A stretch of DNA of 64,000 nt from Lachnospiraceae bacterium (GTDB lineage Bacteria > Bacillota > Clostridia > Lachnospirales > Lachnospiraceae). Position 1 is the stretch's first letter. Each line of letters starts with the position of its first letter. The DNA lies in the NCBI GenBank assembly GCA_910574865.1, contig CAJTDN010000011.1, forward strand, positions 124,001 through 188,000, written 5' to 3'. The notes under the pieces are model-generated. The model searched no databases, had not been told where the DNA came from, and was given only the letters and a program-made list of their open reading frames with translations. This document shows, in pieces, positions 1 through 64,000 of this stretch. Both the position numbers and the translations under genes were made by a program.

Positions 1-95
1 GTTCTGCGCGCCCCAAAATAAGGAAGTTCTTTTCGCCGGATCTGGCCTACGGCCTTGCCAATCTCAAAGAACGACCTCGCACCAAGCTCATCCAT
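1..95 (-). CDS. Possible start of a partial CDS running off the left edge
   Basis: An ATG at position 95 opens the only frame without a stop to the window edge, about 31 codons beginning MDELGARSFF. It lies just downstream of fliE on the same strand, where another flagellar gene is expected. The ribosome site is weak and the 31 residues match neither the usual FlgC nor FliF N-terminus that I know. It could be the next motility gene or a chance opening. Confidence 0.25.
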   Translation of the reverse strand, partial: MDELGARSFFEIGKAVGQIRRKELPYFGARR

Positions 96-128
96 CGCTA
101 TCGCCCGGATTCACCAAGTTGCTTTCGG

Positions 129-440
129 TCAAATCGACATCCTCATTAATTCATTGAACGTCTCCACGGCCTTATTGCGCAAGGACACCAGCAAGTCAAC
201 CGACAGCTGGAGCTCCGCCTGCGCGATTGGCACCGTGTGCGCGTCGTCAATCTGTCCCGTGGCCAAAAGGTACTCCTTGTTCTCCAAATCCCGTTCCGCC
301 ATCTCCACGTTGTTTATGGCGTCGTAAAAATAATCCTTGAAAAAGGAACCCACCGTCTCCTCCGCCGTGGTCGCCTTCTTCGTAATTATGCCGCCCTCTC
401 CAAACTGAAGCGGCTGAATCGGTGTGATAAACTCTGGCAT
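129..440 (-). CDS. fliE: Flagellar hook-basal body complex protein FliE
   Basis: A 103-residue protein whose second half has the helical FliE pattern (DAHTVPIAQAELQLSVDLL, then RNKAVETFNELMRM). FliE joins the MS ring to the proximal rod and is a rod-type export substrate. The start at 440 is chosen because an AGGAGAGG ribosome site lies just upstream; a longer reading from 479 would pass through that site. It follows flgB after only about 70 bp, so the two are probably co-transcribed, and the flgC gene usually found between them is absent. The N-terminal part (PEFITPIQPLQFGEGG) resembles short clostridial FliE proteins. Confidence 0.9.
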   Translation of the reverse strand: MPEFITPIQPLQFGEGGIITKKATTAEETVGSFFKDYFYDAINNVEMAERDLENKEYLLATGQIDDAHTVPIAQAELQLSVDLLVSLRNKAVETFNELMRMSI

Positions 441-511
441 GATACAATCCTCTCCTATTCTCTTAAGAATCCCTTCCAATCGTTCCCTCCATCCATGAAA
501 CGGCCAAGGGA

Positions 512-889
512 CTACCCCTTGATAACCGAGGACAACCTCGCGATGTCACTATTAATGGAAGAAAGCATGTACTGGTACTGGATGGCGGTTCTTGTCAGTT
601 CCGTCTGCTCCGTGTCTTCAAGCACGTTGTTCCCGTCAAGCCTCGCGCTCTCCGTCTCCGACCGCTTGACCTGCCATACCGCACCTTTTGCCGCCCCGCG
701 AACCGCGTCACGGTTTCCCGACGCCGTGCGCAACGCGCTGCGGTACGTATCCTCGAACGTCACATACTTCGCCTTGTACCCCGGCGTATCCACGTTCGCG
801 ATGTTCTCCAGCGATGCCGCCATCTTCGTCCACAAATAATCCAACGACCTTCTGCCGACAAGGATGTTGTTTCCAAAAATATCGTTCAT
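512..889 (-). CDS. flgB: Flagellar basal-body rod protein FlgB
   Basis: A 125-residue protein with the rod-protein signature ENIANVDTPGYKAKYVTFED near residues 28-47, which marks FlgB/FlgC/FlgF/FlgG proteins. The ending, TAIQYQYMLSSINSDIARL, is the FlgB C-terminal helix that packs in the proximal rod. Length is normal for FlgB. The ATG at 889 follows an AGGTAGAG ribosome site. It begins the leftward flagellar operon in the window, with fliE directly behind it. The N-terminus (MNDIFGNNILVGRRSLDYL) is less typical than the centre. Confidence 0.9.
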   Translation of the reverse strand: MNDIFGNNILVGRRSLDYLWTKMAASLENIANVDTPGYKAKYVTFEDTYRSALRTASGNRDAVRGAAKGAVWQVKRSETESARLDGNNVLEDTEQTELTRTAIQYQYMLSSINSDIARLSSVIKG

Positions 890-1178
890 AATCTCTACCT
901 ACCCACTTTCATCATGATATCCATTAACACTATTAGCAGTACGCCACACTTATACCAATATTGGCTTAAAGTTTAACTTGAAAAATATGTATGAAACAAG
1001 TGCGAAAACTCTCTAGATTAAGATACCACATACTTTTCGCTCTGTCAACTTTCCCTCCTTATTTTTTTCTAAAAATCTAATGACAATTTTAGGGAAATCG
1101 TCGCATGGCGCCCGCGCCAAAACCCGCCTTGGACAAAAAAACTCGCAAAAGACTTATTTCTATGTGTTCTTGTGTCGA

Positions 1179-1233
1179 TTATATTATAGATTGGGTTTGC
1201 ATAAAGGGGTTATTATGCTATTATATTATAGAT
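1179..1233. repeat. Two copies of a 13-bp AT-rich direct repeat
   Basis: TTATATTATAGAT occurs at 1179-1191 and again at 1221-1233, 42 bp apart. A TTGCAT at 1197-1202 lies upstream of the second copy, so that copy may be a promoter -10 region. The repetition could also be a regulator site. Confidence 0.5.
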
Positions 1234-1280
1234 AGGAGGGTGAGAGAAGCGATTGATAAGGGAAAGGCCAAGCCGGCATC

Positions 1281-1297
1281 GAAACCATGATGGTTTC
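1281..1297. promoter_or_regulatory. Perfect 8-bp dyad, possible operator
   Basis: GAAACCAT, one G, then ATGGTTTC form a perfect inverted repeat. It sits in the non-coding region about 310 bp upstream of the chemoreceptor start. Size and symmetry fit a dimeric repressor site; no regulator is implied. Confidence 0.35.
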
Positions 1298-1366
1298 CAC
1301 CGGCGCGTATGCGCTCGACGTATACAAGCCTTTTAACGGACGCGTCGCGTCCAACTCGCGCAGGGC

Positions 1367-1570
1367 GCACCGGTCATCAAGGGTGTAAAGTGATGTTTTG
1401 GGTTGACGTCACGGCATCCACCAACACATGGCACATCGGTTTTCAAGATTATGGAGTGGTGTTTTGGGTTGAACGCCACGACACCCGTTTGCACATGCCA
1501 TGTCGCACCGGCCATCAAGCGCGTGAAGCGGTGTTTGGGTTGACACTGCAACATCCGCCCGCGCATGGCG
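1367..1570. repeat. Three imperfect direct repeats of about 64-74 bp
   Basis: Units begin near 1367, 1431 and 1505. Each has a GCAC..CGG..TCAAG start and a nearly identical core GTGTTTTGGGTTGA (1393-1406, 1458-1472 and 1531-1543), and ends near a CATG. The array ends about 40 bp before the chemoreceptor start, so a regulatory role is plausible. It lacks the regular spacing of a CRISPR array. Confidence 0.65.
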
Positions 1571-1607
1571 CAACTGATACTAAATATTACAAAGCGAGGA
1601 TAACAAA

Positions 1608-3404
1608 ATGAAAAATTTAGACGTGAAGAAAAAAATCATACTTTCTTTCGGTATCGTACTCGTCTGTTTTGCCATTGCCGTCGTATTTTCGATTCTTGGC
1701 ATGAGTTCCACGGCCGAAAGATACACGACGTTTTATTCCATGAGGCATGAATCGACCCTACGTGCACAGTCCATTCACGAAGACCTCGAAACTTCCAGGC
1801 TGAACCTGCTTCTTGCACAAGCCGCGGACGCATCTCAGGCAAAGAGCTTGATTGCCACGGCAGAGACTTCTTTGGCCAACATCGAGGAGGATCTGGCTTG
1901 GTTTGACAGCAATTTCGATGGGGACACCACCTTGTTGAAGGAGTTCAAGAGCACCTTGTCCACCGTAAAGAGCGTGCAAAGCGAAATCATAAAGGTGCTC
2001 CAGGAGAACACGGATGACGGCAAACAGAAGTCATTGGAACTTATCACGGATGACTACATGCCGGCCATCACTTCTGCCGAAAGTAGCATCGGCTCGTTCA
2101 GCGACGCACAAAACCAGCTCGCCAAGAGCAATTATGAGACCGCAATGAACAACCAACGGCTGCAGATGATAGTGGCGGTCCTGCTTTCTACCGCCGCGGT
2201 CTTGTTCGCGGTCATCATGGCCGTCTTCCTATTAAAGGCAATCATCGTCCCGATCAAGGAAATGGTGAAAGCCATGGATGCTATTGCGCAAGGCAATTTG
2301 CAAATAAACGTGAGCTACGATGCCAACGACGAATTTGGCCACTTGGCAGGCAGCATGAAAAAGGCCGTATCCTCCTTGCGGGCAATCATCAAGGACATGG
2401 ATTTCTTGTTAAAGTCATTGTCGGATGGAGACTTCACGGTCATCAGCCAGAACCGTGGCATGTATATCGGCGATTACACGCCTTTGCTGACATCCATCAG
2501 AAGCCTGAAGCAGAACGTAAGCGACACGCTTCTTCAAATTAACGAGGCTTCCAACCAGGTAGCTTCCGGCTCCGACCAGGTGTCTTCTGGTGCGCAGGCC
2601 CTTTCCCAGGGTGCAACCGAACAGGCTTCCTCCGTTCAGGAGTTGGCCGCCACCATCCATGAGATTTCCAGCCGTATCGAGCAGAACGCGTCCAGCGCGA
2701 GATCTGCCAGCGAGAAATCCGACGCCGTGAAAGAACACGCGGAAGAAAGCAGCCGACGCATGCAGGAGATGCTTTCCGCTATGGAGAACATCAGCAACAC
2801 GTCCGGGGAAATCGGCAAGATTATCAAGACCATCGAGGACATCGCGTTCCAGACCAACATCCTGGCGCTGAACGCCGCTGTAGAGGCCGCAAGGGCAGGC
2901 ACGGCGGGCAAGGGCTTCGCGGTAGTGGCCGACGAAGTACGGAACCTGGCCGGGAAGTCCGCGGAGGCTTCCAAGAACACCGCCGCCTTGATCGAGAGTT
3001 CCTTGAAAGCGGTCGAGGACGGAACCAAGATTGCCAACGACACCGCCCAGGCTCTGGGCGAAGTGGTGACGGGTGTCGAGGACGTTACGGTGACCATCGA
3101 CCTAATTTCTTCCGCAAGCGAAGAGCAGGCTGACGCCACGAAACAAGTGACGCAGGGCATTGACCAGATTTCCAGCGTGGTACAGACCAACTCCGCGACG
3201 GCAGAGCAAAGCGCGGCCGCCAGCGAACAGTTGTCCGGACAGTCACACATGCTCAAGAGCCTGGTTGCCCAGTTCAAGTTGACAGACGGCAACGGATTTT
3301 CCAGCAGCCCGGCACCAGCGCCGACCCCGGCACCGGCACCGGTCAGCACTTATGACGATTCCTATGGTTCATCCTCATATATGGACATGAACGACAAGTA
3401 TTGA
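1608..3404 (+). CDS. Methyl-accepting chemotaxis protein
   Basis: A 598-residue transmembrane chemoreceptor. A first membrane segment lies at about residues 10-32. An extracellular, mostly helical ligand domain of four-helix-bundle type follows, then a second membrane segment at about 187-209, a HAMP domain to about 262, and a long cytoplasmic coiled coil. The signalling tip is clear near residues 404-455 ([21 protein letters not shown], then [13 protein letters not shown]). It should control CheA through CheW. The C-terminus has an alternating Pro-Ala linker and no obvious CheR-tethering pentapeptide. The start follows a GCGAGGA ribosome site. A strong terminator follows, so it is probably monocistronic. 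Confidence 0.95.
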
Positions 3405-3418
3405 TTTCATTTCGAAAC

Positions 3419-3450
3419 AAAACCCCGCGGCGATTGTCGCGGGGTTTTTA
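3419..3450 (+). terminator. Rho-independent terminator after the chemoreceptor gene
   Basis: CCCCGCG and CGCGGGG arms enclose a short loop and are followed by TTTTTA. It lies 15 bp after the chemoreceptor stop codon. Confidence 0.9.
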
Positions 3451-3540
3451 CTGTTCGTTTGATTTTAATTCGAAGCCAAACGGCCGATGCACGAAAGTCT
3501 CCCGACCTCCCATGCACTGGCACGTCCATAGCCAGCGCCT

Positions 3541-4341
3541 TTACAAGTACCTGCCCTTCTCCTCGTCTTCCTCATCATCCGTAATGCCAAGGGCCAGTCC
3601 CGTCCTCTGTTCCAAATCCAGCTTCATCTGCTCCATCATCATTTTGAAAACCTGGGAACAGTCCAAGTCAAGCGCACTTAACGCACCCGGCGTGGAACTT
3701 CCCGACACTCCGCCGAGTCCGGATGCCCCAGCCAGCCCAAGCGGCATGCCCGAAGCCACGTACTGTTCCGTGCAGATGTCCTGCCCCGCGTACTCCAAGA
3801 CACGGGATATGTAGGCCTGCGTCTCCTTAAACGGCGGAACCCCTCCGTACTTCGCCACGTTCCCGCTTCCCGCGTTATAAGCCGCGAGCGCGAGCCGCAC
3901 GTCGCCTTGGTACTGGTTCAAAAGAGAGGCCAGGTAACGTGCGCCTCCCATGATGTTCTCCCTCGCGTCATAAGCGTCCCGTACTCCAAGGGACGCGGCC
4001 GTGGAGGGCATGAGCTGCATCACCCCCATGGCCCCGCAATGCGAGGTGGCCGACGCGTCGAAACCCGATTCCGCCTTTCCCACCGCCTTCAAAAGCCGCA
4101 CGTCCACTCCCGTGGCCAACGACGCCTCCTCGAAAATATCATCCATGGGAGTCGCCATTCCGCCGCGCGTCTGCGTCATGCCCTCCAGCAACTGGCGGAA
4201 CGACCCTTGCCGCACCCTCGCGGCGTCACCCGCCTGGTAGTTCGCGGCACCCGTGCCATAATTTCCATAAACACCATAACCGTTTCCCGCCCTGCCGGTC
4301 TGGGCAAGGTTCATAAGCATGTAAAACTGACTCATGTCCAT
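3541..4341 (-). CDS. Lytic transglycosylase, SLT domain
   Basis: A 266-residue protein with a family 1 lytic transglycosylase domain at about residues 70-190. The catalytic glutamate is E91 in KAESGF, followed by GVMQLMP and ALAAYNAG, the standard SLT motifs. It cleaves peptidoglycan without hydrolysis; beside flagellar genes it may open the wall for rod passage, as FlgJ or SltF does elsewhere. The start at 4341 is chosen from the GAGGAAG ribosome site; a longer reading to 4533 would run into the promoter region. No signal peptide is evident, so export could be through the flagellar apparatus. The tail is Gly/Ser-rich and then acidic. Confidence 0.85.
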   Translation of the reverse strand: MDMSQFYMLMNLAQTGRAGNGYGVYGNYGTGAANYQAGDAARVRQGSFRQLLEGMTQTRGGMATPMDDIFEEASLATGVDVRLLKAVGKAESGFDASATSHCGAMGVMQLMPSTAASLGVRDAYDARENIMGGARYLASLLNQYQGDVRLALAAYNAGSGNVAKYGGVPPFKETQAYISRVLEYAGQDICTEQYVASGMPLGLAGASGLGGVSGSSTPGALSALDLDCSQVFKMMMEQMKLDLEQRTGLALGITDDEEDEEKGRYL

Positions 4342-4443
4342 TGGAAGCTTCCTCTTTTCTGTTAGAATTCGTCTTATTTTCCAAACTTTTCCTTCCCGGT
4401 GGCCTTCCGCCACATTTTCTTTTCTTAAAATGAAGGATTCTTC

Positions 4444-4511
4444 TTGTAGTTTTGACAACATTAATGTTATAATAACACATAAAGAGGTCGAGGTCAAAAG
4501 GAATTTTGACC
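4444..4511. promoter_or_regulatory. Overlapping divergent promoters with an operator-like dyad
   Basis: On the minus strand, TTGACC (4492-4497) and TATTAT (4469-4474) are separated by 17 bp and point at the transglycosylase gene. On the plus strand, TATAAT (4468-4473) has a weaker TTGTAG 18 bp upstream and points at the PilZ gene. The two -10 boxes overlap, so the promoters should compete. GGTCAAAA, GGAA, TTTTGACC (4492-4511) is a perfect dyad over the minus-strand -35 and in the PilZ leader. Confidence 0.6.
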
Positions 4512-4547
4512 CTATGGCACCACATTTTATCAAAAGGGGGTCTTTTT

Positions 4548-5216
4548 ATGTTATTTTATGATTGCAAAAAGGCAAGCATCTACTCTTTAAACAACGTCTT
4601 CCTATGCGATGCCGCCGTGTCAGACATAAAAAAGGATTCCGTGACGCTTACCATCAACGGGTCGAGCGCGGACATCCTTTCATCTGAAGTATACGTGGTC
4701 TTTTACGATTCCACGAAAGGACTCGTCAAAAACTTCTGCGAACTCTCGATGTACAAAGAAGACATGGTCTCCCCCGGAGTGTTCCACAGCCGCGTGCATT
4801 GTGACATCGGACGTGAGATTTCCGTGGAGCAGCGCCGCAACGACGTGAAAGTTCCGGTCAACATCCCGGTCAGCCTCTCGCATGCCGGCGGGAACACGGC
4901 CGCCGTCCTCCGCAACTTGAGCGCGGGCGGAACGTTCTTCGTCTGCGACTACGCGTTCCCGCCCGGCAGCGAAGTGGAATTTTCCTTCGCCCCGCAGCAA
5001 GGCGCCGCGCCCATTACCGTAAGCGCCCGCGTATTGCGCGTCCAGGAAGGCGACGCGCTTGCAGGCATCCTGGGCGGCACCGCGGACATCACGGAGGGAA
5101 TGATGGGCTACGGCTGCCAGTTCATGGAGTTGCCGTCTCGTACCGAGGCGGCAATCCGCAACCACGTATTCCGGCTTGACCTTGACCGCCGCCGGAAAGC
5201 CCCGCCGGAATACTAA
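4548..5216 (+). CDS. PilZ-domain protein, YcgR-like
   Basis: A 222-residue protein with an N-terminal beta-rich half (about 1-90) and a PilZ domain (about 92-215). PilZ proteins bind c-di-GMP, and YcgR types slow the flagellar motor. The binding elements are QRRNDVK at 95-101 and NLSAGG at 123-128. The usual second arginine of the RxxxR element is lysine 101, so binding may be altered. The start at 4548 is set by AAAAGGGGG eight bases upstream. The gene diverges from the lytic transglycosylase and converges on the fhlB-like gene. Confidence 0.85.
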   Translation: MLFYDCKKASIYSLNNVFLCDAAVSDIKKDSVTLTINGSSADILSSEVYVVFYDSTKGLVKNFCELSMYKEDMVSPGVFHSRVHCDIGREISVEQRRNDVKVPVNIPVSLSHAGGNTAAVLRNLSAGGTFFVCDYAFPPGSEVEFSFAPQQGAAPITVSARVLRVQEGDALAGILGGTADITEGMMGYGCQFMELPSRTEAAIRNHVFRLDLDRRRKAPPEY

Positions 5217-5228
5217 TTTCCACAACAA

Positions 5229-5256
5229 AAGGGGAAGGGCTCATCGCCCTCCCCCG
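5229..5256 (-). terminator. Hairpin terminator between convergent genes
   Basis: GGGGAAGGGC, TCATC, GCCCTCCCCC form a stem-loop. Read on the minus strand it is followed by TTTTGTTG, so it should end the leftward fhlB-like transcript and may also block the PilZ transcript. Confidence 0.75.
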
Positions 5257-5260
5257 GCAC

Positions 5261-5653
5261 TTACTCTTGTCCTTCGGCGCCTGCCTCTTCCGCGTGCCCT
5301 TCCCCGACGGGCGCCTCTTCCCCTTCCACTTGTCCTTCCCCGGATGCCGCCCCTTTCTCCGCCTGCTCCGCATCCTTTTTCTTTCCCGGAACGTAACCGA
5401 GAAAATAAATGTAAATGTCGATGATTGCCTGGTAAAGTTCCACCGGTATCTCCGATCCGAGGTCGAGCTGCGTCAACATCGTCGCCAGGGAGTTGTCCTC
5501 GTACACCGGCACTCCCGCTTCCTGGGCGACTTCCACCATCCGCTCCGCCAGGTATCCCATGCCGGAGGCCACGATTATCGGGGCCGCGTTTTTATTCTCA
5601 TCGTAGGACAGCGCGACCGCCTTCTTATTTAATATGTCATTGAACTTTGGCAT
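5261..5653 (-). CDS. FlhB C-terminal-domain homologue (FhlB-like export switch protein)
   Basis: A 130-residue soluble protein that matches only the cytoplasmic C-terminal domain of FlhB/YscU (about residues 8-88: VALSYDENKNAAPIIVASG, then LYQAIIDIYIYFLGYV). The membrane part and the self-cleaving NPTH motif are missing, as in the separate FhlB/YlqH proteins of Firmicutes. It probably modulates export-gate specificity. The last 35 residues are Glu/Gly/Ala-rich and low in complexity. The start is supported by AGGGAAGGA. It follows the FliK-like gene, the same order as ylqG-ylqH in Bacillus. Confidence 0.85.
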   Translation of the reverse strand: MPKFNDILNKKAVALSYDENKNAAPIIVASGMGYLAERMVEVAQEAGVPVYEDNSLATMLTQLDLGSEIPVELYQAIIDIYIYFLGYVPGKKKDAEQAEKGAASGEGQVEGEEAPVGEGHAEEAGAEGQE

Positions 5654-5846
5654 TTGTCGAATTCCTTCCCTCTGTATTATTTAAACGGTCTGGCCGCTCC
5701 CGTTCGCAAAACGCGCCTAAAGGCGCTTCCCGCCACATTCGTGGCTCTTTTTGCTCATGAACAAGCGCTTCCTCAGACCGCCGGCAGTCCGCCAAATCCA
5801 TGCAAGCATGATTTGTCGTCCTTTGGCTGTCTGGCCAAGCTGTAAT
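5654..5846. repeat. Spacer with a dispersed hairpin element
   Basis: This 193-bp gap holds GCGCC-TAAA-GGCGC at about 5714-5728 and the element at 5781-5815, whose arms CAAATC-CATGC and GCATG-ATTTG form a hairpin. A nearly identical core (CGGCAGT, CGCCAAAT, CCATGCAAGCATG) recurs at 14766-14794, which makes it a dispersed repeat. Confidence 0.55.
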
Positions 5847-7274
5847 CTACACCTTCACGTTTATCGAATTCCTTCTCTCAAATATCTGCGGAAACGCCTC
5901 CGATATCGCAATGGATTCCTTGCTGCTGCCCAGAAACAACTCTTTCGCCTCCAGCCCGTTTCGCTCCAGTATCCGCGCCAACTCGTCGCGAATCTCGCCC
6001 TCCTTGCCATCCAGCACCTCCGGGAAGTTCAACTGGAGGTTTACCTTCCCGCCCTGGTAAACGAAATAGAGGTCAAAAAATCCCAAATCCTGGATGTCGA
6101 ATTTGACGAGGCCCTGAACCATCTTTTCCTCCTCGCCAGCCTTGGATTCCTTTCCCGCGTCCGGATCCACCCACATTTCGGCGAACATCAGCCTATCGTC
6201 CACCTGCATGGGCAGCATCATGTGGAGCACGGGCATGTACACGCTTTCATTGAGGAGGATCGAAGTCATCATGTTGCGGTAGACCTGCTTCTGCTCAAAA
6301 TTCGCCCCCTCCTTCATCCCCTTTTCAATCATGGCCGCGAACTCTTTCATCCACTGGTTCTTCTCCACCGCCTTCTCAAAATCCGTGGATGCCAGCGCCC
6401 TCATCAGGTCTTCCGGCTTGAACCCCTTGAAATACTTTTGCATGAGCGGGTATTCCATCAGTTCCTCAAACTTCTCCATCACCCGCTGCGCGTCCCCGTT
6501 TTCATAACGCGCCGTGAGCGCCGCCAGAAACGCCGTGTTTTCCCGCACATGGCCGCGGTCATGCGTGCCGCCGATATACTGGTTCAAGTATGGAAGCATC
6601 TTTCCCTTCACGACGGAAGCGTTCTGGGCCGTCGCCCTGGCATTGGCGAAATCCATCTGCTCCTGCATCTCCTCCATGCGGGCACGCCCGCTTTCAAACA
6701 TGCCGTCCTTGATTTTCTCCATCGTCTGCTCCATCTGGTTTAAGACGTGCCGCCCTTCCGCCATGTCCGTGTACCGCTTTATGAACTCCAGGATTCCGCT
6801 TCTTAGTTCCACGTTCGGAGTCTCGCCCATGACCTGCCGAAGCAATGAGAAGAACGCCCCCTGGAAACGAATCACCGCGTTTCCCTGCTCCTTCAAGAAA
6901 GCCAGCATGTTCTGCGGCTCGACCTGAATCATCTCAAGGAAACGCGAGAGCTCCTGCGCGGAATTCTCCCCCAGGCCGGACTTGACCAGGTTGCCAAGCC
7001 GCTCGAAAAGGAGGGTGGCAAACTCCTCCGTCATGACCGCCCCATCCTTGATCTGGGACAAGAAGCCCTCGAAATTGGACTGGTACTGGAATTTCATTCC
7101 CACGTTTTGTTCTTGTGCGGCCGAATCACTCCTCGCGTCCGGCCGGACGACCTGGTTGGGCACGACCGGCCCCTGGATTCGGGGATCCGGCGCCTTGTTC
7201 GCCGTATCCGTCCTCTGCTGCAACGGGCTGTCATATCCGGTCAGAGGAGTCGTAACTCTCAAAATATTTGACAT
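5847..7274 (-). CDS. FliK/YlqG-like flagellar protein, divergent
   Basis: A 475-residue soluble, mostly helical protein with no confident enzyme motif. The last about 110 residues (FDIQDLGFFDLYFVYQGG, then VNLQLNF) resemble the hook-length control C-terminal fold, and the gene directly precedes the fhlB-like gene as ylqG precedes ylqH in Bacillus. Residues 1-60 are Pro/Gln-rich and likely disordered; residues 60-350 are helical and rich in Met and Glu. The start follows AGGTG. A role in flagellar assembly is inferred from context more than from sequence identity. Confidence 0.55.
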   Translation of the reverse strand: MSNILRVTTPLTGYDSPLQQRTDTANKAPDPRIQGPVVPNQVVRPDARSDSAAQEQNVGMKFQYQSNFEGFLSQIKDGAVMTEEFATLLFERLGNLVKSGLGENSAQELSRFLEMIQVEPQNMLAFLKEQGNAVIRFQGAFFSLLRQVMGETPNVELRSGILEFIKRYTDMAEGRHVLNQMEQTMEKIKDGMFESGRARMEEMQEQMDFANARATAQNASVVKGKMLPYLNQYIGGTHDRGHVRENTAFLAALTARYENGDAQRVMEKFEELMEYPLMQKYFKGFKPEDLMRALASTDFEKAVEKNQWMKEFAAMIEKGMKEGANFEQKQVYRNMMTSILLNESVYMPVLHMMLPMQVDDRLMFAEMWVDPDAGKESKAGEEEKMVQGLVKFDIQDLGFFDLYFVYQGGKVNLQLNFPEVLDGKEGEIRDELARILERNGLEAKELFLGSSKESIAISEAFPQIFERRNSINVKV

Positions 7275-7428
7275 TTTTTCACCTACTATTATTTTTATAT
7301 TATTTTTTGCCGTTTTCGGTCGATATATAAATTAATCAGAATGTGTTGACATTAGAGTAACATATTTTACTCACAGTTGGCAATATTTTCGAGCAAATTT
7401 TATGTTAAGATAAGGTGGTGCAGACATT

Positions 7429-9528
7429 ATGGATAGTACTATGGAAGGCTTGCTGGAAACTTACTTGTTTGAAACCAATTCTCTGCTTGACGGGTTGGAC
7501 GAACTATTGATTAATGCTGAAAAGGTTGAGGACTTCTCGGAAGACGACGTCAACGAGATTTTCCGCAGCATGCACACAATCAAGGGTTCCTCCGCAATGC
7601 TTGAGTTCAACTCCCTCATGGAGATTGCACATCACATAGAAGACTTGTTCTTCTACATACGTGAAAACGGCATCGACTCACTTGACCAGGAACACAAAAG
7701 CGAACTTTTCAATCTGATGTTTAAGTCAACCGACAAGCTTCGCGAGGAGGTTCAAAAAGTTGAAAACGACGAGCCTCTTGAAACTAATATCGACAGTTTT
7801 GTTTCCGAGATTAACAATCTTCTCAATAAAGTTTCAAAAAATTCATCCGAGACCGATGATGGCGCGCCCGCGCAGGCCACCGTCGCGGCCGCGGATGCCA
7901 CGACCATTTCCATGCCGGAAGCGGACGACCCGTACTTCCTCCACGTCTATTTTGACGAGGGATGCGGCATGGAGAACCTTCGCGCGTTCATGTTGGTAAA
8001 CTCGCTCCAGGAACAAGGGATGAGTTTCCACTATTACCCGGACGACGTTTCTACCAATCCGGACACGGCCGAGAAAATAATTGACGAAGGTTTTTACCTT
8101 GGCTTTAACACGGACGCGGATCTTGAGCAGGCATCCAAAATCATGGATTCCGCCCAGAACGTCCAGACATACGAGATATTGGAGAACCCGGCGCTCGTAA
8201 GCAACGAGTCCATGGCCAACGCCCCCGCCGCGAAGGAGGGCGCGAAAGCGCCGGAGCCGAAGGCCGACAAGCCACCGGCAGCTCCGGCAAAGGCCAAGGC
8301 TCCCGCCCCGGCAAAGAAACCTGCTTCACACGGTGCCGTAAAGCAGGATTTGATTAGCGTGAACCTCACAAAACTTGACGCCTTGATGAATATCGTCGGT
8401 GAAATCGTCATTACGGAAGCCATGGTCACGTCCTCTCCCGATTTGCAGGGCTTGAAACTGGACAACTTCATGAAGTCCGCGCGCCAGCTTCGTAAGCTTA
8501 CGGATGATTTGCAGGACATTTCCATGTCCCTCCGAATGGTGTCCGTATCCGGCGTGTTCCAAAAGATGAACCGCATCGTGCGCGACATGAAGCAGACATT
8601 GAACAAGGACGTGCGCCTTACCATCATCGGGGAGAACACGGAAGTTGACAAGACCATCGTGGACAGCATCTCGGATCCCATCATGCATATCGTGCGTAAC
8701 GCCATGGATCACGGAATCGAGGTGGACGTGCAAGACAGGATTAATGCCGGGAAGAACCCGCAGGCCGAAATCATCCTTTCTGCCGCCCATACCGGAAGCG
8801 AGGTCATCATATCCGTGTCGGACGACGGCCAGGGCATGGATACCGAAGCCATCCTCGCGAAAGCCGAACGCAACGGCATCCTTACCAAGCCGGCAGAAGA
8901 GTACACGAAGAAAGAGATTCTTTCTCTTCTTATGATGCCCGGTTTCTCCACCAACACGGAAGTGACCGAGTACTCGGGTCGTGGCGTCGGCCTGGACGTC
9001 GTGAAGAAGAACGTGGAAGCGGTTGGCGGCACGGTGACGATTGAGAGCGAACTGGGGCAGGGAAGCACGACGACCTTGAAGATTCCGCTCACCCTTGCCA
9101 TTGCGGATGGAATGGAAATCGCCGTGGGCGGTTCCCTCTTCACGATTCCGCTGTCAAACATCCGCTCTTCGTTCAAGGCTACCGACGAGGACATCATACT
9201 GGATCCGTCCGGACACGAGATGGTTCGCCGCATGGACGAATTTTATCCGGTCGTACGTGCATACGAATTATACAACATCCCGGACGCGCGTACGGAAATC
9301 AGCGACGGCATCCTGATGTGGGTGGAGGCAAACGACAAGGCATATTGCTTGTTCGTGGACCGGCTGATTGGCGAACACCAGGTGGTCGTAAAACCGCTGC
9401 CGGCTTATTTGCAGCAGTTCCACATCAAAGATTCCGGCATCAACGGATGCACGATTCTTGGCGATGGAAATATCAGCATTATCTTGGACGTGGCCAATGT
9501 TTATGCCGCCGCCCAGGGTATCTTTTAG
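7429..9528 (+). CDS. cheA: Chemotaxis histidine kinase CheA
   Basis: A 699-residue kinase with the full CheA layout. P1 is at 1-110 with phospho-accepting His49 in MHTIKGSS. A P2-like response-regulator docking domain lies at about 165-255, followed by an Ala/Pro/Lys linker to about 305, the P3 dimerisation helices, and P4 with the N box around N424, the DDGQGMD G1 box and the GRGVGLDVVKKN G2 box. P5, the CheW-like domain, spans about 560-699. It phosphorylates CheY and CheB under receptor control. The ribosome site is AAGGTGG. It begins the rightward cheA-cheW-cheR-cheB group; no cheY is in this window. Confidence 0.97.
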   Translation: MDSTMEGLLETYLFETNSLLDGLDELLINAEKVEDFSEDDVNEIFRSMHTIKGSSAMLEFNSLMEIAHHIEDLFFYIRENGIDSLDQEHKSELFNLMFKSTDKLREEVQKVENDEPLETNIDSFVSEINNLLNKVSKNSSETDDGAPAQATVAAADATTISMPEADDPYFLHVYFDEGCGMENLRAFMLVNSLQEQGMSFHYYPDDVSTNPDTAEKIIDEGFYLGFNTDADLEQASKIMDSAQNVQTYEILENPALVSNESMANAPAAKEGAKAPEPKADKPPAAPAKAKAPAPAKKPASHGAVKQDLISVNLTKLDALMNIVGEIVITEAMVTSSPDLQGLKLDNFMKSARQLRKLTDDLQDISMSLRMVSVSGVFQKMNRIVRDMKQTLNKDVRLTIIGENTEVDKTIVDSISDPIMHIVRNAMDHGIEVDVQDRINAGKNPQAEIILSAAHTGSEVIISVSDDGQGMDTEAILAKAERNGILTKPAEEYTKKEILSLLMMPGFSTNTEVTEYSGRGVGLDVVKKNVEAVGGTVTIESELGQGSTTTLKIPLTLAIADGMEIAVGGSLFTIPLSNIRSSFKATDEDIILDPSGHEMVRRMDEFYPVVRAYELYNIPDARTEISDGILMWVEANDKAYCLFVDRLIGEHQVVVKPLPAYLQQFHIKDSGINGCTILGDGNISIILDVANVYAAAQGIF

Positions 9529-9552
9529 AAGCATAAAGGAGGTAACGCGAAC

Positions 9553-10029
9553 ATGGCACAAAAAGTAATCGACCCGGCCTTGAACCCGGACGGGTCAGAA
9601 GTTCAAGATCACGAGAGTATTGAAAGGTTTCTTACCTTCCAGTCAGACAACATTGTTTTTGGAATAAGCACGAACCATGTAATCGAAATCATTTCAAGTT
9701 ACATGATTTGCACCCTCCCCATGGTGCCGGAATACATAAAGGGAATCATCAACCTCCGCGGCAACGTGATTCCCGTCATCGACATCCGGCTTCGGATGGG
9801 CAAGATGGGCTGTGAATATACGGACAGCACCTGCATCATCATCCTCAGCATCAACGACACTGAAATCGGCATCATTGTCGATTCCGTACGGCAGGTTCTC
9901 GACATTGACAAGGAGACCATTTCCCCGATTCCGGTTCAGAACCGTCAGGTATTGACTACCTCCATGACTTCGTTGGAGGACGGAACTGTCGTACTATTCT
10001 TGGATTGCGAGGAACTACTCCGGCAGTAA
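9553..10029 (+). CDS. cheW: Chemotaxis coupling protein CheW
   Basis: A 158-residue protein consisting of one CheW/SH3-like domain from about residue 18. Motifs include VPEYIKGIINLRGNVIPVID and the late GIIVDSVRQVLDI. It couples receptors to CheA. The start is fixed by AAAGGAGG, 24 bp after cheA, so the genes are co-transcribed. The first 15 residues are a short polar extension. Confidence 0.97.
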   Translation: MAQKVIDPALNPDGSEVQDHESIERFLTFQSDNIVFGISTNHVIEIISSYMICTLPMVPEYIKGIINLRGNVIPVIDIRLRMGKMGCEYTDSTCIIILSINDTEIGIIVDSVRQVLDIDKETISPIPVQNRQVLTTSMTSLEDGTVVLFLDCEELLRQ

Positions 10030-10050
10030 ACGGCCATATATCAAACATAT

Positions 10051-10100
10051 AAATTCATACATATGTCTGGTCACCTCATTCGGACGTATGTATGAATTTG
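10051..10100. promoter_or_regulatory. Long stem-loop between cheW and cheR
   Basis: AAATTCATACATATGTC and GGACGTATGTATGAATTT pair over about 16 of 17 positions around a 14-15 nt loop. No U tract follows, so it is not a standard terminator. It lies 36 bp before the cheR start and may stabilise, process or attenuate the mRNA between cheW and cheR. Confidence 0.65.
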
Positions 10101-10135
10101 TACATATTAAATAGAGCAAGGAGTAATGATTTACT

Positions 10136-10948
10136 ATGTTAGATTTGCAGGAAAAAGATTTTCAACGTCTGATTACATTTGTAAAGAACAACTATGGCAT
10201 TAATCTTTCACAAAAACGGCAGCTCATCATCGGCCGTCTTTCCAATTCGGTCGTTTCCATGGGATTCTCTACCTTTACGGAATATATAGACCATATCCTG
10301 AACGACAAGAATCCGCAGGATATCGAACTCATGCTGAACAAGCTGACCACCAACTACACCTTTTTCCTGAGGGAGTCCGCCCACTTTGACTACTTCAACC
10401 AGACCGTCCTCCCTTATCTGGAAAAGACGAAAAAGAACCACGTCCTCTCCATTTGGAGCGCGGGTTGCTCCTCCGGCCAGGAACCCTACACGCTCTCCAT
10501 GTACTTAAAGGAATATTTCGACCACAAGCCGGGCAACTGGGACACCCGGATACTTGCCACCGACATTTCGCAGAACGCCTTGAAAGCGGCCTCGCAGGGA
10601 ATTTATGACGAGGAGTCCTTAAAGGCCCTGCCTTCGGAATGGAAACGCAAGTATTTCAAGAAAACGCCCGAGGCGGGCGTTTACCAAGTGTCCGAGGCGC
10701 TTCGCGGCAATGTCATATATAGGACGTTCAACCTGATGGATCCCATCCGTTTCAAGCTGAAGTTTGACGTCATTTTCTGCCGGAACGTGATGATTTATTT
10801 TGACCAGGACACCAAGGACGCATTGGTACAGCGTTTTTACGATGCCACCGTACCGGGCGGCTACCTTTTCATCGGCCATTCTGAAAGTTTGAACAAGGCG
10901 ACCACTCCGTATCAGTACCTCATGCCGTCAGCCTACCGCAAGCAGTGA
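10136..10948 (+). CDS. cheR: Chemotaxis protein methyltransferase CheR
   Basis: A 270-residue SAM-dependent glutamate methyltransferase for chemoreceptors. It has the N-terminal helical CheR domain (about 1-75), TTNYTFFLRES, the SAM-binding loop WSAGCSSGQEPYTL at about 106-120, ATDIS at about 140 and FCRNVMIYFD near 220. Length is normal. A GCAAGGAGT ribosome site lies about 12 bases upstream. It is part of the che group but is separated from cheW by a stem-loop. Confidence 0.97.
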   Translation: MLDLQEKDFQRLITFVKNNYGINLSQKRQLIIGRLSNSVVSMGFSTFTEYIDHILNDKNPQDIELMLNKLTTNYTFFLRESAHFDYFNQTVLPYLEKTKKNHVLSIWSAGCSSGQEPYTLSMYLKEYFDHKPGNWDTRILATDISQNALKAASQGIYDEESLKALPSEWKRKYFKKTPEAGVYQVSEALRGNVIYRTFNLMDPIRFKLKFDVIFCRNVMIYFDQDTKDALVQRFYDATVPGGYLFIGHSESLNKATTPYQYLMPSAYRKQ

Positions 10949-11044
10949 CTGGCATCAAGAACCCATTTCGACATTTCATGCCCAACGTGCCTCGCGTCGT
11001 CAGGCGCGGGGCATCCATAAAAAGTAAAGAGGTGTTAATATATA

Positions 11045-12292
11045 ATGACTGCAAAAAAAATCAGAGTACTGATTGTTGATGATTCGGCAGTGTTCGTTAA
11101 TTTTCTAACAAAAGAGTTGCCTCAAGCAAACGCCCGGATTGAAATCGTGGGCTATGCCATGAGCGCGGCGGAGGCGATGCGGAAAATTCCTGACACGAAA
11201 CCCGACGTCATAACCTTGGACGTGGAGATGCCAAGGATGAACGGGATTGACTTTTTAAAGGAATTGCTCCCGAGGCACCTCATCCCCGTAATTTTAGTAT
11301 CCTCCCTAAATGTCAGCGTGTTTGACGCGCTGTCGAACGGCGCCGTGGACTTCGTGAAGAAACCGGACATGAGCAAAAATTATACCACGAGGGCCTTTGC
11401 ACAAGGGCTCGCGACCAAGATCCTGATTGCGTCCAACGCGACCGTGAAGCTGCCGCGCGTGTTCGGAGGAAGCTCCGCGTTGAAAAAGGACGCTCCGGGA
11501 AGCACAAAAGGATTTGGCACGATTGGCGGCATGGGTGGCACGGGAATGGGCGCCGGGGTGATTGGCGGCACGGGTAACGCGGGAATGGGCGCGGGTTCGG
11601 TTGGCGGCATGGTAAATGCGGCCACAAATGCCACAACGATTGGAAACAGCTTTCAAAAGCCCGTCTTATCCCCCCTCATGCCAACAAAGTTACACAACAA
11701 CAACAGTTTGAAATTAAACAACCTCATCATCGCGCTGGGAGCCTCGACCGGCGGCACGGAAGCCACGCTTCAAGTGCTGGAGCGGCTCCCCGCGGACATT
11801 CCGGGCATGGTCATCACCCAGCACATGCCAGAAGGCTTCACCGAAATGTACGCCCAGCGGCTGAACCGCTTGTGCAAGATGGAAGTCAAGGAGGCGGTGA
11901 ACGGTGACGTCGTCAAAAGGGGACGCGTTCTCATCGCCCCAGGCGGTGACTGCCACATGAAAGTAGTACGCCTCGGCGGACATTACACCGTGCGCGTCTT
12001 TCCGGCAGAAAAGGTGAACGGACACCGTCCTTCCGTGGACGTACTGTTCAAGTCCGTGGCGGAAACCGCCAGGTCCGAGGCTGTCGGCATCATCCTTACC
12101 GGCATGGGGCAGGATGGCGCGTACGGCCTGCTCGACATGCATAACGCCGGTGCCTATACCATCGGGCAAGACAAAGAATCCTGCGTCGTGTACGGGATGC
12201 CGATGGTGGCACAAAACATTGGTGCCGTTTCCATACAGTCCTCCTGCGTGAACATCCCCGCGGTGCTAATCAACTACTTGAATAAATTGTGA
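11045..12292 (+). CDS. cheB: Chemotaxis response regulator methylesterase CheB
   Basis: A 415-residue protein with a receiver domain (1-120; phospho-accepting Asp59 in TLDVEMPRMNG) and a methylesterase domain (about 225-415). The catalytic triad can be placed at Ser234 (GASTGG), His260 (TQHMPEG) and Asp357 (GMGQDGAYG). It demethylates or deamidates receptor glutamates after phosphorylation by CheA. The linker at about 155-200 is an unusual Gly/Met/Ala repeat (GTGMGAG, GNAGMGAG), which makes the protein longer than the usual about 350 residues. A strong terminator follows. Confidence 0.97.
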   Translation: MTAKKIRVLIVDDSAVFVNFLTKELPQANARIEIVGYAMSAAEAMRKIPDTKPDVITLDVEMPRMNGIDFLKELLPRHLIPVILVSSLNVSVFDALSNGAVDFVKKPDMSKNYTTRAFAQGLATKILIASNATVKLPRVFGGSSALKKDAPGSTKGFGTIGGMGGTGMGAGVIGGTGNAGMGAGSVGGMVNAATNATTIGNSFQKPVLSPLMPTKLHNNNSLKLNNLIIALGASTGGTEATLQVLERLPADIPGMVITQHMPEGFTEMYAQRLNRLCKMEVKEAVNGDVVKRGRVLIAPGGDCHMKVVRLGGHYTVRVFPAEKVNGHRPSVDVLFKSVAETARSEAVGIILTGMGQDGAYGLLDMHNAGAYTIGQDKESCVVYGMPMVAQNIGAVSIQSSCVNIPAVLINYLNKL

Positions 12293-12298
12293 TACCAC

Positions 12299-12335
12299 GC
12301 CGGTGCGCCATTTCGCACCGGCTTTTCTTTTTTTG
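12299..12335 (+). terminator. Rho-independent terminator of the che operon
   Basis: GCCGGTGCG, CCATTT, CGCACCGGC is a perfect 9-bp stem followed by TTTTCTTTTTTT. It lies 7 bp after the cheB stop. Confidence 0.93.
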
Positions 12336-12373
12336 CGTACAACCGTAAAAGTGATTTATTTATATCTTTTCTA

Positions 12374-12408
12374 TTGACAATTACATCCTATAGTGATATA
12401 TTTATCAC
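12374..12408 (+). promoter_or_regulatory. Sigma-A promoter with overlapping dyad operator
   Basis: TTGACA (12374-12379), a 17-bp spacer and TATATT (12397-12402) form a near-consensus promoter for the DUF3796/XRE pair. GTGATA, TATT, TATCAC (12393-12408) is a perfect dyad covering the -10 box. The XRE protein encoded second is the natural candidate repressor (inference). Confidence 0.75.
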
Positions 12409-12446
12409 ATCAAGTTACAAATAAATCTCATACGGAGGACATCATC

Positions 12447-13106
12447 ATGAAAAAAACAAACTACAAGCTTACCATTATCTTTGGCGTGGCATGCATGCTT
12501 TTCCTGGCCGCATCTATTTGGTACACGATCACGTTTAACGACTCGCGGTTAATCGCGCCGACGGACTTCTCCACCTACGTATTCCAGGTGCAAGACCTGC
12601 CGATGCTCGTCTCCGTCACCCTGACCTGCCTATACTTCATATACCTTTCCATATTGCTGGTGCGGGCAATCATTATCAGAAGAAGCAGGGAGGCCGTGGC
12701 CCATATAACCCCCAAACTCAATCCAAAGCTCGGCTTTCTGGGCTTCCTCGGTTTCCTCGGCTTTGCCGGCTTCATAACCTACGGCATTAACAAGAGCGTG
12801 TTTCCCTTCGTGTTCTTTATATTTTTTGGCTTCTTCGGCTTTTTCTACGAAGGCAAAATGTCAGCCACCCTCATGGACGAGCGTTATCGGGAAAACCAGA
12901 TCAAGGCGCAAGTGACGGCGGACAAGGTGTCCCTGATGCTTATTTTCCTTGCCACAATAGTCGTCGGGATGGGAAAAATCATGATGAGCCTTGAATTCAC
13001 GCTGACCGCATACCTCATCGTCGTGACGCTTTCCCTCGCGCTCAACTTGTTCTTGAACGAATATTTGCTGTACCGCTACGATCATGACGAACAAATCGAC
13101 GAATGA
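12447..13106 (+). CDS. DUF3796-type membrane protein
   Basis: A 219-residue protein with about six hydrophobic segments (around 8-28, 50-70, 90-110, 115-130, 160-180 and 185-205). The centre has the striking stacked sequence [15 protein letters not shown] followed by [12 protein letters not shown], which I recognise from DUF3796 proteins of Firmicutes. These are usually paired with a small XRE regulator, as here. Function is unknown. The start at 12447 follows CGGAGGAC; a longer reading from 12393 would start inside the promoter. The stop lies 32 bp before the XRE start. Confidence 0.8.
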
Positions 13107-13138
13107 CGACAAGCCTTATAAGAAAGCGAGGATTACAA

Positions 13139-13339
13139 ATGCCGGATTTTGAATGCAGGTTAAAAAAATATAGGCAACTAAAGGATTTGACGCAGGAACA
13201 GCTTGCCACCCAGGTCGGGGTGCGCAGGGAAACCATCATGCGTCTGGAAAAGGCCCAATACAACCCCTCCTTGAAGCTGGCCATCGACATTTCAAGGGCG
13301 GTTGACGCGCCCATAGAGGAACTATTTATCTTTGAATGA
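13139..13339 (+). CDS. Small XRE-family transcriptional regulator
   Basis: A 66-residue single-domain helix-turn-helix protein ([20 protein letters not shown] at about residues 19-38, then [14 protein letters not shown]). This is the minimal YozG/Cro-like type. The start at 13139 is preceded by AAGCGAGGA; an upstream ATG at 13103 overlaps the previous stop and has a poorer site. It is co-transcribed with the DUF3796 gene and probably controls their shared promoter. Confidence 0.9.
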
Positions 13340-13432
13340 GGCATGTTCCATTTTCATATGGAAGGAAAATTAACCTTTAAAAGATAGAAAAATTTATTTT
13401 TAATTGGTAGCGTTTTAACTTTTTCCCCCGAC

Positions 13433-13462
13433 TTGACGATATACAATATAGTAAAATATAAA
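13433..13462 (+). promoter_or_regulatory. Promoter of the gene at 13543
   Basis: TTGACG (13433-13438) and TATAAA (13457-13462) are 18 bp apart. About 75 bp of leader follow, with TCGCGAG and CTCGCGA arms that could fold around the intervening sequence. Confidence 0.6.
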
Positions 13463-13542
13463 ACGAGTCGCGAGAGACACATGGTCATGACTTTGGCCTG
13501 CCGCTCGCGAAAAACAAACACGGTCAAGGAGGGATGCATCAG

Positions 13543-14676
13543 ATGAGCAAAATAACGAGTATGGCCGCGCCGACCCGGGCGGGACAGATACCGCCGCCGG
13601 CACGGGAGGCCGCGCCGGTCATCCTGGACACGGCGGGTTCTAAAAAGATTGCCACGGACTGCCTGACCTTGTCTGACGGCCTCCCTAGCAAATCAGACAT
13701 GGAAAAGGCACTCTTCGAAGAGCTTAAGACGCTGCAAAAGGATTTTCCCAAGGTTCAGATTTTGATTGGCACCGGCCTGGATGCCAGCCAGCTAAAGGAC
13801 ATCGCCGCCGGCCTCGGCGAAGGGAAGCATGTCATCTTGTCCCGCGACTGGCTCCAGCAGATAACCAGTTCGGCAGAAGCCTTCGAGCAGGGAAAACAGG
13901 TTCTTCGCCAAATCATTTCCGGCATTTCAAAAGATGACGGGAATTTTCCCGCCTTGGGGGCTTACATCGACATGGATGGCGTACGCGTCTGGCACGCGAA
14001 GTCCGACGATGCGCCGTCCCCGTTGGAAGCGCTACAAAAAGAATATGAAAACATGACAAAGATGTTGGATAAGATGAAAGAAGAGACGAAGAAAGCCAAC
14101 GACCCGGACAACAAGCCTTTCAAAGTCAAGGTATCGAATTCGGCATATTCGGTATCCCGCGTCTACGGCCGTCTGGCAAGCGCCTCCTCCAAGTCACAAG
14201 TACAAGCGGCCATGAGCGAGGCAAGGCGAAACATTGGCACACTGCGGATTGCCGCCAGCCAGGGAACGAACAAGGAAAAGGCCAAGGCGAGGGCTGCCAT
14301 GGCCTCCCTGCAAAAGGCCCTTTTACGGGGCAGCCGCAAAATCCGCCGCCTGGGCGAGGAAGACCTGACACGGGCGCGCAAAAAGCGGGCCGAAAAGAAA
14401 GAGCAACAGCTTCGTCTCCGCATCGAGCTGCAGAAAAAGAAAAGCGCGCGCAGGAGCGCGGACCGCGCCATCGCGCTGGAAGGACACTTGGACGACGTGA
14501 ACAACGCGTTCCGTTTTCGAAAGCTGCACAAGGATGACGAACGGGAAGAAGGCTCCATTTACAGCGCCTACCCGACCGCGCCGGCGGCCAGCGTCGCCCA
14601 ACCGGCTCCCATAAGCGCTCCCGTTGGCGAAATCGCCGCGGCGGACGTCGTGGTATCCGAAGTGATGGCGTTTTGA
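13543..14676 (+). CDS. Uncharacterised charged, partly coiled-coil protein
   Basis: A 377-residue soluble protein I do not recognise with confidence. Residues 1-45 are Pro/Ala-rich. Residues 50-150 look globular, with DGLPSKSDMEKALFEELKTL and ALGAYIDMDGVRVWH. Residues 155-330 are strongly helical and basic, with long runs of Arg, Lys, Glu and Gln. The tail is Ala/Pro-rich. Related proteins of unknown function occur near motility genes in Lachnospiraceae (recollection, not verified). The start at 13543 is preferred because AAGGAGG has proper spacing to it, while the ATG at 13534 lies only one base away. Confidence 0.7.
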   Translation: MSKITSMAAPTRAGQIPPPAREAAPVILDTAGSKKIATDCLTLSDGLPSKSDMEKALFEELKTLQKDFPKVQILIGTGLDASQLKDIAAGLGEGKHVILSRDWLQQITSSAEAFEQGKQVLRQIISGISKDDGNFPALGAYIDMDGVRVWHAKSDDAPSPLEALQKEYENMTKMLDKMKEETKKANDPDNKPFKVKVSNSAYSVSRVYGRLASASSKSQVQAAMSEARRNIGTLRIAASQGTNKEKAKARAAMASLQKALLRGSRKIRRLGEEDLTRARKKRAEKKEQQLRLRIELQKKKSARRSADRAIALEGHLDDVNNAFRFRKLHKDDEREEGSIYSAYPTAPAASVAQPAPISAPVGEIAAADVVVSEVMAF

Positions 14677-14696
14677 ATTTCCTTTGAAAGAGTGAA

Positions 14697-14755
14697 ATAC
14701 CCCGCAGCAAGCTGCGGGGTATCATAACTTGAATACGCAGCAAGCTGCGGGGTAT
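14697..14755 (+). terminator. Two tandem hairpins after the charged-protein gene
   Basis: ATACCCCGCAGC, AA, GCTGCGGGGTAT (14697-14722) is a perfect 12-bp stem. A second copy with a shorter left arm follows at 14733-14755. There is no U tract, so termination is possible but not certain. The GCAGCAAGCTGCGGGGTAT half is duplicated exactly. Confidence 0.5.
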
Positions 14756-15005
14756 TGCACCCTCGCGGCAGTCGCCAAATGTCCATGCAAGCATGGACGC
14801 TTGGCTCGTTGCCCGCGGGAATAAGGAGTCCGGCCAGCCGGACTCTCGCGCAGGAGCGCGGCTGCGTCAGCAGCCATTTTCCTTAGGCGCGAAGTGCGCA
14901 TCCTCCCGGAGGGTTTTCTGTCACAGGAAACGAAGTTTCCTATGACAGAAAAACAAGGTATGGCCGATTCTCACCTTTAAATCGGCCATACCTTATTTCA
15001 TGTTC
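14756..15005. repeat. Chain of consecutive palindromes in a gene-free stretch
   Basis: No gene is seen. Successive inverted repeats fill it: GTCCATGC/GCATGGAC (about 14773-14805), GAGTCCGGC/GCCGGACTC (14826-14845), GGCTGC/GCAGCC (14860-14875), GCGC/GCGC, CCTCCCGGAGG (14902-14912), TTTTCTGTCA..AGGAAA/TTTCCT..TGACAGAAAA (14914-14952) and the stem at 14955-14994. It looks like several REP-like units joined together. Confidence 0.6.
14949..14994 (-). terminator. Terminator of the Uma2-type gene
   Basis: AAGGTATGGCCGAT and ATCGGCCATACCTT make a perfect 14-bp stem. On the minus strand it is followed by GTTTTTCTG and lies 11 bp after the Uma2-type stop codon. Confidence 0.75.
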
Positions 15006-15515
15006 TTAATACACGCCGTCAAACAATTGCTTAAAATCAATCTTTATATTCGGAAAATGAAGCAAACGCAAATCGCCGCTGTTTTCTTCCCTAATCGTGT
15101 CAACCAAGAAATATTTTGGCTCCTGGTTTTCATAATCCAGATCATAAATCTCTATCTCGCGTCTGCGGACATCGACAATCCAATACTCGGGAATCTCCTC
15201 GCTCTGATAAATCTCCATTTTCTCCATTCTGTCATATTTCGCGGTGGAAGGAGACAAAACCTCTAAGACGAATTGCGGCGCGTTAATAAAACAATTCCCC
15301 TTCCGGCTCTTAATCTGGCAATTTATCGAAGCATCCGGCATCACCACCTTCTCGCTGCCGTCGCTCATTTTCCATCTATACTGCACGTTGTCCGGAAAAA
15401 CCCTGCAAGTACTGTCTTTCAGCTGGTTATAGACCATGTTCACAAAATTGGTAATCACGATGGAATGTTCCGGCACGGCCCCCGCCATGTCTGTCACCTG
15501 CAAATTTAAGCTCAC
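15006..15515 (-). CDS. Uma2/DUF820-family nuclease-like protein, short N-terminus
   Basis: A 169-residue protein of the PD-(D/E)xK superfamily, Uma2 type. Conserved parts are MPDASI (about residues 59-64), FVLEVLSPSTAKYDR (about 82-96) and YQSEEIPEYWIVD. The usual first about 25 residues, with the YELIDGE element, are missing. The start is GTG at 15515 behind GGAGGCG. That ribosome site lies within an 18-bp duplicate of the end of the upstream gene, so the present start may be secondary. The role of these proteins is mostly unknown; many are linked to mobile DNA. Confidence 0.75.
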   Translation of the reverse strand: MSLNLQVTDMAGAVPEHSIVITNFVNMVYNQLKDSTCRVFPDNVQYRWKMSDGSEKVVMPDASINCQIKSRKGNCFINAPQFVLEVLSPSTAKYDRMEKMEIYQSEEIPEYWIVDVRRREIEIYDLDYENQEPKYFLVDTIREENSGDLRLLHFPNIKIDFKQLFDGVY

Positions 15516-15568
15516 CTTATCGCCTCCATATCTGTCACCGGCATCCCCGACTCACCTTATCGCCTCCA
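15511..15568. repeat. 18-bp direct repeat, exactly 40 bp apart
   Basis: CTCACCTTATCGCCTCCA occurs at 15511-15528 and 15551-15568. One copy is the 3' end of the GAF/GGDEF-like gene with its stop; the other carries the ribosome site and GTG start of the Uma2-type gene. Confidence 0.7.
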
Positions 15569-16352
15569 CGTCCTTCAACTCGGTCCGATACCCTTGTTCC
15601 TTCAAACGCGCTTGAACCACCTTCGCATTTTCCTTGTCCGTGTTCGGAAGCAGCACATAAAACCTTCCGTCCTTCATCATCCCCATGTAGTCCGTCTGAC
15701 GTATGTTGCAGGCCACCGCCGTCGCGACCTCCTCATAATCCTGGTACCCCGTCTTGACCTCCATCAAGGAACACTCCGTCAACCCTTTGTCCCTTGCGGA
15801 AAAAAACGCGCTGACCAAGACCATGAAAGCTTCCTCATGTAACGCGTTGGTTCCCTCCAGGCGGTTCCTGCTCCGAAAACTGGCCATGTGCCGATTCGCA
15901 CGCAGAACCTCCCGCTGAACCAAAAGGCCGATTACCGTCAGGCGTTTCATCCTGCCCTCGGTCAATTTCTCGCGCGGAATCCCCCAAATCATTAAAATCG
16001 CGCGGATTTCTTCCCCCGAATAAATGGCACTGGCCATGTGGGGCCGGTTTTCCACCATGTCCTTGTTCATGTATATGCGCCCCGCCACCAGAGCGTCATA
16101 CATGTCCCCCATGGCCTTGTACTCAATCGAGTTCCCCAACTTTCGCGCGTCCGCGGACGTCGCGGAAAACAATCTGGCGTATCCCCTGTTCGCCACGTTA
16201 TAAATCGCCACGTCCTTGCTGTCCATCAGTTCCGCCAACACCTGCGCGGCATAAAACAACACTTCCTCGATACCGTAATGCTCCAGGCGGGAGACGACGT
16301 CGTAAACCCGCTCCAGGCTATCCTCCGGCTCCTGCAGCGCCGCTCCCTCCAT
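15552..16352 (-). CDS. GAF and degenerate GGDEF protein, PelD-like c-di-GMP sensor candidate
   Basis: A 266-residue soluble protein. Residues about 15-135 look like a GAF domain (LERVYDVVSRLEHYGIEEVL, then DVAIYNVA). Residues about 150-260 look like a GGDEF fold in which the active-site motif is replaced by KDGRF. The I-site-like RQTD stands five residues before it, the same spacing as RxxD in real GGDEF domains. This arrangement recalls PelD, a c-di-GMP receptor; no membrane segments are present here. The start at 16352 follows AAAGGGGG closely; a TTG at 16418 is an alternative. Readings from 16526 would begin upstream of the likely transcription start. Confidence 0.6.
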   Translation of the reverse strand: MEGAALQEPEDSLERVYDVVSRLEHYGIEEVLFYAAQVLAELMDSKDVAIYNVANRGYARLFSATSADARKLGNSIEYKAMGDMYDALVAGRIYMNKDMVENRPHMASAIYSGEEIRAILMIWGIPREKLTEGRMKRLTVIGLLVQREVLRANRHMASFRSRNRLEGTNALHEEAFMVLVSAFFSARDKGLTECSLMEVKTGYQDYEEVATAVACNIRQTDYMGMMKDGRFYVLLPNTDKENAKVVQARLKEQGYRTELKDVEAIR

Positions 16353-16503
16353 ATTCCCCCTTTCTAATTGTAATCCCCCCAATTGTGATTCTTCCGTCTG
16401 TGTCCTTTCAAATTCCAATTTACTCGCCCCTTTGCAGTTCTCTATTGTAAGCCACCCGCGGCGGTGCGCAAAAACGTTCCGCCCGCGCGCCGACGCTTCC
16501 TTT

Positions 16504-16532
16504 ATTATATTGCATTTTTCCCGCATTGTAAA
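16504..16532 (-). promoter_or_regulatory. Promoter of the GAF/GGDEF-like gene
   Basis: On the minus strand TTTACA (16532-16527), a 17-bp spacer and TATAAT (16509-16504) form a near-consensus promoter. It implies a leader of roughly 80-150 nt. Confidence 0.75.
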
Positions 16533-16565
16533 TAATTTTGCACCTGATTCCTCAAAAGAGTTTCT

Positions 16566-16612
16566 TATGACATGTTACTTTTCCCACACCCCGTGAAAAG
16601 TAACTATGACAT
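16566..16612. repeat. Stem-loop element between divergently spaced leftward genes
   Basis: GTTACTTTTC (16574-16583) pairs with GAAAAGTAAC (16595-16604), and TATGACA occurs on both sides. Like other palindromes in this window it sits between genes without a clear U tract. Confidence 0.5.
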
Positions 16613-16654
16613 AAAAAAGAATCCTGCCCAAGGCATTTCCCTTCCGAAACGCCC

Positions 16655-16993
16655 TCATACAAGATCCTTTGTAAATTCTTCCATCAACTCCATAATCAGC
16701 TTACGCTTCACCTTGTCCAAACGGTCGTACATCTCGCACAATTTGTAGTTTTCTTCCATCATCCCATTGACGCTGACTGCCAACTCATATGTTCCCCGAT
16801 AATCCGACAGACACAAAATATAATCTACCGAAACATTAAAAAACCTTGACAAGGACGCCAAAATTTCCGGCGCAAGGGAGTTACCCCCATTTTCAATACG
16901 GCTAATCGTCTGTTGGGACACGTTCAACCTTCCGGCAAGTTCTTCCTGCCTCAATCCGCGCTCCTTTCGGAGCGCCCTCACCCGATTCTGCAC
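16655..16993 (-). CDS. XRE-family transcriptional regulator
   Basis: A 112-residue protein with an N-terminal HTH_3 domain (residues 1-65: RQEELAGRLNVSQQTISRIE) and a helical, charged C-terminal part (MYDRLDKVKRKLIMELMEEF). The GTG start at 16993 is chosen because GCGAGGTGG precedes it and because XRE proteins normally begin right at this point. Longer starts (TTG at 17053, or up to 17122) are possible and would overlap the next gene. Its target is unknown. Confidence 0.8.
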   Translation of the reverse strand: MQNRVRALRKERGLRQEELAGRLNVSQQTISRIENGGNSLAPEILASLSRFFNVSVDYILCLSDYRGTYELAVSVNGMMEENYKLCEMYDRLDKVKRKLIMELMEEFTKDLV

Positions 16994-17112
16994 TTGCGGC
17001 CACCTCGCAAAAGGGGTACCATTGACGGCCTGCGGCCGTAATGGCAGTCCCAAATATTCCCCTTCTATTGTATCGGAATTTCCGCTTTGTGCTATCCAAA
17101 TATTATGTACGC

Positions 17113-18093
17113 CTACGCGCATCCATATCCGTTTTCTGGATATTTTTCTCCTTTCACTTCCACCTCCATTTCCCGAAGCACCCTCACACAGTTCACGACG
17201 TACCGCCCCACCGCCGTCTCCTCCGACATCTGTACACCGTAAACGCCCGACTTGTAAATGTCATACAGCGCCTCGATTTCCCCTATCGTGGGAATCGGCT
17301 TCGTCTCCATGCTTTTTAGCACCTGCGTGGCAAGAAAAATCTTCACGTCAAAAAACAAGGCCTTCCCGATGATATACTTCTGGAACCGGGGAATCCGTTC
17401 CACACCGACATCGGTAGACAAATCTCCCCGGTCGACCAGGATATAATTTGTCAACGGCAAGATTTCGTTTATATTGTCAACCGCGTCCAATGTCTCAACC
17501 TTCGTAATCAAGTCGGTTTTCCCGCCGACCAGCGAACGCGCCTCCCGCACGTTTTCCGGCCTCCTGACAAATGACAACCCAACGAAGGACAACGCCCACT
17601 TATTCGCCAACTCGATAAGTTGCCGGTCCTTTTCAAACAGGAACGGAATGTCGTCGTGAATGCCCCGCACATGAACCCCCTTGTTATTAATCAGTACCCC
17701 GTCCGACTTGGACAAGAACACGATTTTCTCCTTGTCCGCCGACACCACCTCGAACTCGAAAATGCTGTCGTTCGCCCACGCCGTCATTCCCGGCTTCAAA
17801 TGCTTGTAAAATCCGGGGTAATTAAAACACCGGCTGGATAACGCGAACGTCTTTCCTTCCTCCACGCGAACCCCGCCATCCGGCAAATCCTTCGTCCGCA
17901 CCTTGTTCCCCGGCAAATCCATCAGGATGTCCGCGTCCGGAACCTGGTCCCGGATTTTCAAAATGGTTTGCTCCACGTCCTCGACGCTGCCATGCGCCCC
18001 GTTAATCCGGTAAATGTTCCTCCCGTCGTGAACCTCCGTCAACGGCACCTCGTTAAGCAGTGCCGGCCCCACCGTCAAAATAAACCGCTTCAT
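17113..18093 (-). CDS. Short pyruvate-kinase-like barrel protein
   Basis: A 326-residue protein with the pyruvate kinase barrel: ILTVGPA (residues 5-11), RINGAHG (about 29-35), MDLPGNKVRT (about 58-67), TKVE with the catalytic-type lysine, DRGDLS, ATQVLKSMETKPIPT and SEETAVGRY. A small B domain may be present between about 70 and 150. The C-terminal regulatory domain of normal enzymes (about 470 residues) is missing, and substitutions such as GNK for GPK/GPE suggest altered activity. It may act on another enolpyruvate substrate or be regulatory. It ends just before the XRE gene. Confidence 0.75.
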   Translation of the reverse strand: MKRFILTVGPALLNEVPLTEVHDGRNIYRINGAHGSVEDVEQTILKIRDQVPDADILMDLPGNKVRTKDLPDGGVRVEEGKTFALSSRCFNYPGFYKHLKPGMTAWANDSIFEFEVVSADKEKIVFLSKSDGVLINNKGVHVRGIHDDIPFLFEKDRQLIELANKWALSFVGLSFVRRPENVREARSLVGGKTDLITKVETLDAVDNINEILPLTNYILVDRGDLSTDVGVERIPRFQKYIIGKALFFDVKIFLATQVLKSMETKPIPTIGEIEALYDIYKSGVYGVQMSEETAVGRYVVNCVRVLREMEVEVKGEKYPENGYGCA

Positions 18094-18185
18094 CGCCTTA
18101 CATGCATGTTCATTCGCCCGCCCACACGCCTAAAAGTCACGCGTGAGCATCAAATCCATGCTTTCCTCCTTCTTTTTATGTTGTT

Positions 18186-18291
18186 GGGGTCAAAACACGT
18201 TTTGCCCCCATGATACCCACGAGTTGCTCCGCACTACGTGCTCCCGCAACCCTAAAACACCTCAAATCCGCTCATTTTCCTGCGGAAAATG
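18186..18291. repeat. Palindromes between the antiporter and kinase-like genes
   Basis: GGGG-T-CAAAAC and GTTTTG-C-CCCC (18186-18109 plus 18199-18209 arms, near 18186-18209) form one stem-loop. CATTTTCC, TGC, GGAAAATG (18273-18291) forms another. Between them is GAGTTGCTCCGC..TGCTCCCGCAAC. No U tract follows. The GGTCAAAA/TTTTGACC core resembles the dyad at 4492-4511. Confidence 0.5.
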
Positions 18292-18292
18292 G

Positions 18293-19552
18293 CTACTTTG
18301 TCAGTTCCATGAAAATATCCGCATTCATTTTCTGCTGCCTGCGAAGCCAGTACCCGGCAATCAGCGAGGACAGCATGGTCGTCAGAATGAGCACCGTGAA
18401 AAATTCCACGTTAATAATTTTGTATGAATACGCCACCGTCGCCAGCACAATCCCCGGACCGCCCCGGGCGTTCATCGTCACCGCGAAATTTATCTTCGCC
18501 GCCCGGTTCAAATCCGTAAACTGTAAGAGAACCAGCGTCCCCACCGCCTCCAGGCCGAACGCGATGACGAAAAAGGCGAAAAACCTGACCACGGAAAAAT
18601 CATGGATGACGTTCAGCTGGATTCCCACCAGGGCAAAATAAATCGGGATGAAAAACGAGAACATAAAATTCCCAAGGGATTCCATCCGGCTCTTCGTCTC
18701 GCCGTCCACGCCTGCGACCGCTTTCACGATATATCCGACAAGGAATGACGAATACATGATGTTGATTCCTACCTTGTACAAAAGCGCCGCCACCAAAAGC
18801 AGCACCGCGAAGCTTATCGTGTAAAAGTCAATCGGCCGGAATTTTTTCTTCCACATATGTACGTGGTCCGAAACCAACTTCACAGCCACGAACAACCCCA
18901 ACGTCACGATGACGACCACCAGCATCTCAGGCAGCCGTATTTCCCCCGTCGTCGCGATCCGGGTGGCCGCGTTGAGCAGAATCCACAAGCACAAATCCTG
19001 GAACGTGGACACCGTCAGCACCGTGTCCGAAAATTTCGTGTTCATGATTCCCATGTCAAAAAAAATCTTCGAAATGACGGGAATCGACGTGATTGCCACC
19101 CCTATGGCGAACACCAAGCCGAACGACACCTCGTTTCCCAGCTCCCCGATAAAATGCTTCTCGAACCAGGAAATAAACGGGACCGCCCCCGCCATCGGCA
19201 GAACCGTCGCCCCGGCGAAGACACAGCCAATCGTGCGCGCGTTTTTTCTGTCAAACTCAATCTTCGTGTTATAACCGGACAAGAACATCAGGAAAATGAG
19301 CCCCAGCTGGTAAAAAATATTCAGTACCTTGCCCTCCTGCTCGTACGCCATGAATATGCTTCCCATGGCCCCGGGGGCAAAAAAGTACAAGCAGCTCCCG
19401 CCCCACAGCATGCCCCCGACAATCTCACCGACCACCCGCGGCGCCTTGATTTTCTCAAAAAGCGTGCCAAAGACATACGCCCCCGTCAAAAGCAAGGCAA
19501 GCGCTATCAGGGTAATGATGATTTCTTGTTCCGACAACGTCTCCAAACGCAT
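18293..19552 (-). CDS. Cation:proton antiporter, CPA2 family
   Basis: A 419-residue membrane protein with about 11-13 hydrophobic helices and the Na+/H+ exchanger fold. PRVVGEIVGGMLWGG near residue 38 is the conserved early motif, and an ion-site-like region (TSIPVISKIFFDMG) lies near 155. No TrkA-N or other cytoplasmic nucleotide domain is attached. It should exchange Na+ or K+ for protons. The start at 19552 follows AGGAAAGGA. It is driven by a good promoter about 85 bp upstream. Confidence 0.9.
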   Translation of the reverse strand: MRLETLSEQEIIITLIALALLLTGAYVFGTLFEKIKAPRVVGEIVGGMLWGGSCLYFFAPGAMGSIFMAYEQEGKVLNIFYQLGLIFLMFLSGYNTKIEFDRKNARTIGCVFAGATVLPMAGAVPFISWFEKHFIGELGNEVSFGLVFAIGVAITSIPVISKIFFDMGIMNTKFSDTVLTVSTFQDLCLWILLNAATRIATTGEIRLPEMLVVVIVTLGLFVAVKLVSDHVHMWKKKFRPIDFYTISFAVLLLVAALLYKVGINIMYSSFLVGYIVKAVAGVDGETKSRMESLGNFMFSFFIPIYFALVGIQLNVIHDFSVVRFFAFFVIAFGLEAVGTLVLLQFTDLNRAAKINFAVTMNARGGPGIVLATVAYSYKIINVEFFTVLILTTMLSSLIAGYWLRRQQKMNADIFMELTK

Positions 19553-19637
19553 TTACATCTATCCTTTCCTAATAAAAGTCGATTGCTTCGTGCAAAGCAC
19601 TCTCACAATCGCCGCCCTCCGGGACTTTTTATAACAG

Positions 19638-19666
19638 AGTATAGAAAAAAAGTGCCGCAAATTCAA
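19638..19666 (-). promoter_or_regulatory. Promoter of the antiporter gene
   Basis: On the minus strand TTGAAT (19666-19661), 17 bp and TATACT (19643-19638). Confidence 0.75.
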
Positions 19667-19751
19667 GCACTTTTCCCCTTCTTTAGCCGCCCTCTTAGAA
19701 AGTGGATAAAAATATAATTTGGTTGTTTTCTTAGAAAACGAGAAACGCTTG

Positions 19752-20177
19752 TTACAGTTCTAATGAATCTTCGTTTATGAAAAACTCATATAAGCCAAGA
19801 TGGAGAATCCCGTCCTCATCCGTGCAATAATACTTTGAAGGATAATCAAAATACTTCTTCCCCTTCACATCATAACGCTTCGCATTGCGGAATAAAAAAA
19901 ACTCTGTCAAGTAATTCAGATAGTTCGCGACAGTCGTGTTTGAAACCCGAATGCCCTTGACCGCCTGCAAGGTATTTTTGATTTTACATGCATCGGTAAG
20001 CGATCCGATGGAAGAACAGAGAGCATCCGTCAGTTCTTCAAGCGCATCCGGCAGTTCAATATCATATCGCTCAATAATAACGTCGGTATACAGAGGGCAA
20101 CACGCCCGGGCCCATGTGATTTCAAGGGGTTTCAGCGTCATCTTCAATCGGCTAACGTCCTTGTACGCCTCATTCAT
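19752..20177 (-). pseudogene. Remnant of an AAA ATPase with DUF4143 domain
   Basis: The 141-residue reading contains a recognisable DUF4143 piece (ERYDIELPDALEELTDAL, then VKGIRVSNTTVANYLNYL, then RYDVKGKKYFDYPSKYYCTD). The P-loop ATPase half is absent. The N-terminal 30 residues look like fused scraps, and the C-terminus leaves the family sequence after YYCTDE. Full-length relatives have about 400 residues. It overlaps the end of the sugar isomerase-like gene by 8 bp. It is best read as a decayed gene at the boundary of the glycan locus. Confidence 0.75.
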
Positions 20178-21348
20178 CTTCCTTGAAAACCCTTGAAATC
20201 CCTATGGGTGAGGTCGTGGAGTCGTGAAGAGGCATATTCTTCATAAGCATCAGACTTGTCGCCTCCCCGCCCAGGTAGCGTCCAATACTGGCAATAAGCC
20301 GCAGCACGTCCTCTTTCATTTCATCAGGAAAAGCCGACAATACCGGCGCCGTCTCAAAGCTCAACGTCCCGTCAAACCTGATATTCGAAAGCCCCCGCCG
20401 AAACCCTTCCCAGTCGGTGGACGGCATGTTTTCCCTCGTCCTCGTAAACGTAAAAGGAATCTGGTGCAAATCCCCCGCCCCGTCATTGTCATGGACATGG
20501 AACACCTTCAGCCGGTAATCCAGCGTGGTCATGAACCGCTCAAAATCAATTCCCACCAGGTTGGCATGCCCCGTGTCAAAGCAAAACCCTAACACCTGCG
20601 CATGGTATTTCTCATTGACGCGGTCAATCCGCTCCGCCGCCTTTTTCGCGTCACAACACGGTCCCTCGACCAGGTGTCCGCCCGCGGATTCATATAAGTT
20701 TTCCATACAAATCGTAATCCCCAGTTCCTTTGCCAACGGCGCAATAGAATCTATAAACGCAAGCGTCCGTTCCCATTCGGCCGCCTCCGCCCCCATGCTG
20801 CGGGCAAGCTTGACACCATGGAACACGATATATGGACACTCCAGAAAATGGCAGACATACAAACTCTTCGGCGCGACCTCGTTCCACAAAAACGCATTCA
20901 ACTCTTCGTTTCCTCCGGGAACATGAATCGGATACGGCATGTGCATCTGACTGATGGAAATTCCCGCCGAACGCGCGCCCGTCTTATGCGGAGTAAAAAA
21001 ACGCTCCAACTCCTGAACAGATTGCGAAAAAAAACCATGCCCCGCCGGGGCGGGCGAACGCTTCGCGTTCGACATGGTATACCCGGGGGCATCCCCTAAC
21101 TCATGCCCCGCCGGGGCGGGCGAACGCTCCGCGTTCGACATGGTATACCCGGGGGCATCCCCTAACTCATGCCCCGCCGGGGCGGGCGAACGCTTCGCGT
21201 TCGACATGGTATATATCGACGTGTTATTCAAATACGCGTTCAAACTAAAGTCCGCGCCAGAAAATCCTGCCGATGCAAGCAATGCGAACCCCTTCTCCGG
21301 ACAATCATCATATACGACATTCTTTGTCTGTACTCCTATGTCAAGCAT
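20170..21348 (-). CDS. Xylose-isomerase-like TIM barrel protein with in-frame repeat insert
   Basis: A 392-residue AP-endonuclease-2/sugar-epimerase type barrel. Motifs include CMENLYE (the metal-site glutamate), FCFDTGHANLVG and FHVHDNDGAGDLHQIPF, which provide metal and substrate ligands. It could isomerise a sugar or sugar phosphate for the glycan, but the substrate is unknown. Residues about 47-105 are a tandem insert (MSNAKRSPAPAGHELGDAPG repeated) coming from palindromic 66-bp DNA units; without it the length is about 335, nearer the family norm. It starts one base after the stop of the paralogous upstream gene, behind GGAGGAAG. Confidence 0.8.
   Translation of the reverse strand: MLDIGVQTKNVVYDDCPEKGFALLASAGFSGADFSLNAYLNNTSIYTMSNAKRSPAPAGHELGDAPGYTMSNAERSPAPAGHELGDAPGYTMSNAKRSPAPAGHGFFSQSVQELERFFTPHKTGARSAGISISQMHMPYPIHVPGGNEELNAFLWNEVAPKSLYVCHFLECPYIVFHGVKLARSMGAEAAEWERTLAFIDSIAPLAKELGITICMENLYESAGGHLVEGPCCDAKKAAERIDRVNEKYHAQVLGFCFDTGHANLVGIDFERFMTTLDYRLKVFHVHDNDGAGDLHQIPFTFTRTRENMPSTDWEGFRRGLSNIRFDGTLSFETAPVLSAFPDEMKEDVLRLIASIGRYLGGEATSLMLMKNMPLHDSTTSPIGISRVFKEDE
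21036..21212. repeat. In-frame array of 66-bp palindromic units inside a gene
   Basis: Units start at 21036, 21102 and 21168, exactly 66 bp apart; the third is cut at about 45 bp. Each holds GCCCCGCCGGGGC and GAACGC-TTC-GCGTTC palindromes plus ATGGTATACCCGGGGGC. Copies are nearly identical (CTTC versus CTCC), so duplication is recent. Because 66 is divisible by 3 the reading frame is kept. Confidence 0.9.
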
Positions 21349-22800
21349 TTACTTCCTCCATTTCCAATCCCTTCCAAACGGCAAATATTCATCATTAAAA
21401 TACTCAACCGGATTCTCCAGCCCCATCCCCCGCAATTGTTCCGCGATTTCTTCATAATAAATATTACATATAAAAATAGCGCAGTCCTTCGGCAATCCCC
21501 GCAATTCCTCCGGATCTTTCACCATGAGCCCTTCAAGCCTCGTACCCCACAGCCTCTTGTCATTATCACACGTAAAGAGCGGCGGGAACTCGCCGCCATA
21601 ATATTGCATATAATTGCGGCACATGTTTCCCGCGCCAAAAAGCACACGGTTTCGGTACTTCGCCAAAACCCGCCGCTGTCCGACCTGCCACTGAAAATAA
21701 TCCCCCATGGACTTCGCGAAATCCAGATATTTCGCCCGCAAAATTCCCGGTGTCGCACAAAATGAATCCGAAAAACGCAAAACAGCCGGCCCGTCAAAAT
21801 CTATTTCCCGAAGCCCGCATATCAGCCCCCGCCAATCCGTCCGCAGGCCAAACGCACCCACATTTGCAAATGGCAAAAGCGAACATTCCGCGCGTCCGTC
21901 ATTATCACAAAGAACAACCGCTTTCAGACGGTTTCCAAGCTCATGCACAAAATCATACATATTTTGCCCGCAAATATTGCAGACACCCGCGTCAAGGCAA
22001 AACCCGAATATCGGCACGCACGCCTTTATCCCCCGCGAACCGCCCGTCCGCGCGTCTTGTTCCTGAATCCGCGCTTGATTTTTCGCCTCCGCATTTAGCA
22101 AGTCAAGAAATTCCGCCGCCTCTTTCGCGTCACAAAACGCCCCACGCACCAGATGGCCATTTAAGTCCCTGCACTCATTCTTCAAAAGCAACGTGACCCC
22201 ATTTTCCCGGGCAACGTATGCCAGCCTCTGGTAACACGAAGCCCGAATTTCCAAATCCCCGCCGTCTGCCCCTCTCTCGGAAAATGCGAATTCCCCGTCG
22301 TTTTCCCCGCCCGTTCCCCTTGCGGAAAACGCGGAACCATCCATGCCTTCCCCGTCCGCTCCCCTTGTGGAAAACGCCGGAATCACCAAGTACGGACACC
22401 CTGCCTTTCCACATGTCCGAATACATTCCTCCACCAGCCACAATAGAAACTCATTTGAACACGCGCGCTTGTCCCTTCCTTCAATTCCAGGTGCAATTGC
22501 AATCGCAACACGCATGCCATTTTTTTCAAATTCCGCACATGCATGCCCAACCAACGCGCCGCGGACGGCTCCGCCCTGAGCCGCACGCCCCCGTTCTCCT
22601 TCCATCCCCCTTTTAATTCCATCCGTCTGATTCGTGTAATCCTGACCCGCATTTTTCAATGCCCGGCCATCCCACCACGCTCCAAAATCCAACGCGACAT
22701 TTTCAAACCCGGCACGCGCCATGGCCGCCGCCCCGCGCCCCGGACGCTCGGTATTTATAATGCCTTTCGGCGAACAAACGATATCCATAAATAATTTCAT
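21349..22800 (-). CDS. TIM barrel protein fused to the Rossmann-like adaptor domain
   Basis: A 483-residue protein. Residues about 1-375 are a second xylose-isomerase-like barrel (LLLKNECRDLNGH, FGFCLDAGVCN, VVLCDNDG), divergent from the downstream paralogue. Some metal ligands look altered: LKN replaces the usual MEN, and DAGVCN the usual DTGHAN. Activity is therefore uncertain. Residues about 388-475 are the locus-specific adaptor (VLFGAGNMCRNYM, TCDNDKRLWGTRL, EEIAEQLRGMGL). A 15-residue repeat AFSxRGxxG stands three times at about 140-186. The gene lies 15 bp after fcl. Confidence 0.75.
   Translation of the reverse strand: MKLFMDIVCSPKGIINTERPGRGAAAMARAGFENVALDFGAWWDGRALKNAGQDYTNQTDGIKRGMEGERGRAAQGGAVRGALVGHACAEFEKNGMRVAIAIAPGIEGRDKRACSNEFLLWLVEECIRTCGKAGCPYLVIPAFSTRGADGEGMDGSAFSARGTGGENDGEFAFSERGADGGDLEIRASCYQRLAYVARENGVTLLLKNECRDLNGHLVRGAFCDAKEAAEFLDLLNAEAKNQARIQEQDARTGGSRGIKACVPIFGFCLDAGVCNICGQNMYDFVHELGNRLKAVVLCDNDGRAECSLLPFANVGAFGLRTDWRGLICGLREIDFDGPAVLRFSDSFCATPGILRAKYLDFAKSMGDYFQWQVGQRRVLAKYRNRVLFGAGNMCRNYMQYYGGEFPPLFTCDNDKRLWGTRLEGLMVKDPEELRGLPKDCAIFICNIYYEEIAEQLRGMGLENPVEYFNDEYLPFGRDWKWRK
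22243..22377. repeat. Three 45-bp in-frame tandem repeats
   Basis: GGAAAATGC (22279), GGAAAACGC (22324) and GGAAAACGC (22369) mark a strict 45-bp period, giving AFSTRGADG, AFSARGTGG and AFSERGADG on the minus strand. GTTTTCC..GGAAAAC pairs within the array. Confidence 0.8.
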
Positions 22801-22815
22801 CCCTTTTCATCATCT

Positions 22816-23757
22816 TTAACGCTCCGTACGCATTTGGTTATTTAAAAAATCCTCATACGCAAGACGAACCCCGTCTTCAAGTTCGGTCTTATAAGTCCAT
22901 CCCAGAGCCGTGGCCTTGCTTATATCAAGCAGTTTTCGAGGCGTCCCGTTGGGCTTTGATGCATCCCACTTGATAGTTCCTTCATAGCCAACAACTCTGG
23001 CTATCAATTCAGAAAGCTCCTTGATAGACAATTCTATCCCGGTGCCGGCATTAACCGTTTCGTCCCCGGAATAGTTGTTCATCAGGAATACACAAAGATT
23101 GGCAAGGTCATCCACATACAAAAATTCACGAAGCGGAGAACCGTCTCCCCAGCAAGTCACTTCCTTCAAACCAGTTATTTTCGCCTCGTGGAAACGGCGG
23201 ATAAATGCCGGAAGAACATGGCTGCGCGTAGGATGATAGTTGTCGTTCGGACCATAAAGGTTGGTTGGCATAACGGAAATGTAGTCCGTACCATATTGCT
23301 TGTTTAGGAATTCACAGTATTTCAGTCCGGAAATTTTTGCCAGTGCATACGCCTCGTTTGTTTTTTCCAATTCCGAGGTCAGCAAAAAACTTTCCTTCAT
23401 TGGTTGTGGAGCCATACGGGGATAAATACATGATGAGCCTAAAAATTCCAGCTTTTTACATCCGTTTTCCCATGCAGAGTGTATTACGTTCATTTCCAGA
23501 ATCATATTTTCATACATGAAATCCGCCAGCGCATTTTGGTTGGCCACGATGCCGCCTACCTTTCCGGCAGCAAGAAATACATACTCCGGTCTTTCCATGG
23601 CAAAAAATTTTTCCACCTCATCCTGACGACAGAGATCCAACTCCTTGTGGGTGCGAGTGAGAATGTTGCTATAGCCTTGCCGTTTCAATTCACGGACAAT
23701 GGCGGAACCCACCATGCCGCAATGGCCAGAAACGTAAATTTTTGAATTTTTATCCAT
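22816..23757 (-). CDS. fcl: GDP-L-fucose synthase-type epimerase/reductase
   Basis: A 313-residue extended SDR protein. It has GHCGMVGSAIVREL at the N-terminus, AAGKVGGI, SSCIYP with the catalytic Ser-Ser-Cys, and Y..AK in AYALAKISGLKYC, followed by MPTNLYGPNDNY. This is the Fcl/WcaG pattern: 3,5-epimerisation and NADPH reduction of GDP-4-keto-6-deoxymannose. Its usual partner Gmd is not in the window. It may use a keto-sugar made elsewhere or act on a relative of it. The start follows GGAGGAAG. Confidence 0.88.
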   Translation of the reverse strand: MDKNSKIYVSGHCGMVGSAIVRELKRQGYSNILTRTHKELDLCRQDEVEKFFAMERPEYVFLAAGKVGGIVANQNALADFMYENMILEMNVIHSAWENGCKKLEFLGSSCIYPRMAPQPMKESFLLTSELEKTNEAYALAKISGLKYCEFLNKQYGTDYISVMPTNLYGPNDNYHPTRSHVLPAFIRRFHEAKITGLKEVTCWGDGSPLREFLYVDDLANLCVFLMNNYSGDETVNAGTGIELSIKELSELIARVVGYEGTIKWDASKPNGTPRKLLDISKATALGWTYKTELEDGVRLAYEDFLNNQMRTER

Positions 23758-23865
23758 TACAATCTTCCTCCTTGATAATTACCATGGAACATACTCATTC
23801 CGTGATAAACGCAAACTCCAATTTTCCCAAGCCAGCATGTTATCCACCATAAAACAATATACTTT

Positions 23866-24114
23866 TCATGCCCTATTCTGCACAATCTTATAAACCCTCG
23901 ATATACTCAGTTCATACTTCTTCGCCAAATCGCTAATCTCATAATCCCCGCTATAAAAATCGGCCTTCAACCGGGCGTTCCTTATTTCCTTGTCCTGCCA
24001 TGCGTGGTTTTCCGGGAAATACACCGTCGCCCCCGCCAACTCTCCCGCGACCACGCCGTATTTCTCCTCCCCGATTAACTCCCTTAAACGTTCCAATGCC
24101 TCTTTCGAATTCAT
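23866..24114 (-). CDS. Small Mor-like helix-turn-helix protein
   Basis: An 82-residue protein. Residues 1-40 (EALERLRELIGEEKYG, then GATVYFPE) and the C-terminal helix-turn-helix (ISDLAKKYELSISRVYKIV) resemble the Mor/C-like regulators of phage Mu that occur widely in Firmicutes chromosomes. It could regulate the glycan operon in which it sits. The ATG follows GAAGGAGA very closely. Confidence 0.7.
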   Translation of the reverse strand: MNSKEALERLRELIGEEKYGVVAGELAGATVYFPENHAWQDKEIRNARLKADFYSGDYEISDLAKKYELSISRVYKIVQNRA

Positions 24115-24226
24115 TCTCCTTCAACCCTATCCCGTCCAATTCCAGTCCTATCCAGCCCTATTTATTGCAACTTCATTCCCCTGCCCGGACGCGTATGTCT
24201 GCAACCACATTCAAACCTTCCGCGCA

Positions 24227-27200
24227 TTATTCAATAAACACCTTCTCACATTTCAGAATGGCATCAAAAATCTCCTGCCGCATCATGACTTCATCCGGAA
24301 TCCTTCCCTCACCGATATATTTCCGGATAATCGTGCCGCTGATTTCCACCCGGTTCGTATTGTAATGCCCGCAAGTGTTGTCCGTCACGACCTGCTTGCA
24401 TTTCGTGCAATAATACGGCTCCCGCGTCAGCAAAAGCTCGATTCCCAGGTCATGCTCCGCCATCAATTTCCTTGCCAGCTCGTGCGCGTCGTACGCCCCG
24501 TAATATCCGCCGACCCCCGCATGGTCGCGCCCGATGGTAAAATGCGTACAGCCCAGGTTCCTGCGGATGATGGCATGGAATATGGCCTCGCGCGGTCCCG
24601 CATAACGCATCTGGGTCCTAAGCCCCGCCATATACACCCGCTCCGAAGGATAAAACTCTTTCATCATCGCCTCATAGGCGGCAACCACCGCCGCCTCGGT
24701 AAAGTCCCCCTTTTTCTTCCAGCCTGTAATCGGGTTGATGAACAGCCCGTCGCAAACCTCCAGCCCCAACCGCTGGATGTGCTCGTGCGCCTTGTGGATG
24801 GGATTGCGCGTCTGGAAACCCACCACCGTCTTCCAGCCCTTTTCCTTGAAAATCCGTTTCGTCTCCTCCGGCTTCAGCGCCCCGTCCAGCAATTCGCGAT
24901 TCAACAGCCTTGTCCTGCCGCCGATACGGTAAGGGCTCCTCTCATGCTCCTTTTTCACTCCCGGGTGCGCGTCCTCCAAAGTGCCAAACACCTTCTTGAT
25001 GTCCGCGTCCGTCATCTCGTACTTGTCCTCCACGTCGATTGAGGCCACCGCCTCGCCTCGGAACAGCAAATCCAGCGTCTCTGGAGCAGCCAATTCTTCA
25101 TAGACCGCCTGCGGCACGTCCAGCGTCACCGGAATCGTGAACACCTCCCCGTCCGCCATCGTATATCGATCGATGACGGAGCGGAAATCCTTCTCTCTCA
25201 TGAACCCGTCAAGCGGATACAAAAGCCCCGTCTCAATATTGATAATGTCTTGTAACGTCTCCTCGTTAATTTCAACTTGCAAATGCCTCTGGTATTTCTC
25301 CGTCAAATATGAAAATGTCGTATCAGGCACCAGTTTTCGTATCGTTTCCCAGTCCCCGTTTTCCAACGCCTCCCTTACCCTGCTTGCCGAAATCACATTT
25401 CCGTCCTTTTTCAGCCGAGGAATTTCTTCAAACCCGATTCCATGGCGCGAAAGAATCATTTCCAATGTCCGATTATACTGTCTTGTCACGGTGTCCAGTG
25501 GTTCCGTTCCCACAAAACGCACCCGGATGTTCGCAGCCGGCGCAATCTCATTGGCGAAAAGAGTAACGTCTTGTGAACTGTCCACCACCCGGTCCTGCAG
25601 TTGCGACTTGTTAAAATATTCTGAAAATGTCAAGGACGAAAGGACAAATTTCCCACTCTCGACCACACGGACATTTTCCAAGCCTTCACATCCAGCCCTC
25701 ACAAGGCGAATCCGGTCTTCGAACGAGAAAAATGACTTGTCTTCCTGCACCACGAACACAATCAACATGTCACACTTCTTCGCGCACGTTTCAATCAAAT
25801 AGCGATGCCCCAGGGTAAAAGGATTGCAATTCATGACGATGGCACCAACCAGTTCCTTGAGCTTAGAATACTCTGAATAAATCTTTTCCAGCTTCTTCTT
25901 ATACGCTTCCAATTCAGCCAGTTGCGTCTCCGCCAAGTTATAATTTTCCTTGCAAATTTGATGAGGCGGCTGTTTCTCCGACAAACTCTCCCGGAAAAAG
26001 TCATGTTCCCGAAGTGTGTCCAGCAGCCCCTCCGCCACAAGGCCGTGCGCTTCTTCCGTCACATGCATGTCGTCATAAAATAATTCACCATGCCGATAAG
26101 GACGAACGTCCAGTTCCTTATTATAGGAAATCACCCTTCCCCCGGCTCCAATCACGATATCTCCCGATTTCAGCGGCAACGCTTTTAAAATAGCCAATAT
26201 TTCTTTCTGCCAGTCCATGCCGTCCAATGCAAAACCGTAGTTTTCCACAAGAAAAGACTCCCCGGGCGCATAGATATTCAGCAATTTCTGCAGCTGCGAG
26301 GCAAGCGTCCCCTCATCCCGCACCCCTATGCCAAGCCAGATACAGCCACCCACGATATATATTGTGCGCTTAAACTTCTCCGGTTGCCAAAGAGTTTTCC
26401 GATGCCCGTCCACGATATTCAAATATTTTCCTTTATAATCCTCAAAATGCCTGGCCCCATCCACGCCCACATAGGATTTCGGCGGGGTCAGCACTTCCAA
26501 AACACCTGTCGGCTCTTTTATATGTTTCGTCAAAACCGGAGACAACATGGGATCCTGGTAAAACTTTGTGTAGTGGATTTGTTCCTTTAAAATCCATTTT
26601 TCGTTTTTCGATAAATGCTCTTCTGGAAATTCCGGGAACCTTGCATTCAGAAACACCACCCCGGGAACGCCCTCCACGAATTCCCTCAAGGCAGAACGCA
26701 TTCCTAAATGCGAAGCAACCAAGTCCTCCGAATATGTATCAAAATTAGAAGAATCGACCACGACATCGTTTTCCTTGTCATAAATGACGAAAAACAGCCC
26801 CCGGTTCCCAATCCGCCTTTCTTTTCCGTCAATCATCACGCTGCACATGCGTGGCGAATCCACCTTCTGCATTCCCGCGCTTTTTACAAGGACATCCGCT
26901 TTCCCCAGCTTGCATCTTATGCTGACGGAATGCGTGTCAGAAATCTTTTCGTCCACCTTGCGTCCTTCATCTATCACGGCACAGTAAGACACCCTCCACT
27001 TGTTCCAAAGGTTGATATCCAGTCCCAATGTCCGAAGTCTCTCGCCCATCTCCTCGGTAAATCTGCTGCTCCCGCAAGGAGTATCCCTTGATGTGATAAT
27101 GATGGAGTACCCGTCTTCCTCTGCCTGGCGGAGCAAGTCAATATAACGCGAAAAATCCGCTTCCGCCCAAAACACCTCCGCGCTGGTACGCTCAATCTCA

Positions 27201-27523
27201 ATGGCATCCAATCCCTTTTTGACATCATCAAGCCTCTCCAGCACGTTCCCGCAATCTGCTCCCCTATCACAACACGCCGAGCATGTTTGCTCCCGTGATT
27301 CAATCATGGAAGACAGCGTGCCCCCCAATGCTTCTAAAGCACTCACCAGTTGGCTGGTATTTGCAATCCCTTCCACATATCGCGTGATTTCATCTACAAA
27401 AAACAACATGTCCGAGACAAGCCGTCCCCTCGCGTCAGCATTTCCCATTTCTGACAATATATCTGCCGCCTCTTGCAACGTTCCCAGTAATTCACATATT
27501 TTTCCATGTTGCAGCTTTCTCAT
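24227..27523 (-). CDS. Giant fusion: ILEI-like, SGNH-like, CitC-type nucleotidyltransferase and ATP sulfurylase
   Basis: A 1098-residue protein. Residues about 1-110 are helical. About 110-290 resembles the interleukin-like EMT inducer domain (VMIDGKERRIGNRGLFFVIYD). About 310-530 looks SGNH-hydrolase-like (YIVGGCIWLGIGVRDEGT, ending DDMHVTEEAH). About 555-745 is a citrate-lyase-ligase-type nucleotidyltransferase (NCNPFTLGHRYLIE, ISASRVREAL). About 750-1098 is ATP sulfurylase with RNPIHKAHE and GRDHAGVG intact, which makes APS from ATP and sulfate. APS kinase is encoded next door, so this should feed PAPS to the sulfotransferase-like protein. The start at 27523 follows GAGGAGGAG; upstream in-frame codons precede that site. 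Confidence 0.85.
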   Translation of the reverse strand: MRKLQHGKICELLGTLQEAADILSEMGNADARGRLVSDMLFFVDEITRYVEGIANTSQLVSALEALGGTLSSMIESREQTCSACCDRGADCGNVLERLDDVKKGLDAIEIERTSAEVFWAEADFSRYIDLLRQAEEDGYSIIITSRDTPCGSSRFTEEMGERLRTLGLDINLWNKWRVSYCAVIDEGRKVDEKISDTHSVSIRCKLGKADVLVKSAGMQKVDSPRMCSVMIDGKERRIGNRGLFFVIYDKENDVVVDSSNFDTYSEDLVASHLGMRSALREFVEGVPGVVFLNARFPEFPEEHLSKNEKWILKEQIHYTKFYQDPMLSPVLTKHIKEPTGVLEVLTPPKSYVGVDGARHFEDYKGKYLNIVDGHRKTLWQPEKFKRTIYIVGGCIWLGIGVRDEGTLASQLQKLLNIYAPGESFLVENYGFALDGMDWQKEILAILKALPLKSGDIVIGAGGRVISYNKELDVRPYRHGELFYDDMHVTEEAHGLVAEGLLDTLREHDFFRESLSEKQPPHQICKENYNLAETQLAELEAYKKKLEKIYSEYSKLKELVGAIVMNCNPFTLGHRYLIETCAKKCDMLIVFVVQEDKSFFSFEDRIRLVRAGCEGLENVRVVESGKFVLSSLTFSEYFNKSQLQDRVVDSSQDVTLFANEIAPAANIRVRFVGTEPLDTVTRQYNRTLEMILSRHGIGFEEIPRLKKDGNVISASRVREALENGDWETIRKLVPDTTFSYLTEKYQRHLQVEINEETLQDIINIETGLLYPLDGFMREKDFRSVIDRYTMADGEVFTIPVTLDVPQAVYEELAAPETLDLLFRGEAVASIDVEDKYEMTDADIKKVFGTLEDAHPGVKKEHERSPYRIGGRTRLLNRELLDGALKPEETKRIFKEKGWKTVVGFQTRNPIHKAHEHIQRLGLEVCDGLFINPITGWKKKGDFTEAAVVAAYEAMMKEFYPSERVYMAGLRTQMRYAGPREAIFHAIIRRNLGCTHFTIGRDHAGVGGYYGAYDAHELARKLMAEHDLGIELLLTREPYYCTKCKQVVTDNTCGHYNTNRVEISGTIIRKYIGEGRIPDEVMMRQEIFDAILKCEKVFIE

Positions 27524-27602
27524 CAAGTACTCCTCCTCACACCATACCGCAAATAGATTTTTCGCCAATCCCTTGGCATTTGTACCTCTTTACAAGCCCT
27601 TT

Positions 27603-28115
27603 TCACCCACATCCCCCATACTTATCCTCAACATAATCCAGCACCGCCCGGTACGTCTCCTCCACCGACATCTTGTCCACTTCCAGCACCAAGTCCGGGT
27701 TCAACGGCTCATCAAACGCCGTGTCAATCCCCACGATTTGCGTCTTACCCACGTTCTCTTGATACATGCCCTTGACGTCGTTTTTCATGCTGGCCTGCAA
27801 GTCCTTCTTCAAATAAATCTCGTTATACCCGGATATCTTCCTCCTGGCGAGCTGCCGCAAATGCTCCAGCGGCCCGATGTTGCAAATGATTCCGATAATG
27901 TCATTTCGATCCAGAAGATACGCCCCGAGAATAATCCGCTTGATGTTCGCCTCCCGGTCGGCGTCCGAATAGCCCAAGTCGCGGTCGAACAAATCCCGCA
28001 CCTCGTCCCCGTCCAGCAGATAACACTTCTTACCCAGTTCCTTAAAATGTGCTTCCAACTTTCTCCCGATGGTGGTCTTGCCCGCCCCGGAAATACCAAT
28101 TAACCAAAGAATCAT
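27603..28115 (-). CDS. cysC: Adenylyl-sulfate kinase (APS kinase)
   Basis: A 170-residue kinase with the P-loop GISGAGKTT at residues 7-15, LLDGDEVRDLF, DREANIKR and the ICNIGPLEHLRQLAR segment of CysC. It converts APS to PAPS, the sulfate donor. The start at 28115 sits behind AGGAGGGAT; a longer reading to 28172 runs through the ribosome site. Together with the ATP sulfurylase part of the next gene it forms a complete PAPS route placed in a glycan locus rather than with cysteine genes. Confidence 0.92.
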   Translation of the reverse strand: MILWLIGISGAGKTTIGRKLEAHFKELGKKCYLLDGDEVRDLFDRDLGYSDADREANIKRIILGAYLLDRNDIIGIICNIGPLEHLRQLARRKISGYNEIYLKKDLQASMKNDVKGMYQENVGKTQIVGIDTAFDEPLNPDLVLEVDKMSVEETYRAVLDYVEDKYGGCG

Positions 28116-28207
28116 ATAAATCCCTCCTATTTTTTCCGCCGGTTCCTTCGTTTTCTGGAAATCCCGCCTCACGATTCCTATAATCCGTCCAAATTGGAAA
28201 TCTTGTC

Positions 28208-30898
28208 CTAGAATCCAATTTCGTTGTAATATACCCTTTCCGGTGAAATCCCCATAGCCTCAAATTCATGCCCTATACTCCGGCCATACCGGCTTGAAGT
28301 TACTAATATATTGTACTCCTTGTATGTACCGCACAGTTCCTCCGGCACAAACACTTCTTTTCCTTCAAAAACATATGGATGCGCCCCCGCCTTCTTGTCA
28401 CTATACAGCATCCTCTTCCGCAAATCCTCACTCATTAACGCCAACATCCCCTTGCAGTCATTTCCCGTACCATATAAAATCAACTTGTCATGACTTTTTA
28501 TATACTCCATCATCCTTGCGATTTTCTCTTCATTAAATTTTGCCACCCGCTCTTTTGCCGTTTGTTTTAATTCAAATCGCTCGAATTCTGGACTAATATC
28601 GTCCAACACCATATGTTTCCTGACGTTCCACAACTGCCAGCTTATCCATTCCCGCATGTTTAAATCCTCGGACTCATCCCTGCCAAATATCTTTTTCTCG
28701 TCGAAACGAAATGGCTTAAGGAACAAATCCTGCAGCTCCCTGCGGGAAAATTTCAGACAATTCTCATAAACATAACCATATCTTTTTTGATAGGGACTGC
28801 ATGCGATGGAGATTCGAAAACGGTCAAATTCTGAAAGGAAGTCCTCATAATCATTGAACACGGCTTTCAAATCAAAATCCACGCTGCCACGATACGCCAA
28901 TGGCGCACCCGCGCTCGTAGTCTGCATCATCGCATCCGACCACTTTATGCCAAGCCTCTCACAAACCTCCGACAATTTTTCCCGGGGATTCACCTTGATA
29001 TCCTCAAAACGCATCTTGAACTCTTTCCAATGACGATATGGAAAACAACTCTCGCCCATCCCCGACAAATCTGAAAACATTACTCGGTACGCCGATGGTG
29101 CAATCCATTTATCCATCATCCTTGCGCATGCCGAACCGGTTCTCACGACATTGTTCCTTCGCAATATTATGCTCTGGCCATTCACCCTTTCGTCTTCCAG
29201 CCATAATGCAAAGAAAGGAAATTCCTCCCTGGACGCGAAATGCGGCTCCCAATAGACGACCCGTTTCGAAACATCTTCCATCCGTTCCCCGCCACACATT
29301 TCTGCATAAGCAACCTGGAAAAGCACGAATAATTCCTGGGACGTAAAACTCTCCTTCAGACCCAGCAATCGTTTTGCGCTTTTTTCAAATCCATCCTTGT
29401 TTAGAAAATACATGTCCCTGCTGCCCGCTTCTTCATCATACATTTCCCAAAATGCGTCCAGCACCTTGTCAGAGTCCATGTTTGCCAGCCGTATGCAGTA
29501 ATAAAACAAGTTTTCATTCAAATCAGAATATGGCATCACCAAAACCTCCGGGTGCCCGTCCATCACGCCTCGAAAGAAAACATTCCCGCTCCATCCGGGA
29601 ATGTCCCCCAGAAGTATTCCCCTGGGCAGCAACCCCGAAATCCCATACTTTTCCTCGCCCTGATTCAAATATGAATCTATCAAGGCAAAGCAGCGGCTGC
29701 ATACAAAATACTCCGTATAATTTCCAAATCCCATCTCCCCGAGCAGATGTCCTAACTTGTTTTTATTCGCCTCGCCTACCTCCTTCAAACGATTATGGTA
29801 ATCCGGCACGACCAAACACAAAATATCGTTTTCCCCCGCTGAAACATCCCGTCCCAACTCTATATATTTTACCGTTACTTCCCCACCTTCCACGGTTTCC
29901 AAATAGTCCGACAGCAATTGGCAAAGCCGTCTGTCGCCGGTCAGCCAGACTCTTTTTTGGTGCAATACATGAACCAGATTTCCGACAGGAATATCCGTGT
30001 AATCCTTAAGGAGGAAATACTGCCGATTCCTCTCATATCCGCAATAATCAAAGTACTCGGTCAGCTCCTCGCCCAACGCGCCATGCTTATCCTTACAATT
30101 AATAAATATCGGTGATGAAAAGCGGCACGTCGCGTCCGGGATGCCCATCACTTCCTTCCCCAGCAGCCGTTTTGTTCCATCGCACCGCTTCACGGCAAAT
30201 GCGCAAATATCGACGCCCCTTCCCATAAGTAAATCGCATGCGTCCTGCGCCTCCCTATCGTCTCCCAGGATAACAATTTCACGCTTGTCTTCTAGATACC
30301 GTACCAATTCATCAAAATCGCCAATGGTATCTTGTACGTTCCCCCGCAGCACGTTTTCTTCATAAATCTTGTCAATGCACTCAAATGCCGGTGACACGCT
30401 CCTTTTCACCAGTTCACGCAAGTCCCCATAATCCGATATCCCCTCCGTATATATCAGCAGTCTGTTCTCTGGTTCCGTCCTGACCTCGTAATTACTTTTG
30501 TAACCGAACCACTCCCAGTATTTCCCCATTACGGATACCCGAACCTTGCATTCCCGCAGATACTCCGCAAAGGAAACGGCAAGTTCGCAGCATCCACAAA
30601 TAACCACTTCTTTGTACTCCGGGAAAACATCCGTGAACTGCAACGCGTCCTTGTTCCCCCGCAGTTCTTTCAACATGCGAAGTTCTCTATTCGCCTCGGA
30701 ATCCTGGAAGCCGCAGGCAAGCAGTAACCCTTCCTCATCTTTAAGGGGGAGCAAGTCTATCATGCCATCCTGCCGCCAAACATGTTTTTTAAAAACAGAT
30801 TTACACTTTTCCCAAATCCGTTCATTCAAAACCAATGGTGTTTCATTTAATCTACACTTTTCGTCTTTATAAAAATCTCCATTCCAAAAGCGAAGCAT
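28208..30898 (-). CDS. Sulfotransferase-like multidomain protein with terminal adaptor
   Basis: An 896-residue protein. Residues about 1-400 hold tandem nucleotide-fold-like segments (VVICGCCELAVSFAEYLREC, EIVILGDDREAQDACDLL) that may be degenerate adaptor domains. About 430-760 resembles sulfotransferases: DIPGWSGNVFFRGVMDGHPEV resembles their 5'-phosphosulfate loop, and RFEDIKVNPREKLSEVCERL their late RxEDLxxxP element. The C-terminus (about 800-896) is the locus adaptor (KLILYGTGNDCKGM, then MLYSDKKAG). PAPS synthesis genes follow directly, which supports glycan sulfation. The start follows AAGGAGGAG. Confidence 0.65.
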   Translation of the reverse strand: MLRFWNGDFYKDEKCRLNETPLVLNERIWEKCKSVFKKHVWRQDGMIDLLPLKDEEGLLLACGFQDSEANRELRMLKELRGNKDALQFTDVFPEYKEVVICGCCELAVSFAEYLRECKVRVSVMGKYWEWFGYKSNYEVRTEPENRLLIYTEGISDYGDLRELVKRSVSPAFECIDKIYEENVLRGNVQDTIGDFDELVRYLEDKREIVILGDDREAQDACDLLMGRGVDICAFAVKRCDGTKRLLGKEVMGIPDATCRFSSPIFINCKDKHGALGEELTEYFDYCGYERNRQYFLLKDYTDIPVGNLVHVLHQKRVWLTGDRRLCQLLSDYLETVEGGEVTVKYIELGRDVSAGENDILCLVVPDYHNRLKEVGEANKNKLGHLLGEMGFGNYTEYFVCSRCFALIDSYLNQGEEKYGISGLLPRGILLGDIPGWSGNVFFRGVMDGHPEVLVMPYSDLNENLFYYCIRLANMDSDKVLDAFWEMYDEEAGSRDMYFLNKDGFEKSAKRLLGLKESFTSQELFVLFQVAYAEMCGGERMEDVSKRVVYWEPHFASREEFPFFALWLEDERVNGQSIILRRNNVVRTGSACARMMDKWIAPSAYRVMFSDLSGMGESCFPYRHWKEFKMRFEDIKVNPREKLSEVCERLGIKWSDAMMQTTSAGAPLAYRGSVDFDLKAVFNDYEDFLSEFDRFRISIACSPYQKRYGYVYENCLKFSRRELQDLFLKPFRFDEKKIFGRDESEDLNMREWISWQLWNVRKHMVLDDISPEFERFELKQTAKERVAKFNEEKIARMMEYIKSHDKLILYGTGNDCKGMLALMSEDLRKRMLYSDKKAGAHPYVFEGKEVFVPEELCGTYKEYNILVTSSRYGRSIGHEFEAMGISPERVYYNEIGF

Positions 30899-31004
30899 TT
30901 ACTCCTCCTTCTCATATACTTTTACCAATTTATGGTCACTCGCTTCACACACATAGGCAAAGCCGGATGCCACCCTTGTCCGCCGCAACTAGCGTTTATC
31001 GTTT

Positions 31005-33206
31005 TTAATCCTCCGGAAATCCAACTTCGTAGTCTTCATCCCTTCCAAAGTAAAATTCCCTTTTAAATAGATAACCTCTTTGCTCCCAATATTGATATAT
31101 GTCCATAACTTCCAATCTCCCATATAAGCTCCTGCTTTCCTCTTTCAACTCTTCCAGGTAAATCTTGGAAGACAATAATATGGCTTGTATCGTGTCAGGA
31201 AGCCGTTCTCCCGGCTCGAAAATGGGGATTTCAAGTTTCGCACATATGCACTGCTTACTTTTGTCAATAATACCGCCTATTTTCTTTTTGTTCGTTTCTG
31301 TAAGTAAGCCATACAATTGTCGTGAGTGCTCCCCGCCCATTCTCAGCGCAACGCTACCCTCCGCATACATGGCAAACTTTTCATTTAACAGTTTTTCGAT
31401 AGCACAAACCGTATTTTTCACATTCTCATATGCCTTATATGCATATGTCGTATATTGAAACTTCGAGTCTAAATCCAATTCCTTTGGAGATTCACCCGCC
31501 AACTTCCGCAGCTCCTTAAAATACGCCAACTCTTTTTTTGTCCCCTCTAACAATATGGCTTTCTCCTGCCCTTGCTCATAAAACAATTCTTCTCCCGTTT
31601 TCATGCGGAGGTAAATACCGTCTTTTATGACTCCCCTATAACCAAAAAGCCATTTTAAATCAATTCCTGTCTTTTCATTCAAAAGCGTTCTCAGATTGTT
31701 CTTATTATAGTAACCCACGTCCTGAATCGGAACATACTCCCTATCCCATGCCAGTTCATCTACCTTTTGCTTTTTCAATAACCGGCACATTATTTTATTA
31801 AAGTCCAAAAGGCAAAATAATTTCATAATTTCCTTTGCCTCCCATGACGCATGATATACTTGGAAATGTACATGAAACCATTTCCATCCACCTTCATATC
31901 CATGGTCACTCATATAAATCCTATAAAATCCGTCCCCCAGGAGTTCGTCATAAAAACGTAACTGTGCATCCAACTCTTTGTTTTGTTCTTTGCGAGCCGC
32001 CCTCGTTGCATATTGTTTTTCAAACGAATCCCTTCGGACACTTAGCATGGGAAGGTGCAATTCCAGAAAGGCGTGCGCCAGATATACGGTCTTTTGTTCA
32101 CTTTGCAATATTACCCGGAGAAGGTTCCAAAACACTTCCGAACAAGGTGTCACCCTTGTCAGTCCGGTACAATGATTATATTCCGATGGAAATAGCACGC
32201 TCAAGCAGTCGCTTATCAGCTCAAATTGATAGCCTTGATCCATAATATTTTTCAGCAGCGGACTATTGTCCTTGCCGATATGGTTCACCCGATATCCAAA
32301 ATCATCCACCTGGTGCATCTCGCAAAACATGTTCTTGCAAGTGGGTTTTGTGTAAGGTGTTGCTGTATAAGCATTATGAAAATATACGGAATGTTCACGC
32401 CTATTTTGGAGATAGGCAAGTTCCGGCGCATCTTCATAAGACAGCGCATCCAACCAGTAAATGACGATTCCCTCTCGTTGCGTCAACGAAATCCTTTCTT
32501 TTATCTGGGAAAGTAGTTGTCGAACTTCATCCCAACATCGTACCAGCCTGACTTCATCCGTCATCGTATTTAAAATCTTTTCTGCTTCAATAAAATTCCG
32601 CATGCATATCGCGAGAAAAAACAACTTTTCACCAATTCTCTTTCTGTCCGCCCTCTGCATACCATGCCCAATCCTCTTTTTCTGATAATAATATTCATAT
32701 AATACAAGGGATGAGCCGTCCACCGATTTTTCCAACACCCGGCCATCTAATTGAAGCTCTTGACTCATCTTCAACGGAGTGAAAAATCGATAAAACTCCA
32801 TTTGCAGATAAATTCCCTCGTTTTCCAATATGTCATACACCGATTCCGCCTGAAATCCATACCTCCAGAGCCAATGCAAAAGCTCTATCGTCCCCGTATA
32901 GGAAACAATATATATCTTATTCGCGTCACTCAATATCTCTTTATGGTTTTCCAGTTCCTTCGGAGCGCCTATTAACAATGTCCGTATGTTTTCCGTCCTC
33001 GCCCACCCCGAGATTAGTTTTAACGCGTGCTCGTCCATGCTTAAGAACAGAACCTCCCTGCCCGTTTCCGCAAGTCCCCTTACCCACTTTCGGATAAAAT
33101 TGCTTGCTTGTCTTGAAACCCTATATGCCGGATAATGTCTGTCCAGTTCATATTTCTCAATTATTCTCTCAAGTTCCTTGTCTATATCCAGTTTTTCCAT
33201 TTCCAT
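31005..33206 (-). CDS. Sulfatase/phosphotransferase-fold protein with adaptor domains
   Basis: A 733-residue protein. About 1-140 is an adaptor-like region (REVLFLSMDEHALKLISGW, SVYDILENEGIY). About 245-480 fits the alkaline-phosphatase superfamily: VIYWLDALSYEDAPEL provides the first metal Asp, ATPYTKPTCKNMF has a possible Thr nucleophile, and YMSDHGYEGGW is the second metal motif. Such enzymes include sulfatases and phosphoethanolamine or phosphoglycerol transferases; no membrane helices are seen, so it should act in the cytoplasm. About 640-720 is another adaptor (GGEHSRQLYGLL, GGIIDKSKQ). It starts four bases after the preceding stop. Confidence 0.6.
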   Translation of the reverse strand: MEMEKLDIDKELERIIEKYELDRHYPAYRVSRQASNFIRKWVRGLAETGREVLFLSMDEHALKLISGWARTENIRTLLIGAPKELENHKEILSDANKIYIVSYTGTIELLHWLWRYGFQAESVYDILENEGIYLQMEFYRFFTPLKMSQELQLDGRVLEKSVDGSSLVLYEYYYQKKRIGHGMQRADRKRIGEKLFFLAICMRNFIEAEKILNTMTDEVRLVRCWDEVRQLLSQIKERISLTQREGIVIYWLDALSYEDAPELAYLQNRREHSVYFHNAYTATPYTKPTCKNMFCEMHQVDDFGYRVNHIGKDNSPLLKNIMDQGYQFELISDCLSVLFPSEYNHCTGLTRVTPCSEVFWNLLRVILQSEQKTVYLAHAFLELHLPMLSVRRDSFEKQYATRAARKEQNKELDAQLRFYDELLGDGFYRIYMSDHGYEGGWKWFHVHFQVYHASWEAKEIMKLFCLLDFNKIMCRLLKKQKVDELAWDREYVPIQDVGYYNKNNLRTLLNEKTGIDLKWLFGYRGVIKDGIYLRMKTGEELFYEQGQEKAILLEGTKKELAYFKELRKLAGESPKELDLDSKFQYTTYAYKAYENVKNTVCAIEKLLNEKFAMYAEGSVALRMGGEHSRQLYGLLTETNKKKIGGIIDKSKQCICAKLEIPIFEPGERLPDTIQAILLSSKIYLEELKEESRSLYGRLEVMDIYQYWEQRGYLFKREFYFGRDEDYEVGFPED

Positions 33207-33209
33207 CCT

Positions 33210-35552
33210 TTATTCATCCCTTCCTTTAATCCGTGCTTTTCTTTTCGTGGAACTTGTTTGCTCCGTATATGGAAAGAACACCAGATCCGCCCCCCGCTGC
33301 CGCAAATACGTCCCCTTTGCCATCCACTCCGGATCGTCCTCATAGTCGCTTCCGGAAAACTGGACATCAAAATGATACAACCGATATGCTTCCTCCGTCC
33401 CCGGCCGCTCGGGCGGAATCCGCACCGCCTCGTCCACGAACCTGCACGCTTCCACAATCTTGATTCTTTCTTCAAACGGCACGTACGGGCTCGTCTTTTT
33501 ATCCCTTATGACCTGCTCGTCTGTCACGACTCCCACAATCAGATAATCACACTGTTCTTTCGCCCGCCTGAGCAAATTCATATGTCCAATGTGGAACAAG
33601 TCAAATACCCCCGCGACATAGCCGACGTGATATTTTTTCGGTTCTTCTTTTTTCTCCACACGCACTTGCTTTGGGGGCCTATCATATTCCAGATTTGGAT
33701 TGTACACTACAAAATCCTTTATCCCCATGGACTTCAACTGTTCCATGACGGCGTCAAAGTCCTTAATGCAAATAAACACCCGAAACGGAACCTCCTGTTT
33801 CTGTAGCTCCTTTGGCGGACTTATCTTTAACGCCTTCCCGTTTCCGATGTCCTCCATGGCGGAAAATGTCTTCCCCCACTTCCCATCATCATTATCCACG
33901 ATTCCGAAAACCTCATAATGCTTACCAAACTGCAAGACAAATTGCTCCGCAAACTTTCCCGAGCCAAACAGATAAATTTTTTTCCCTTCTATATTTTTGA
34001 AAATGTTTGTGAAAAGCCGTTCATACTCTTCTTGTGTATAGTCCATTCTATGCCGGTTTGAAACCACCGTGCGCCAGTCCCTCCTATGCCGCCTGTGATA
34101 ACTGGCAAGCGTTTTCTCACTCCTGAGTTTCCTGATAAACACCTCGGTAAACTTCCGCCAGACTTCCCGGTGCTCCCACAGTTTAAAATGCTTCAACACG
34201 TCGTCCCTTGCCAAAATGGATTCCAAATAGGCACGGTCTCCGTATATCAAGTCAATCGTCCGCATGAAAATCACGTTCGCCGGTAAATTTTCCAAATAGA
34301 ACTCCTGGTCAAAAAACAAAAAGCCACCATCCGCATGAAAACAATTTAACGAAACCAGATCGATGTACCCTCTTTTCAAAACAACTCCGATGTCTTCTTG
34401 TTCCCGCAAACTTCCAAAGGCCAATTTCTCCCATTTATCCATGTTGGGATCGTCAAATTTCCGTTTTTCCCATTCCGGCTCGAACTGCCGCCAATTCACT
34501 TCATCATAAGAAACGGCCTCCGACGAGTTTAAAACGATGCTCCTAAAACGTTCTAACTCGGACATGAACCGCCCCTTGTCCGCTCTTAGCAGTTTTCTAA
34601 AATATTGCGTGGCGATTTCTCCTTGAACATAGGGCGTTACAAAAGAATCTCCATCTATCTTGCCATCCGCCATCGGCACGTTATGTTCTTTTAAATACCT
34701 GGTATTTTCCAACAATTCCGTAATTCTTTTTTGCCCCTCGGCAAATAAAGCCTTTTTACAGACATTTCCGCCACGTTTAATCACGGTTGCAAGCGCGTCT
34801 TCACGTCCCCGGTCTCCCGACACCGTAATCTGATCCGCATCTGTCAATTGACCGCCCATTGAGCACTCTATCAGAAATCCGTTCGCCATGGGATGAAACA
34901 TCCCGTTTTTTAGCAAATCGTCATAAAGTCTTTCCTCTTCCAAAAACACGGTCTGCGGGCAATGGTATTGCGGAAACACGCGGATGTCCAGGGATTCATT
35001 TGGAATGTAATCATCCGCCACCATTACCTGGGGACGCAAAAGCGCGGGCATGACGGAGTAAAACCTTTGTCTTTCAAATCCTGCCTCAAAAAGCATCTCC
35101 TTAAGTTCCGCTTTCGAATATGCCCGCCCTTGTATTTCTCCCATCCTTTTTTGGCTCACCTTGACATAATTGTCAATGCCGTCCAAGACATGTCCCGTAT
35201 ACGCATCCTTGTCGCCGCAAAAATAGCGAATTGCCAGTCGATTGTCCGCGGCAATCAACATCTTCCCCTCAGCACGCAAAAGACCTTTTAACTTTCTCAA
35301 CAACAGACAAGGCCGTTTACTTTTTTCAACAATTCCGGCCAGCACGATATAGTCAACCATTTCCGCGCACGCGTCAAGCTCCTCCACACCGCACCGATGC
35401 GTCTCCAACCCACGCTCCACAAGAACGTCAAACAACACGTCCCACATTTGCGCGCCTGCGTCCGCCACGAAAAGCGCCTTGTCTCCTTTTTTGAAAGGAT
35501 ACCAACCAATCAGGGCCTTGGGCAGTTCTTTCTCTATCATTTCCATCTGCAT
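33210..35552 (-). CDS. Fusion: methyltransferase-like, kinase-like, adaptor and TagD-type cytidylyltransferase
   Basis: A 780-residue protein. About 1-190 is class I methyltransferase-like (LRKLKGLLRAEGKMLIAADN). About 200-490 is similar to a lipopolysaccharide-kinase or phosphotransferase fold by weak pattern (GYIDLVSLNCFHADGGFLFF). About 520-620 is the adaptor (KIYLFGSGKFAEQFVLQFG, GIVDNDDGKWG). About 638-780 is a glycerol-3-phosphate cytidylyltransferase-type domain with FDLFHIGHMNLL and TSSTKR. It could make CDP-glycerol or a related CDP-alcohol for the glycerophosphotransferase encoded at 39630. The ribosome site is AGGGGG. Confidence 0.75.
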   Translation of the reverse strand: MQMEMIEKELPKALIGWYPFKKGDKALFVADAGAQMWDVLFDVLVERGLETHRCGVEELDACAEMVDYIVLAGIVEKSKRPCLLLRKLKGLLRAEGKMLIAADNRLAIRYFCGDKDAYTGHVLDGIDNYVKVSQKRMGEIQGRAYSKAELKEMLFEAGFERQRFYSVMPALLRPQVMVADDYIPNESLDIRVFPQYHCPQTVFLEEERLYDDLLKNGMFHPMANGFLIECSMGGQLTDADQITVSGDRGREDALATVIKRGGNVCKKALFAEGQKRITELLENTRYLKEHNVPMADGKIDGDSFVTPYVQGEIATQYFRKLLRADKGRFMSELERFRSIVLNSSEAVSYDEVNWRQFEPEWEKRKFDDPNMDKWEKLAFGSLREQEDIGVVLKRGYIDLVSLNCFHADGGFLFFDQEFYLENLPANVIFMRTIDLIYGDRAYLESILARDDVLKHFKLWEHREVWRKFTEVFIRKLRSEKTLASYHRRHRRDWRTVVSNRHRMDYTQEEYERLFTNIFKNIEGKKIYLFGSGKFAEQFVLQFGKHYEVFGIVDNDDGKWGKTFSAMEDIGNGKALKISPPKELQKQEVPFRVFICIKDFDAVMEQLKSMGIKDFVVYNPNLEYDRPPKQVRVEKKEEPKKYHVGYVAGVFDLFHIGHMNLLRRAKEQCDYLIVGVVTDEQVIRDKKTSPYVPFEERIKIVEACRFVDEAVRIPPERPGTEEAYRLYHFDVQFSGSDYEDDPEWMAKGTYLRQRGADLVFFPYTEQTSSTKRKARIKGRDE

Positions 35553-35634
35553 AATTGTTCCCCCTAAGAATTATTACCGTCACTTTGCCGGTCAATGACC
35601 ATGCGGCATGGCGTACACTTTTCGCGACCCCCGG

Positions 35635-37026
35635 CTAATAATCCATATTGAAAAGCAAATAATCTTGCACCGGCACAAATTCCACGATTCTTTCATCCGG
35701 CACGCCCAATTGCAAAAGCTGTTTGCGCGCATTTTCTTTATCCCGTACCATGGTAACCACGAACACCGCCCCGTGAAACCGTTCTACCGCCTGCGCCGGC
35801 TCGTACACCGTGACTCCCTGCAAGGTCTTTCCCTGCAAGTTTGTCCCGTTGTCACAATATGCGGCCACTTTTCCCGGATAGCGATTCTCACTAAGCGCAT
35901 GAAAAAACGTTCCATATTTTCCGGCTCCGAAAATGACAATTTCATGATTTCCCGCCGCCTGAAAACATGTCCTTACCGCTTGAATCTTCTCCCCGTACCG
36001 CTCTTTACAACGCATATACAAGACTTCCGAGCCCTTCCACCATAACTTAAGTAATGCCCTGTCATACTCACTCAGACTTTCTTCGGTTAGCATCCCTTGT
36101 TCTTTCGCATCCATGAGCCATCTTCTTAATTCTTCGATTTCCTCCGCGCTTTCCTTCCAATACCGTCCCCCGGCGGCCATATTGTGAAACCGCCCCAGAC
36201 ACTGCTCCGCCATCCTTTGACATACCGCATGAATCCACTCAGCCGGGACGCCCATTTCTAATATCCGCCCGTATTCATCCAAAAGGTACCGAAAGGCCTT
36301 GACGTCATACCCGGACGCCTTTCGATTGTCCTGCCGATAATGATAAACGACCTTGTCCAGATACAACGCCTTTTTAGAACGTTGAAACACCTGAAAATTA
36401 AATCCAATGTCCTGATATGCCGCCCCGGGAGTCTCATTGAGTCGAATTTGCTTTATAAAGGAGGCCTTGTACAAGCCAAGCCACAAGTATGCATCCGCCG
36501 AGAAAAGCGCCGGATGCCCGCTCGGGTTTAACACGCCTCCCGCATTTCTCGCATCCCTTATCTCGTATGCCACTTGAACGTCGTTCGATATTTCCCAAAA
36601 CGCCCGCGCCACACCTTTCACATAATCGTACCCTCCCGGACATTGCGTGTCTGGTTCGTTCCCTTCCAACGGATTTTTCACACTTGGCATCGCCCGCGTA
36701 TCCACCGCCATGCTTTTATATAAGGTTTCATACATGTCTCTTTCAATAAAGTCGTCCGTCTCCACGACGCCGATATATTTCCCCCCGGCAAGCTCAAGTC
36801 CCAGATTCAATTGGTATCCATAACTTTTCTTATCAGAACGGACGCACCGAATCCGCGAATCCTTGGCGGCGTACTCCCGCAAAATCTCCCAGGTTCCATC
36901 CGTGGAACCCGCGTCAACCGCAATGATTTCCAAATCTGTAAACGATTGATTCATCACGCTTTCCATGCACGTTCTTATATATCCCGCCACGTTTAAAGAC
37001 GGCATAATGACAGAAATCTCCGGCAT
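35635..37026 (-). CDS. Family 2 glycosyltransferase with C-terminal adaptor
   Basis: A 463-residue enzyme. The GT-A domain covers about 1-240: ISVIMPSLNVAGYIRTCMES, AVDAGSTDGTWEIL and the ETDDF metal motif. The middle is helical. The last about 100 residues are the adaptor (EIVIFGAGKYGTFFHAL, AYCDNGTNLQGKTL, RKQLLQLGVPDERI). It should add a sugar from a nucleotide donor to the glycan. The ATG at 37026 is behind GGGGGAG. Confidence 0.9.
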   Translation of the reverse strand: MPEISVIMPSLNVAGYIRTCMESVMNQSFTDLEIIAVDAGSTDGTWEILREYAAKDSRIRCVRSDKKSYGYQLNLGLELAGGKYIGVVETDDFIERDMYETLYKSMAVDTRAMPSVKNPLEGNEPDTQCPGGYDYVKGVARAFWEISNDVQVAYEIRDARNAGGVLNPSGHPALFSADAYLWLGLYKASFIKQIRLNETPGAAYQDIGFNFQVFQRSKKALYLDKVVYHYRQDNRKASGYDVKAFRYLLDEYGRILEMGVPAEWIHAVCQRMAEQCLGRFHNMAAGGRYWKESAEEIEELRRWLMDAKEQGMLTEESLSEYDRALLKLWWKGSEVLYMRCKERYGEKIQAVRTCFQAAGNHEIVIFGAGKYGTFFHALSENRYPGKVAAYCDNGTNLQGKTLQGVTVYEPAQAVERFHGAVFVVTMVRDKENARKQLLQLGVPDERIVEFVPVQDYLLFNMDY

Positions 37027-37176
37027 CACGGACTCCCCCTTTCCTCTTTTCGCCGACCTATACCCATCCGGGCATCCCGCATCAGACGTGCTTCGCGCCA
37101 GCGGACGCTTACGCGCCCGGCAAAATATGCCATTACGGCAAGTTGCATAGCGTCACAGACAATGGGTTTTTTCTCC

Positions 37177-37500
37177 CTACACGAATAAAACATGTGTTTT
37201 TTGAATCCCTTTTTCCTTCAATATTTGATACATTTCCTTCGAGTACTTCCCGGCAACCAGATACGTCGCGTCCGAATGCCGTCTGCAAATCCCGCCCACG
37301 TCGCACACCGGCACGCCCTCCACTTCTTTGCCGCTTAACTCATCATTCGAATCGCAAAAACAGATAATATTCTTTTTGACCCCATTCCTCTCTAAATAAT
37401 GAAGGATTCTTCGCCCGTACGCGCCGGCGCCAAAGATGATCAGCCTCCCGCTTTCCGCCAGCAAAACGTCATCATATAAAATGTCACCGATATATTCCAT
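37177..37500 (-). CDS. Free-standing adaptor domain protein
   Basis: A 107-residue protein that consists only of the domain shared by its neighbours: RLIIFGAGAYGRRILHYL at about 17-34, CFCDSNDELSGKEVEGVPV at about 48-66, a YLVAGKYSKEMYQILKEKGI end. FGAGAYG is a dinucleotide-fold glycine loop, but no catalytic residues follow. A minor possibility is the remnant of a larger gene, though its start (GAGGATGG) and length look intact. Function is unknown; competition for, or nucleation of, an enzyme complex is a guess. Confidence 0.8.
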   Translation of the reverse strand: MEYIGDILYDDVLLAESGRLIIFGAGAYGRRILHYLERNGVKKNIICFCDSNDELSGKEVEGVPVCDVGGICRRHSDATYLVAGKYSKEMYQILKEKGIQKTHVLFV

Positions 37501-37530
37501 GCGTCACACCATCCTCGTGATTTTTTTGTA

Positions 37531-38679
37531 TTATTTCTTGTTTAAAACCACCGTGATTACCACCGGATAATCAACATCGTCAACCTGAAAATCTTCCTCG
37601 TGCAAATCCTCCTGGCATAGGCCGCAAACCATTGCCGCCGCGGTTTTCACATTTCCACGGATACGCACCTTCACGTTTTCCTTTCCAAACAGCGGCTCAA
37701 AAAGCTTCCGCATCGCGTCTTCATGAAAGCAATAATAACTCCCCCACAAATCCGCATCATAACGGGAAACCGGGGAGATTCCCGAAACCGTGAGGAGCGC
37801 GCTCCCATTTTTCTTAAGCATCTTATAAATATTTTGAGCTACCTTTTTTATGTCAAAAATAAACATTAAAGTCTGCGTTATAATCGCGCAGTCATATTTG
37901 TCGCATTCAATTCCTTCACCGGTTTCAAGGTTCCCCTTGATGCGATTGTCGCCCCATCCTTCTAAATGAAGCATGTAAGAATGCTCCACCCTGCCTTCCC
38001 CATATCGCAACGTATAAGTGTCTTCCGCGATTTCCAGACAGTCCCCGTGTATCAGAGATTTATTCTTTTCCAGAAAGTCCTCTATGTAATAACGGTCTAT
38101 CGCCTTTCCCCTCTCAAGTCCAAAGCTTCTGCTGACCGGGCTCGTTCCCATTTGCGCGATAGCGTTAATAACGGGATATTTCTTCCGATACTCTCTTCTC
38201 AGAAGCTCCCGTCCTATTACCTGCAACTGGTCATGGTCGCCCACCTCGACTTTCTCTCCCGCGTCAAAATGGTAAAAGACCGCTCCCCCGCCTTCTGCCG
38301 TCAAATGCCGTCCGTCCTCGAACAGCAAACCCTCACATTCCTTATACGGCGGAAAGGCGACGCCAAACAAAATCCGTTCTTCCCCGACCCCTAAATCATG
38401 CAACTGCCGCCACATGGAAACATATTGATAAGACATTAAAACAATGAACTCGTCATCTTGCAAACGCTCCTTTATGTCGTCTGGATGACAAAGGGGGACA
38501 TCCGTCTCTTTATAATCCGTCTTTTCGTAGTGGCGTTTACTTTCCGATAGGTCTTCTGCCGTCATCCCGCTCTTCAACGCCTTATTATCAAGAAATCCCA
38601 CCACGTCAAAATTGTCTTTTATATAGTCTTCTTTTTCCTTATATAATTTTCCGGTACCAAACACAAAGACCTTTTGCAC
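37531..38679 (-). CDS. Adaptor plus class I methyltransferase
   Basis: A 382-residue protein with the adaptor at about 1-110 (KVFVFGTGKLYKEKEDYI, GFLDNKALKSGM, MWRQLHDLGVGEERI) and a SAM methyltransferase-like domain at about 190-370 (HGDCLEIAEDTYTLRYG, DCAIITQTLMFIFDIKK). The GTG at 38679 is preferred: AGAGGGGG precedes it and the conserved domain starts there. The longer TTG reading (38769) overlaps the deacetylase gene by 44 bp. It probably methylates a sugar. Confidence 0.75.
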   Translation of the reverse strand: MQKVFVFGTGKLYKEKEDYIKDNFDVVGFLDNKALKSGMTAEDLSESKRHYEKTDYKETDVPLCHPDDIKERLQDDEFIVLMSYQYVSMWRQLHDLGVGEERILFGVAFPPYKECEGLLFEDGRHLTAEGGGAVFYHFDAGEKVEVGDHDQLQVIGRELLRREYRKKYPVINAIAQMGTSPVSRSFGLERGKAIDRYYIEDFLEKNKSLIHGDCLEIAEDTYTLRYGEGRVEHSYMLHLEGWGDNRIKGNLETGEGIECDKYDCAIITQTLMFIFDIKKVAQNIYKMLKKNGSALLTVSGISPVSRYDADLWGSYYCFHEDAMRKLFEPLFGKENVKVRIRGNVKTAAAMVCGLCQEDLHEEDFQVDDVDYPVVITVVLNKK

Positions 38680-38725
38680 TTCGCCGCCCCCTCTTTCATG
38701 TCGCGCCCTTTCGTCGTGTTCCCAC

Positions 38726-39643
38726 TTACTCTGTCCAATATTCCTTAATTTTTCTTTCAAATTCGCCAATGTTCCAATCCCGTGCCACCTTACGCGGAAT
38801 CCTATAAGGATTCGTCCCGGAAACCCATAGCGCGTTTTCCGTCGAAGCCGCCTTTTGTATCCCGCATCTTCGGCATATTTCTACCGTGTCATCGTCAAAA
38901 TCAACCTCCGGCCCGCCAAAAGGGTAGGAAAACAATGTGATTTCCTTATTTAAAAGCCGCGACAGTACGTCAACCGAATCTCTGATTTCCCTCTCCTGTT
39001 CCTTCTTGTCCAGGTTGACAAGTGACGGATGGGACACCGTGTGCGCACCTACCGATACCATCCGTGCGCTATCCATTTTCCTGCAGTCATCCGGCGAAAG
39101 CAACCGGTTATTTTCTCTTACCTTCCGCTTCAGTCCCCGCCAGTTCCACAACTGCTTCAACCATTCTTCCCTCTTATCGGCACCTACATAGTTTTTCATC
39201 AGATGATGAAGCCCCAGGTAGCAATTCTTCCGATACTCGTAGGTGCCCGTATTCCATTCACAATGAAATTCGTCATCCTCAAGCTTCAGCGATGGTGGAA
39301 AATTCTCACCAACGATTAGAAGTTGCTCTAACTCGTCCCACCAGAATTCCTTCGTCTGGTTCAGTCCTCCCGTGCTGACGAATACCGTCGCGGGTACTTC
39401 CAGCTCCTCCAAAACCGGTACCGCGTAGGTCAGGTTATCCAGATATCCGTCGTCAAACGTAATCGCCACCGCATCCGTATCCAACGAGTTCCAGTCATCC
39501 TCAAAACGTACGATTTGATAATTGTTCTTCAAATACAGCATCTGCTGGCGAAACCTGATTGGAGACACGCAAAGCAAGTTATAATCCATCTCCGAAACGT
39601 TCACTCTATGGTAATATAATACAAGAACTCTATTTTTCCCCAT
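38726..39643 (-). CDS. Polysaccharide deacetylase, NodB family
   Basis: A 305-residue enzyme with the NodB fold: YYHRV near the start, TFDDGYLDN with the metal-binding Asp pair at about 78-86, and GAHTVSHPSL with the two metal histidines at about 195-204. It removes N-acetyl groups from amino sugars of the glycan or its precursor. No signal peptide or membrane anchor is present, unlike most wall deacetylases, so it should act in the cytoplasm on an intermediate. It overlaps the upstream gene by 14 bp. Confidence 0.9.
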   Translation of the reverse strand: MGKNRVLVLYYHRVNVSEMDYNLLCVSPIRFRQQMLYLKNNYQIVRFEDDWNSLDTDAVAITFDDGYLDNLTYAVPVLEELEVPATVFVSTGGLNQTKEFWWDELEQLLIVGENFPPSLKLEDDEFHCEWNTGTYEYRKNCYLGLHHLMKNYVGADKREEWLKQLWNWRGLKRKVRENNRLLSPDDCRKMDSARMVSVGAHTVSHPSLVNLDKKEQEREIRDSVDVLSRLLNKEITLFSYPFGGPEVDFDDDTVEICRRCGIQKAASTENALWVSGTNPYRIPRKVARDWNIGEFERKIKEYWTE

Positions 39644-41237
39644 TATCCTTCCAATCTTTCTTCAATATTTCCATCATGAATTTTGCCGCCCTCCCGCTGG
39701 CATGCCCATCCTCATGAACCCCGTATTTTTCCAGAAATTTCCCCACCCTTTCCGCGTATGATTTTTGGTCGAATCTCATAATGTTCTGACACAATGTTTC
39801 ATTTGATTCTGCCATCGCAAAGGGAAGTGTATCATAATCTATCAGCAATCCGCGTTCCCCATCAATATATTCCCGTCTGTCCGGGGCGTATAAAAAAACC
39901 GGGCTTTTCTTATACGCCGCCTCAAACATAATGCTGGAATAATCGGTAATCATCACGTCCGATGCCACTGCCAGTTCCTCACTGCTTGGATACGCTCCGG
40001 CATTCACGATATGCTCATCCTCCGGCAAAACATTTTCCCCAAAATTCAAACTCGGATGGAGTCGGACAAGCAAGTACCACTCCCCGCCCCATTTTTCAAC
40101 GATGACATTTCGTAATAATTCCATGTCCAATTGAATGGACATGCTGCGATTCCTTTCATATTCATCCGCCCTATATGTGGGTACGTACAAACAAACCCTT
40201 GCATTTTCTTTTAAGCCAAGTCGAGCCAGCACCGATGCCCTTATTGTCTTGTCAAAAAGAAGATCGGAGCGTGCAGATCCTACCCTTATCACCTTGCCTT
40301 TAAAGCCAAACCCGCTTCTGCACGAATCTTCATCAAATTCACTTCCTGAAAACAGATAGTCCATCCTCGCCCCGTCATACCGTATTGCCTCCACAACGTT
40401 CTCCGACACGCAGGATGATTTGTCATCCAAATAAAAGCTTTTAAGCGTAATACTGGACCAGTGTTTTACTTGAATATACACTTGATGCTCTCTTTTTCTT
40501 ATGTATGTAGGAACGAGATCGTCAAAAAGCCATATTTTTGCCGTCTCCATCTCATAGATATACTGTTTCCAGTTTTGTTGGTAAACCAGCCTCACTTCGT
40601 CCGGCCGCTCCAACGCCAAGTCATTTACCACCCAGACGATATCTAATTCTTCCTGCTCTCCCAACAAGGCCCTGGTAATTGCCCTCGCATGCTCCCCGTA
40701 CACTCCGATTAGCATTATGACTTTGTTGTTCTCGATTTTTTGGCAACAGCACCACTCGATATATTCATTTCGAATTCTTCCAAAATCCTCTTTCTCAAAC
40801 TCTTTCAATGCTTTTCTTCTATTTATCTCCAACTTCGGCAACACATAATGACATTTGATACCCATTCCCTCTAACTGTTCTACCATGGATACATAAAAAT
40901 TAGTACTGGTTATTAATACGATAATGTCTTGTCCACGGTACCTTTTTAGCACGTTGGGATTTTGAATGCGTAACTCCTCATACTCCGTGTGCCAAGCTTC
41001 ACCGCAGTATGATCCAAGCCTTTGGCCTTGTTTCCTCTTATCACTATCTATCACACCAACTATCTGCATATGATTACAACAATTTCGCAGGAAATAATCC
41101 AGCCCACCGCCAACACCAAAGATAAAGAGTTTCCTTCCTTTTTTACACTCCTCAAACTTCTCCCACGTCTGGCCTTCTTGTGCCATATTTTCACACAAGT
41201 GCGTCCCCTTTTCCATCGCCCTTGATATCATGTCCAC
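39630..41237 (-). CDS. Adaptor plus CDP-glycerol glycerophosphotransferase
   Basis: A 535-residue protein. The adaptor spans about 30-135 (KLFIFGVGGGLDYFLRN, GVIDSDKRKQGQRL). About 165-530 is the TagB/TagF-type glycerophosphotransferase domain: VCLYVPTYRADEYE, VRLHPSLN and SDVMITDYSSIMFEAA with the donor-site SS pair. It transfers glycerol-phosphate, or a similar polyol-phosphate, from CDP-glycerol. The donor may come from the cytidylyltransferase domains encoded at 33210 and 62610. The GTG start at 41237 follows GGGAGAG. Confidence 0.88.
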   Translation of the reverse strand: MDMISRAMEKGTHLCENMAQEGQTWEKFEECKKGRKLFIFGVGGGLDYFLRNCCNHMQIVGVIDSDKRKQGQRLGSYCGEAWHTEYEELRIQNPNVLKRYRGQDIIVLITSTNFYVSMVEQLEGMGIKCHYVLPKLEINRRKALKEFEKEDFGRIRNEYIEWCCCQKIENNKVIMLIGVYGEHARAITRALLGEQEELDIVWVVNDLALERPDEVRLVYQQNWKQYIYEMETAKIWLFDDLVPTYIRKREHQVYIQVKHWSSITLKSFYLDDKSSCVSENVVEAIRYDGARMDYLFSGSEFDEDSCRSGFGFKGKVIRVGSARSDLLFDKTIRASVLARLGLKENARVCLYVPTYRADEYERNRSMSIQLDMELLRNVIVEKWGGEWYLLVRLHPSLNFGENVLPEDEHIVNAGAYPSSEELAVASDVMITDYSSIMFEAAYKKSPVFLYAPDRREYIDGERGLLIDYDTLPFAMAESNETLCQNIMRFDQKSYAERVGKFLEKYGVHEDGHASGRAAKFMMEILKKDWKDNGEK

Positions 41238-41313
41238 GAATTATCTCTCCCGTCTTTTATAAGAATCCCCGGCGGCAGCGTGCAGATGACAACACGGCTT
41301 CCGTACACTGCCC

Positions 41314-42975
41314 CTACCTATATGCATACACGAAATCCATGTCACCATCTCTTGTGATTTGCCAGGAAAAACCTGACTTTTTCAAAATTTCACGCATATC
41401 CTCCATTTTTTCATGCCGGCCTTTCAACATGACAAGCGCGGCCTTGTCTAACATCGCGTCCCGTGAAAGTCTTTTCATCATCTCCCAGGCCCGCTCTCCC
41501 AGGCCCATTACCAAGACGACGTTATAGTGAAAATGATACTTGTCTATCACGGCCCCGACTTCTTCCACGTCAGGTTCATACTCGTATACCTTCTCCACGT
41601 TTTCACGTCCGCGGAAATAGAATGACGATGCTTTTGTACGCGCCCCGACGTCTAATATGACGTCTCGTTTTCCATTGTTAATATGGTAATTATAGCGCTG
41701 ATTTCCAAAAACCTCGTAAACGTCATCAAATTCGTCCTTTGTTCCGACTTTTACCATCGCGCCGTCCAATTCCAGCGAAAGCATTCCATCCGGCAACACG
41801 GAAATCGTATCAAATACCTCTCCGTAAATCCCAAACAGCGCCTGTCCAAGCATGATTTTTTCCGCGCCGATGCCGACGCGAGTCAATTCCTGGATAATAC
41901 GGAAGCATTCATTTACATTCAGCACCATTATAATCACTTTTTCGTACTCATATTTCCCTATTTCATTTACTTCGATAAATTTCTTTCCCGCATACCATCC
42001 CGTTTCCCTTCTGTCAATAAAGGCCTTTACGTAGTACCTCTCATTAAGTTCTTTTTCATGTTGTCGGAAAAATTTTCCCATACCATAGATTATCACATTT
42101 TCTTTTTCCGCTCCCTCCGTGTTTATGGCCGTATAACTTCCGTATAAATCGACATATGCCCTCTCTGTCTCCCGTCTTATCCCAATGGAATCCGGCAAAA
42201 GGAATTTTTCCTTTTTATCATTTGACACGTTGACCCGAAACTTGTCACTTGCCCCGCAATGTGTTCCCGTCCCGTCAAGCCCGATATTCCGCACCAGCGA
42301 TTCATATGGAAGAACGCAAATCCCGCCCGCTTCGAGCATGAGCAATGACCAGTATACATCCCATATGTCCCCCTTGCCCGCGACATTGCTCAATAGCATT
42401 TGCTCACAATCATTTCCCCATGTCGCCAACGCGCCAGATTTTTTTTCATCCCTCTTAAGCCTTTTTAAAATATCGTTGTCAAAGCTGAACCTTCTCCACC
42501 TATCCTTCCACGTCCCCCACCCCCAGGAGGACGTCCTTCCACAACCATAAACGTCATAGATGTCCCGTTCCACCTCTATCGGATCGTTAAACCCGCCGAC
42601 ACACCATACTCGTTCATCCTCACGATATTTTTCAAGGCACTGCTCCATAAAGCGCATGAAGTTTACGGCAGGCACGCAATCATCCTCTATGACGATTACC
42701 GCGTCGTGTCGCGACAAAGCATGACCCACTCCCGATATGACGGAGTTTGCCACGCCCTTGTTGGTATCAGAAACATATAACGTCGTCGGACAAAAGTCCG
42801 CCTCCCGAATCAGGCGGTTCACCTTCTCCCACTCCGCTCGATGTTCCTCCTTTCGCAAGCCGTCCTGGAAAATATATAGCGTTTTCGGAAGCACCGTATT
42901 TTGGCTTAACGCGTTTATCACCTCGCCCGTGTGATAGCTTCGATTGTATGTTAATAAAACCGTGGCAATGTCCAT
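41314..42975 (-). CDS. Glycosyltransferase, adaptor and FkbM-like fusion
   Basis: A 553-residue protein. About 1-260 is a GT-A glycosyltransferase (TVLLTYNRSYHTGEVINAL, VIVIEDDCVPAVNFM, WGWGTWKDRW). About 300-395 is the adaptor (NVIIYGMGKFFRQHEKEL, AFIDRRETGWYAGK). About 400-553 resembles an FkbM-type methyltransferase (VILDVGARTKASSFYF, VYEYEPDVEEV). The ATG at 42975 is behind AGGAGGCG; a longer reading overlaps the upstream gene. It likely adds a sugar and methylates. Confidence 0.8.
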   Translation of the reverse strand: MDIATVLLTYNRSYHTGEVINALSQNTVLPKTLYIFQDGLRKEEHRAEWEKVNRLIREADFCPTTLYVSDTNKGVANSVISGVGHALSRHDAVIVIEDDCVPAVNFMRFMEQCLEKYREDERVWCVGGFNDPIEVERDIYDVYGCGRTSSWGWGTWKDRWRRFSFDNDILKRLKRDEKKSGALATWGNDCEQMLLSNVAGKGDIWDVYWSLLMLEAGGICVLPYESLVRNIGLDGTGTHCGASDKFRVNVSNDKKEKFLLPDSIGIRRETERAYVDLYGSYTAINTEGAEKENVIIYGMGKFFRQHEKELNERYYVKAFIDRRETGWYAGKKFIEVNEIGKYEYEKVIIMVLNVNECFRIIQELTRVGIGAEKIMLGQALFGIYGEVFDTISVLPDGMLSLELDGAMVKVGTKDEFDDVYEVFGNQRYNYHINNGKRDVILDVGARTKASSFYFRGRENVEKVYEYEPDVEEVGAVIDKYHFHYNVVLVMGLGERAWEMMKRLSRDAMLDKAALVMLKGRHEKMEDMREILKKSGFSWQITRDGDMDFVYAYR

Positions 42976-43010
42976 CGCCCTTCGCCTCCTGCAGTCCGTC
43001 TGTTCGCAAA

Positions 43011-44600
43011 TCACCATCTTCTGCCCGCCAGTATGAAGTAATCCTTATTATAAACCCGATTGTTTCGGGACATTTCCTCCAACATTTCATTCTGCCCGTT
43101 TGCCGCCGCGATAAAAATGACAACGTTTGCTTTTTGCAATGTTTTCTCCGGCGAATAAATCTCATAATCGAAAAACGTCCCTTTTCTTTTCGAATCTAAA
43201 AAGCCCTTGATTTGAACCTCCGGCATGAACGTTTCCACCAGTTCCTTTGCCACGACTCCGTATTTTCCTGTTCCCCAGATATAAAACTCCTTTATTCTTG
43301 CAACCGCCTCGTCAATCCTATACTTTATATGAAATATGTACCATAATTTTTGTGCGACTTTATCCGTGTCCGTAAAACGCGCCGCACTTTTCTTATAACA
43401 TGCCAGCATCGCCCCAAAACGAGCCCTTACTTCACTTATCCCGGTTAATTCTTCTATATGTCCCGCACTGTTTCTTTCCCCAAAATCTTCTAAAACATAT
43501 TGATAATAACGATTTAACTGCTCTTTTATCTTTTGCGGGGAATGGTTCTCCATGTATGTTTTTTCCGCTTCTTCTAAAATTCTTTTTATTACCCCGCTCC
43601 TGATATCTGCCGATAACTGAAGTATTTTCTCGCATAGCGCGTCTTCTGTGTGATTCCTCGTCAAATAGCCGTTTTTCCCATCCTCTATCACCTCCGGTAC
43701 GCCCCCGACCGGCGTGGAAATGACCACGAGCCCGTTTGCCAGCGCCTCCGATATCGCATTTGGATAAGATTCCCGCGTGCTCCCGCATATTAAAACGTCA
43801 TTTTGCGAATATTCCTCGTACATATCCGCGCAAAACCCTTTCACAATAACGTTCTCTTGCAAATCATGCTCTTCTATGTATCGCACGCACTCGCTTCCAT
43901 AGCCCCCGTCCGCATATCCGCACAACGTGAGTTTCCCGTGCACCCCCTGTCCCAACGCCTTGTGGAAACCCTTGATAACCGCTAATTGATTTTTTTCTTT
44001 GTAAATAGAACCCACGCAAATGAATCGCGGCATCTTACTTGGAAATAAGTTTTTTCTTTTTTTTCTTGCATTGACCACCGTCCTGATACATGTGGAATCC
44101 GTTTTCAAATAATGTTCCCACTTTTTTGCATAATACCATGAATCACATAAATGATAATGTGGGAATACATCCATATAGTTAATGCTGAAAAACTCCGGAA
44201 TTAGTGGATAGACATTCATAATATGGGGAATTTTCAATTCCCTCGCCACCAACTCCACGCATGGGTTTATTTGTACGGAATGTAAAATGTCCGGCTTGTA
44301 TAATGCAACCGCTTCCTTCATTTTCTCATAATTTTCGTCCATACAAACGATGTCAACATCCTCTGGTTGTGAACTGATTTGATAAGTCGACCATTTATAT
44401 TCAATCCCCGGATTCAGATATGCCCTCCCGTACTCCTCCTTCATCCCGCTTCCAAAGCAATCTGAAAAAAATATAACCACTTTATGCCCCATTTGCTTCA
44501 TAAGGACGGCCTGCCAAAACAACGTATTCGCCGCGCCTCCGAAACTCTTGCCATAGTCCAGGAAATACAATATCTTATATTTTTTTTCATCCATATCCAT
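43011..44600 (-). CDS. Family 4 glycosyltransferase with C-terminal adaptor
   Basis: A 529-residue enzyme. About 1-400 is a GT-B, group 1 transferase: FLDYGKSFGGAANTLFW near the start, FICVGSIYKEKNQLAVI for the donor domain, and ESYPNAISEALANGLVVIST with the E(x7)E motif. The end (about 435-529) is the adaptor (EFYIWGTGKYGVVAKEL, GFLDSKRKG). The ATG at 44600 overlaps the previous stop by one base (TGATG), which indicates translational coupling. Confidence 0.9.
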   Translation of the reverse strand: MDMDEKKYKILYFLDYGKSFGGAANTLFWQAVLMKQMGHKVVIFFSDCFGSGMKEEYGRAYLNPGIEYKWSTYQISSQPEDVDIVCMDENYEKMKEAVALYKPDILHSVQINPCVELVARELKIPHIMNVYPLIPEFFSINYMDVFPHYHLCDSWYYAKKWEHYLKTDSTCIRTVVNARKKRKNLFPSKMPRFICVGSIYKEKNQLAVIKGFHKALGQGVHGKLTLCGYADGGYGSECVRYIEEHDLQENVIVKGFCADMYEEYSQNDVLICGSTRESYPNAISEALANGLVVISTPVGGVPEVIEDGKNGYLTRNHTEDALCEKILQLSADIRSGVIKRILEEAEKTYMENHSPQKIKEQLNRYYQYVLEDFGERNSAGHIEELTGISEVRARFGAMLACYKKSAARFTDTDKVAQKLWYIFHIKYRIDEAVARIKEFYIWGTGKYGVVAKELVETFMPEVQIKGFLDSKRKGTFFDYEIYSPEKTLQKANVVIFIAAANGQNEMLEEMSRNNRVYNKDYFILAGRRW

Positions 44601-45718
44601 CAAGTCCCAATCTCCCTTTTGACGAACTTTTCAAAATATAGTACGGCCAACTCTTCTAAACTAACGCATTTCGATTGGTTTCCACCCATACTTTCAAGCT
44701 GTCTCCTGATTTCTTCCCCACCGTCTTTTACCGCTATCAGAACATAGGCGTCCATATCTTGTAATTTCTGCGGTTCAACCACCTTGACGCCCTCACATTC
44801 TGTATGCCACTTTTCTTCATCGTTATCAGAAAAACATAATACCTTTACGCCGTCTGCAAGTAGCATCCCCCGGCAACGCACGCCCCAGGTTCCCGCTCCA
44901 AAAATAATGATTTCCTTTACCTCTTCCCCCAAATATTGGCATAGCAGCTTGAACAGCAATCCGCTTTCACATCTTATATTCCGCCCGAAACATGCCCATT
45001 GATATTTCTTTTGTATGATTGGAAGTGCCTTGTCCTTATTTGGGCATTTTTCCACGTATTTCATTGATATCTCATATGCTTCATCCTCCATTTCCTTTTC
45101 TCTTATTGTACTTGTCCCGCCAAGCCTGAAATATGAAATCACATCATCCACGTACCCAAATTCTACTTGCCGGGAATACAAGTTCAGCAAAAAATCATAA
45201 TCAGAAGCTATTTTATATTGAGTATCAAACATACCAAATTTCTTATAAATGCCTCTTCTGACAAACACTGTCGGATGCGATACCGATAATTGATACCACA
45301 TGCTATCCAGTTCCCTTTCAAATCCCACCTTCACTTCTCCGTTTTGGAACACGATGGACACTTTTCCATATACCAATCCTGCTTTCGTTTGCTCAAAACA
45401 TTTTACGATTTTCTCCACCGCATTCTCGGCATACCAATCGTCGCTATTGATAATTCCTATAATTTCCCCCGTCGCCCTTTCAATGCCCTTGTTCATGGCG
45501 TCATAAATTCCATCATCCTTTTCACTGATAAAACAAGCGATGGAGTCCATGTATTTTTCCACGATTTTTTGCGTCCCGTCCGTGGATAGGCCGTCCACGA
45601 TAATATACTCGATATTCTTGTAGGTCTGCCGCAGCACGCTTTGTATTGTTTGCTCTATTGTCTTTACCCCATTGTAAACCACCGTTATAATGCTAACCTT
45701 ATACTTCTTCCCATCCAT
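44600..45718 (-). CDS. Family 2 glycosyltransferase with C-terminal adaptor
   Basis: A 372-residue enzyme. The WcaA-like GT-A domain is at about 1-230 (SIITVVYNGVKTIEQTIQSV, YIIVDGLSTDGTQKI, GIINSDDWY). The adaptor is at about 265-360 (EIIIFGAGTWGVRCRGM, CFSDNDEEKWH, EEIRRQLESMG). The start at 45718 follows AAGGGAG. It is coupled to the GT4 gene. Confidence 0.92.
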   Translation of the reverse strand: MDGKKYKVSIITVVYNGVKTIEQTIQSVLRQTYKNIEYIIVDGLSTDGTQKIVEKYMDSIACFISEKDDGIYDAMNKGIERATGEIIGIINSDDWYAENAVEKIVKCFEQTKAGLVYGKVSIVFQNGEVKVGFERELDSMWYQLSVSHPTVFVRRGIYKKFGMFDTQYKIASDYDFLLNLYSRQVEFGYVDDVISYFRLGGTSTIREKEMEDEAYEISMKYVEKCPNKDKALPIIQKKYQWACFGRNIRCESGLLFKLLCQYLGEEVKEIIIFGAGTWGVRCRGMLLADGVKVLCFSDNDEEKWHTECEGVKVVEPQKLQDMDAYVLIAVKDGGEEIRRQLESMGGNQSKCVSLEELAVLYFEKFVKREIGT

Positions 45719-45733
45719 CTTTCCCAACTCCCT

Positions 45734-46990
45734 TTAGCCCATATCCGCGCAAAAGAACCGCATGTCAATCCATTCATAGTTTACAAATTGCTTTTCCGCC
45801 AGCGTTTTTATAATCTCGTCTTTCATTCTGCCACCCGGAGTAATCAGCACGAGGGCGCTCGTTTTATAAGAATCATAACCTTCAATTTCCTTCACGGCAA
45901 ATCCTTCCATTTCAAAAGCGGTACCGTTTGCTTTTGACACCGCGATTCCTGCCACGTTCTTCATGCGATGCTTATAACAAGAAATTAATTTTTTTGTGTT
46001 TGCCCCGGCTCCATAAAGAATTACTGTTTTTTCACTTCCGAACACCTCGTCCAGTTTTTCTTTTGTGGCAGCCGCCTTGTCCCTATATTCCAACATTCTC
46101 TTTTGCGTAATCAGCCCGTCTTTGCCACGCCATCCCGTGTGTTCCACCACCTCGTTCACCTCTTGCACGACCTTGTCGAACTCCTCGTTTCCGCAAAATG
46201 CATACTGCCTGATATAAGGCATGTACTGCCTGACGAACGAATCGTAATTCTTTTCAAACATGCGTCGCAAATCATATTTAAAAATCACTTTCAATGTATC
46301 ACGAAACCCTCTTAAAATCTCCATACACAAATCCGCATTTATCTTCACTTGTTTGTAATTCACACGGTACTCATATATGGAATAATCCAACTCATAAAAC
46401 GCGCCTGCCATCCCTAGCGCCTTCACCGTGAACACCTGGTCCTCATATCTCCTATAACTGGCAAACCGTATGTCATTTCCTTTTATCAACTCCGTCTGAA
46501 ACAAAAACCTTGTATGCCCATATAAATAAAAATAGTTCTTCACGTCAATTATCTGATTCTGAGAATGCAATACATCCCCCTCGCCGGCTCGATACCCGCT
46601 TCCAACCACTCCGTTATTGTTTGTCAAAACATTACCGCCGCAAATCAGCACGTCATGCTCCTTTGTCGCCAGATACAATCTTTCCAGGCAATCCTCGCAA
46701 GGGTACTTGTCATCAGGATCCATAAACACCATGTATTCCCCGTTTGCAAGCGTGATTCCATAATTTCTGGCAGGTCCGACCCCTTGATTTTCCTGATAAC
46801 GCGTCACAAGATTATCATGTTTTTGCTTATATCTCTGTATAATGGATTGCGTGTCGTCCGTGGAGCCGTCATCAATTAAAACCACTTCCATGCCACGCAG
46901 CGTCTGGCCAAAAACGCTGTCCAGACACTCTTCCAAATAAGCCGCCGTATTATATGTGGCGATAATCACGCTGACCGTGCATGCACTCAT
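45734..46990 (-). CDS. Family 2 glycosyltransferase with C-terminal adaptor
   Basis: A 418-residue enzyme: VSVIIATYNTAAYLEECLDS, VLIDDGSTDDTQSII and FMDPDDKYPCEDCLE identify the GT-A domain. The last about 100 residues (TVILYGAGANTKKLIS, VAGIAVSKANG) are a more divergent adaptor without the usual DN pair. The start at 46990 follows AAAGGAAAA; the longer reading to 47104 adds an unlikely Met-rich leader. Confidence 0.9.
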   Translation of the reverse strand: MSACTVSVIIATYNTAAYLEECLDSVFGQTLRGMEVVLIDDGSTDDTQSIIQRYKQKHDNLVTRYQENQGVGPARNYGITLANGEYMVFMDPDDKYPCEDCLERLYLATKEHDVLICGGNVLTNNNGVVGSGYRAGEGDVLHSQNQIIDVKNYFYLYGHTRFLFQTELIKGNDIRFASYRRYEDQVFTVKALGMAGAFYELDYSIYEYRVNYKQVKINADLCMEILRGFRDTLKVIFKYDLRRMFEKNYDSFVRQYMPYIRQYAFCGNEEFDKVVQEVNEVVEHTGWRGKDGLITQKRMLEYRDKAAATKEKLDEVFGSEKTVILYGAGANTKKLISCYKHRMKNVAGIAVSKANGTAFEMEGFAVKEIEGYDSYKTSALVLITPGGRMKDEIIKTLAEKQFVNYEWIDMRFFCADMG

Positions 46991-47119
46991 TTTTCCTTTC
47001 ACCTTTCTTAAAAACCTATTAATAGAAAACAAGCAAAATGTTTGCGTTTTATTCATTTCCCACGCCGGATTCATACCGCAAAGCGGCATTTCGCCTTTGT
47101 GCATCCACGAATCACGGTG

Positions 47120-48112
47120 TCAAAGATTCGCCACGTACCACTCCACCGAGGCCTTTATCCCCCGCTCAAAATCCCATTCCGGCTCATATCCCAGCATCCT
47201 TCTCGCCTTGCCGATGTCCGCGTTCGAATGCCTGATGTCTCCCGCCCGCTCCAAGCCAAATCCAGGCTCTGGCGCCTTGCCGTTTTCCCCTTTTACATCC
47301 AACGCCTCCGCGAGCCGATAATAAACATCCAACAGATATTCTCTCCCTCCATACGCGATATTGAACGCCTCCCCGGCCGCCTCATGTCCCGCCAGGCAGG
47401 CTTTTAAGTTCGCCTCTATCACATTCTCAATATAGGTAAAGTCCCGGCTTTGCTTTCCATCCCCGTGAATCGTCGGTATTTCGCCGCTCAAAAGCTGCTT
47501 TATAAACTTCGGAATGACCGCCGCATAAGCCCCGTCGGGATTCTGTCTCCTGCCAAACACATTAAAGTAACGCAATCCATAGGTGTCCAAACCATAGTGG
47601 CGCGTATATTGCTTCGCCCATTCTTCATCAGCCCGCTTCGAAACCGCATAGGGCGACAATAAATTTCCCTCGCGCCCCTCTTGTTTGGGAAGGTGTTCTT
47701 CATCCCCATAAACGGATGAGCTACTCGCGTAGACGAACTTTTTCACGCCGTTTTGTCTGGCTGCCTCTAACATGTTCAAGGTTCCCGTAATATTGTTCGC
47801 ACAGTAAAAAAGAGGCATTTCGATACTTCTGGGCACGCTCCCCCACGCCGCCTGGTGCAGGACGAAGTCCACCCCCCCGCAGGCATCCATGCAGACTTGA
47901 AGGTTTTTCACGTCTCCTCTTACAAATTCATAGTTGCTATTTTCTGCGAACAAATCAATGTTCTCCTGTTTTCCCGTGGAAAGGTCATCCAAACACCTGA
48001 CCTTGTATCCCATGCGCAAAATTGCCTCGCAGAGGTTCGAGCCGATAAAGCCCGCCCCTCCCGTAACTAAAAACACGCTTTCCTTCGGAAACACACAATT
48101 CTCATAGCCCAT
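47120..48112 (-). CDS. tviC: UDP-N-acetylhexosamine 4-epimerase, TviC/WbpP type
   Basis: A 330-residue extended SDR: VTGGAGFIGSNLCEAIL at the N-terminus, HQAAWGSVPRSIE (characteristic of the WbpP/TviC group), YASSSSVYGDE and YAVSK with catalytic Tyr and Lys, and LRYFNVFGRRQNPDGAYAAV. It interconverts GlcNAc and GalNAc forms or their uronates on UDP. The dehydrogenase encoded next to it makes the pair equivalent to tviB-tviC. The start at 48112 follows GGGAGAG. Confidence 0.9.
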   Translation of the reverse strand: MGYENCVFPKESVFLVTGGAGFIGSNLCEAILRMGYKVRCLDDLSTGKQENIDLFAENSNYEFVRGDVKNLQVCMDACGGVDFVLHQAAWGSVPRSIEMPLFYCANNITGTLNMLEAARQNGVKKFVYASSSSVYGDEEHLPKQEGREGNLLSPYAVSKRADEEWAKQYTRHYGLDTYGLRYFNVFGRRQNPDGAYAAVIPKFIKQLLSGEIPTIHGDGKQSRDFTYIENVIEANLKACLAGHEAAGEAFNIAYGGREYLLDVYYRLAEALDVKGENGKAPEPGFGLERAGDIRHSNADIGKARRMLGYEPEWDFERGIKASVEWYVANL

Positions 48113-48192
48113 AATGACACTCTCCCATGACAAGATTCACAATCCTGATAATGAAAACTCCAACGCGATTATGATTACATGATTCTTCCTAA

Positions 48193-49509
48193 TCATAACC
48201 TCCAATAATGGTATCCCGCCGCTTCATATTCTTTCCTGTCAAACAATCCTTTCACGTCCAAAAGAACCCTCCCGCCTTCGCCAAACAGCCGGTTTACTTC
48301 CTCCATTTTAAGGCCGATAAACTCATCGTGCGCCACGGCCAAAATCACCGCGTCCATATCTTTGATTTCATCCATTCCCAGAAAACTTATCCCATATAAC
48401 CGTTTCGCTTCTTCTGCATCCGCCCTCGGATCGGCCACGCCCGGGGTAATTCCATACTCCCTCAGCTCCCTCACGATATCAATCACCTTCGTGTTCCTCG
48501 TGTCAGGACAGTTCTCCTTGAATGTAAATCCCAAAATTGCCACTCTTGCATTTTTCACGTTTTTATCCGCCGCAATCAGTGACTTGACACAATTCTCCGC
48601 CACGTATTTTCCCATGTCGTCGTTAATACGCCGTCCCGACAAAATGACTTGGCTGTGATAACCGAGCATTTCCGCCTTATAAGTGAGATAATATGGGTCG
48701 ATGCCGATGCAATGCCCGCCAACCAGCCCCGGATAGAAGTTCAAAAAATTCCATTTTGTTCCCGCCGCCGTAAGCACCGACTTGGTATCAATTCCCATTT
48801 TGTTAAAAATAATGGAAAGTTCGTTCATAAAGGCGATATTGACATCACGCTGCGAATTTTCAATCACTTTGGCGGCCTCGGCGACCTTGATACTCTCCGC
48901 CTTGTAAACCCCCGCTTCGACCACGAGTTCATACACCTTAGCCACGCATTCCAACGTCTCATCGTCCATCCCCGACACGATTTTCTTTATCGTCTCCAGC
49001 CTATGTACCTTGTCGCCCGGATTGATGCGCTCCGGACTATAACCAACCTTAAAATCCGCCCCGCATTTCAGCCCGCTCTCCCGCTCCAATATCGGAACGC
49101 AAACCTCCTCCGTCGCTCCCGGATATACCGTGGACTCGAACACGACGACGCTTCCTTTTGAAAGATTGCGTCCCAGCGTCTCCGATGCGCTTTGAACCGC
49201 TGACAAATCGGGGGTGTGGTCCTCGTTGACCGGGGTGGGAACCGCCACGATGTGAAATTTTGCCACCCCAAGCCTTGCCTCGTCCGTCGTAAACTCAACC
49301 GCGGTACTGCTGATTACTTCATTGCCCACCTCGTTTGTCGGGTCAATGCCGGCTTTATACAGCGCAACCTTCTGCTCGTTTAAATCGAACCCGATTACAC
49401 GAACCTTTTTGGCAAATGCCACCGCAATCGGCATCCCTACATAACCAAGCCCGATTACGGACAATGCTTCTTTTTTATTTAGAATGTCTCCATATAATCC
49501 CGTCTTCAT
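48193..49509 (-). CDS. tviB: UDP-sugar 6-dehydrogenase, TviB/WbpO type
   Basis: A 438-residue nucleotide-sugar dehydrogenase. It has [17 protein letters not shown] (NAD loop), [47 protein letters not shown], and [19 protein letters not shown] with the catalytic cysteine. The [10 protein letters not shown] form is that of the UDP-GlcNAc/GalNAc dehydrogenases WbpO/TviB rather than of Ugd. It should supply UDP-GalNAcA or UDP-GlcNAcA. The start follows GAGGAGAC. Confidence 0.93.
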
Positions 49510-49560
49510 TTTGTCTCCTCAAAAAACATCCGCCGGCTTTCTTATTTCCCAATAAAAAGC

Positions 49561-51039
49561 TCAGGACTCCATGTCAATACCAGACAAATATTCCAGCCAC
49601 CCCTTTGTCGGGATAAAATAGAACGTATCCTCCCCGCTTATCTGCGCAATCTCCTTGTCATACCGCCCCTCGTTGCTCTGCATGTAAAACGTGCTCCGCC
49701 CTTGACACCTAACCGCATGAGCCAGCACCGGAAAACTTTTCCACGCAAATCCCATCAGCTTCACGACAAAGAGGTCGAACACGACGGCGCTCTCCGAGAA
49801 CAAAATCCCGCCTACCTTTTTATAAGACGGCTCCAACGGTCCCTCACATTCCCCGCATGCCACCATGTCTCCAAAATGCAGTATTTTGCGCTGCTTGTGC
49901 TTTTGCATTATTCCATCCTTGTCGGCAAAACGGACGATATGGTTGACGTCCAGGATGGTTCGCCAAATCGTGTCATTGCCATGCCACATGCCGAACTTCT
50001 TCCGACCCGGCTCATACTTGTCCAGCTTGCGCCCAATCCTTCTGCTAAATTCATTCGCCATACTGGCAACGGCCTGGTAATCCTTTTTTATCGCCCAGTT
50101 TTTTATGTCATTCCCCGTACTGTTGAACCATTTCAGCATACCATGGCCGTCCGTATATTCATCGCCGCCCTTCCCCTTCGCCCCCTTCTGGTGGTGCGGC
50201 AAATATTCCTTTCGCGCGTTAATGCCAATCATGTTTTTCAAGGCTCCGGTATAGCCGGCAATCCGATGGGTTTTCGGCTTCACGACATTCACCACCACGT
50301 CCGCTTCCAGCACGGCGTCGCTGACTTTGTATTCATTATGATTCTTTCCATGGTGCGCGTATGTGTCTCGCCCCGCATAACCCGTCACACGAAATCCACA
50401 CGTTCTTGGCATCATTGCGAAAAAGGACTCCCTTTTCAAGTCAATCGTCTTACTTCCAAACTCCAATGCCTCGCGCTTCTCCTGGATAATCCTGCCCTCT
50501 TTTTTCGTATACGTCACTTCTCTTAAATCCGCCACTTGAACGGCAAGGGTATCCGTCGCCTTTCCCCGCAGATAACTTACCAGCCCGCCATAGCCCGTAT
50601 TTTGTAGGAGCAATTCAAAATCGCATCCTTGAATCGGGGCATCCGCCAGGATAATTTTCCCGCTTCCCCTCAACGCGATATACACATAGTCGAAAAGACA
50701 CCTTACGACCGACGGGTGCGTGACCAGGCAGTCCATTCCCCTTTCAAACTCCCTTTCTGCCGGATTATGGTGATTTACCATGTTCGGCTTCAACAATACC
50801 GTCTGCCCGGGGTGAATATATTTGCCCAGTGGATTCCAAGCCGCATTTCCTATATTGGAATCGTCCAACCGAAGAGCCGCAAACATATTTCGAACCGCCT
50901 CGTAGACTTTATTCTCCTCCTTTGCCCCGTCCGTCGTAACCAGGTCATCATGCGGATATTCGGGGTACTGCTCATGCGGGGGATAGGGAGAAATTTTCGG
51001 ATACTCCAGTCCGGCATCATAGTAAAAATAATTGTCCAT
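49561..51039 (-). CDS. DUF362 domain protein
   Basis: A 492-residue protein with the DUF362 pattern: GQTVLLKPNMVNHHNP (about 75-90), THPSVVRCLFDYV, KIILADAPIQGCDFE, and VVNVVKPKTHRIAGYTGALKNMIG. No 4Fe-4S ferredoxin cysteines are attached. DUF362 proteins recur in glycan loci, but their reaction is unknown to me. The start follows GGAGGTAAC. It is encoded between tviB-like and TupA-like genes, in the same direction. Confidence 0.85.
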   Translation of the reverse strand: MDNYFYYDAGLEYPKISPYPPHEQYPEYPHDDLVTTDGAKEENKVYEAVRNMFAALRLDDSNIGNAAWNPLGKYIHPGQTVLLKPNMVNHHNPAEREFERGMDCLVTHPSVVRCLFDYVYIALRGSGKIILADAPIQGCDFELLLQNTGYGGLVSYLRGKATDTLAVQVADLREVTYTKKEGRIIQEKREALEFGSKTIDLKRESFFAMMPRTCGFRVTGYAGRDTYAHHGKNHNEYKVSDAVLEADVVVNVVKPKTHRIAGYTGALKNMIGINARKEYLPHHQKGAKGKGGDEYTDGHGMLKWFNSTGNDIKNWAIKKDYQAVASMANEFSRRIGRKLDKYEPGRKKFGMWHGNDTIWRTILDVNHIVRFADKDGIMQKHKQRKILHFGDMVACGECEGPLEPSYKKVGGILFSESAVVFDLFVVKLMGFAWKSFPVLAHAVRCQGRSTFYMQSNEGRYDKEIAQISGEDTFYFIPTKGWLEYLSGIDMES

Positions 51040-51093
51040 GTTACCTCCGTGTCTGCCATCTCAAACATGGTGGCGATTCAAGCCGCCCGTCAG

Positions 51094-51234
51094 GAAACTC
51101 GTCCCAAGCTTCGCGGCAGCTCAATCCACCCGCCAGGATGCTCCTCCCAAGCTTCGCGGCAACTCAATCCACCCGCCAAGATGCTCCTCCCAAGCTTCGC
51201 GGCAACTCAATCCACCCGCCCAGCGTCTCGTCCC
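51094..51234. repeat. 43-bp tandem repeats at and beyond the end of the TupA-like gene
   Basis: CTCGTCCC or CTCCTCCC followed by AAGCTTCGCGGC recurs at 51098, 51141 and 51184, and a degenerate start of the unit lies at 51227. The exact period is 43 bp. The copies carry AACTCAATCCACCCGCC. The last full copy encodes the C-terminal residues of the TupA-like protein; the others lie downstream of its stop. Confidence 0.85.
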
Positions 51235-52399
51235 ATTCTTCGGGACTAAACTCTTCCATGCCGCCCCCGGGGAAAAACGTCATCTCCCCACAATACACCC
51301 GGCCATGGATTTCATAAAAGTCAACCCTGACAAAGGGGATTCCCTCGCTGAGTTTCCCCGCCAGCCTTATCATTAATTCTAAATTTTCAGGCTTTTCAAT
51401 TTTTTTCCCGCTGGCCGGATAATGTCGTTCAAAGTTTTGTTTTTTCCAATCCAAGTCAAAAAACGTGACCTTCAAGCCGTCCGGCTCGAACCGTTCCGTA
51501 CACGTAAATATCATTCGCGGTTTCCCGTTGAAGCACAAGAACTTGTAATCCGTCAAGTTTTCGGGTTCTTCCATGTATGGCTCCGCAATGATTTTTTTCT
51601 GAGCGTTTTTATAAGGCCACTCCCGCCCCATCCAAAAATAATTGACGCTAAGCGCGGCATCCAGCTTGCTCTTCGCCTTCTCATAATCCAGTTTTCCTTT
51701 ATCGTCAACCAACACCACGCTTCCGGAATCATGGGTACATTTCAGCACGAACCGTTCTGGCAATTTCTCAAACTCTATCCCGTCAAACCCATCCCAGACA
51801 CCCAGCAAGGGAATCACATATTCCTCTCCGATTTTGTCCGCGACATATTGCTTGGCGGCCAGCTTGTCCACCATCGTCGTGTAACGCGGATTATGGTCAT
51901 ATAATTTTAACCACTGAAGCTTTGCGTTGAAGGTTCGGGGTTGTTCAAAGTCCAACGCATACCCCGTCCGCTCCCTAAACCTGGGAGCCAGATATTCCCT
52001 GTCATCATACAACGCGTGATATCTTGCCTTTATTTTTGCATCCGCCTTGTCCACGCTCTCCAAAACTTGTGCCATGACGACGGAGTCAACCAGAAAAATG
52101 TCTTTCACTCCGTTTTCCCGCAACTGTGAAAAAATAGAATCACGATACCGGCTACCTACTGCTAAAAACACCTTGACATCATCCTTATTTTCATACAGAT
52201 ACTGCGGTTTCCTCACCCTGATGCCATCTTGTATCACGGTTCCCGGCACGACATGATTGTCACAATAAAAGTCAATCCGAATACCCGCCGCCCTTAGCAG
52301 GTCATACGCCAGACCTTTTCCGATTTTCCCCGCCCCGAAAATACAAGCTTCGCCAGGCCAATTTCTATAAAATTCTTCTAAATCTAAATAAGTTATCAT
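51164..52399 (-). CDS. Adaptor plus TupA-type ATP-grasp protein
   Basis: A 411-residue protein. The adaptor is at about 1-105 (ACIFGAGKIGKGLAYDLL, FYCDNHVVPGTVI, FSQLRENGVKDIF). About 140-400 matches TupA-like ATP-grasp proteins: KLQWLKLYDHNPRYTTMVDK, FVLKCTHDSGSVVLV, EPYMEEPENLTDYKFLCFNG, and VDFYEIHGRVYCGEMTFFPGGG. They ligate amino acids or similar groups to acidic glycans. The last dozen residues come from a 43-bp tandem repeat and are not typical of the family. Confidence 0.88.
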   Translation of the reverse strand: MITYLDLEEFYRNWPGEACIFGAGKIGKGLAYDLLRAAGIRIDFYCDNHVVPGTVIQDGIRVRKPQYLYENKDDVKVFLAVGSRYRDSIFSQLRENGVKDIFLVDSVVMAQVLESVDKADAKIKARYHALYDDREYLAPRFRERTGYALDFEQPRTFNAKLQWLKLYDHNPRYTTMVDKLAAKQYVADKIGEEYVIPLLGVWDGFDGIEFEKLPERFVLKCTHDSGSVVLVDDKGKLDYEKAKSKLDAALSVNYFWMGREWPYKNAQKKIIAEPYMEEPENLTDYKFLCFNGKPRMIFTCTERFEPDGLKVTFFDLDWKKQNFERHYPASGKKIEKPENLELMIRLAGKLSEGIPFVRVDFYEIHGRVYCGEMTFFPGGGMEEFSPEEWDETLGGWIELPRSLGGASWRVD

Positions 52400-52418
52400 T
52401 CTAAAATCCCTTATTGCA

Positions 52419-53597
52419 TTATCTGTTAAATTTCAACGTACCTTCATATTCTTTGTTGTGCCCGGCACAAAACTTAAACTCTGGTCCATTCCGAAACGTG
52501 TCATCTATATACCCTATATCCTGCAGCGTAAACCCATTCTTCCAAACTGCATACATAAATGACAACTGATCCCTTCTTGAATTATTTAAAACCTCTTTCC
52601 ACCATGTCTCCATGACGCGAATACAGTCTTTATTATTATGCTCCCGAACCATGACTCCATTTTCTGTTAGGCCAAAATAGCGCGGAAATCCTTCTTCTAT
52701 ATAGCGTTGAAGCTGCTTTCTCATTTTTTCCTTTCCATGCTCTTCCCCCATTGCATTACAATAATAGAAAAGACTTGCTGCATGCTCGTATACGTCATCT
52801 GCCGTAGGCATTCCATAAGACGCAATTCCTATCCTCCCTATTTTCTGTATCAATCGCGCTACTTCCGTCTGAATCTGAATTGAACCATCTACATATATCG
52901 AATAATTATACTGCGGGAAAAAAATATGGGGGTGCATCTTACAATACCGATTAATACGAGTCAAATCCTTCAACTCTAGTCCCTCTGGTAACTTGCCAGA
53001 TATGTCTATCCACTGATATATTCCTATATTTTTCTGTTCTTCAAATCCCAAAAAATAGTAATCACATCTCGAATCACATATTGCCGGCTGCCGCAAATCG
53101 TCATATTGTCCCAAAATGCATGTATATACCGCAATTCTTGTGTCAGAACCAATCTCTTTCTGATATTTCCCTAATTGATTTTTCCCCCCCCATGCCTTCG
53201 GCAATTTAATCTCCAGACATCTTCCAATCACTTCATCCAATCTAAACCACGCATGATTTAAAAACACATGGTCCATTCCCAGTTTCTCCAATTGTTCTGA
53301 TATCTGCTTAAAATTAGCTTCATTTGTCGCAATAACACAAAACAAATCTTTCCCATATTGAATCAGTTCCGTCGGCGGTACACATCTCAATCCGTCAATA
53401 ATCTCTTTTCCCCACATTTTCGGGTTGTTATCGGAAAAACAAGTGATATTGCCGGTTCCCCATTCCTGAACAAACTCGTATCCCCAATGTTCTGCCTTTT
53501 TTCCCACGCCAAAAAGGCAAACATATTTATATTCTTTTACCTTTCGGCAAAACCCATGAAACTCTTTCTCCAACAAGCTTTTTTCGTTTCTATCCAT
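52419..53597 (-). CDS. Adaptor plus TOD1/MUCI70-like (DUF616) glycosyltransferase
   Basis: A 392-residue protein. The adaptor is at about 20-125 (VCLFGVGKKAEHWGYEF, CFSDNNPKMWGKEI, SEQLEKLGMDHVF). About 155-390 has the DUF616 pattern: AVYTCILGQYDDLRQPAI, RINRYCKMHPHIFFPQYNYSIYVDG. These are putative glycosyltransferases. The start at 53597 avoids overlap but has a weak ribosome site; a start at 53639 would overlap kdsD by 37 bp. The gene is visibly more AT-rich than its neighbours. Confidence 0.8.
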   Translation of the reverse strand: MDRNEKSLLEKEFHGFCRKVKEYKYVCLFGVGKKAEHWGYEFVQEWGTGNITCFSDNNPKMWGKEIIDGLRCVPPTELIQYGKDLFCVIATNEANFKQISEQLEKLGMDHVFLNHAWFRLDEVIGRCLEIKLPKAWGGKNQLGKYQKEIGSDTRIAVYTCILGQYDDLRQPAICDSRCDYYFLGFEEQKNIGIYQWIDISGKLPEGLELKDLTRINRYCKMHPHIFFPQYNYSIYVDGSIQIQTEVARLIQKIGRIGIASYGMPTADDVYEHAASLFYYCNAMGEEHGKEKMRKQLQRYIEEGFPRYFGLTENGVMVREHNNKDCIRVMETWWKEVLNNSRRDQLSFMYAVWKNGFTLQDIGYIDDTFRNGPEFKFCAGHNKEYEGTLKFNR

Positions 53598-53602
53598 AAT
53601 TT

Positions 53603-54568
53603 TCAAACCATGATTCCTTTTTTTGCAATCATCTGCCATGTAATCATGCCGATAACCTTCTTGTCTGTATCTACGACCGGGTAATTATTCAGGCTTCTCT
53701 TTTTCAATCTCTGCAACGCATCCACCGCCAGTATGTCCTTCCCAATCCACCGCGGGTTTTTCGTCATGATATGGTCAATGACGTCGTGATACATGTCAAC
53801 TTTTTTCTCTATCGCCCTCCGCAAATCGCCGTCAGTCAAAAGCCCCGCTAATTTTCCTTGGTTATCCACAACCGCGACAACTCCCAGCCCTTTCTTACTC
53901 ATCTCCATGATTGCATCAGAAATTTTACATCCTTCCCTCACGAGCGGAACATCTTCACCCTTTGCCATAATGTCATCCACCCGGATTATTATTTTCTTTC
54001 CAAGCGTCCCTTCCGGATGGAAAAGGGCAAAATCCTCTTTCGTAAAACCATGATAACAAGACAAGGCAACTGCCAGCGCGTCGCCATAGGTCAAAACGGC
54101 GGTGGTACTCGAAGTTGGTGCCAGATTTAACGCGCATGCTTCTTTCACTTTAGGCATAACCTGAACACGGTCACATCCCCTGGCCAGAGAAGAGTCCCCC
54201 TCTGACGTAATTGCGACCGTCTGAGCCCCGATGAACTTTATCCCCGGAAGCATGTGCAAGATTTCTCGACATTCTCCACTATTACTAATCAGTATCACGA
54301 CGTCACTTGGAGATATCATCCCCAAATCACCATGCAAGGCTTCTGCCGGATGCAGAAAAAAAGAAGGAGTACCCGTGCTGGAAAAGGTTGCCGCCATCTT
54401 ACGCGCAACGTGTCCCGATTTTCCCATCCCGCACAACACCACTTTTCCCTCACAGCAAGTTAACAAACCCACAATTTCTTCAAACGAGCCGCCAATCGCG
54501 TGTTTCGTCTGGTTCAACGCCTCTATCTCCGTATCAAATACATCTTTCGCGCATTTTATAAAATCCAT
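53603..54568 (-). CDS. kdsD: D-arabinose 5-phosphate isomerase, KdsD/KpsF type
   Basis: A 321-residue enzyme with a SIS domain (about 35-175: VVLCGMGKSGHVARKMAATF, SSTGTPSFFLHPAEALHGDLGM) and two CBS domains (about 205-320: DIMAKGEDVPL, GLLTDGDLRRAIE). It makes arabinose 5-phosphate from ribulose 5-phosphate, the first step to Kdo. kdsA and kdsB are encoded immediately upstream. The start follows AGGAGAAAGG. Confidence 0.93.
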   Translation of the reverse strand: MDFIKCAKDVFDTEIEALNQTKHAIGGSFEEIVGLLTCCEGKVVLCGMGKSGHVARKMAATFSSTGTPSFFLHPAEALHGDLGMISPSDVVILISNSGECREILHMLPGIKFIGAQTVAITSEGDSSLARGCDRVQVMPKVKEACALNLAPTSSTTAVLTYGDALAVALSCYHGFTKEDFALFHPEGTLGKKIIIRVDDIMAKGEDVPLVREGCKISDAIMEMSKKGLGVVAVVDNQGKLAGLLTDGDLRRAIEKKVDMYHDVIDHIMTKNPRWIGKDILAVDALQRLKKRSLNNYPVVDTDKKVIGMITWQMIAKKGIMV

Positions 54569-54578
54569 ACCCTTTCTC

Positions 54579-55367
54579 CTAAACGCATTCCCTGATTCTC
54601 AAGCAAGCTTTAAGCAGTCCCCTTACGTCCTCCACCCGAATCATGTTCGCACCGTCTGACAGCGCCTTGTCCGGGTCAACGTGCGTCTCCAAAAAGACTC
54701 CGTCGGCTCCCGCTGCCACCGCCGCCTTTACCAGATATGGCACATATTCACGATTTCCCGCCGTGGATGTCCCGTTCCCTCCCGGTTTCTGCACGCTGTG
54801 CGTCCCATCAAAAATAACCGGATATCCATTCTTTTTCATCTCGACGATAGATGTCATGTCTACCACCAGGGCATTATAGCCAAAGCTTGTGCCGCGTTCG
54901 CATAACATGATATTTTGATTTCCGGACGCTTCCAATTTGTGAACCACGTTCTTCATGTCCCACGGCGCCAAAAACTGTGCCTTCTTCACATTGACATACT
55001 TTCCCGTCCCGGCCGCCGCAACCAGCAAGTCCGTCTGCCGGCATAGAAATGCCGGAATCTGAATCACGTCTGCCACCTCGGCCACCAACTTGGCCTGATA
55101 CGGCTCATGAATATCCGTGACGATTTTCATGTGGTAATTTTCTTTTACCGCCCGCAAAACTTCAAGGCCTTGTTCCATTCCCGGTCCTCGAAACGACTTA
55201 ATGCTCGTCCGATTCGCCTTGTCAAAAGATGCCTTAAAATAAAAGTCAATGTCCAATCCCGCGACGGCTTTTTCCAGTTCTCCCGCAATCCGCATCGTAA
55301 TCTCTTTACTTTCAATAACGCACGGCCCCGCCATCACGATAAATCTCTGCTCCATCTGTATCGCCAC
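54579..55367 (-). CDS. kdsA: 3-deoxy-8-phosphooctulonate synthase KdsA
   Basis: A 262-residue enzyme with FIVMAGPCVIES, FKASFDKANRTSIKSFRGPG, DIHEPYQAKLVAEVADVIQI, LCERGTSFGYNALVVDM, FDGTHSVQKPGG and ADGVFLETHVDPDKALSDG, all KdsA motifs. It condenses PEP with arabinose 5-phosphate to give Kdo 8-phosphate. The GTG at 55367 after AGAGGA fits the family start; a TTG at 55403 is an alternative. The KdsC phosphatase is not encoded as a separate gene here. Confidence 0.93.
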   Translation of the reverse strand: MAIQMEQRFIVMAGPCVIESKEITMRIAGELEKAVAGLDIDFYFKASFDKANRTSIKSFRGPGMEQGLEVLRAVKENYHMKIVTDIHEPYQAKLVAEVADVIQIPAFLCRQTDLLVAAAGTGKYVNVKKAQFLAPWDMKNVVHKLEASGNQNIMLCERGTSFGYNALVVDMTSIVEMKKNGYPVIFDGTHSVQKPGGNGTSTAGNREYVPYLVKAAVAAGADGVFLETHVDPDKALSDGANMIRVEDVRGLLKACLRIRECV

Positions 55368-55406
55368 CTGCTTATCCTCTATTTTTTTATTGTTATTTTT
55401 CAACTG

Positions 55407-56135
55407 TCACTTATCCACTAAGAGTTCACTCTCAACCCTCAAAACGTCCTCCGGCCTATCCACCCCGATACTGTCAAACCGGGTTTCTACCACCCTGATT
55501 TTATAACCATGCTCCAACACCCTGAGTTGTTCCAAGTTCTCCGCCTCCTCCAACGGAGTCCTTGGCAAGTTCACATATGTCTGTAAAAATTCCTTTGTAT
55601 ATCCATAAATGCCGATATGTTTAAAATACTTTACGTCATTCCTGCAATCCCTATTAAACGGAATGGCATGTCTGGAAAAATAGAGCGCGTCATTCTTTTT
55701 ATCCCTCGCCACTTTGACAATGTCGGGACTTTCAATATCGACTGCGGCAACAATTTCCTTGCACAACGTGGCCATGACAACCGTCTCCTCTTCAAAGGCC
55801 GAAACCAATTTTCGAATCATTTCCGCCTTTATCAAGGGCTCGTCTCCTTGCACGTTAATTACGATATCGCATGATTCCTTTTTTACCGCCTCATACACCC
55901 GCTCTGTTCCGCAACTGCACTCACCGGTCATTACCGCTTCTCCCCCAAACTGCTTCACCACATCATATATCCGTTCGTCGTCCGTCGCCACGACTACTTT
56001 TCCAATACCGTCAACGCGCTTCACTTGCTCATACACTCTTTCAATCATGGGTTTTCTTGCTATCATGGCCAGCGGCTTCCCCGGAAAACGCGAGGACCCG
56101 TAGCGAGACGGTATTACGACTATCACTTTCTTCAT
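55407..56135 (-). CDS. kdsB: CMP-Kdo synthetase KdsB
   Basis: A 242-residue cytidylyltransferase with IPSRYGSSRFPGKPLAMI, VVVATDDERIYD, INVQGDEPLI and HIGIYGYTKEFL. It activates Kdo to CMP-Kdo. With kdsD and kdsA it gives a near-complete pathway. The start follows GGGGGGATAGG. Confidence 0.95.
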   Translation of the reverse strand: MKKVIVVIPSRYGSSRFPGKPLAMIARKPMIERVYEQVKRVDGIGKVVVATDDERIYDVVKQFGGEAVMTGECSCGTERVYEAVKKESCDIVINVQGDEPLIKAEMIRKLVSAFEEETVVMATLCKEIVAAVDIESPDIVKVARDKKNDALYFSRHAIPFNRDCRNDVKYFKHIGIYGYTKEFLQTYVNLPRTPLEEAENLEQLRVLEHGYKIRVVETRFDSIGVDRPEDVLRVESELLVDK

Positions 56136-56222
56136 TTTCCTATCCCCCCATTTTTATCCTTTTATTCTCTTGATTTGTCAAAAAGCAACTTGTCAGAGCT
56201 TCAACTCCAACAAATTTTTCCC

Positions 56223-57509
56223 TTATTGAAACAGCGAGTCAAAATCTACTCTCTCAAACACTTCAAGCATTCCGCCCCGGGTGGCATTATAAATCTTGAT
56301 TCCATGAGAATCCGCATATTCCCTCGCCGATTCATAACTCAAAACCATTCTATCTTCCTTATGATTCATAACATCTGCCTTTTGCTCCCGAAAAAAATAA
56401 TTGCTGTTACTACCTTTACAATAATTACAATCCACTCCTAGCAAGTATATTTCCTTAAATCCCATATATACCGCTATTTGGATACACGCATATGTAACGG
56501 TTGCCCCTCCATATACCACACGTGCTACATCTTCTGAAAACAATGGCGGCTCTTGAAAGATATCATCGGTGACACAATGAACTTTAAAAAATTCCTCATT
56601 TTCCTTTTCATCGCCCATAATCTCATCAACAAATTTAATTTTGGCGGGATACGCCAAAATTTCTTTATGATATTTCTTTAAAAACAACGTATCAACCGCA
56701 ACATAGTAATCGGGTAACCATCTCTCGCTTTCCAAATTATAAATTCGATTCACGCCAAAACAAATCTCTCTATTATCATATAAGATATCTACCTGTCCCA
56801 CATCAAGACTAGACCCTGTCGCCACTATAAAACATCTTTCATTGGAATGTTTGTTTTTGAATCTTTCCAAATTCGGATTATAATATTCTGCAATCTTATA
56901 TGAAAAATCATATGCATTAATACACTCTATTCCTTTTCTCTCGAATGCGTCAATATCCCGCTTTTCTCTTGTTGTAATAAACGCTTTACTCGTTTTTTGT
57001 ATCATGTCTTTTGATTTAAAAACAAAATTTATATGTAAAAGTCTTTCCATTTTTCGAATCGTTTCTGGATGACGGCACTCATTTGAATAGCAAAACAATT
57101 CTTCGCATCCATCATTACACAATTTCTCATATAACAAACAACTAAACAAATTACTTCCTACAATAATGTTATTTCCTAATCTATCACCTGCAAATTCCAG
57201 CAAACGTTCCAAATCACTTATTCCATACCCCTTTAACTCCGACGGACATTCACTTAAAATAAAATATTGATAAACTCCTTTTTCTCTTAGAAAAGATTCT
57301 ATTTCTTCATAATCTGCAACTGCGATAATAATAAACAAATCCCGATAGTATCTGTGATATGTCTCAAAATCGATAATCTCTGTTTCCCCTTTTCGTTTTC
57401 CAACCTTAGATAAATCACTGTCTATAAATGCCACAATGCGTTCTTTTGTTAATAGCTCTTTTAATTTTTCTCCACGAAATCCAGCTCCCCATATAACATA
57501 TTTATTCAT
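56223..57509 (-). CDS. Adaptor plus DUF115/MptE-like protein, candidate CMP-sugar transferase
   Basis: A 428-residue protein. The adaptor is N-terminal (about 1-95: YVIWGAGFRGEKLKELL, AFIDSDLSKVG). About 215-420 shows CFIVATGSSLDVGQVDIL, PDYYVAVDTLF, VVYGGATVTYACIQIAVYMG and IYLLGVDCNYCKG, as in DUF115/MptE-like proteins and loosely in GT42 sialyltransferases. Its position directly after the CMP-Kdo genes suggests it may transfer Kdo (inference). DUF115 domains are also part of the Maf flagellin glycosyltransferases. The gene is AT-rich. Confidence 0.7.
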   Translation of the reverse strand: MNKYVIWGAGFRGEKLKELLTKERIVAFIDSDLSKVGKRKGETEIIDFETYHRYYRDLFIIIAVADYEEIESFLREKGVYQYFILSECPSELKGYGISDLERLLEFAGDRLGNNIIVGSNLFSCLLYEKLCNDGCEELFCYSNECRHPETIRKMERLLHINFVFKSKDMIQKTSKAFITTREKRDIDAFERKGIECINAYDFSYKIAEYYNPNLERFKNKHSNERCFIVATGSSLDVGQVDILYDNREICFGVNRIYNLESERWLPDYYVAVDTLFLKKYHKEILAYPAKIKFVDEIMGDEKENEEFFKVHCVTDDIFQEPPLFSEDVARVVYGGATVTYACIQIAVYMGFKEIYLLGVDCNYCKGSNSNYFFREQKADVMNHKEDRMVLSYESAREYADSHGIKIYNATRGGMLEVFERVDFDSLFQ

Positions 57510-57544
57510 AAATCTGCCTCAACCTTCCATCAAAGTAAACGCTA

Positions 57545-58708
57545 TCACGTCCATTCCTCTATTTCCAACCGGCTTTGTTCCCATCGGTTATCATACGTCC
57601 GCCGCTTTACATTACAATATCTGCAAAACGGAATCGGTTTTGATAGGAAATCTAAAATTTCGTCTTTTGATTTCGCTTCATATATATTTACCCCATCCTT
57701 TTCACTTACATTAAGGGATTTACCAAAATACCTATTAAAATGTATTATGTTTGCCGGAAGAACGCACGGATATAGAATTCCATTTTTCAGTGTAATACAT
57801 TTATTAGCCATGTTACATGAATAGAAATTTTCCTTAACGTTCTGGTTTCCCTCCGTATCCAACGGATAATACGACATATGTTTATCATTTACCGCACTGC
57901 CAAAAAATTCAAACTCCACCCCTTTTGCTTTGCACATTGCCTCTATTTCTAGATAATCCATCTTTATCGGGTACTTTGTTACAGAAATTTTTATCCTGTT
58001 TTCTTTACAACAGTTCCAAAAAAATGCCGACATCTTGCTTAGCAATATACCATTTGTTATTAATTCAATTGTTGCATTCAAAAAGCTTTTTCTAGCTGTC
58101 CCTAAATAAATCGAAATATCGCTATTCAAAAGTGGCTCACCACCCAATAAATATATTCTATCAACATCTTCACCAAACAAATTCGCTAATCGCTCAAAGT
58201 CATTTCGAAAAACATGAAAATCCGTTACTTCCTTTTCTGCCAATGGAGAAAAATGATGGCACGACTTACATTTCAGATTACAATGCATCGCAATATCCAC
58301 TTCAAATTGGAATTTTTCTTTACGGCATCCTTTTTCCCTTTGCATTTCCAACTTTTCTTCTTCAATCAAGATAGTTGGTGCACTGAAAATGGTTTCGCTT
58401 GCCACGCCTAAATCCAACAACTGTTTTTTCATACTATTCTCATGAAACAAACTACATATAAAATATGCTTTTTTAGCAGCAACCCGCACCGAATGTTCGA
58501 CAGACAACACCAAGACGTTTCTATATATTTGCCCAATTTTATTGACAGAATTATCACAAAAATATACGTTCCTTTTAGCTTGGGAAATCAACTCGTCACA
58601 TAACCGCATTCCCAGTCTGGAATAACCAAATATAATGATTGTGACATCTTCTGCAAATGAAAAAACATCTTGTATAAAATTTATTTCACTCAAATGTCTC
58701 ACTCCCAT
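57545..58708 (-). CDS. Adaptor plus radical SAM protein
   Basis: A 387-residue protein. About 15-125 is an adaptor variant (IIIFGYSRLGMRLCDELI, YFCDNSVNKIGQ, KKQLLDLGVASETIF). About 135-330 is a radical SAM domain with CNLKCKSCHHF, the CxxxCxxC cluster site, and LLGGEPLLN. Cys residues near the end (CRYCNVKRRT, with CNMANKC and CVLP earlier) could hold a second cluster, as in SPASM proteins. The ATG at 58708 overlaps the preceding gene by 10 bp; a TTG at 58693 behind GGGAGTGA is an alternative. Substrate unknown. Confidence 0.82.
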   Translation of the reverse strand: MGVRHLSEINFIQDVFSFAEDVTIIIFGYSRLGMRLCDELISQAKRNVYFCDNSVNKIGQIYRNVLVLSVEHSVRVAAKKAYFICSLFHENSMKKQLLDLGVASETIFSAPTILIEEEKLEMQREKGCRKEKFQFEVDIAMHCNLKCKSCHHFSPLAEKEVTDFHVFRNDFERLANLFGEDVDRIYLLGGEPLLNSDISIYLGTARKSFLNATIELITNGILLSKMSAFFWNCCKENRIKISVTKYPIKMDYLEIEAMCKAKGVEFEFFGSAVNDKHMSYYPLDTEGNQNVKENFYSCNMANKCITLKNGILYPCVLPANIIHFNRYFGKSLNVSEKDGVNIYEAKSKDEILDFLSKPIPFCRYCNVKRRTYDNRWEQSRLEIEEWT

Positions 58709-60852
58709 ATCGCTGATTCTCTATGATTTATGATTCCATTATCATAAAAGAAACTTTCTTTCATTATTTTTGATGGTTGAAATCCTTGTTCCATCAGACA
58801 GCCAAATAACTTATCTGCAAATTTTTCATCCGAACATAATTTTTTCGTCGACAAATCCTGCTGCAATTCTGACATATCCTGAATAAACTCTACAATGCCT
58901 TTTTGCATATCTTTCCGAACATTAAAACATTGCTGATTTGACATATTTCCCGCACGAACGCTGCTACCATTTTCATCAATATATTCCAACATTCCATAAG
59001 GTGCCGTAAAAAAAGCTTCTATAAATCCCGCATTTTTCCATACACTTGTTTCTTTTCCAGTTTTATCTGTCACATCTTGAAAACACCCTTTCATATCTTG
59101 AAACCGGCAACACTTGTTGTTTTCATCCAAAAATGCCGCAAAATAGTATCCTTTTATCCTTTTTTGCAACATCTTTCCTAAATAGTATTGTGTATTTCCA
59201 TAAAGAAGCGAGTCCACTACCCCAAACGAATTTTTCAAATTTAATCGCTCTATATATAACAAATAATTCATTCTTTCCTGCTGTGTTCTTTGATATATTT
59301 TTTCTTCATATGTTTTTAGTTTTTCATGCAGTATGACCGAATTTTTTTGGATATCAGACATGTTCTCTTTTGTTTGAACAGTTTTCTCCATCTCCAATCC
59401 AAAACGATATTTTAAAAACTCTCCGAATGTGCCTTCATATGGAAACGCTGCCACTTCATAGATGTCCTCTCTTCGTTCTATGGACGCACTCATAATCGCT
59501 CTTCTTGATATTTCCAAATATACTGCGTTGGGAGCATCCTTCCATTTGAGAGACCGGCAAAATTCCCGATATATATCAATTAATAAATATCCTTCTCTTG
59601 CCAAAAAAACGATTTCCTCAATGCCATCCTCACTGCTTTGCTCTAAAAGCCATCTCATATAAGTAAAGCACAAACTCCCAAGCAGAACATATCCAGTTTC
59701 TTGCTCATTTTCAAAAGCAAGCAGTCCCTTTGTTTTATTTAGTACAAAAGGACTATTAAACAACTTTGCCAAAATCAGTCCTATCGACAATGAACTATAC
59801 AGAGATTTAATCTCTGGTACAATTCTCCCAATAGATGAATTCTCCAGCAAACTTCTTGAACTTCTTATATAATAAGCATCTATATTAAATTTTCTCGGCA
59901 TCTCATAATCACATCTAAAATTGTCTCCGATGTGCAGAGCCGATTGATTCTGAACAATCTTTTCCGCATAATATTGCCAAAGTGTTCCCTCTTCCTTTGT
60001 TTTTCTGTGCTCACAAGATACCAAAATTCTATTTTGTGTTGCATTTATTCCAATAGTACTTAATATTTCTTGTAATTGCCTACTAGTAAAATACATGTCA
60101 CTGATAAAATATACTTGTTTGTTTTTCAAGACATCATTGCACAATTCAACCATATCTTTTCTTGAAACTAACATCTGCAGTTCCGTACTCCATTCAAGTT
60201 GCTTGACCTGATTTAGTAATTCATCATCCCATCCAGATAACTCCCCTAACATATCATAAATCTCGTCAAATGTCGGATATTCGAGCATATCTACTGCTTT
60301 CTTTCGGAATTCCAGAAATACAAACCTTTCTCCATATTTTGCATTTAACTTACACTCTACTAACCTGAGAACATCGAAAGGCAAGTACGTTTTCCTGACA
60401 AGCAACGTATCAAATATATCAAAAGAAATCATATCATGTTTTCTTATTTCTCTCTTGAGCTCACATATAGAAGTATCCCAATATGCGTCATTTTGGTATT
60501 CTTTTTTTTCTTCCTTTGCCAACTCTCCATTTCTATAATAGACTGGCAATTTCCATGTCTTGATTCTACTATAAATCACGCCCCAGTATATCTGAGCCGT
60601 ATTTATAACGATTATATCCGCTTCTCTTTCTGCCGTTGCTTGATCTATTATCTCGACTCCATATATCTGCTTACCAATCAAAGCCTCATCCCGATCCAAC
60701 AAACCGATAATTTGATAGCCATCCAAGCCCATGAGCAAAGTAGCCGTCATTCTGCCCGTTCCATATAAAGCAATTCTCTTGCCTTTCAAATCCCGAAACG
60801 CTTTTTTAAATTCTTCTATTTCAAATTCAAACTTACTCTTTACTCTTTCCAT
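58699..60852 (-). CDS. Adaptor plus HAD hydrolase-like protein
   Basis: A 717-residue protein. The adaptor is at about 20-110 (RIALYGTGRMTATLLMG, GLLDRDEALIGKQI). About 140-330 is a HAD domain: SFDIFDTLLVRKTY with the nucleophile Asp, and LHIGDNFRCDYEMPR with the metal-site Asp. The C-terminal 380 residues are helical and unassigned (IVFLAREGYLLIDIYREF, VDSLLYGNTQYYLGKM). Similar HAD proteins stand in many polysaccharide loci. Kdo-8-P phosphatase activity is conceivable, since no kdsC is seen, but this HAD type is not the KdsC type. Strongly AT-rich. Confidence 0.78.
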   Translation of the reverse strand: MERVKSKFEFEIEEFKKAFRDLKGKRIALYGTGRMTATLLMGLDGYQIIGLLDRDEALIGKQIYGVEIIDQATAEREADIIVINTAQIYWGVIYSRIKTWKLPVYYRNGELAKEEKKEYQNDAYWDTSICELKREIRKHDMISFDIFDTLLVRKTYLPFDVLRLVECKLNAKYGERFVFLEFRKKAVDMLEYPTFDEIYDMLGELSGWDDELLNQVKQLEWSTELQMLVSRKDMVELCNDVLKNKQVYFISDMYFTSRQLQEILSTIGINATQNRILVSCEHRKTKEEGTLWQYYAEKIVQNQSALHIGDNFRCDYEMPRKFNIDAYYIRSSRSLLENSSIGRIVPEIKSLYSSLSIGLILAKLFNSPFVLNKTKGLLAFENEQETGYVLLGSLCFTYMRWLLEQSSEDGIEEIVFLAREGYLLIDIYREFCRSLKWKDAPNAVYLEISRRAIMSASIERREDIYEVAAFPYEGTFGEFLKYRFGLEMEKTVQTKENMSDIQKNSVILHEKLKTYEEKIYQRTQQERMNYLLYIERLNLKNSFGVVDSLLYGNTQYYLGKMLQKRIKGYYFAAFLDENNKCCRFQDMKGCFQDVTDKTGKETSVWKNAGFIEAFFTAPYGMLEYIDENGSSVRAGNMSNQQCFNVRKDMQKGIVEFIQDMSELQQDLSTKKLCSDEKFADKLFGCLMEQGFQPSKIMKESFFYDNGIINHRESAIWE

Positions 60853-60958
60853 CCCTACTGCTTTCCACTGTCAACAATATATAATCACATGTACTTCTCA
60901 ATATCATCTGCATAAATAAATACCGGCATACGACAATAACTTGCATCCTTGTTTGTTT

Positions 60959-61774
60959 TCATCCGCTTAGAAGCTTCAACTTGCTCACGGGATGCACCTT
61001 CCTCGCCTTCACTGGTGGCGGTTCCATATAATTTCCAAACTTAAAGGATAAGTATTCACCATAATTCTTTATTCCTTGGAATGTCACCCCTTCAAAGACC
61101 GTGTCCGCACTGTTTTCATACCAGCTTCTATGATATCCCCATTCGATGTTTGGTGTCGGAAACATAAGGATACGCACCATTCTACTTTCCTTCTTATTTG
61201 CATTTCTTATCATCAAATGATAATAGTGAAATACCTTTTCCTCTGGTATTCTATCTAATGCTTCATACACTCTTTTCTTAATATAATTCTTTTCAGCAAT
61301 TTTTCCCACCTTTGCCCAGAGAATTTTTCTAACACAGAAGCACTCAAAATTTTTAATTGTTCTTAAGCAATAATTATTCGGAACCCCATCCAATGGGAAA
61401 ATATCAATGAAAACACCTTGAAAATATGGCATATGTTCTTGGTGTTCCCGCAAAAACAATGTATCTTTTCTTCTTATTTTTCCATATCCCCACCTATATC
61501 CACGGGTATTTCTATGATCTTGAAATTCAAATCTTGACTTGTCTAATTCTTCTTTACAAACTTTTCTAAATTTTTCATACTCACTTCTGAGCATCGCGAC
61601 ATCCGCATCATCGTCCCAAGGAATGAACCCACCATTTCGAACGGCTCCCAAAAGCGTCCCCGCTATAATGTTATAGTGAATATTATATTTTTTACAAATT
61701 CTATCTACTTCAATCAACATCTCCAACTCTATCAATTGTAGCTGTCTGAGTTGCTCTTTACTTAGTTCTACCAT
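60959..61774 (-). CDS. LicD-family phosphotransferase
   Basis: A 271-residue protein with the LicD signature: YNIIAGTLLGAVRNGGFIPW followed by DDDADVAM (about 36-63), and FQGVFIDIFPLDG at about 117-129. LicD proteins transfer phosphocholine or another phosphodiester-linked group from a CDP carrier to glycans. The start follows GAGAGGGAG. It stands between the HAD and GDPD genes. Confidence 0.92.
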   Translation of the reverse strand: MVELSKEQLRQLQLIELEMLIEVDRICKKYNIHYNIIAGTLLGAVRNGGFIPWDDDADVAMLRSEYEKFRKVCKEELDKSRFEFQDHRNTRGYRWGYGKIRRKDTLFLREHQEHMPYFQGVFIDIFPLDGVPNNYCLRTIKNFECFCVRKILWAKVGKIAEKNYIKKRVYEALDRIPEEKVFHYYHLMIRNANKKESRMVRILMFPTPNIEWGYHRSWYENSADTVFEGVTFQGIKNYGEYLSFKFGNYMEPPPVKARKVHPVSKLKLLSG

Positions 61775-61788
61775 TTCTCCCTCTCACT

Positions 61789-62547
61789 TTACCAATCCAT
61801 CCGATTCTTTTCATCCGCGCAATTCTGCACATACACTTCCGGCTCATTCAAAAACACGTCCGTTATCCCCTGCTTTTCCAGCCCTTCCAAATCCAGCCTC
61901 GTCCCGGTCGGCTTCTCCGGGTACAGATGCCCTGAAAAATACGCCCTCACCGCGTATCCGGCAATCCTCTCCCTCGGCAAGTCCATCCCCTTCCAGAACG
62001 GATGCAGCGCGTTTGCGCCGGTTCCGATTAATTTGTACAAACAGTCCGACACTTTCCCGTCCAGGATTCCCGTTTCCGCGGTCTTGTCCAACGCCTTGAT
62101 TCGCTCCATCGACTTCGCGGAAAAACTGGAATAAACAACCGCGTCCCCAACACCTTTTCGCGCCACCATGTCCAGTATCTTTTCCTCCATCCCGTCATAC
62201 GGGCAGACACTGTTTTTTAACTCAATGTTTAACTTCATGCCCGACGCAAGCCTGGCATGAAGCAAATCAAACACCTCGTCCATCGCCGGGATTCTCTGCG
62301 TCTTGTGTTCTCCCGCGTGAATATGGAGTTTCCGAAGATCTTTCAGCGTGAAATCCCTGACAAGGCCCACGCCTTCCGTCGTCCGATCAACCCTCTCGTC
62401 ATGGATGACCACCAATTCGCCGTCCTTCGTCATCTGGATGTCCATCTCGATTCCCGCAAGCCCCTGAATCTCCATAGCCTTTCCAAACGCCAGCAGGGTG
62501 TTTTCAGGATACCACTGGCTGCATCCCCTGTGCGCCCATATCTTCAT
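61789..62547 (-). CDS. Glycerophosphodiester phosphodiesterase
   Basis: A 252-residue GDPD enzyme with IWAHRGCSQWYPENTLLAF (catalytic His and Glu), IEMDIQMTKDGELVVIHDE and KLNIELKN. It cleaves glycerophosphodiesters to sn-glycerol 3-phosphate, which could feed CDP-glycerol synthesis. No signal peptide, so it is cytoplasmic. The start at 62547 follows AAGGGATAAGG; longer readings to 62613 overlap the upstream gene. Confidence 0.92.
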   Translation of the reverse strand: MKIWAHRGCSQWYPENTLLAFGKAMEIQGLAGIEMDIQMTKDGELVVIHDERVDRTTEGVGLVRDFTLKDLRKLHIHAGEHKTQRIPAMDEVFDLLHARLASGMKLNIELKNSVCPYDGMEEKILDMVARKGVGDAVVYSSFSAKSMERIKALDKTAETGILDGKVSDCLYKLIGTGANALHPFWKGMDLPRERIAGYAVRAYFSGHLYPEKPTGTRLDLEGLEKQGITDVFLNEPEVYVQNCADEKNRMDW

Positions 62548-62609
62548 TCCCTTATCCCTTCCCATCCTTGAAAGATTTCCCCCTGAAAGACGCCCTTCCA
62601 GGCTTTGCC

Positions 62610-63959
62610 TCATTCGGGAAAGCCCTTCCTATGCTCCCCTTCCAGAAATTTTTGCAGGATTCCCACTATCGCAATGGATTCCGACCGTGTCAGCTTGAAT
62701 TCGTTCTTCGGGTTTCCGTTTATCTGGTTCAGCCAGTCGCTGATTTCATACCTCAGCCCGTCGCCCAAAAATCGTTCCGAATACTTTTCGACCTTCGACG
62801 GATCTTCAAAACGCACTTCAAAATACGTCGTCTTCCACCACGGTGCCTCCGCCACGATGTAGCCTTCCGTCCCGGCAATCAGCAAACGCCCCTCGCTTTT
62901 CACACCCAGTCCGCAAGTCACCGTTGCCAATCCTTTTTTACATTTCAGGCTCGCCTTTGTGAAAATGTCCAGGCCGCGCTGGTCATACATGCTCTCAAAC
63001 TCGATTTTTTCATATTCTTTTCCAAAAAGCTTGATAACCGGAAGCAGGCAATAACTGCCAAGTTCCAAAAAACTTCCGCCATACTCCGTATCCGTAAGTT
63101 CCCTGGAAGTTTCCGACTCCAGCTTCGTAAAGCACGCGTCAATATAACGAAGATTTCCAATCATGCCGCTGCAGGCAATGTCAATCAGCTTGTTAAATCC
63201 CGGACAATACGCGGTCTTGATTCCCTCAAACAACACGAGCCGGTTTGCCCTGGCAATCTGAAAGAGTTCTTCTGCCTGCCCCGCCTCAAGCACAAACGGT
63301 TTCTCGCACAACACGTGCTTCTTGTGCAGCAAGGCATCCTTCGCATACTCATAATGCGTCTCATGTGGAGAAGCCACGTAAATCAAATCCGTGTTGTCGT
63401 AAAGCGCTTCCCTCGTCGCATAACAATCAATTTCATATTTTTCCGCGAACTTCCTGCCACTTTCCAAATGGGGATTGTACACCCCCTGGGTGCTCACCCC
63501 GCTCACACTCTTGGATTCCATCAGAAACCTGCCCGCGATTCTCCCGCTGCCTATGATTCCTATCCGCTGAATCTTGAAGTTCTGGTTGCGGAGCATCGTG
63601 CTGGACACGCCCTTCGTCCGCTCCAGATACACCACCTTGCAATATTCTGACATATGGTCGAAATGTCCCACCCAGTCCGAGCCTATCGCGAAAATGTCAA
63701 TATTATATTTTTTAATATCGCTAATCTTCTGCCCGACCGTTTCCTCGATGACAATCTCGTCGGCAAAGCCTGATTTCCTGACATTTTCAATCCTCGTCAT
63801 CAGGGAATCCACGACGTTTAATTTTCCTCTTGCCCGGTCATACCCCTCCGTCGTCACGCCGACAACCAGGTAGTCGCCCAACGCTTTCGCCCTCTGCAAA
63901 AGTTTATAATGCCCCTCATGGAACAAATCGAAAGTTCCATATGTGATGACTTTTGTCAT
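62610..63959 (-). CDS. Fusion of TagD-type cytidylyltransferase and Gfo/Idh/MocA oxidoreductase
   Basis: A 449-residue protein. About 1-130 is a glycerol-3-phosphate-type cytidylyltransferase (TYGTFDLFHEGHYKLLQRA, then RTKGVSSTMLR). About 133-449 is an NAD(P)-dependent oxidoreductase (IGIIGSGRIAGRFL, HVLCEKPF with the catalytic Lys, FLELGSYCLLPVIKLFG). A fused reductase and cytidylyltransferase could make a CDP-polyol in two steps from an oxidised precursor. The start at 63959 follows GGAGAGGG. It is the right-most gene. Confidence 0.88.
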   Translation of the reverse strand: MTKVITYGTFDLFHEGHYKLLQRAKALGDYLVVGVTTEGYDRARGKLNVVDSLMTRIENVRKSGFADEIVIEETVGQKISDIKKYNIDIFAIGSDWVGHFDHMSEYCKVVYLERTKGVSSTMLRNQNFKIQRIGIIGSGRIAGRFLMESKSVSGVSTQGVYNPHLESGRKFAEKYEIDCYATREALYDNTDLIYVASPHETHYEYAKDALLHKKHVLCEKPFVLEAGQAEELFQIARANRLVLFEGIKTAYCPGFNKLIDIACSGMIGNLRYIDACFTKLESETSRELTDTEYGGSFLELGSYCLLPVIKLFGKEYEKIEFESMYDQRGLDIFTKASLKCKKGLATVTCGLGVKSEGRLLIAGTEGYIVAEAPWWKTTYFEVRFEDPSKVEKYSERFLGDGLRYEISDWLNQINGNPKNEFKLTRSESIAIVGILQKFLEGEHRKGFPE

Positions 63960-64000
63960 TGCGCCCTCTCCATCCAAACCGCCTATCTGCCCTTAAGCTT

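Follow-up and report, generated by a model that had tools for sequence, protein, structure and literature searches.

What would one small domain do at the ends or in the middle of enzymes of quite different chemistry, all of them encoded in a single glycan island? The question is raised by a stretch of 64,000 nucleotides from a Lachnospiraceae bacterium (contig CAJTDN010000011.1, positions 124,001 to 188,000; the window). In this genome, flagellins border the island on one side and a flagellar operon borders it on the other.

Recognition of the module in the window

A Rossmann module of about 95 residues was found to be common to 15 enzymes of the island, representing about a dozen families, and to one small stand-alone protein. 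A first-pass annotation of this DNA had placed such a domain on many unrelated enzyme families, at 16 listed coordinates, and the shared domain is real, since leave-one-out profiles recovered 16 of the 17 tested copies. The recovered set comprises 15 of the 16 coordinates together with a stand-alone copy of 107 aa (37177..37500) that the annotation had missed and that lies above the Pfam PglD_N cut-off. The copy proposed for the C-terminus of the sulfatase-like protein at 31005..33206 was not recovered by its leave-one-out profile and was rejected. Inspection by eye had suggested further copies in 28208, at the N-terminus of 31005 and in 56223; when these were scored, only residues 202-280 of 28208 gave a score, a weak one. 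Among the open-access papers listed by the searches, none was recognised as a description of fusions of this kind.

All of the features lie on the minus strand, and the position of the module varies with its host. It is C-terminal in the degenerate TIM barrel at 21349-22800 (module 21373..21675), across genomes the copy with the highest conservation, and in 28208-30898 (28211..28510), a protein with a weak sulfotransferase-like match (E 0.18) in whose module DKK replaces DN. The GT4 at 43011-44603 (43032..43313) also carries it C-terminally, with a PglD_N match slightly below the Pfam cut-off (E 1.4e-4), as do three GT2s, at 35635-37029 (35677..35967), 44600-45727 (44651..44938) and 45734-47104 (45761..46051), the last with Val in place of the pocket Asp. 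N-terminal copies were identified in a methyltransferase at 37531-38769 (38353..38697), the Glyphos_transf protein at 39630-41237 (40821..41156), a TupA-like ATP-grasp protein at 51164-52399 (52073..52351), the TOD1_MUCI70 protein at 52419-53639 (53235..53549), which is the DUF616 of the annotation, and an MptE-like protein at 56223-57509 (57249..57509) that, by its name, is presumably of Maf type. Two more are found in the radical SAM protein at 57545-58708 (58361..58666), where Ser replaces the second Gly of GxG, and in the HAD protein at 58699-60852 (60523..60798), the weakest copy accepted. Internal copies occur in 33210-35552 (33681..34004), between a methyltransferase-like N-terminus and a cytidylyltransferase C-terminus, and in 41314-43017 (41833..42123), which has a glycosyltransferase-like N-terminal part and, by eye, an FkbM-like C-terminal part.

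Relatives of the module and its putative ligand pocket

Judged from its sequence, the module is a member of the Rossmann group that includes PglD_N, the C-methyltransferase C-terminal domain, CoA_binding_3 and Rex. In a search of the PDB with the 16-copy profile, the nearest solved relative was 3nkl (E 2e-8), which we take to be the CoA_binding_3 (PF13727) domain of a PglF-type dehydratase, followed by Rex (E 3e-7) and VioB (E 2e-3). The annotation had pointed to a resemblance to the PglD N-terminal and C-methyltransferase C-terminal folds, and this relatedness is borne out by one copy each above the Pfam cut-off. The stand-alone copy scores 28.2 bits with PglD_N (PF17836) against a gathering score of 23.4, which the other 15 window copies do not reach and which is exceeded at one place in the whole genome; one GT2-fused copy of this genome passes the cut-off of Methyltransf_14 (PF08484). 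No match to CoA_binding_3 was obtained among the window copies at E <= 10.

With the N-terminal domain of PglD, NeuD and VioB (PF17836, TIGR03570) the module shares its size, the GxG turn, a D-D or D-N pair ending strand 2 and sequence similarity, whereas that domain sits on a left-handed beta-helix acetyltransferase and the module on many other enzyme families. Hexapep, for the C-terminal hexapeptide beta-helix of PglD-type acetyltransferases, is matched by none of the window carriers and by 2 of 55 N-terminal carriers of relatives. A further candidate comparator for PglD, L067:9268-9918, resembles by eye a TrkA-type protein and proved useless for comparison. The PF08484 domain is known from sugar C-methyltransferases, whereas the module occurs in many families. 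Rex, an NADH-sensing repressor, resembles it in the Rossmann half, the QL...GI helix region included; its DNA-binding half, however, is absent from the window copies, and the third Gly of GxGxxG is missing in both core families (0% in 21349-type and 33210-type copies), while 97% of 35635-type GT2 copies have it.

One study describes the N-terminal domain of a PglD-type enzyme as a UDP-binding platform (PMC8040287). PF13727 is, like the module, an accessory domain that unrelated glycan enzymes have in common, in this case two families, the WbaP-type phosphoglycosyl transferases and the PglF-type dehydratases; these are membrane enzymes, however, and the profile is longer (175 positions). A study of WbaP reports that its PF13727 domain is stabilised by UMP, UDP and UTP and that UMP inhibits the enzyme, and it implicates the domain in the binding of uridine nucleotides and, via a beta-hairpin, in the dimer interface (PMC10942596).

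The GxG turn and the Asp ending strand 2 are present in 105 of 134 copies and missing from 29. They are kept in 99% of 77 21349-type and 100% of 74 33210-type copies, against 58% of 77 35635-type GT2s, 61% of 199 unassigned copies and none of four in the radical SAM set. In the 21349-type and 33210-type copies, the kept GxG turn and Asp-Asn align with the ribose/base site of PglD-type homologues. The second Asp, which reads uracil in PglD, is replaced in all 134 copies, in an alignment whose register is inferred; VioB likewise has Asn there. Because VioB, with this same Asn, acts on a dTDP-sugar, the idea that the Asp-Asn pair is specific for cytidine was dropped.

Cassettes, inheritance and the degenerate barrel

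Seventy loci from named genome records, mostly Lachnospiraceae, were compared by counting genes relative to a conserved anchor. The module was found on 258 of 396 genes upstream of the anchor and on 2 of 405 downstream, and roughly two in three genes of the soluble glycan cassette are carriers. The cassettes are soluble by prediction: four or more membrane segments were predicted in 4 of the 396 upstream genes and in none of 30 window proteins. Precursor enzymes had been described as free of the module, and indeed nine precursor-type families hold no carrier among 69 members; among 104 non-carriers in the loci, 5 match GT2. Presence is specific to the family (33210-type 73/77, 35635-type 75/77, 21349-type 76/76), the last figure being partly built in, since the named loci were found with two motifs, one of which is inside the 21349-type module. 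Besides the stand-alone copy in the window, 10 of 105-164 aa occur in named loci, and 4 in relatives among the matches listed, at least one of them cut by the locus end. Of 40 fetched loci, 8 have a flagellin, the C2 locus of this genome being one of them; in the named loci, a flagellin is present within the roughly 20 kb fetched in only 3 of 74. From its gene neighbourhood, the island probably decorates the flagellum with sugars.

The module is inherited along with each enzyme family. On the domain tree, host family required 40 changes against 70.4 +/- 1.7 in shuffled labels (0/1000; 107 copies), whereas locus required 103 against 107.2 +/- 2.4 (73/1000; 134 copies). When locus labels were shuffled within host families only, a weak locus signal was seen (81 against 85.2 +/- 1.9; 36/1000), and after thinning of the tree there was no clear locus signal (165 to 380 of 1000); when thinning was strictest (distance 2.0), host family also gave only a weak signal (28 against 31.1 +/- 1.2; 22/1000). 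Apart from that stratified signal, homogenisation of copies inside a locus is unsupported by the tree tests. Among three pairs of domains tested for co-variation, 21349-33210 showed a weak one (partial r 0.19, p 0.006, 60 loci) and 21349-GT2 and 33210-GT2 none (p 0.73 and 0.59).

The 21349 protein lies next to a TIM-barrel paralogue without the module (20170..21348), in which the conserved His/Glu/Asp set is intact. His261, 284, 286 and 295 are kept in 72 of 72 such paralogues and in 0 of 77 module carriers, where Glu332 is also mostly lost. The 21349-type barrel has likely lost its activity, although Asp258 and Glu216 are still kept in most carriers (65/77 and 61/77). The annotation had set against its docking proposal the case that each copy completes the active site of its own enzyme; for one family, the 21349-type, this is unlikely, because the barrel itself has lost these histidines and mostly Glu332. 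In each of 21 pairs of the 21349-type, conservation is higher in the module than in the barrel; of 393 pairs in all, only 91 have a module that is more alike than the host. In 33210-type copies, only 15 columns are conserved at 90% or more; they are mainly those of the expected ligand pocket, and nearly all are columns expected at strand ends. The 21349-type has 47 columns at 90%, a conservation that extends well past the pocket and is partly built in by the search motif inside that module. Such an extension is as expected of a binding surface.

Possible roles of the module

A docking module, which would draw the enzymes into one complex by contacts among its copies or with a hub such as 21349, would suit the presence of the same module at either end of or inside many families, the recurring stand-alone copies, the degenerate carrier beside its intact paralogue and the conservation of the 21349-type beyond the pocket. 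By analogy, the part of PF13727 in the WbaP dimer interface would point the same way if the module has the beta-hairpin concerned (PMC10942596), as do the weak 21349-33210 co-variation and the weak locus signal within host families. Docking is nevertheless rather doubtful, since the whole domain tree is without clear locus signal, the two GT2 pairs do not co-vary and the conserved columns of 33210 cluster at the pocket. What stands of the annotation's interpretation is one homologous module on many families and absent from precursor types; the docking code remains a proposal, as copies track enzyme family, with a locus signal that is weak at most, and two core families keep a GxG/DN pocket.

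Sugar C-methyltransferases, besides PglD, offer a precedent for a substrate-holding domain, and if each copy bound the nucleotide part of its own enzyme's donor or acceptor, the module would be expected to track the enzyme family, as it does. This seems improbable in view of a 21349 barrel without its conserved histidines, several hosts not expected to use a nucleotide sugar, GT2s of the same loci that lack the module, and modules that are seldom more alike than their hosts. A mostly passive module, kept as inherited baggage or to help folding and sharing neither ligand nor partner among its hosts, would account for the relaxed pocket in many GT2s and others, and for conservation below that of the host in most of the 393 pairs. 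It is very unlikely, however, given a family-specific presence kept over many genomes and the 21349-type module that is better conserved than its barrel.

The reading that we prefer, with about even confidence, is an accessory module with a nucleotide pocket, by whose common use the enzymes of a cytosolic glycan cassette would be regulated or recruited. It is suggested by the homology to nucleotide-binding domains and by the pocket kept in the two core families. The module would be a non-catalytic ligand-binding part, as argued by the histidines lost in its 21349-type carriers, and its shared use is argued by the upstream bias and by its absence from precursor-type families. Through it, each enzyme may bind the same small ligand, in all likelihood a nucleotide or an intermediate common to the enzymes and gripped by its nucleotide end; for a shared nucleotide ligand such an intermediate would be needed, because nucleotide sugars are not expected substrates of many hosts, such as the radical SAM, ATP-grasp and methyltransferase proteins. 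Binding would act as an on/off switch of the enzyme or keep it at the site of glycan building. The protein with the degenerate barrel, whose copy is highly conserved, could act as hub or sensor, and in peripheral enzymes, where the pocket is relaxed, the module may serve only as a contact surface. The glycan would be assembled in the cytosol, on flagellin or for it, and no lipid carrier would take part; the soluble proteins and the flagellar flanks agree with this. Counting against this explanation are the pocket that is not universal, the uracil-reading Asp of PglD that every copy lacks, the 21349-type conservation well beyond the pocket, the acidic residues still kept in most 21349-type barrels, the hosts without an expected use for nucleotide sugars and the few named loci with flagellin.

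In the usual view, bacterial glycan pathways owe their organisation mainly to substrate specificity and to membrane carriers. More tentatively, many families here may share the module as a handle, by which they would gather on the degenerate 21349-type hub or grip one nucleotide-bearing intermediate, the glycan being made by cytosolic enzymes and without any lipid carrier, either on flagellin or before its transfer there, and new chemistry being added by attaching the module. If true, its sharing by about two thirds of the genes in a soluble cassette, chemically diverse as they are and one of them for a degenerate enzyme, would represent a rule for coordinating glycan pathways and gaining steps, and the module would mark enzymes of unknown role as members of the pathway.

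The module in the window and its genomic setting

The first-pass annotation had proposed that one Rossmann-like domain of about 95 residues is fused to many enzymes of the glycan locus, and this was borne out with small corrections. Leave-one-out profiles recovered 16 of 17 tested copies, with no score above 3.7 bits among 13 non-members or above 17.3 bits among 1500 shuffled proteins, and the identical 16 window copies were found by a profile of 503 copies from outside the window. The copy assigned to the sulfatase-like protein 31005 failed both profiles and was rejected; the other proposed carriers stood, and a stand-alone module of 107 residues (37177-37500), previously overlooked, gave the top leave-one-out score (67.6 bits). 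At E <= 1.4e-4 the first profile returned 22 matches in the same genome, of which 17 lie in the island (including 31005, then still part of that profile), two on contig C10 and three on contig C2, where flagellin also lies in the neighbourhood. A second locus, G000:C2:270538-273217, encodes module-bearing MptE-like and radical SAM proteins, kdsA-/kdsD-type genes and flagellin.

Against solved structures, a 16-copy profile matched 3nkl (E 2e-8), Rex (3e-7), TrkA and VioB (2e-3). The Pfam PglD_N cut-off was passed by the stand-alone copy, the whole-genome PglD_N run giving one match above cut-off, and the Methyltransf_14 cut-off was passed by one GT2-borne copy on C10; the PglD and C-methyltransferase resemblances named earlier were therefore correct. 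In the 15 fused window proteins the module part stayed below the cut-off of every Pfam model, and PF13727 had no match in the window.

The window covers positions 124001-188000 of contig C11 in a 5.33 Mb genome, and all glycan genes taken (20170-63977) lie on its minus strand. One flank carries two flagellin genes, each adjoined by a GT2, and the other carries chemotaxis genes and a fli/flh operon; on the flagellin flank Pfam confirmed a single flagellin and a single GT2, the latter matching TPR weakly, the second pair, the chemotaxis genes and the flagellar operon being by-eye readings. The island also holds kdsA-, kdsB- and kdsD-type genes (named by eye) and an MptE-like protein, presumably of the Maf family, with a weak match to the Kdo transferase WaaZ. 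A Clostridium Maf can attach Kdo to flagellin, according to PMC11339370. Flanks, kds-type genes, the MptE-like protein and this precedent therefore make a flagellin glycosylation island likely. More than one predicted membrane segment was found in none of 30 window proteins. In locus L026 (3194-10130), two consecutive pairs of GT2 and flagellin genes have similar starts, as if tandemly duplicated.

A conserved cassette and its distribution

Using as query the 21349 family, degenerate TIM barrels with a C-terminal module, 175 related stretches were found in named genome records, of which 80 were kept, mostly from Lachnospiraceae, plus Selenomonas and Anaerovibrio; dropping six repeats left 74 loci, with the module on 356 of 1138 ORFs. 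Among 56 loci with the 12 commonest arrangements, a 33210-type gene (methyltransferase-like/module/cytidylyltransferase) lies immediately upstream of the 21349-type gene in 29, and a 20170-type gene, the paralogous barrel, immediately downstream in 51. Across 70 loci the module occurs in 258 of 396 contiguous upstream genes vs 2 of 405 downstream genes, 20170-type excluded (p 1e-103); loci breaking the upstream pattern include L088 (0/4 carriers), L112 (0/4), L117 (0/6) and L129 (0/7).

When proteins were assigned to best-matching families, which were drawn from the window so that its pattern is partly built in, carriers made up 76/76 of 21349 (where presence is partly built in too, one of two search motifs lying inside the module), 73/77 of 33210 and 75/77 of the GT2 35635, with lower shares for the GT2 45734 (26/35) and the GT4 43011 (9/12). 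The module was absent from the 20170-type (0/71), LicD (0/13), GT2-TPR (0/23) and nine precursor-type families (0/69; two of the nine, gdpd and tagD_idh, were assigned to this class by eye), the last agreeing with the earlier statement that precursor enzymes lack it.

The module was found in 20 of 26 genomes at E <= 1e-3 (own included; at most 29 matches). A profile search of Firmicutes genomes, suggested earlier, covered 398 genomes and gave matches in 73 of them at E <= 1e-6, own included, with up to 12 candidates scored per genome and some matches of Rex or PglD protein length. The window and 40 fetched loci together contained 134 copies; the fused proteins number 129 and fall into 43 sequence clusters, and five copies are listed as stand-alone, at least one of them truncated by the locus end. 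With Pfam run on 126 of 138 domain-bearing ORFs, GT2 matched 3/55 N-carriers vs 31/71 C- or internal carriers, and CTP_transf_like matched 2/55 and 5/71; after GT2, the families listed (best 25 of 40 and best 25 of 26) include FkbM, radical SAM, MptE, DUF4422, Caps_synth, LicD, RgpF, GT8, TupA, pyruvyl transferase and others. GT2 was rarer in 104 non-carriers from 12 of the fetched loci (5/104 vs 34/126 carriers; Fisher p 5e-6), whose other matches, among the best 25 of 110 Pfam families, include Epimerase (5), LicD (5), AP_endonuc_2 (5), GFO_IDH (4), CTP_transf_like (4), DegT (3) and UDP-sugar dehydrogenase (2).

The degenerate barrel and neighbouring proteins

Aligning 77 module-carrying 21349-type proteins with 72 non-carrier paralogues (20170 numbering) showed His261, His284, His286 and His295 in 72/72 non-carriers and 0/77 carriers, and Glu332 in 72/72 and 6/77; carriers retain Asp258 in 65/77 and Glu216 in 61/77. 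This fold usually has E-D-H-E as its metal set, and given the lost residues at least two of the four ligands would therefore be missing; the 21349-type barrel is probably, though not certainly, inactive. Its module is better conserved than the barrel in 21/21 pairs (61-88% vs 37-75%), and over all families the module is more conserved than its host in 91/393, a comparison resting partly on the pairs listed. In the 77 copies, 47 module columns reach at least 90%, both within and beyond the pocket.

Gene 20170 contains a 66-base tandem repeat (2.7 copies, 21036-21213), which adds about 60 residues of repeated sequence to the N-terminal part of the protein. A 43-base tandem repeat (3.3 to 3.5 copies, 51078-51242) lies around the 3' end of 51164 and the spacer separating it from 49561. 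A single long frame (24227-27568) fuses a domain of the citrate-lyase-ligase C-terminal type with a complete ATP sulfurylase; in two relatives it is matched by two separate adjacent ORFs. The protein at 33210-35552 joins a methyltransferase-like part, a central part that looks kinase-like by eye and a cytidylyltransferase part, and LicD is present in the same island, a composition that suggests a CDP-activated, methylated substituent. Such a putative substituent would be comparable to the phospho-N-methyl-threonine on C. difficile flagellin described in PMC4441256.

Docking code or ligand-binding module

The proposal that the modules form a docking code for multi-enzyme assembly is one of two live readings. 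The domain tree tracks host family (40 changes; shuffled 70.4 +/- 1.7; 0/1000; 107 copies) and hardly locus (103; shuffled 107.2 +/- 2.4; 73/1000; 134 copies). Shuffling inside host families left a weak locus signal (81 vs 85.2 +/- 1.9; 36/1000); thinning close copies at distance 1.0 left the pattern unchanged (host 36 vs 47.7, locus 86 vs 87.1), and at distance 2.0 the host signal was weaker (22/1000). Once the contribution of hosts and of the 20170 paralogue is taken out, domain distances of 21349 and 33210 correlate at 0.19 (p 0.006, 60 loci), and no correlation was seen in the two other pairs examined, which hints at one specific pairing and not a locus-wide code.

In the other reading, the enzymes share an accessory module that would bind a ligand. 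Copies of the 33210-type have only 15 columns at 90% or more, namely the F-G-S-G turn, D-N, W-G, G, P, C-I-K and Q-L, and judging from homologues all of these but Q-L are expected at the ends of strands, where ligands usually bind. The corresponding region holds UDP in a PglD-type enzyme (PMC8040287), and uridine nucleotides stabilise the PF13727 domain of WbaP, which also joins in dimerisation via a beta-hairpin (PMC10942596). For a Myxococcus WbaP relative, PMC12802240 describes a response regulator modelled touching this domain and the catalytic domain, a contact supported by proximity labelling. Because the pocket Asp is relaxed in GT2 copies (present in 62% of 77 35635-type copies), it is not proven that every copy has the same function. 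Taken together, the evidence leans towards the shared ligand-binding accessory module, among whose bearers the degenerate-barrel protein would be the likely hub or sensor.
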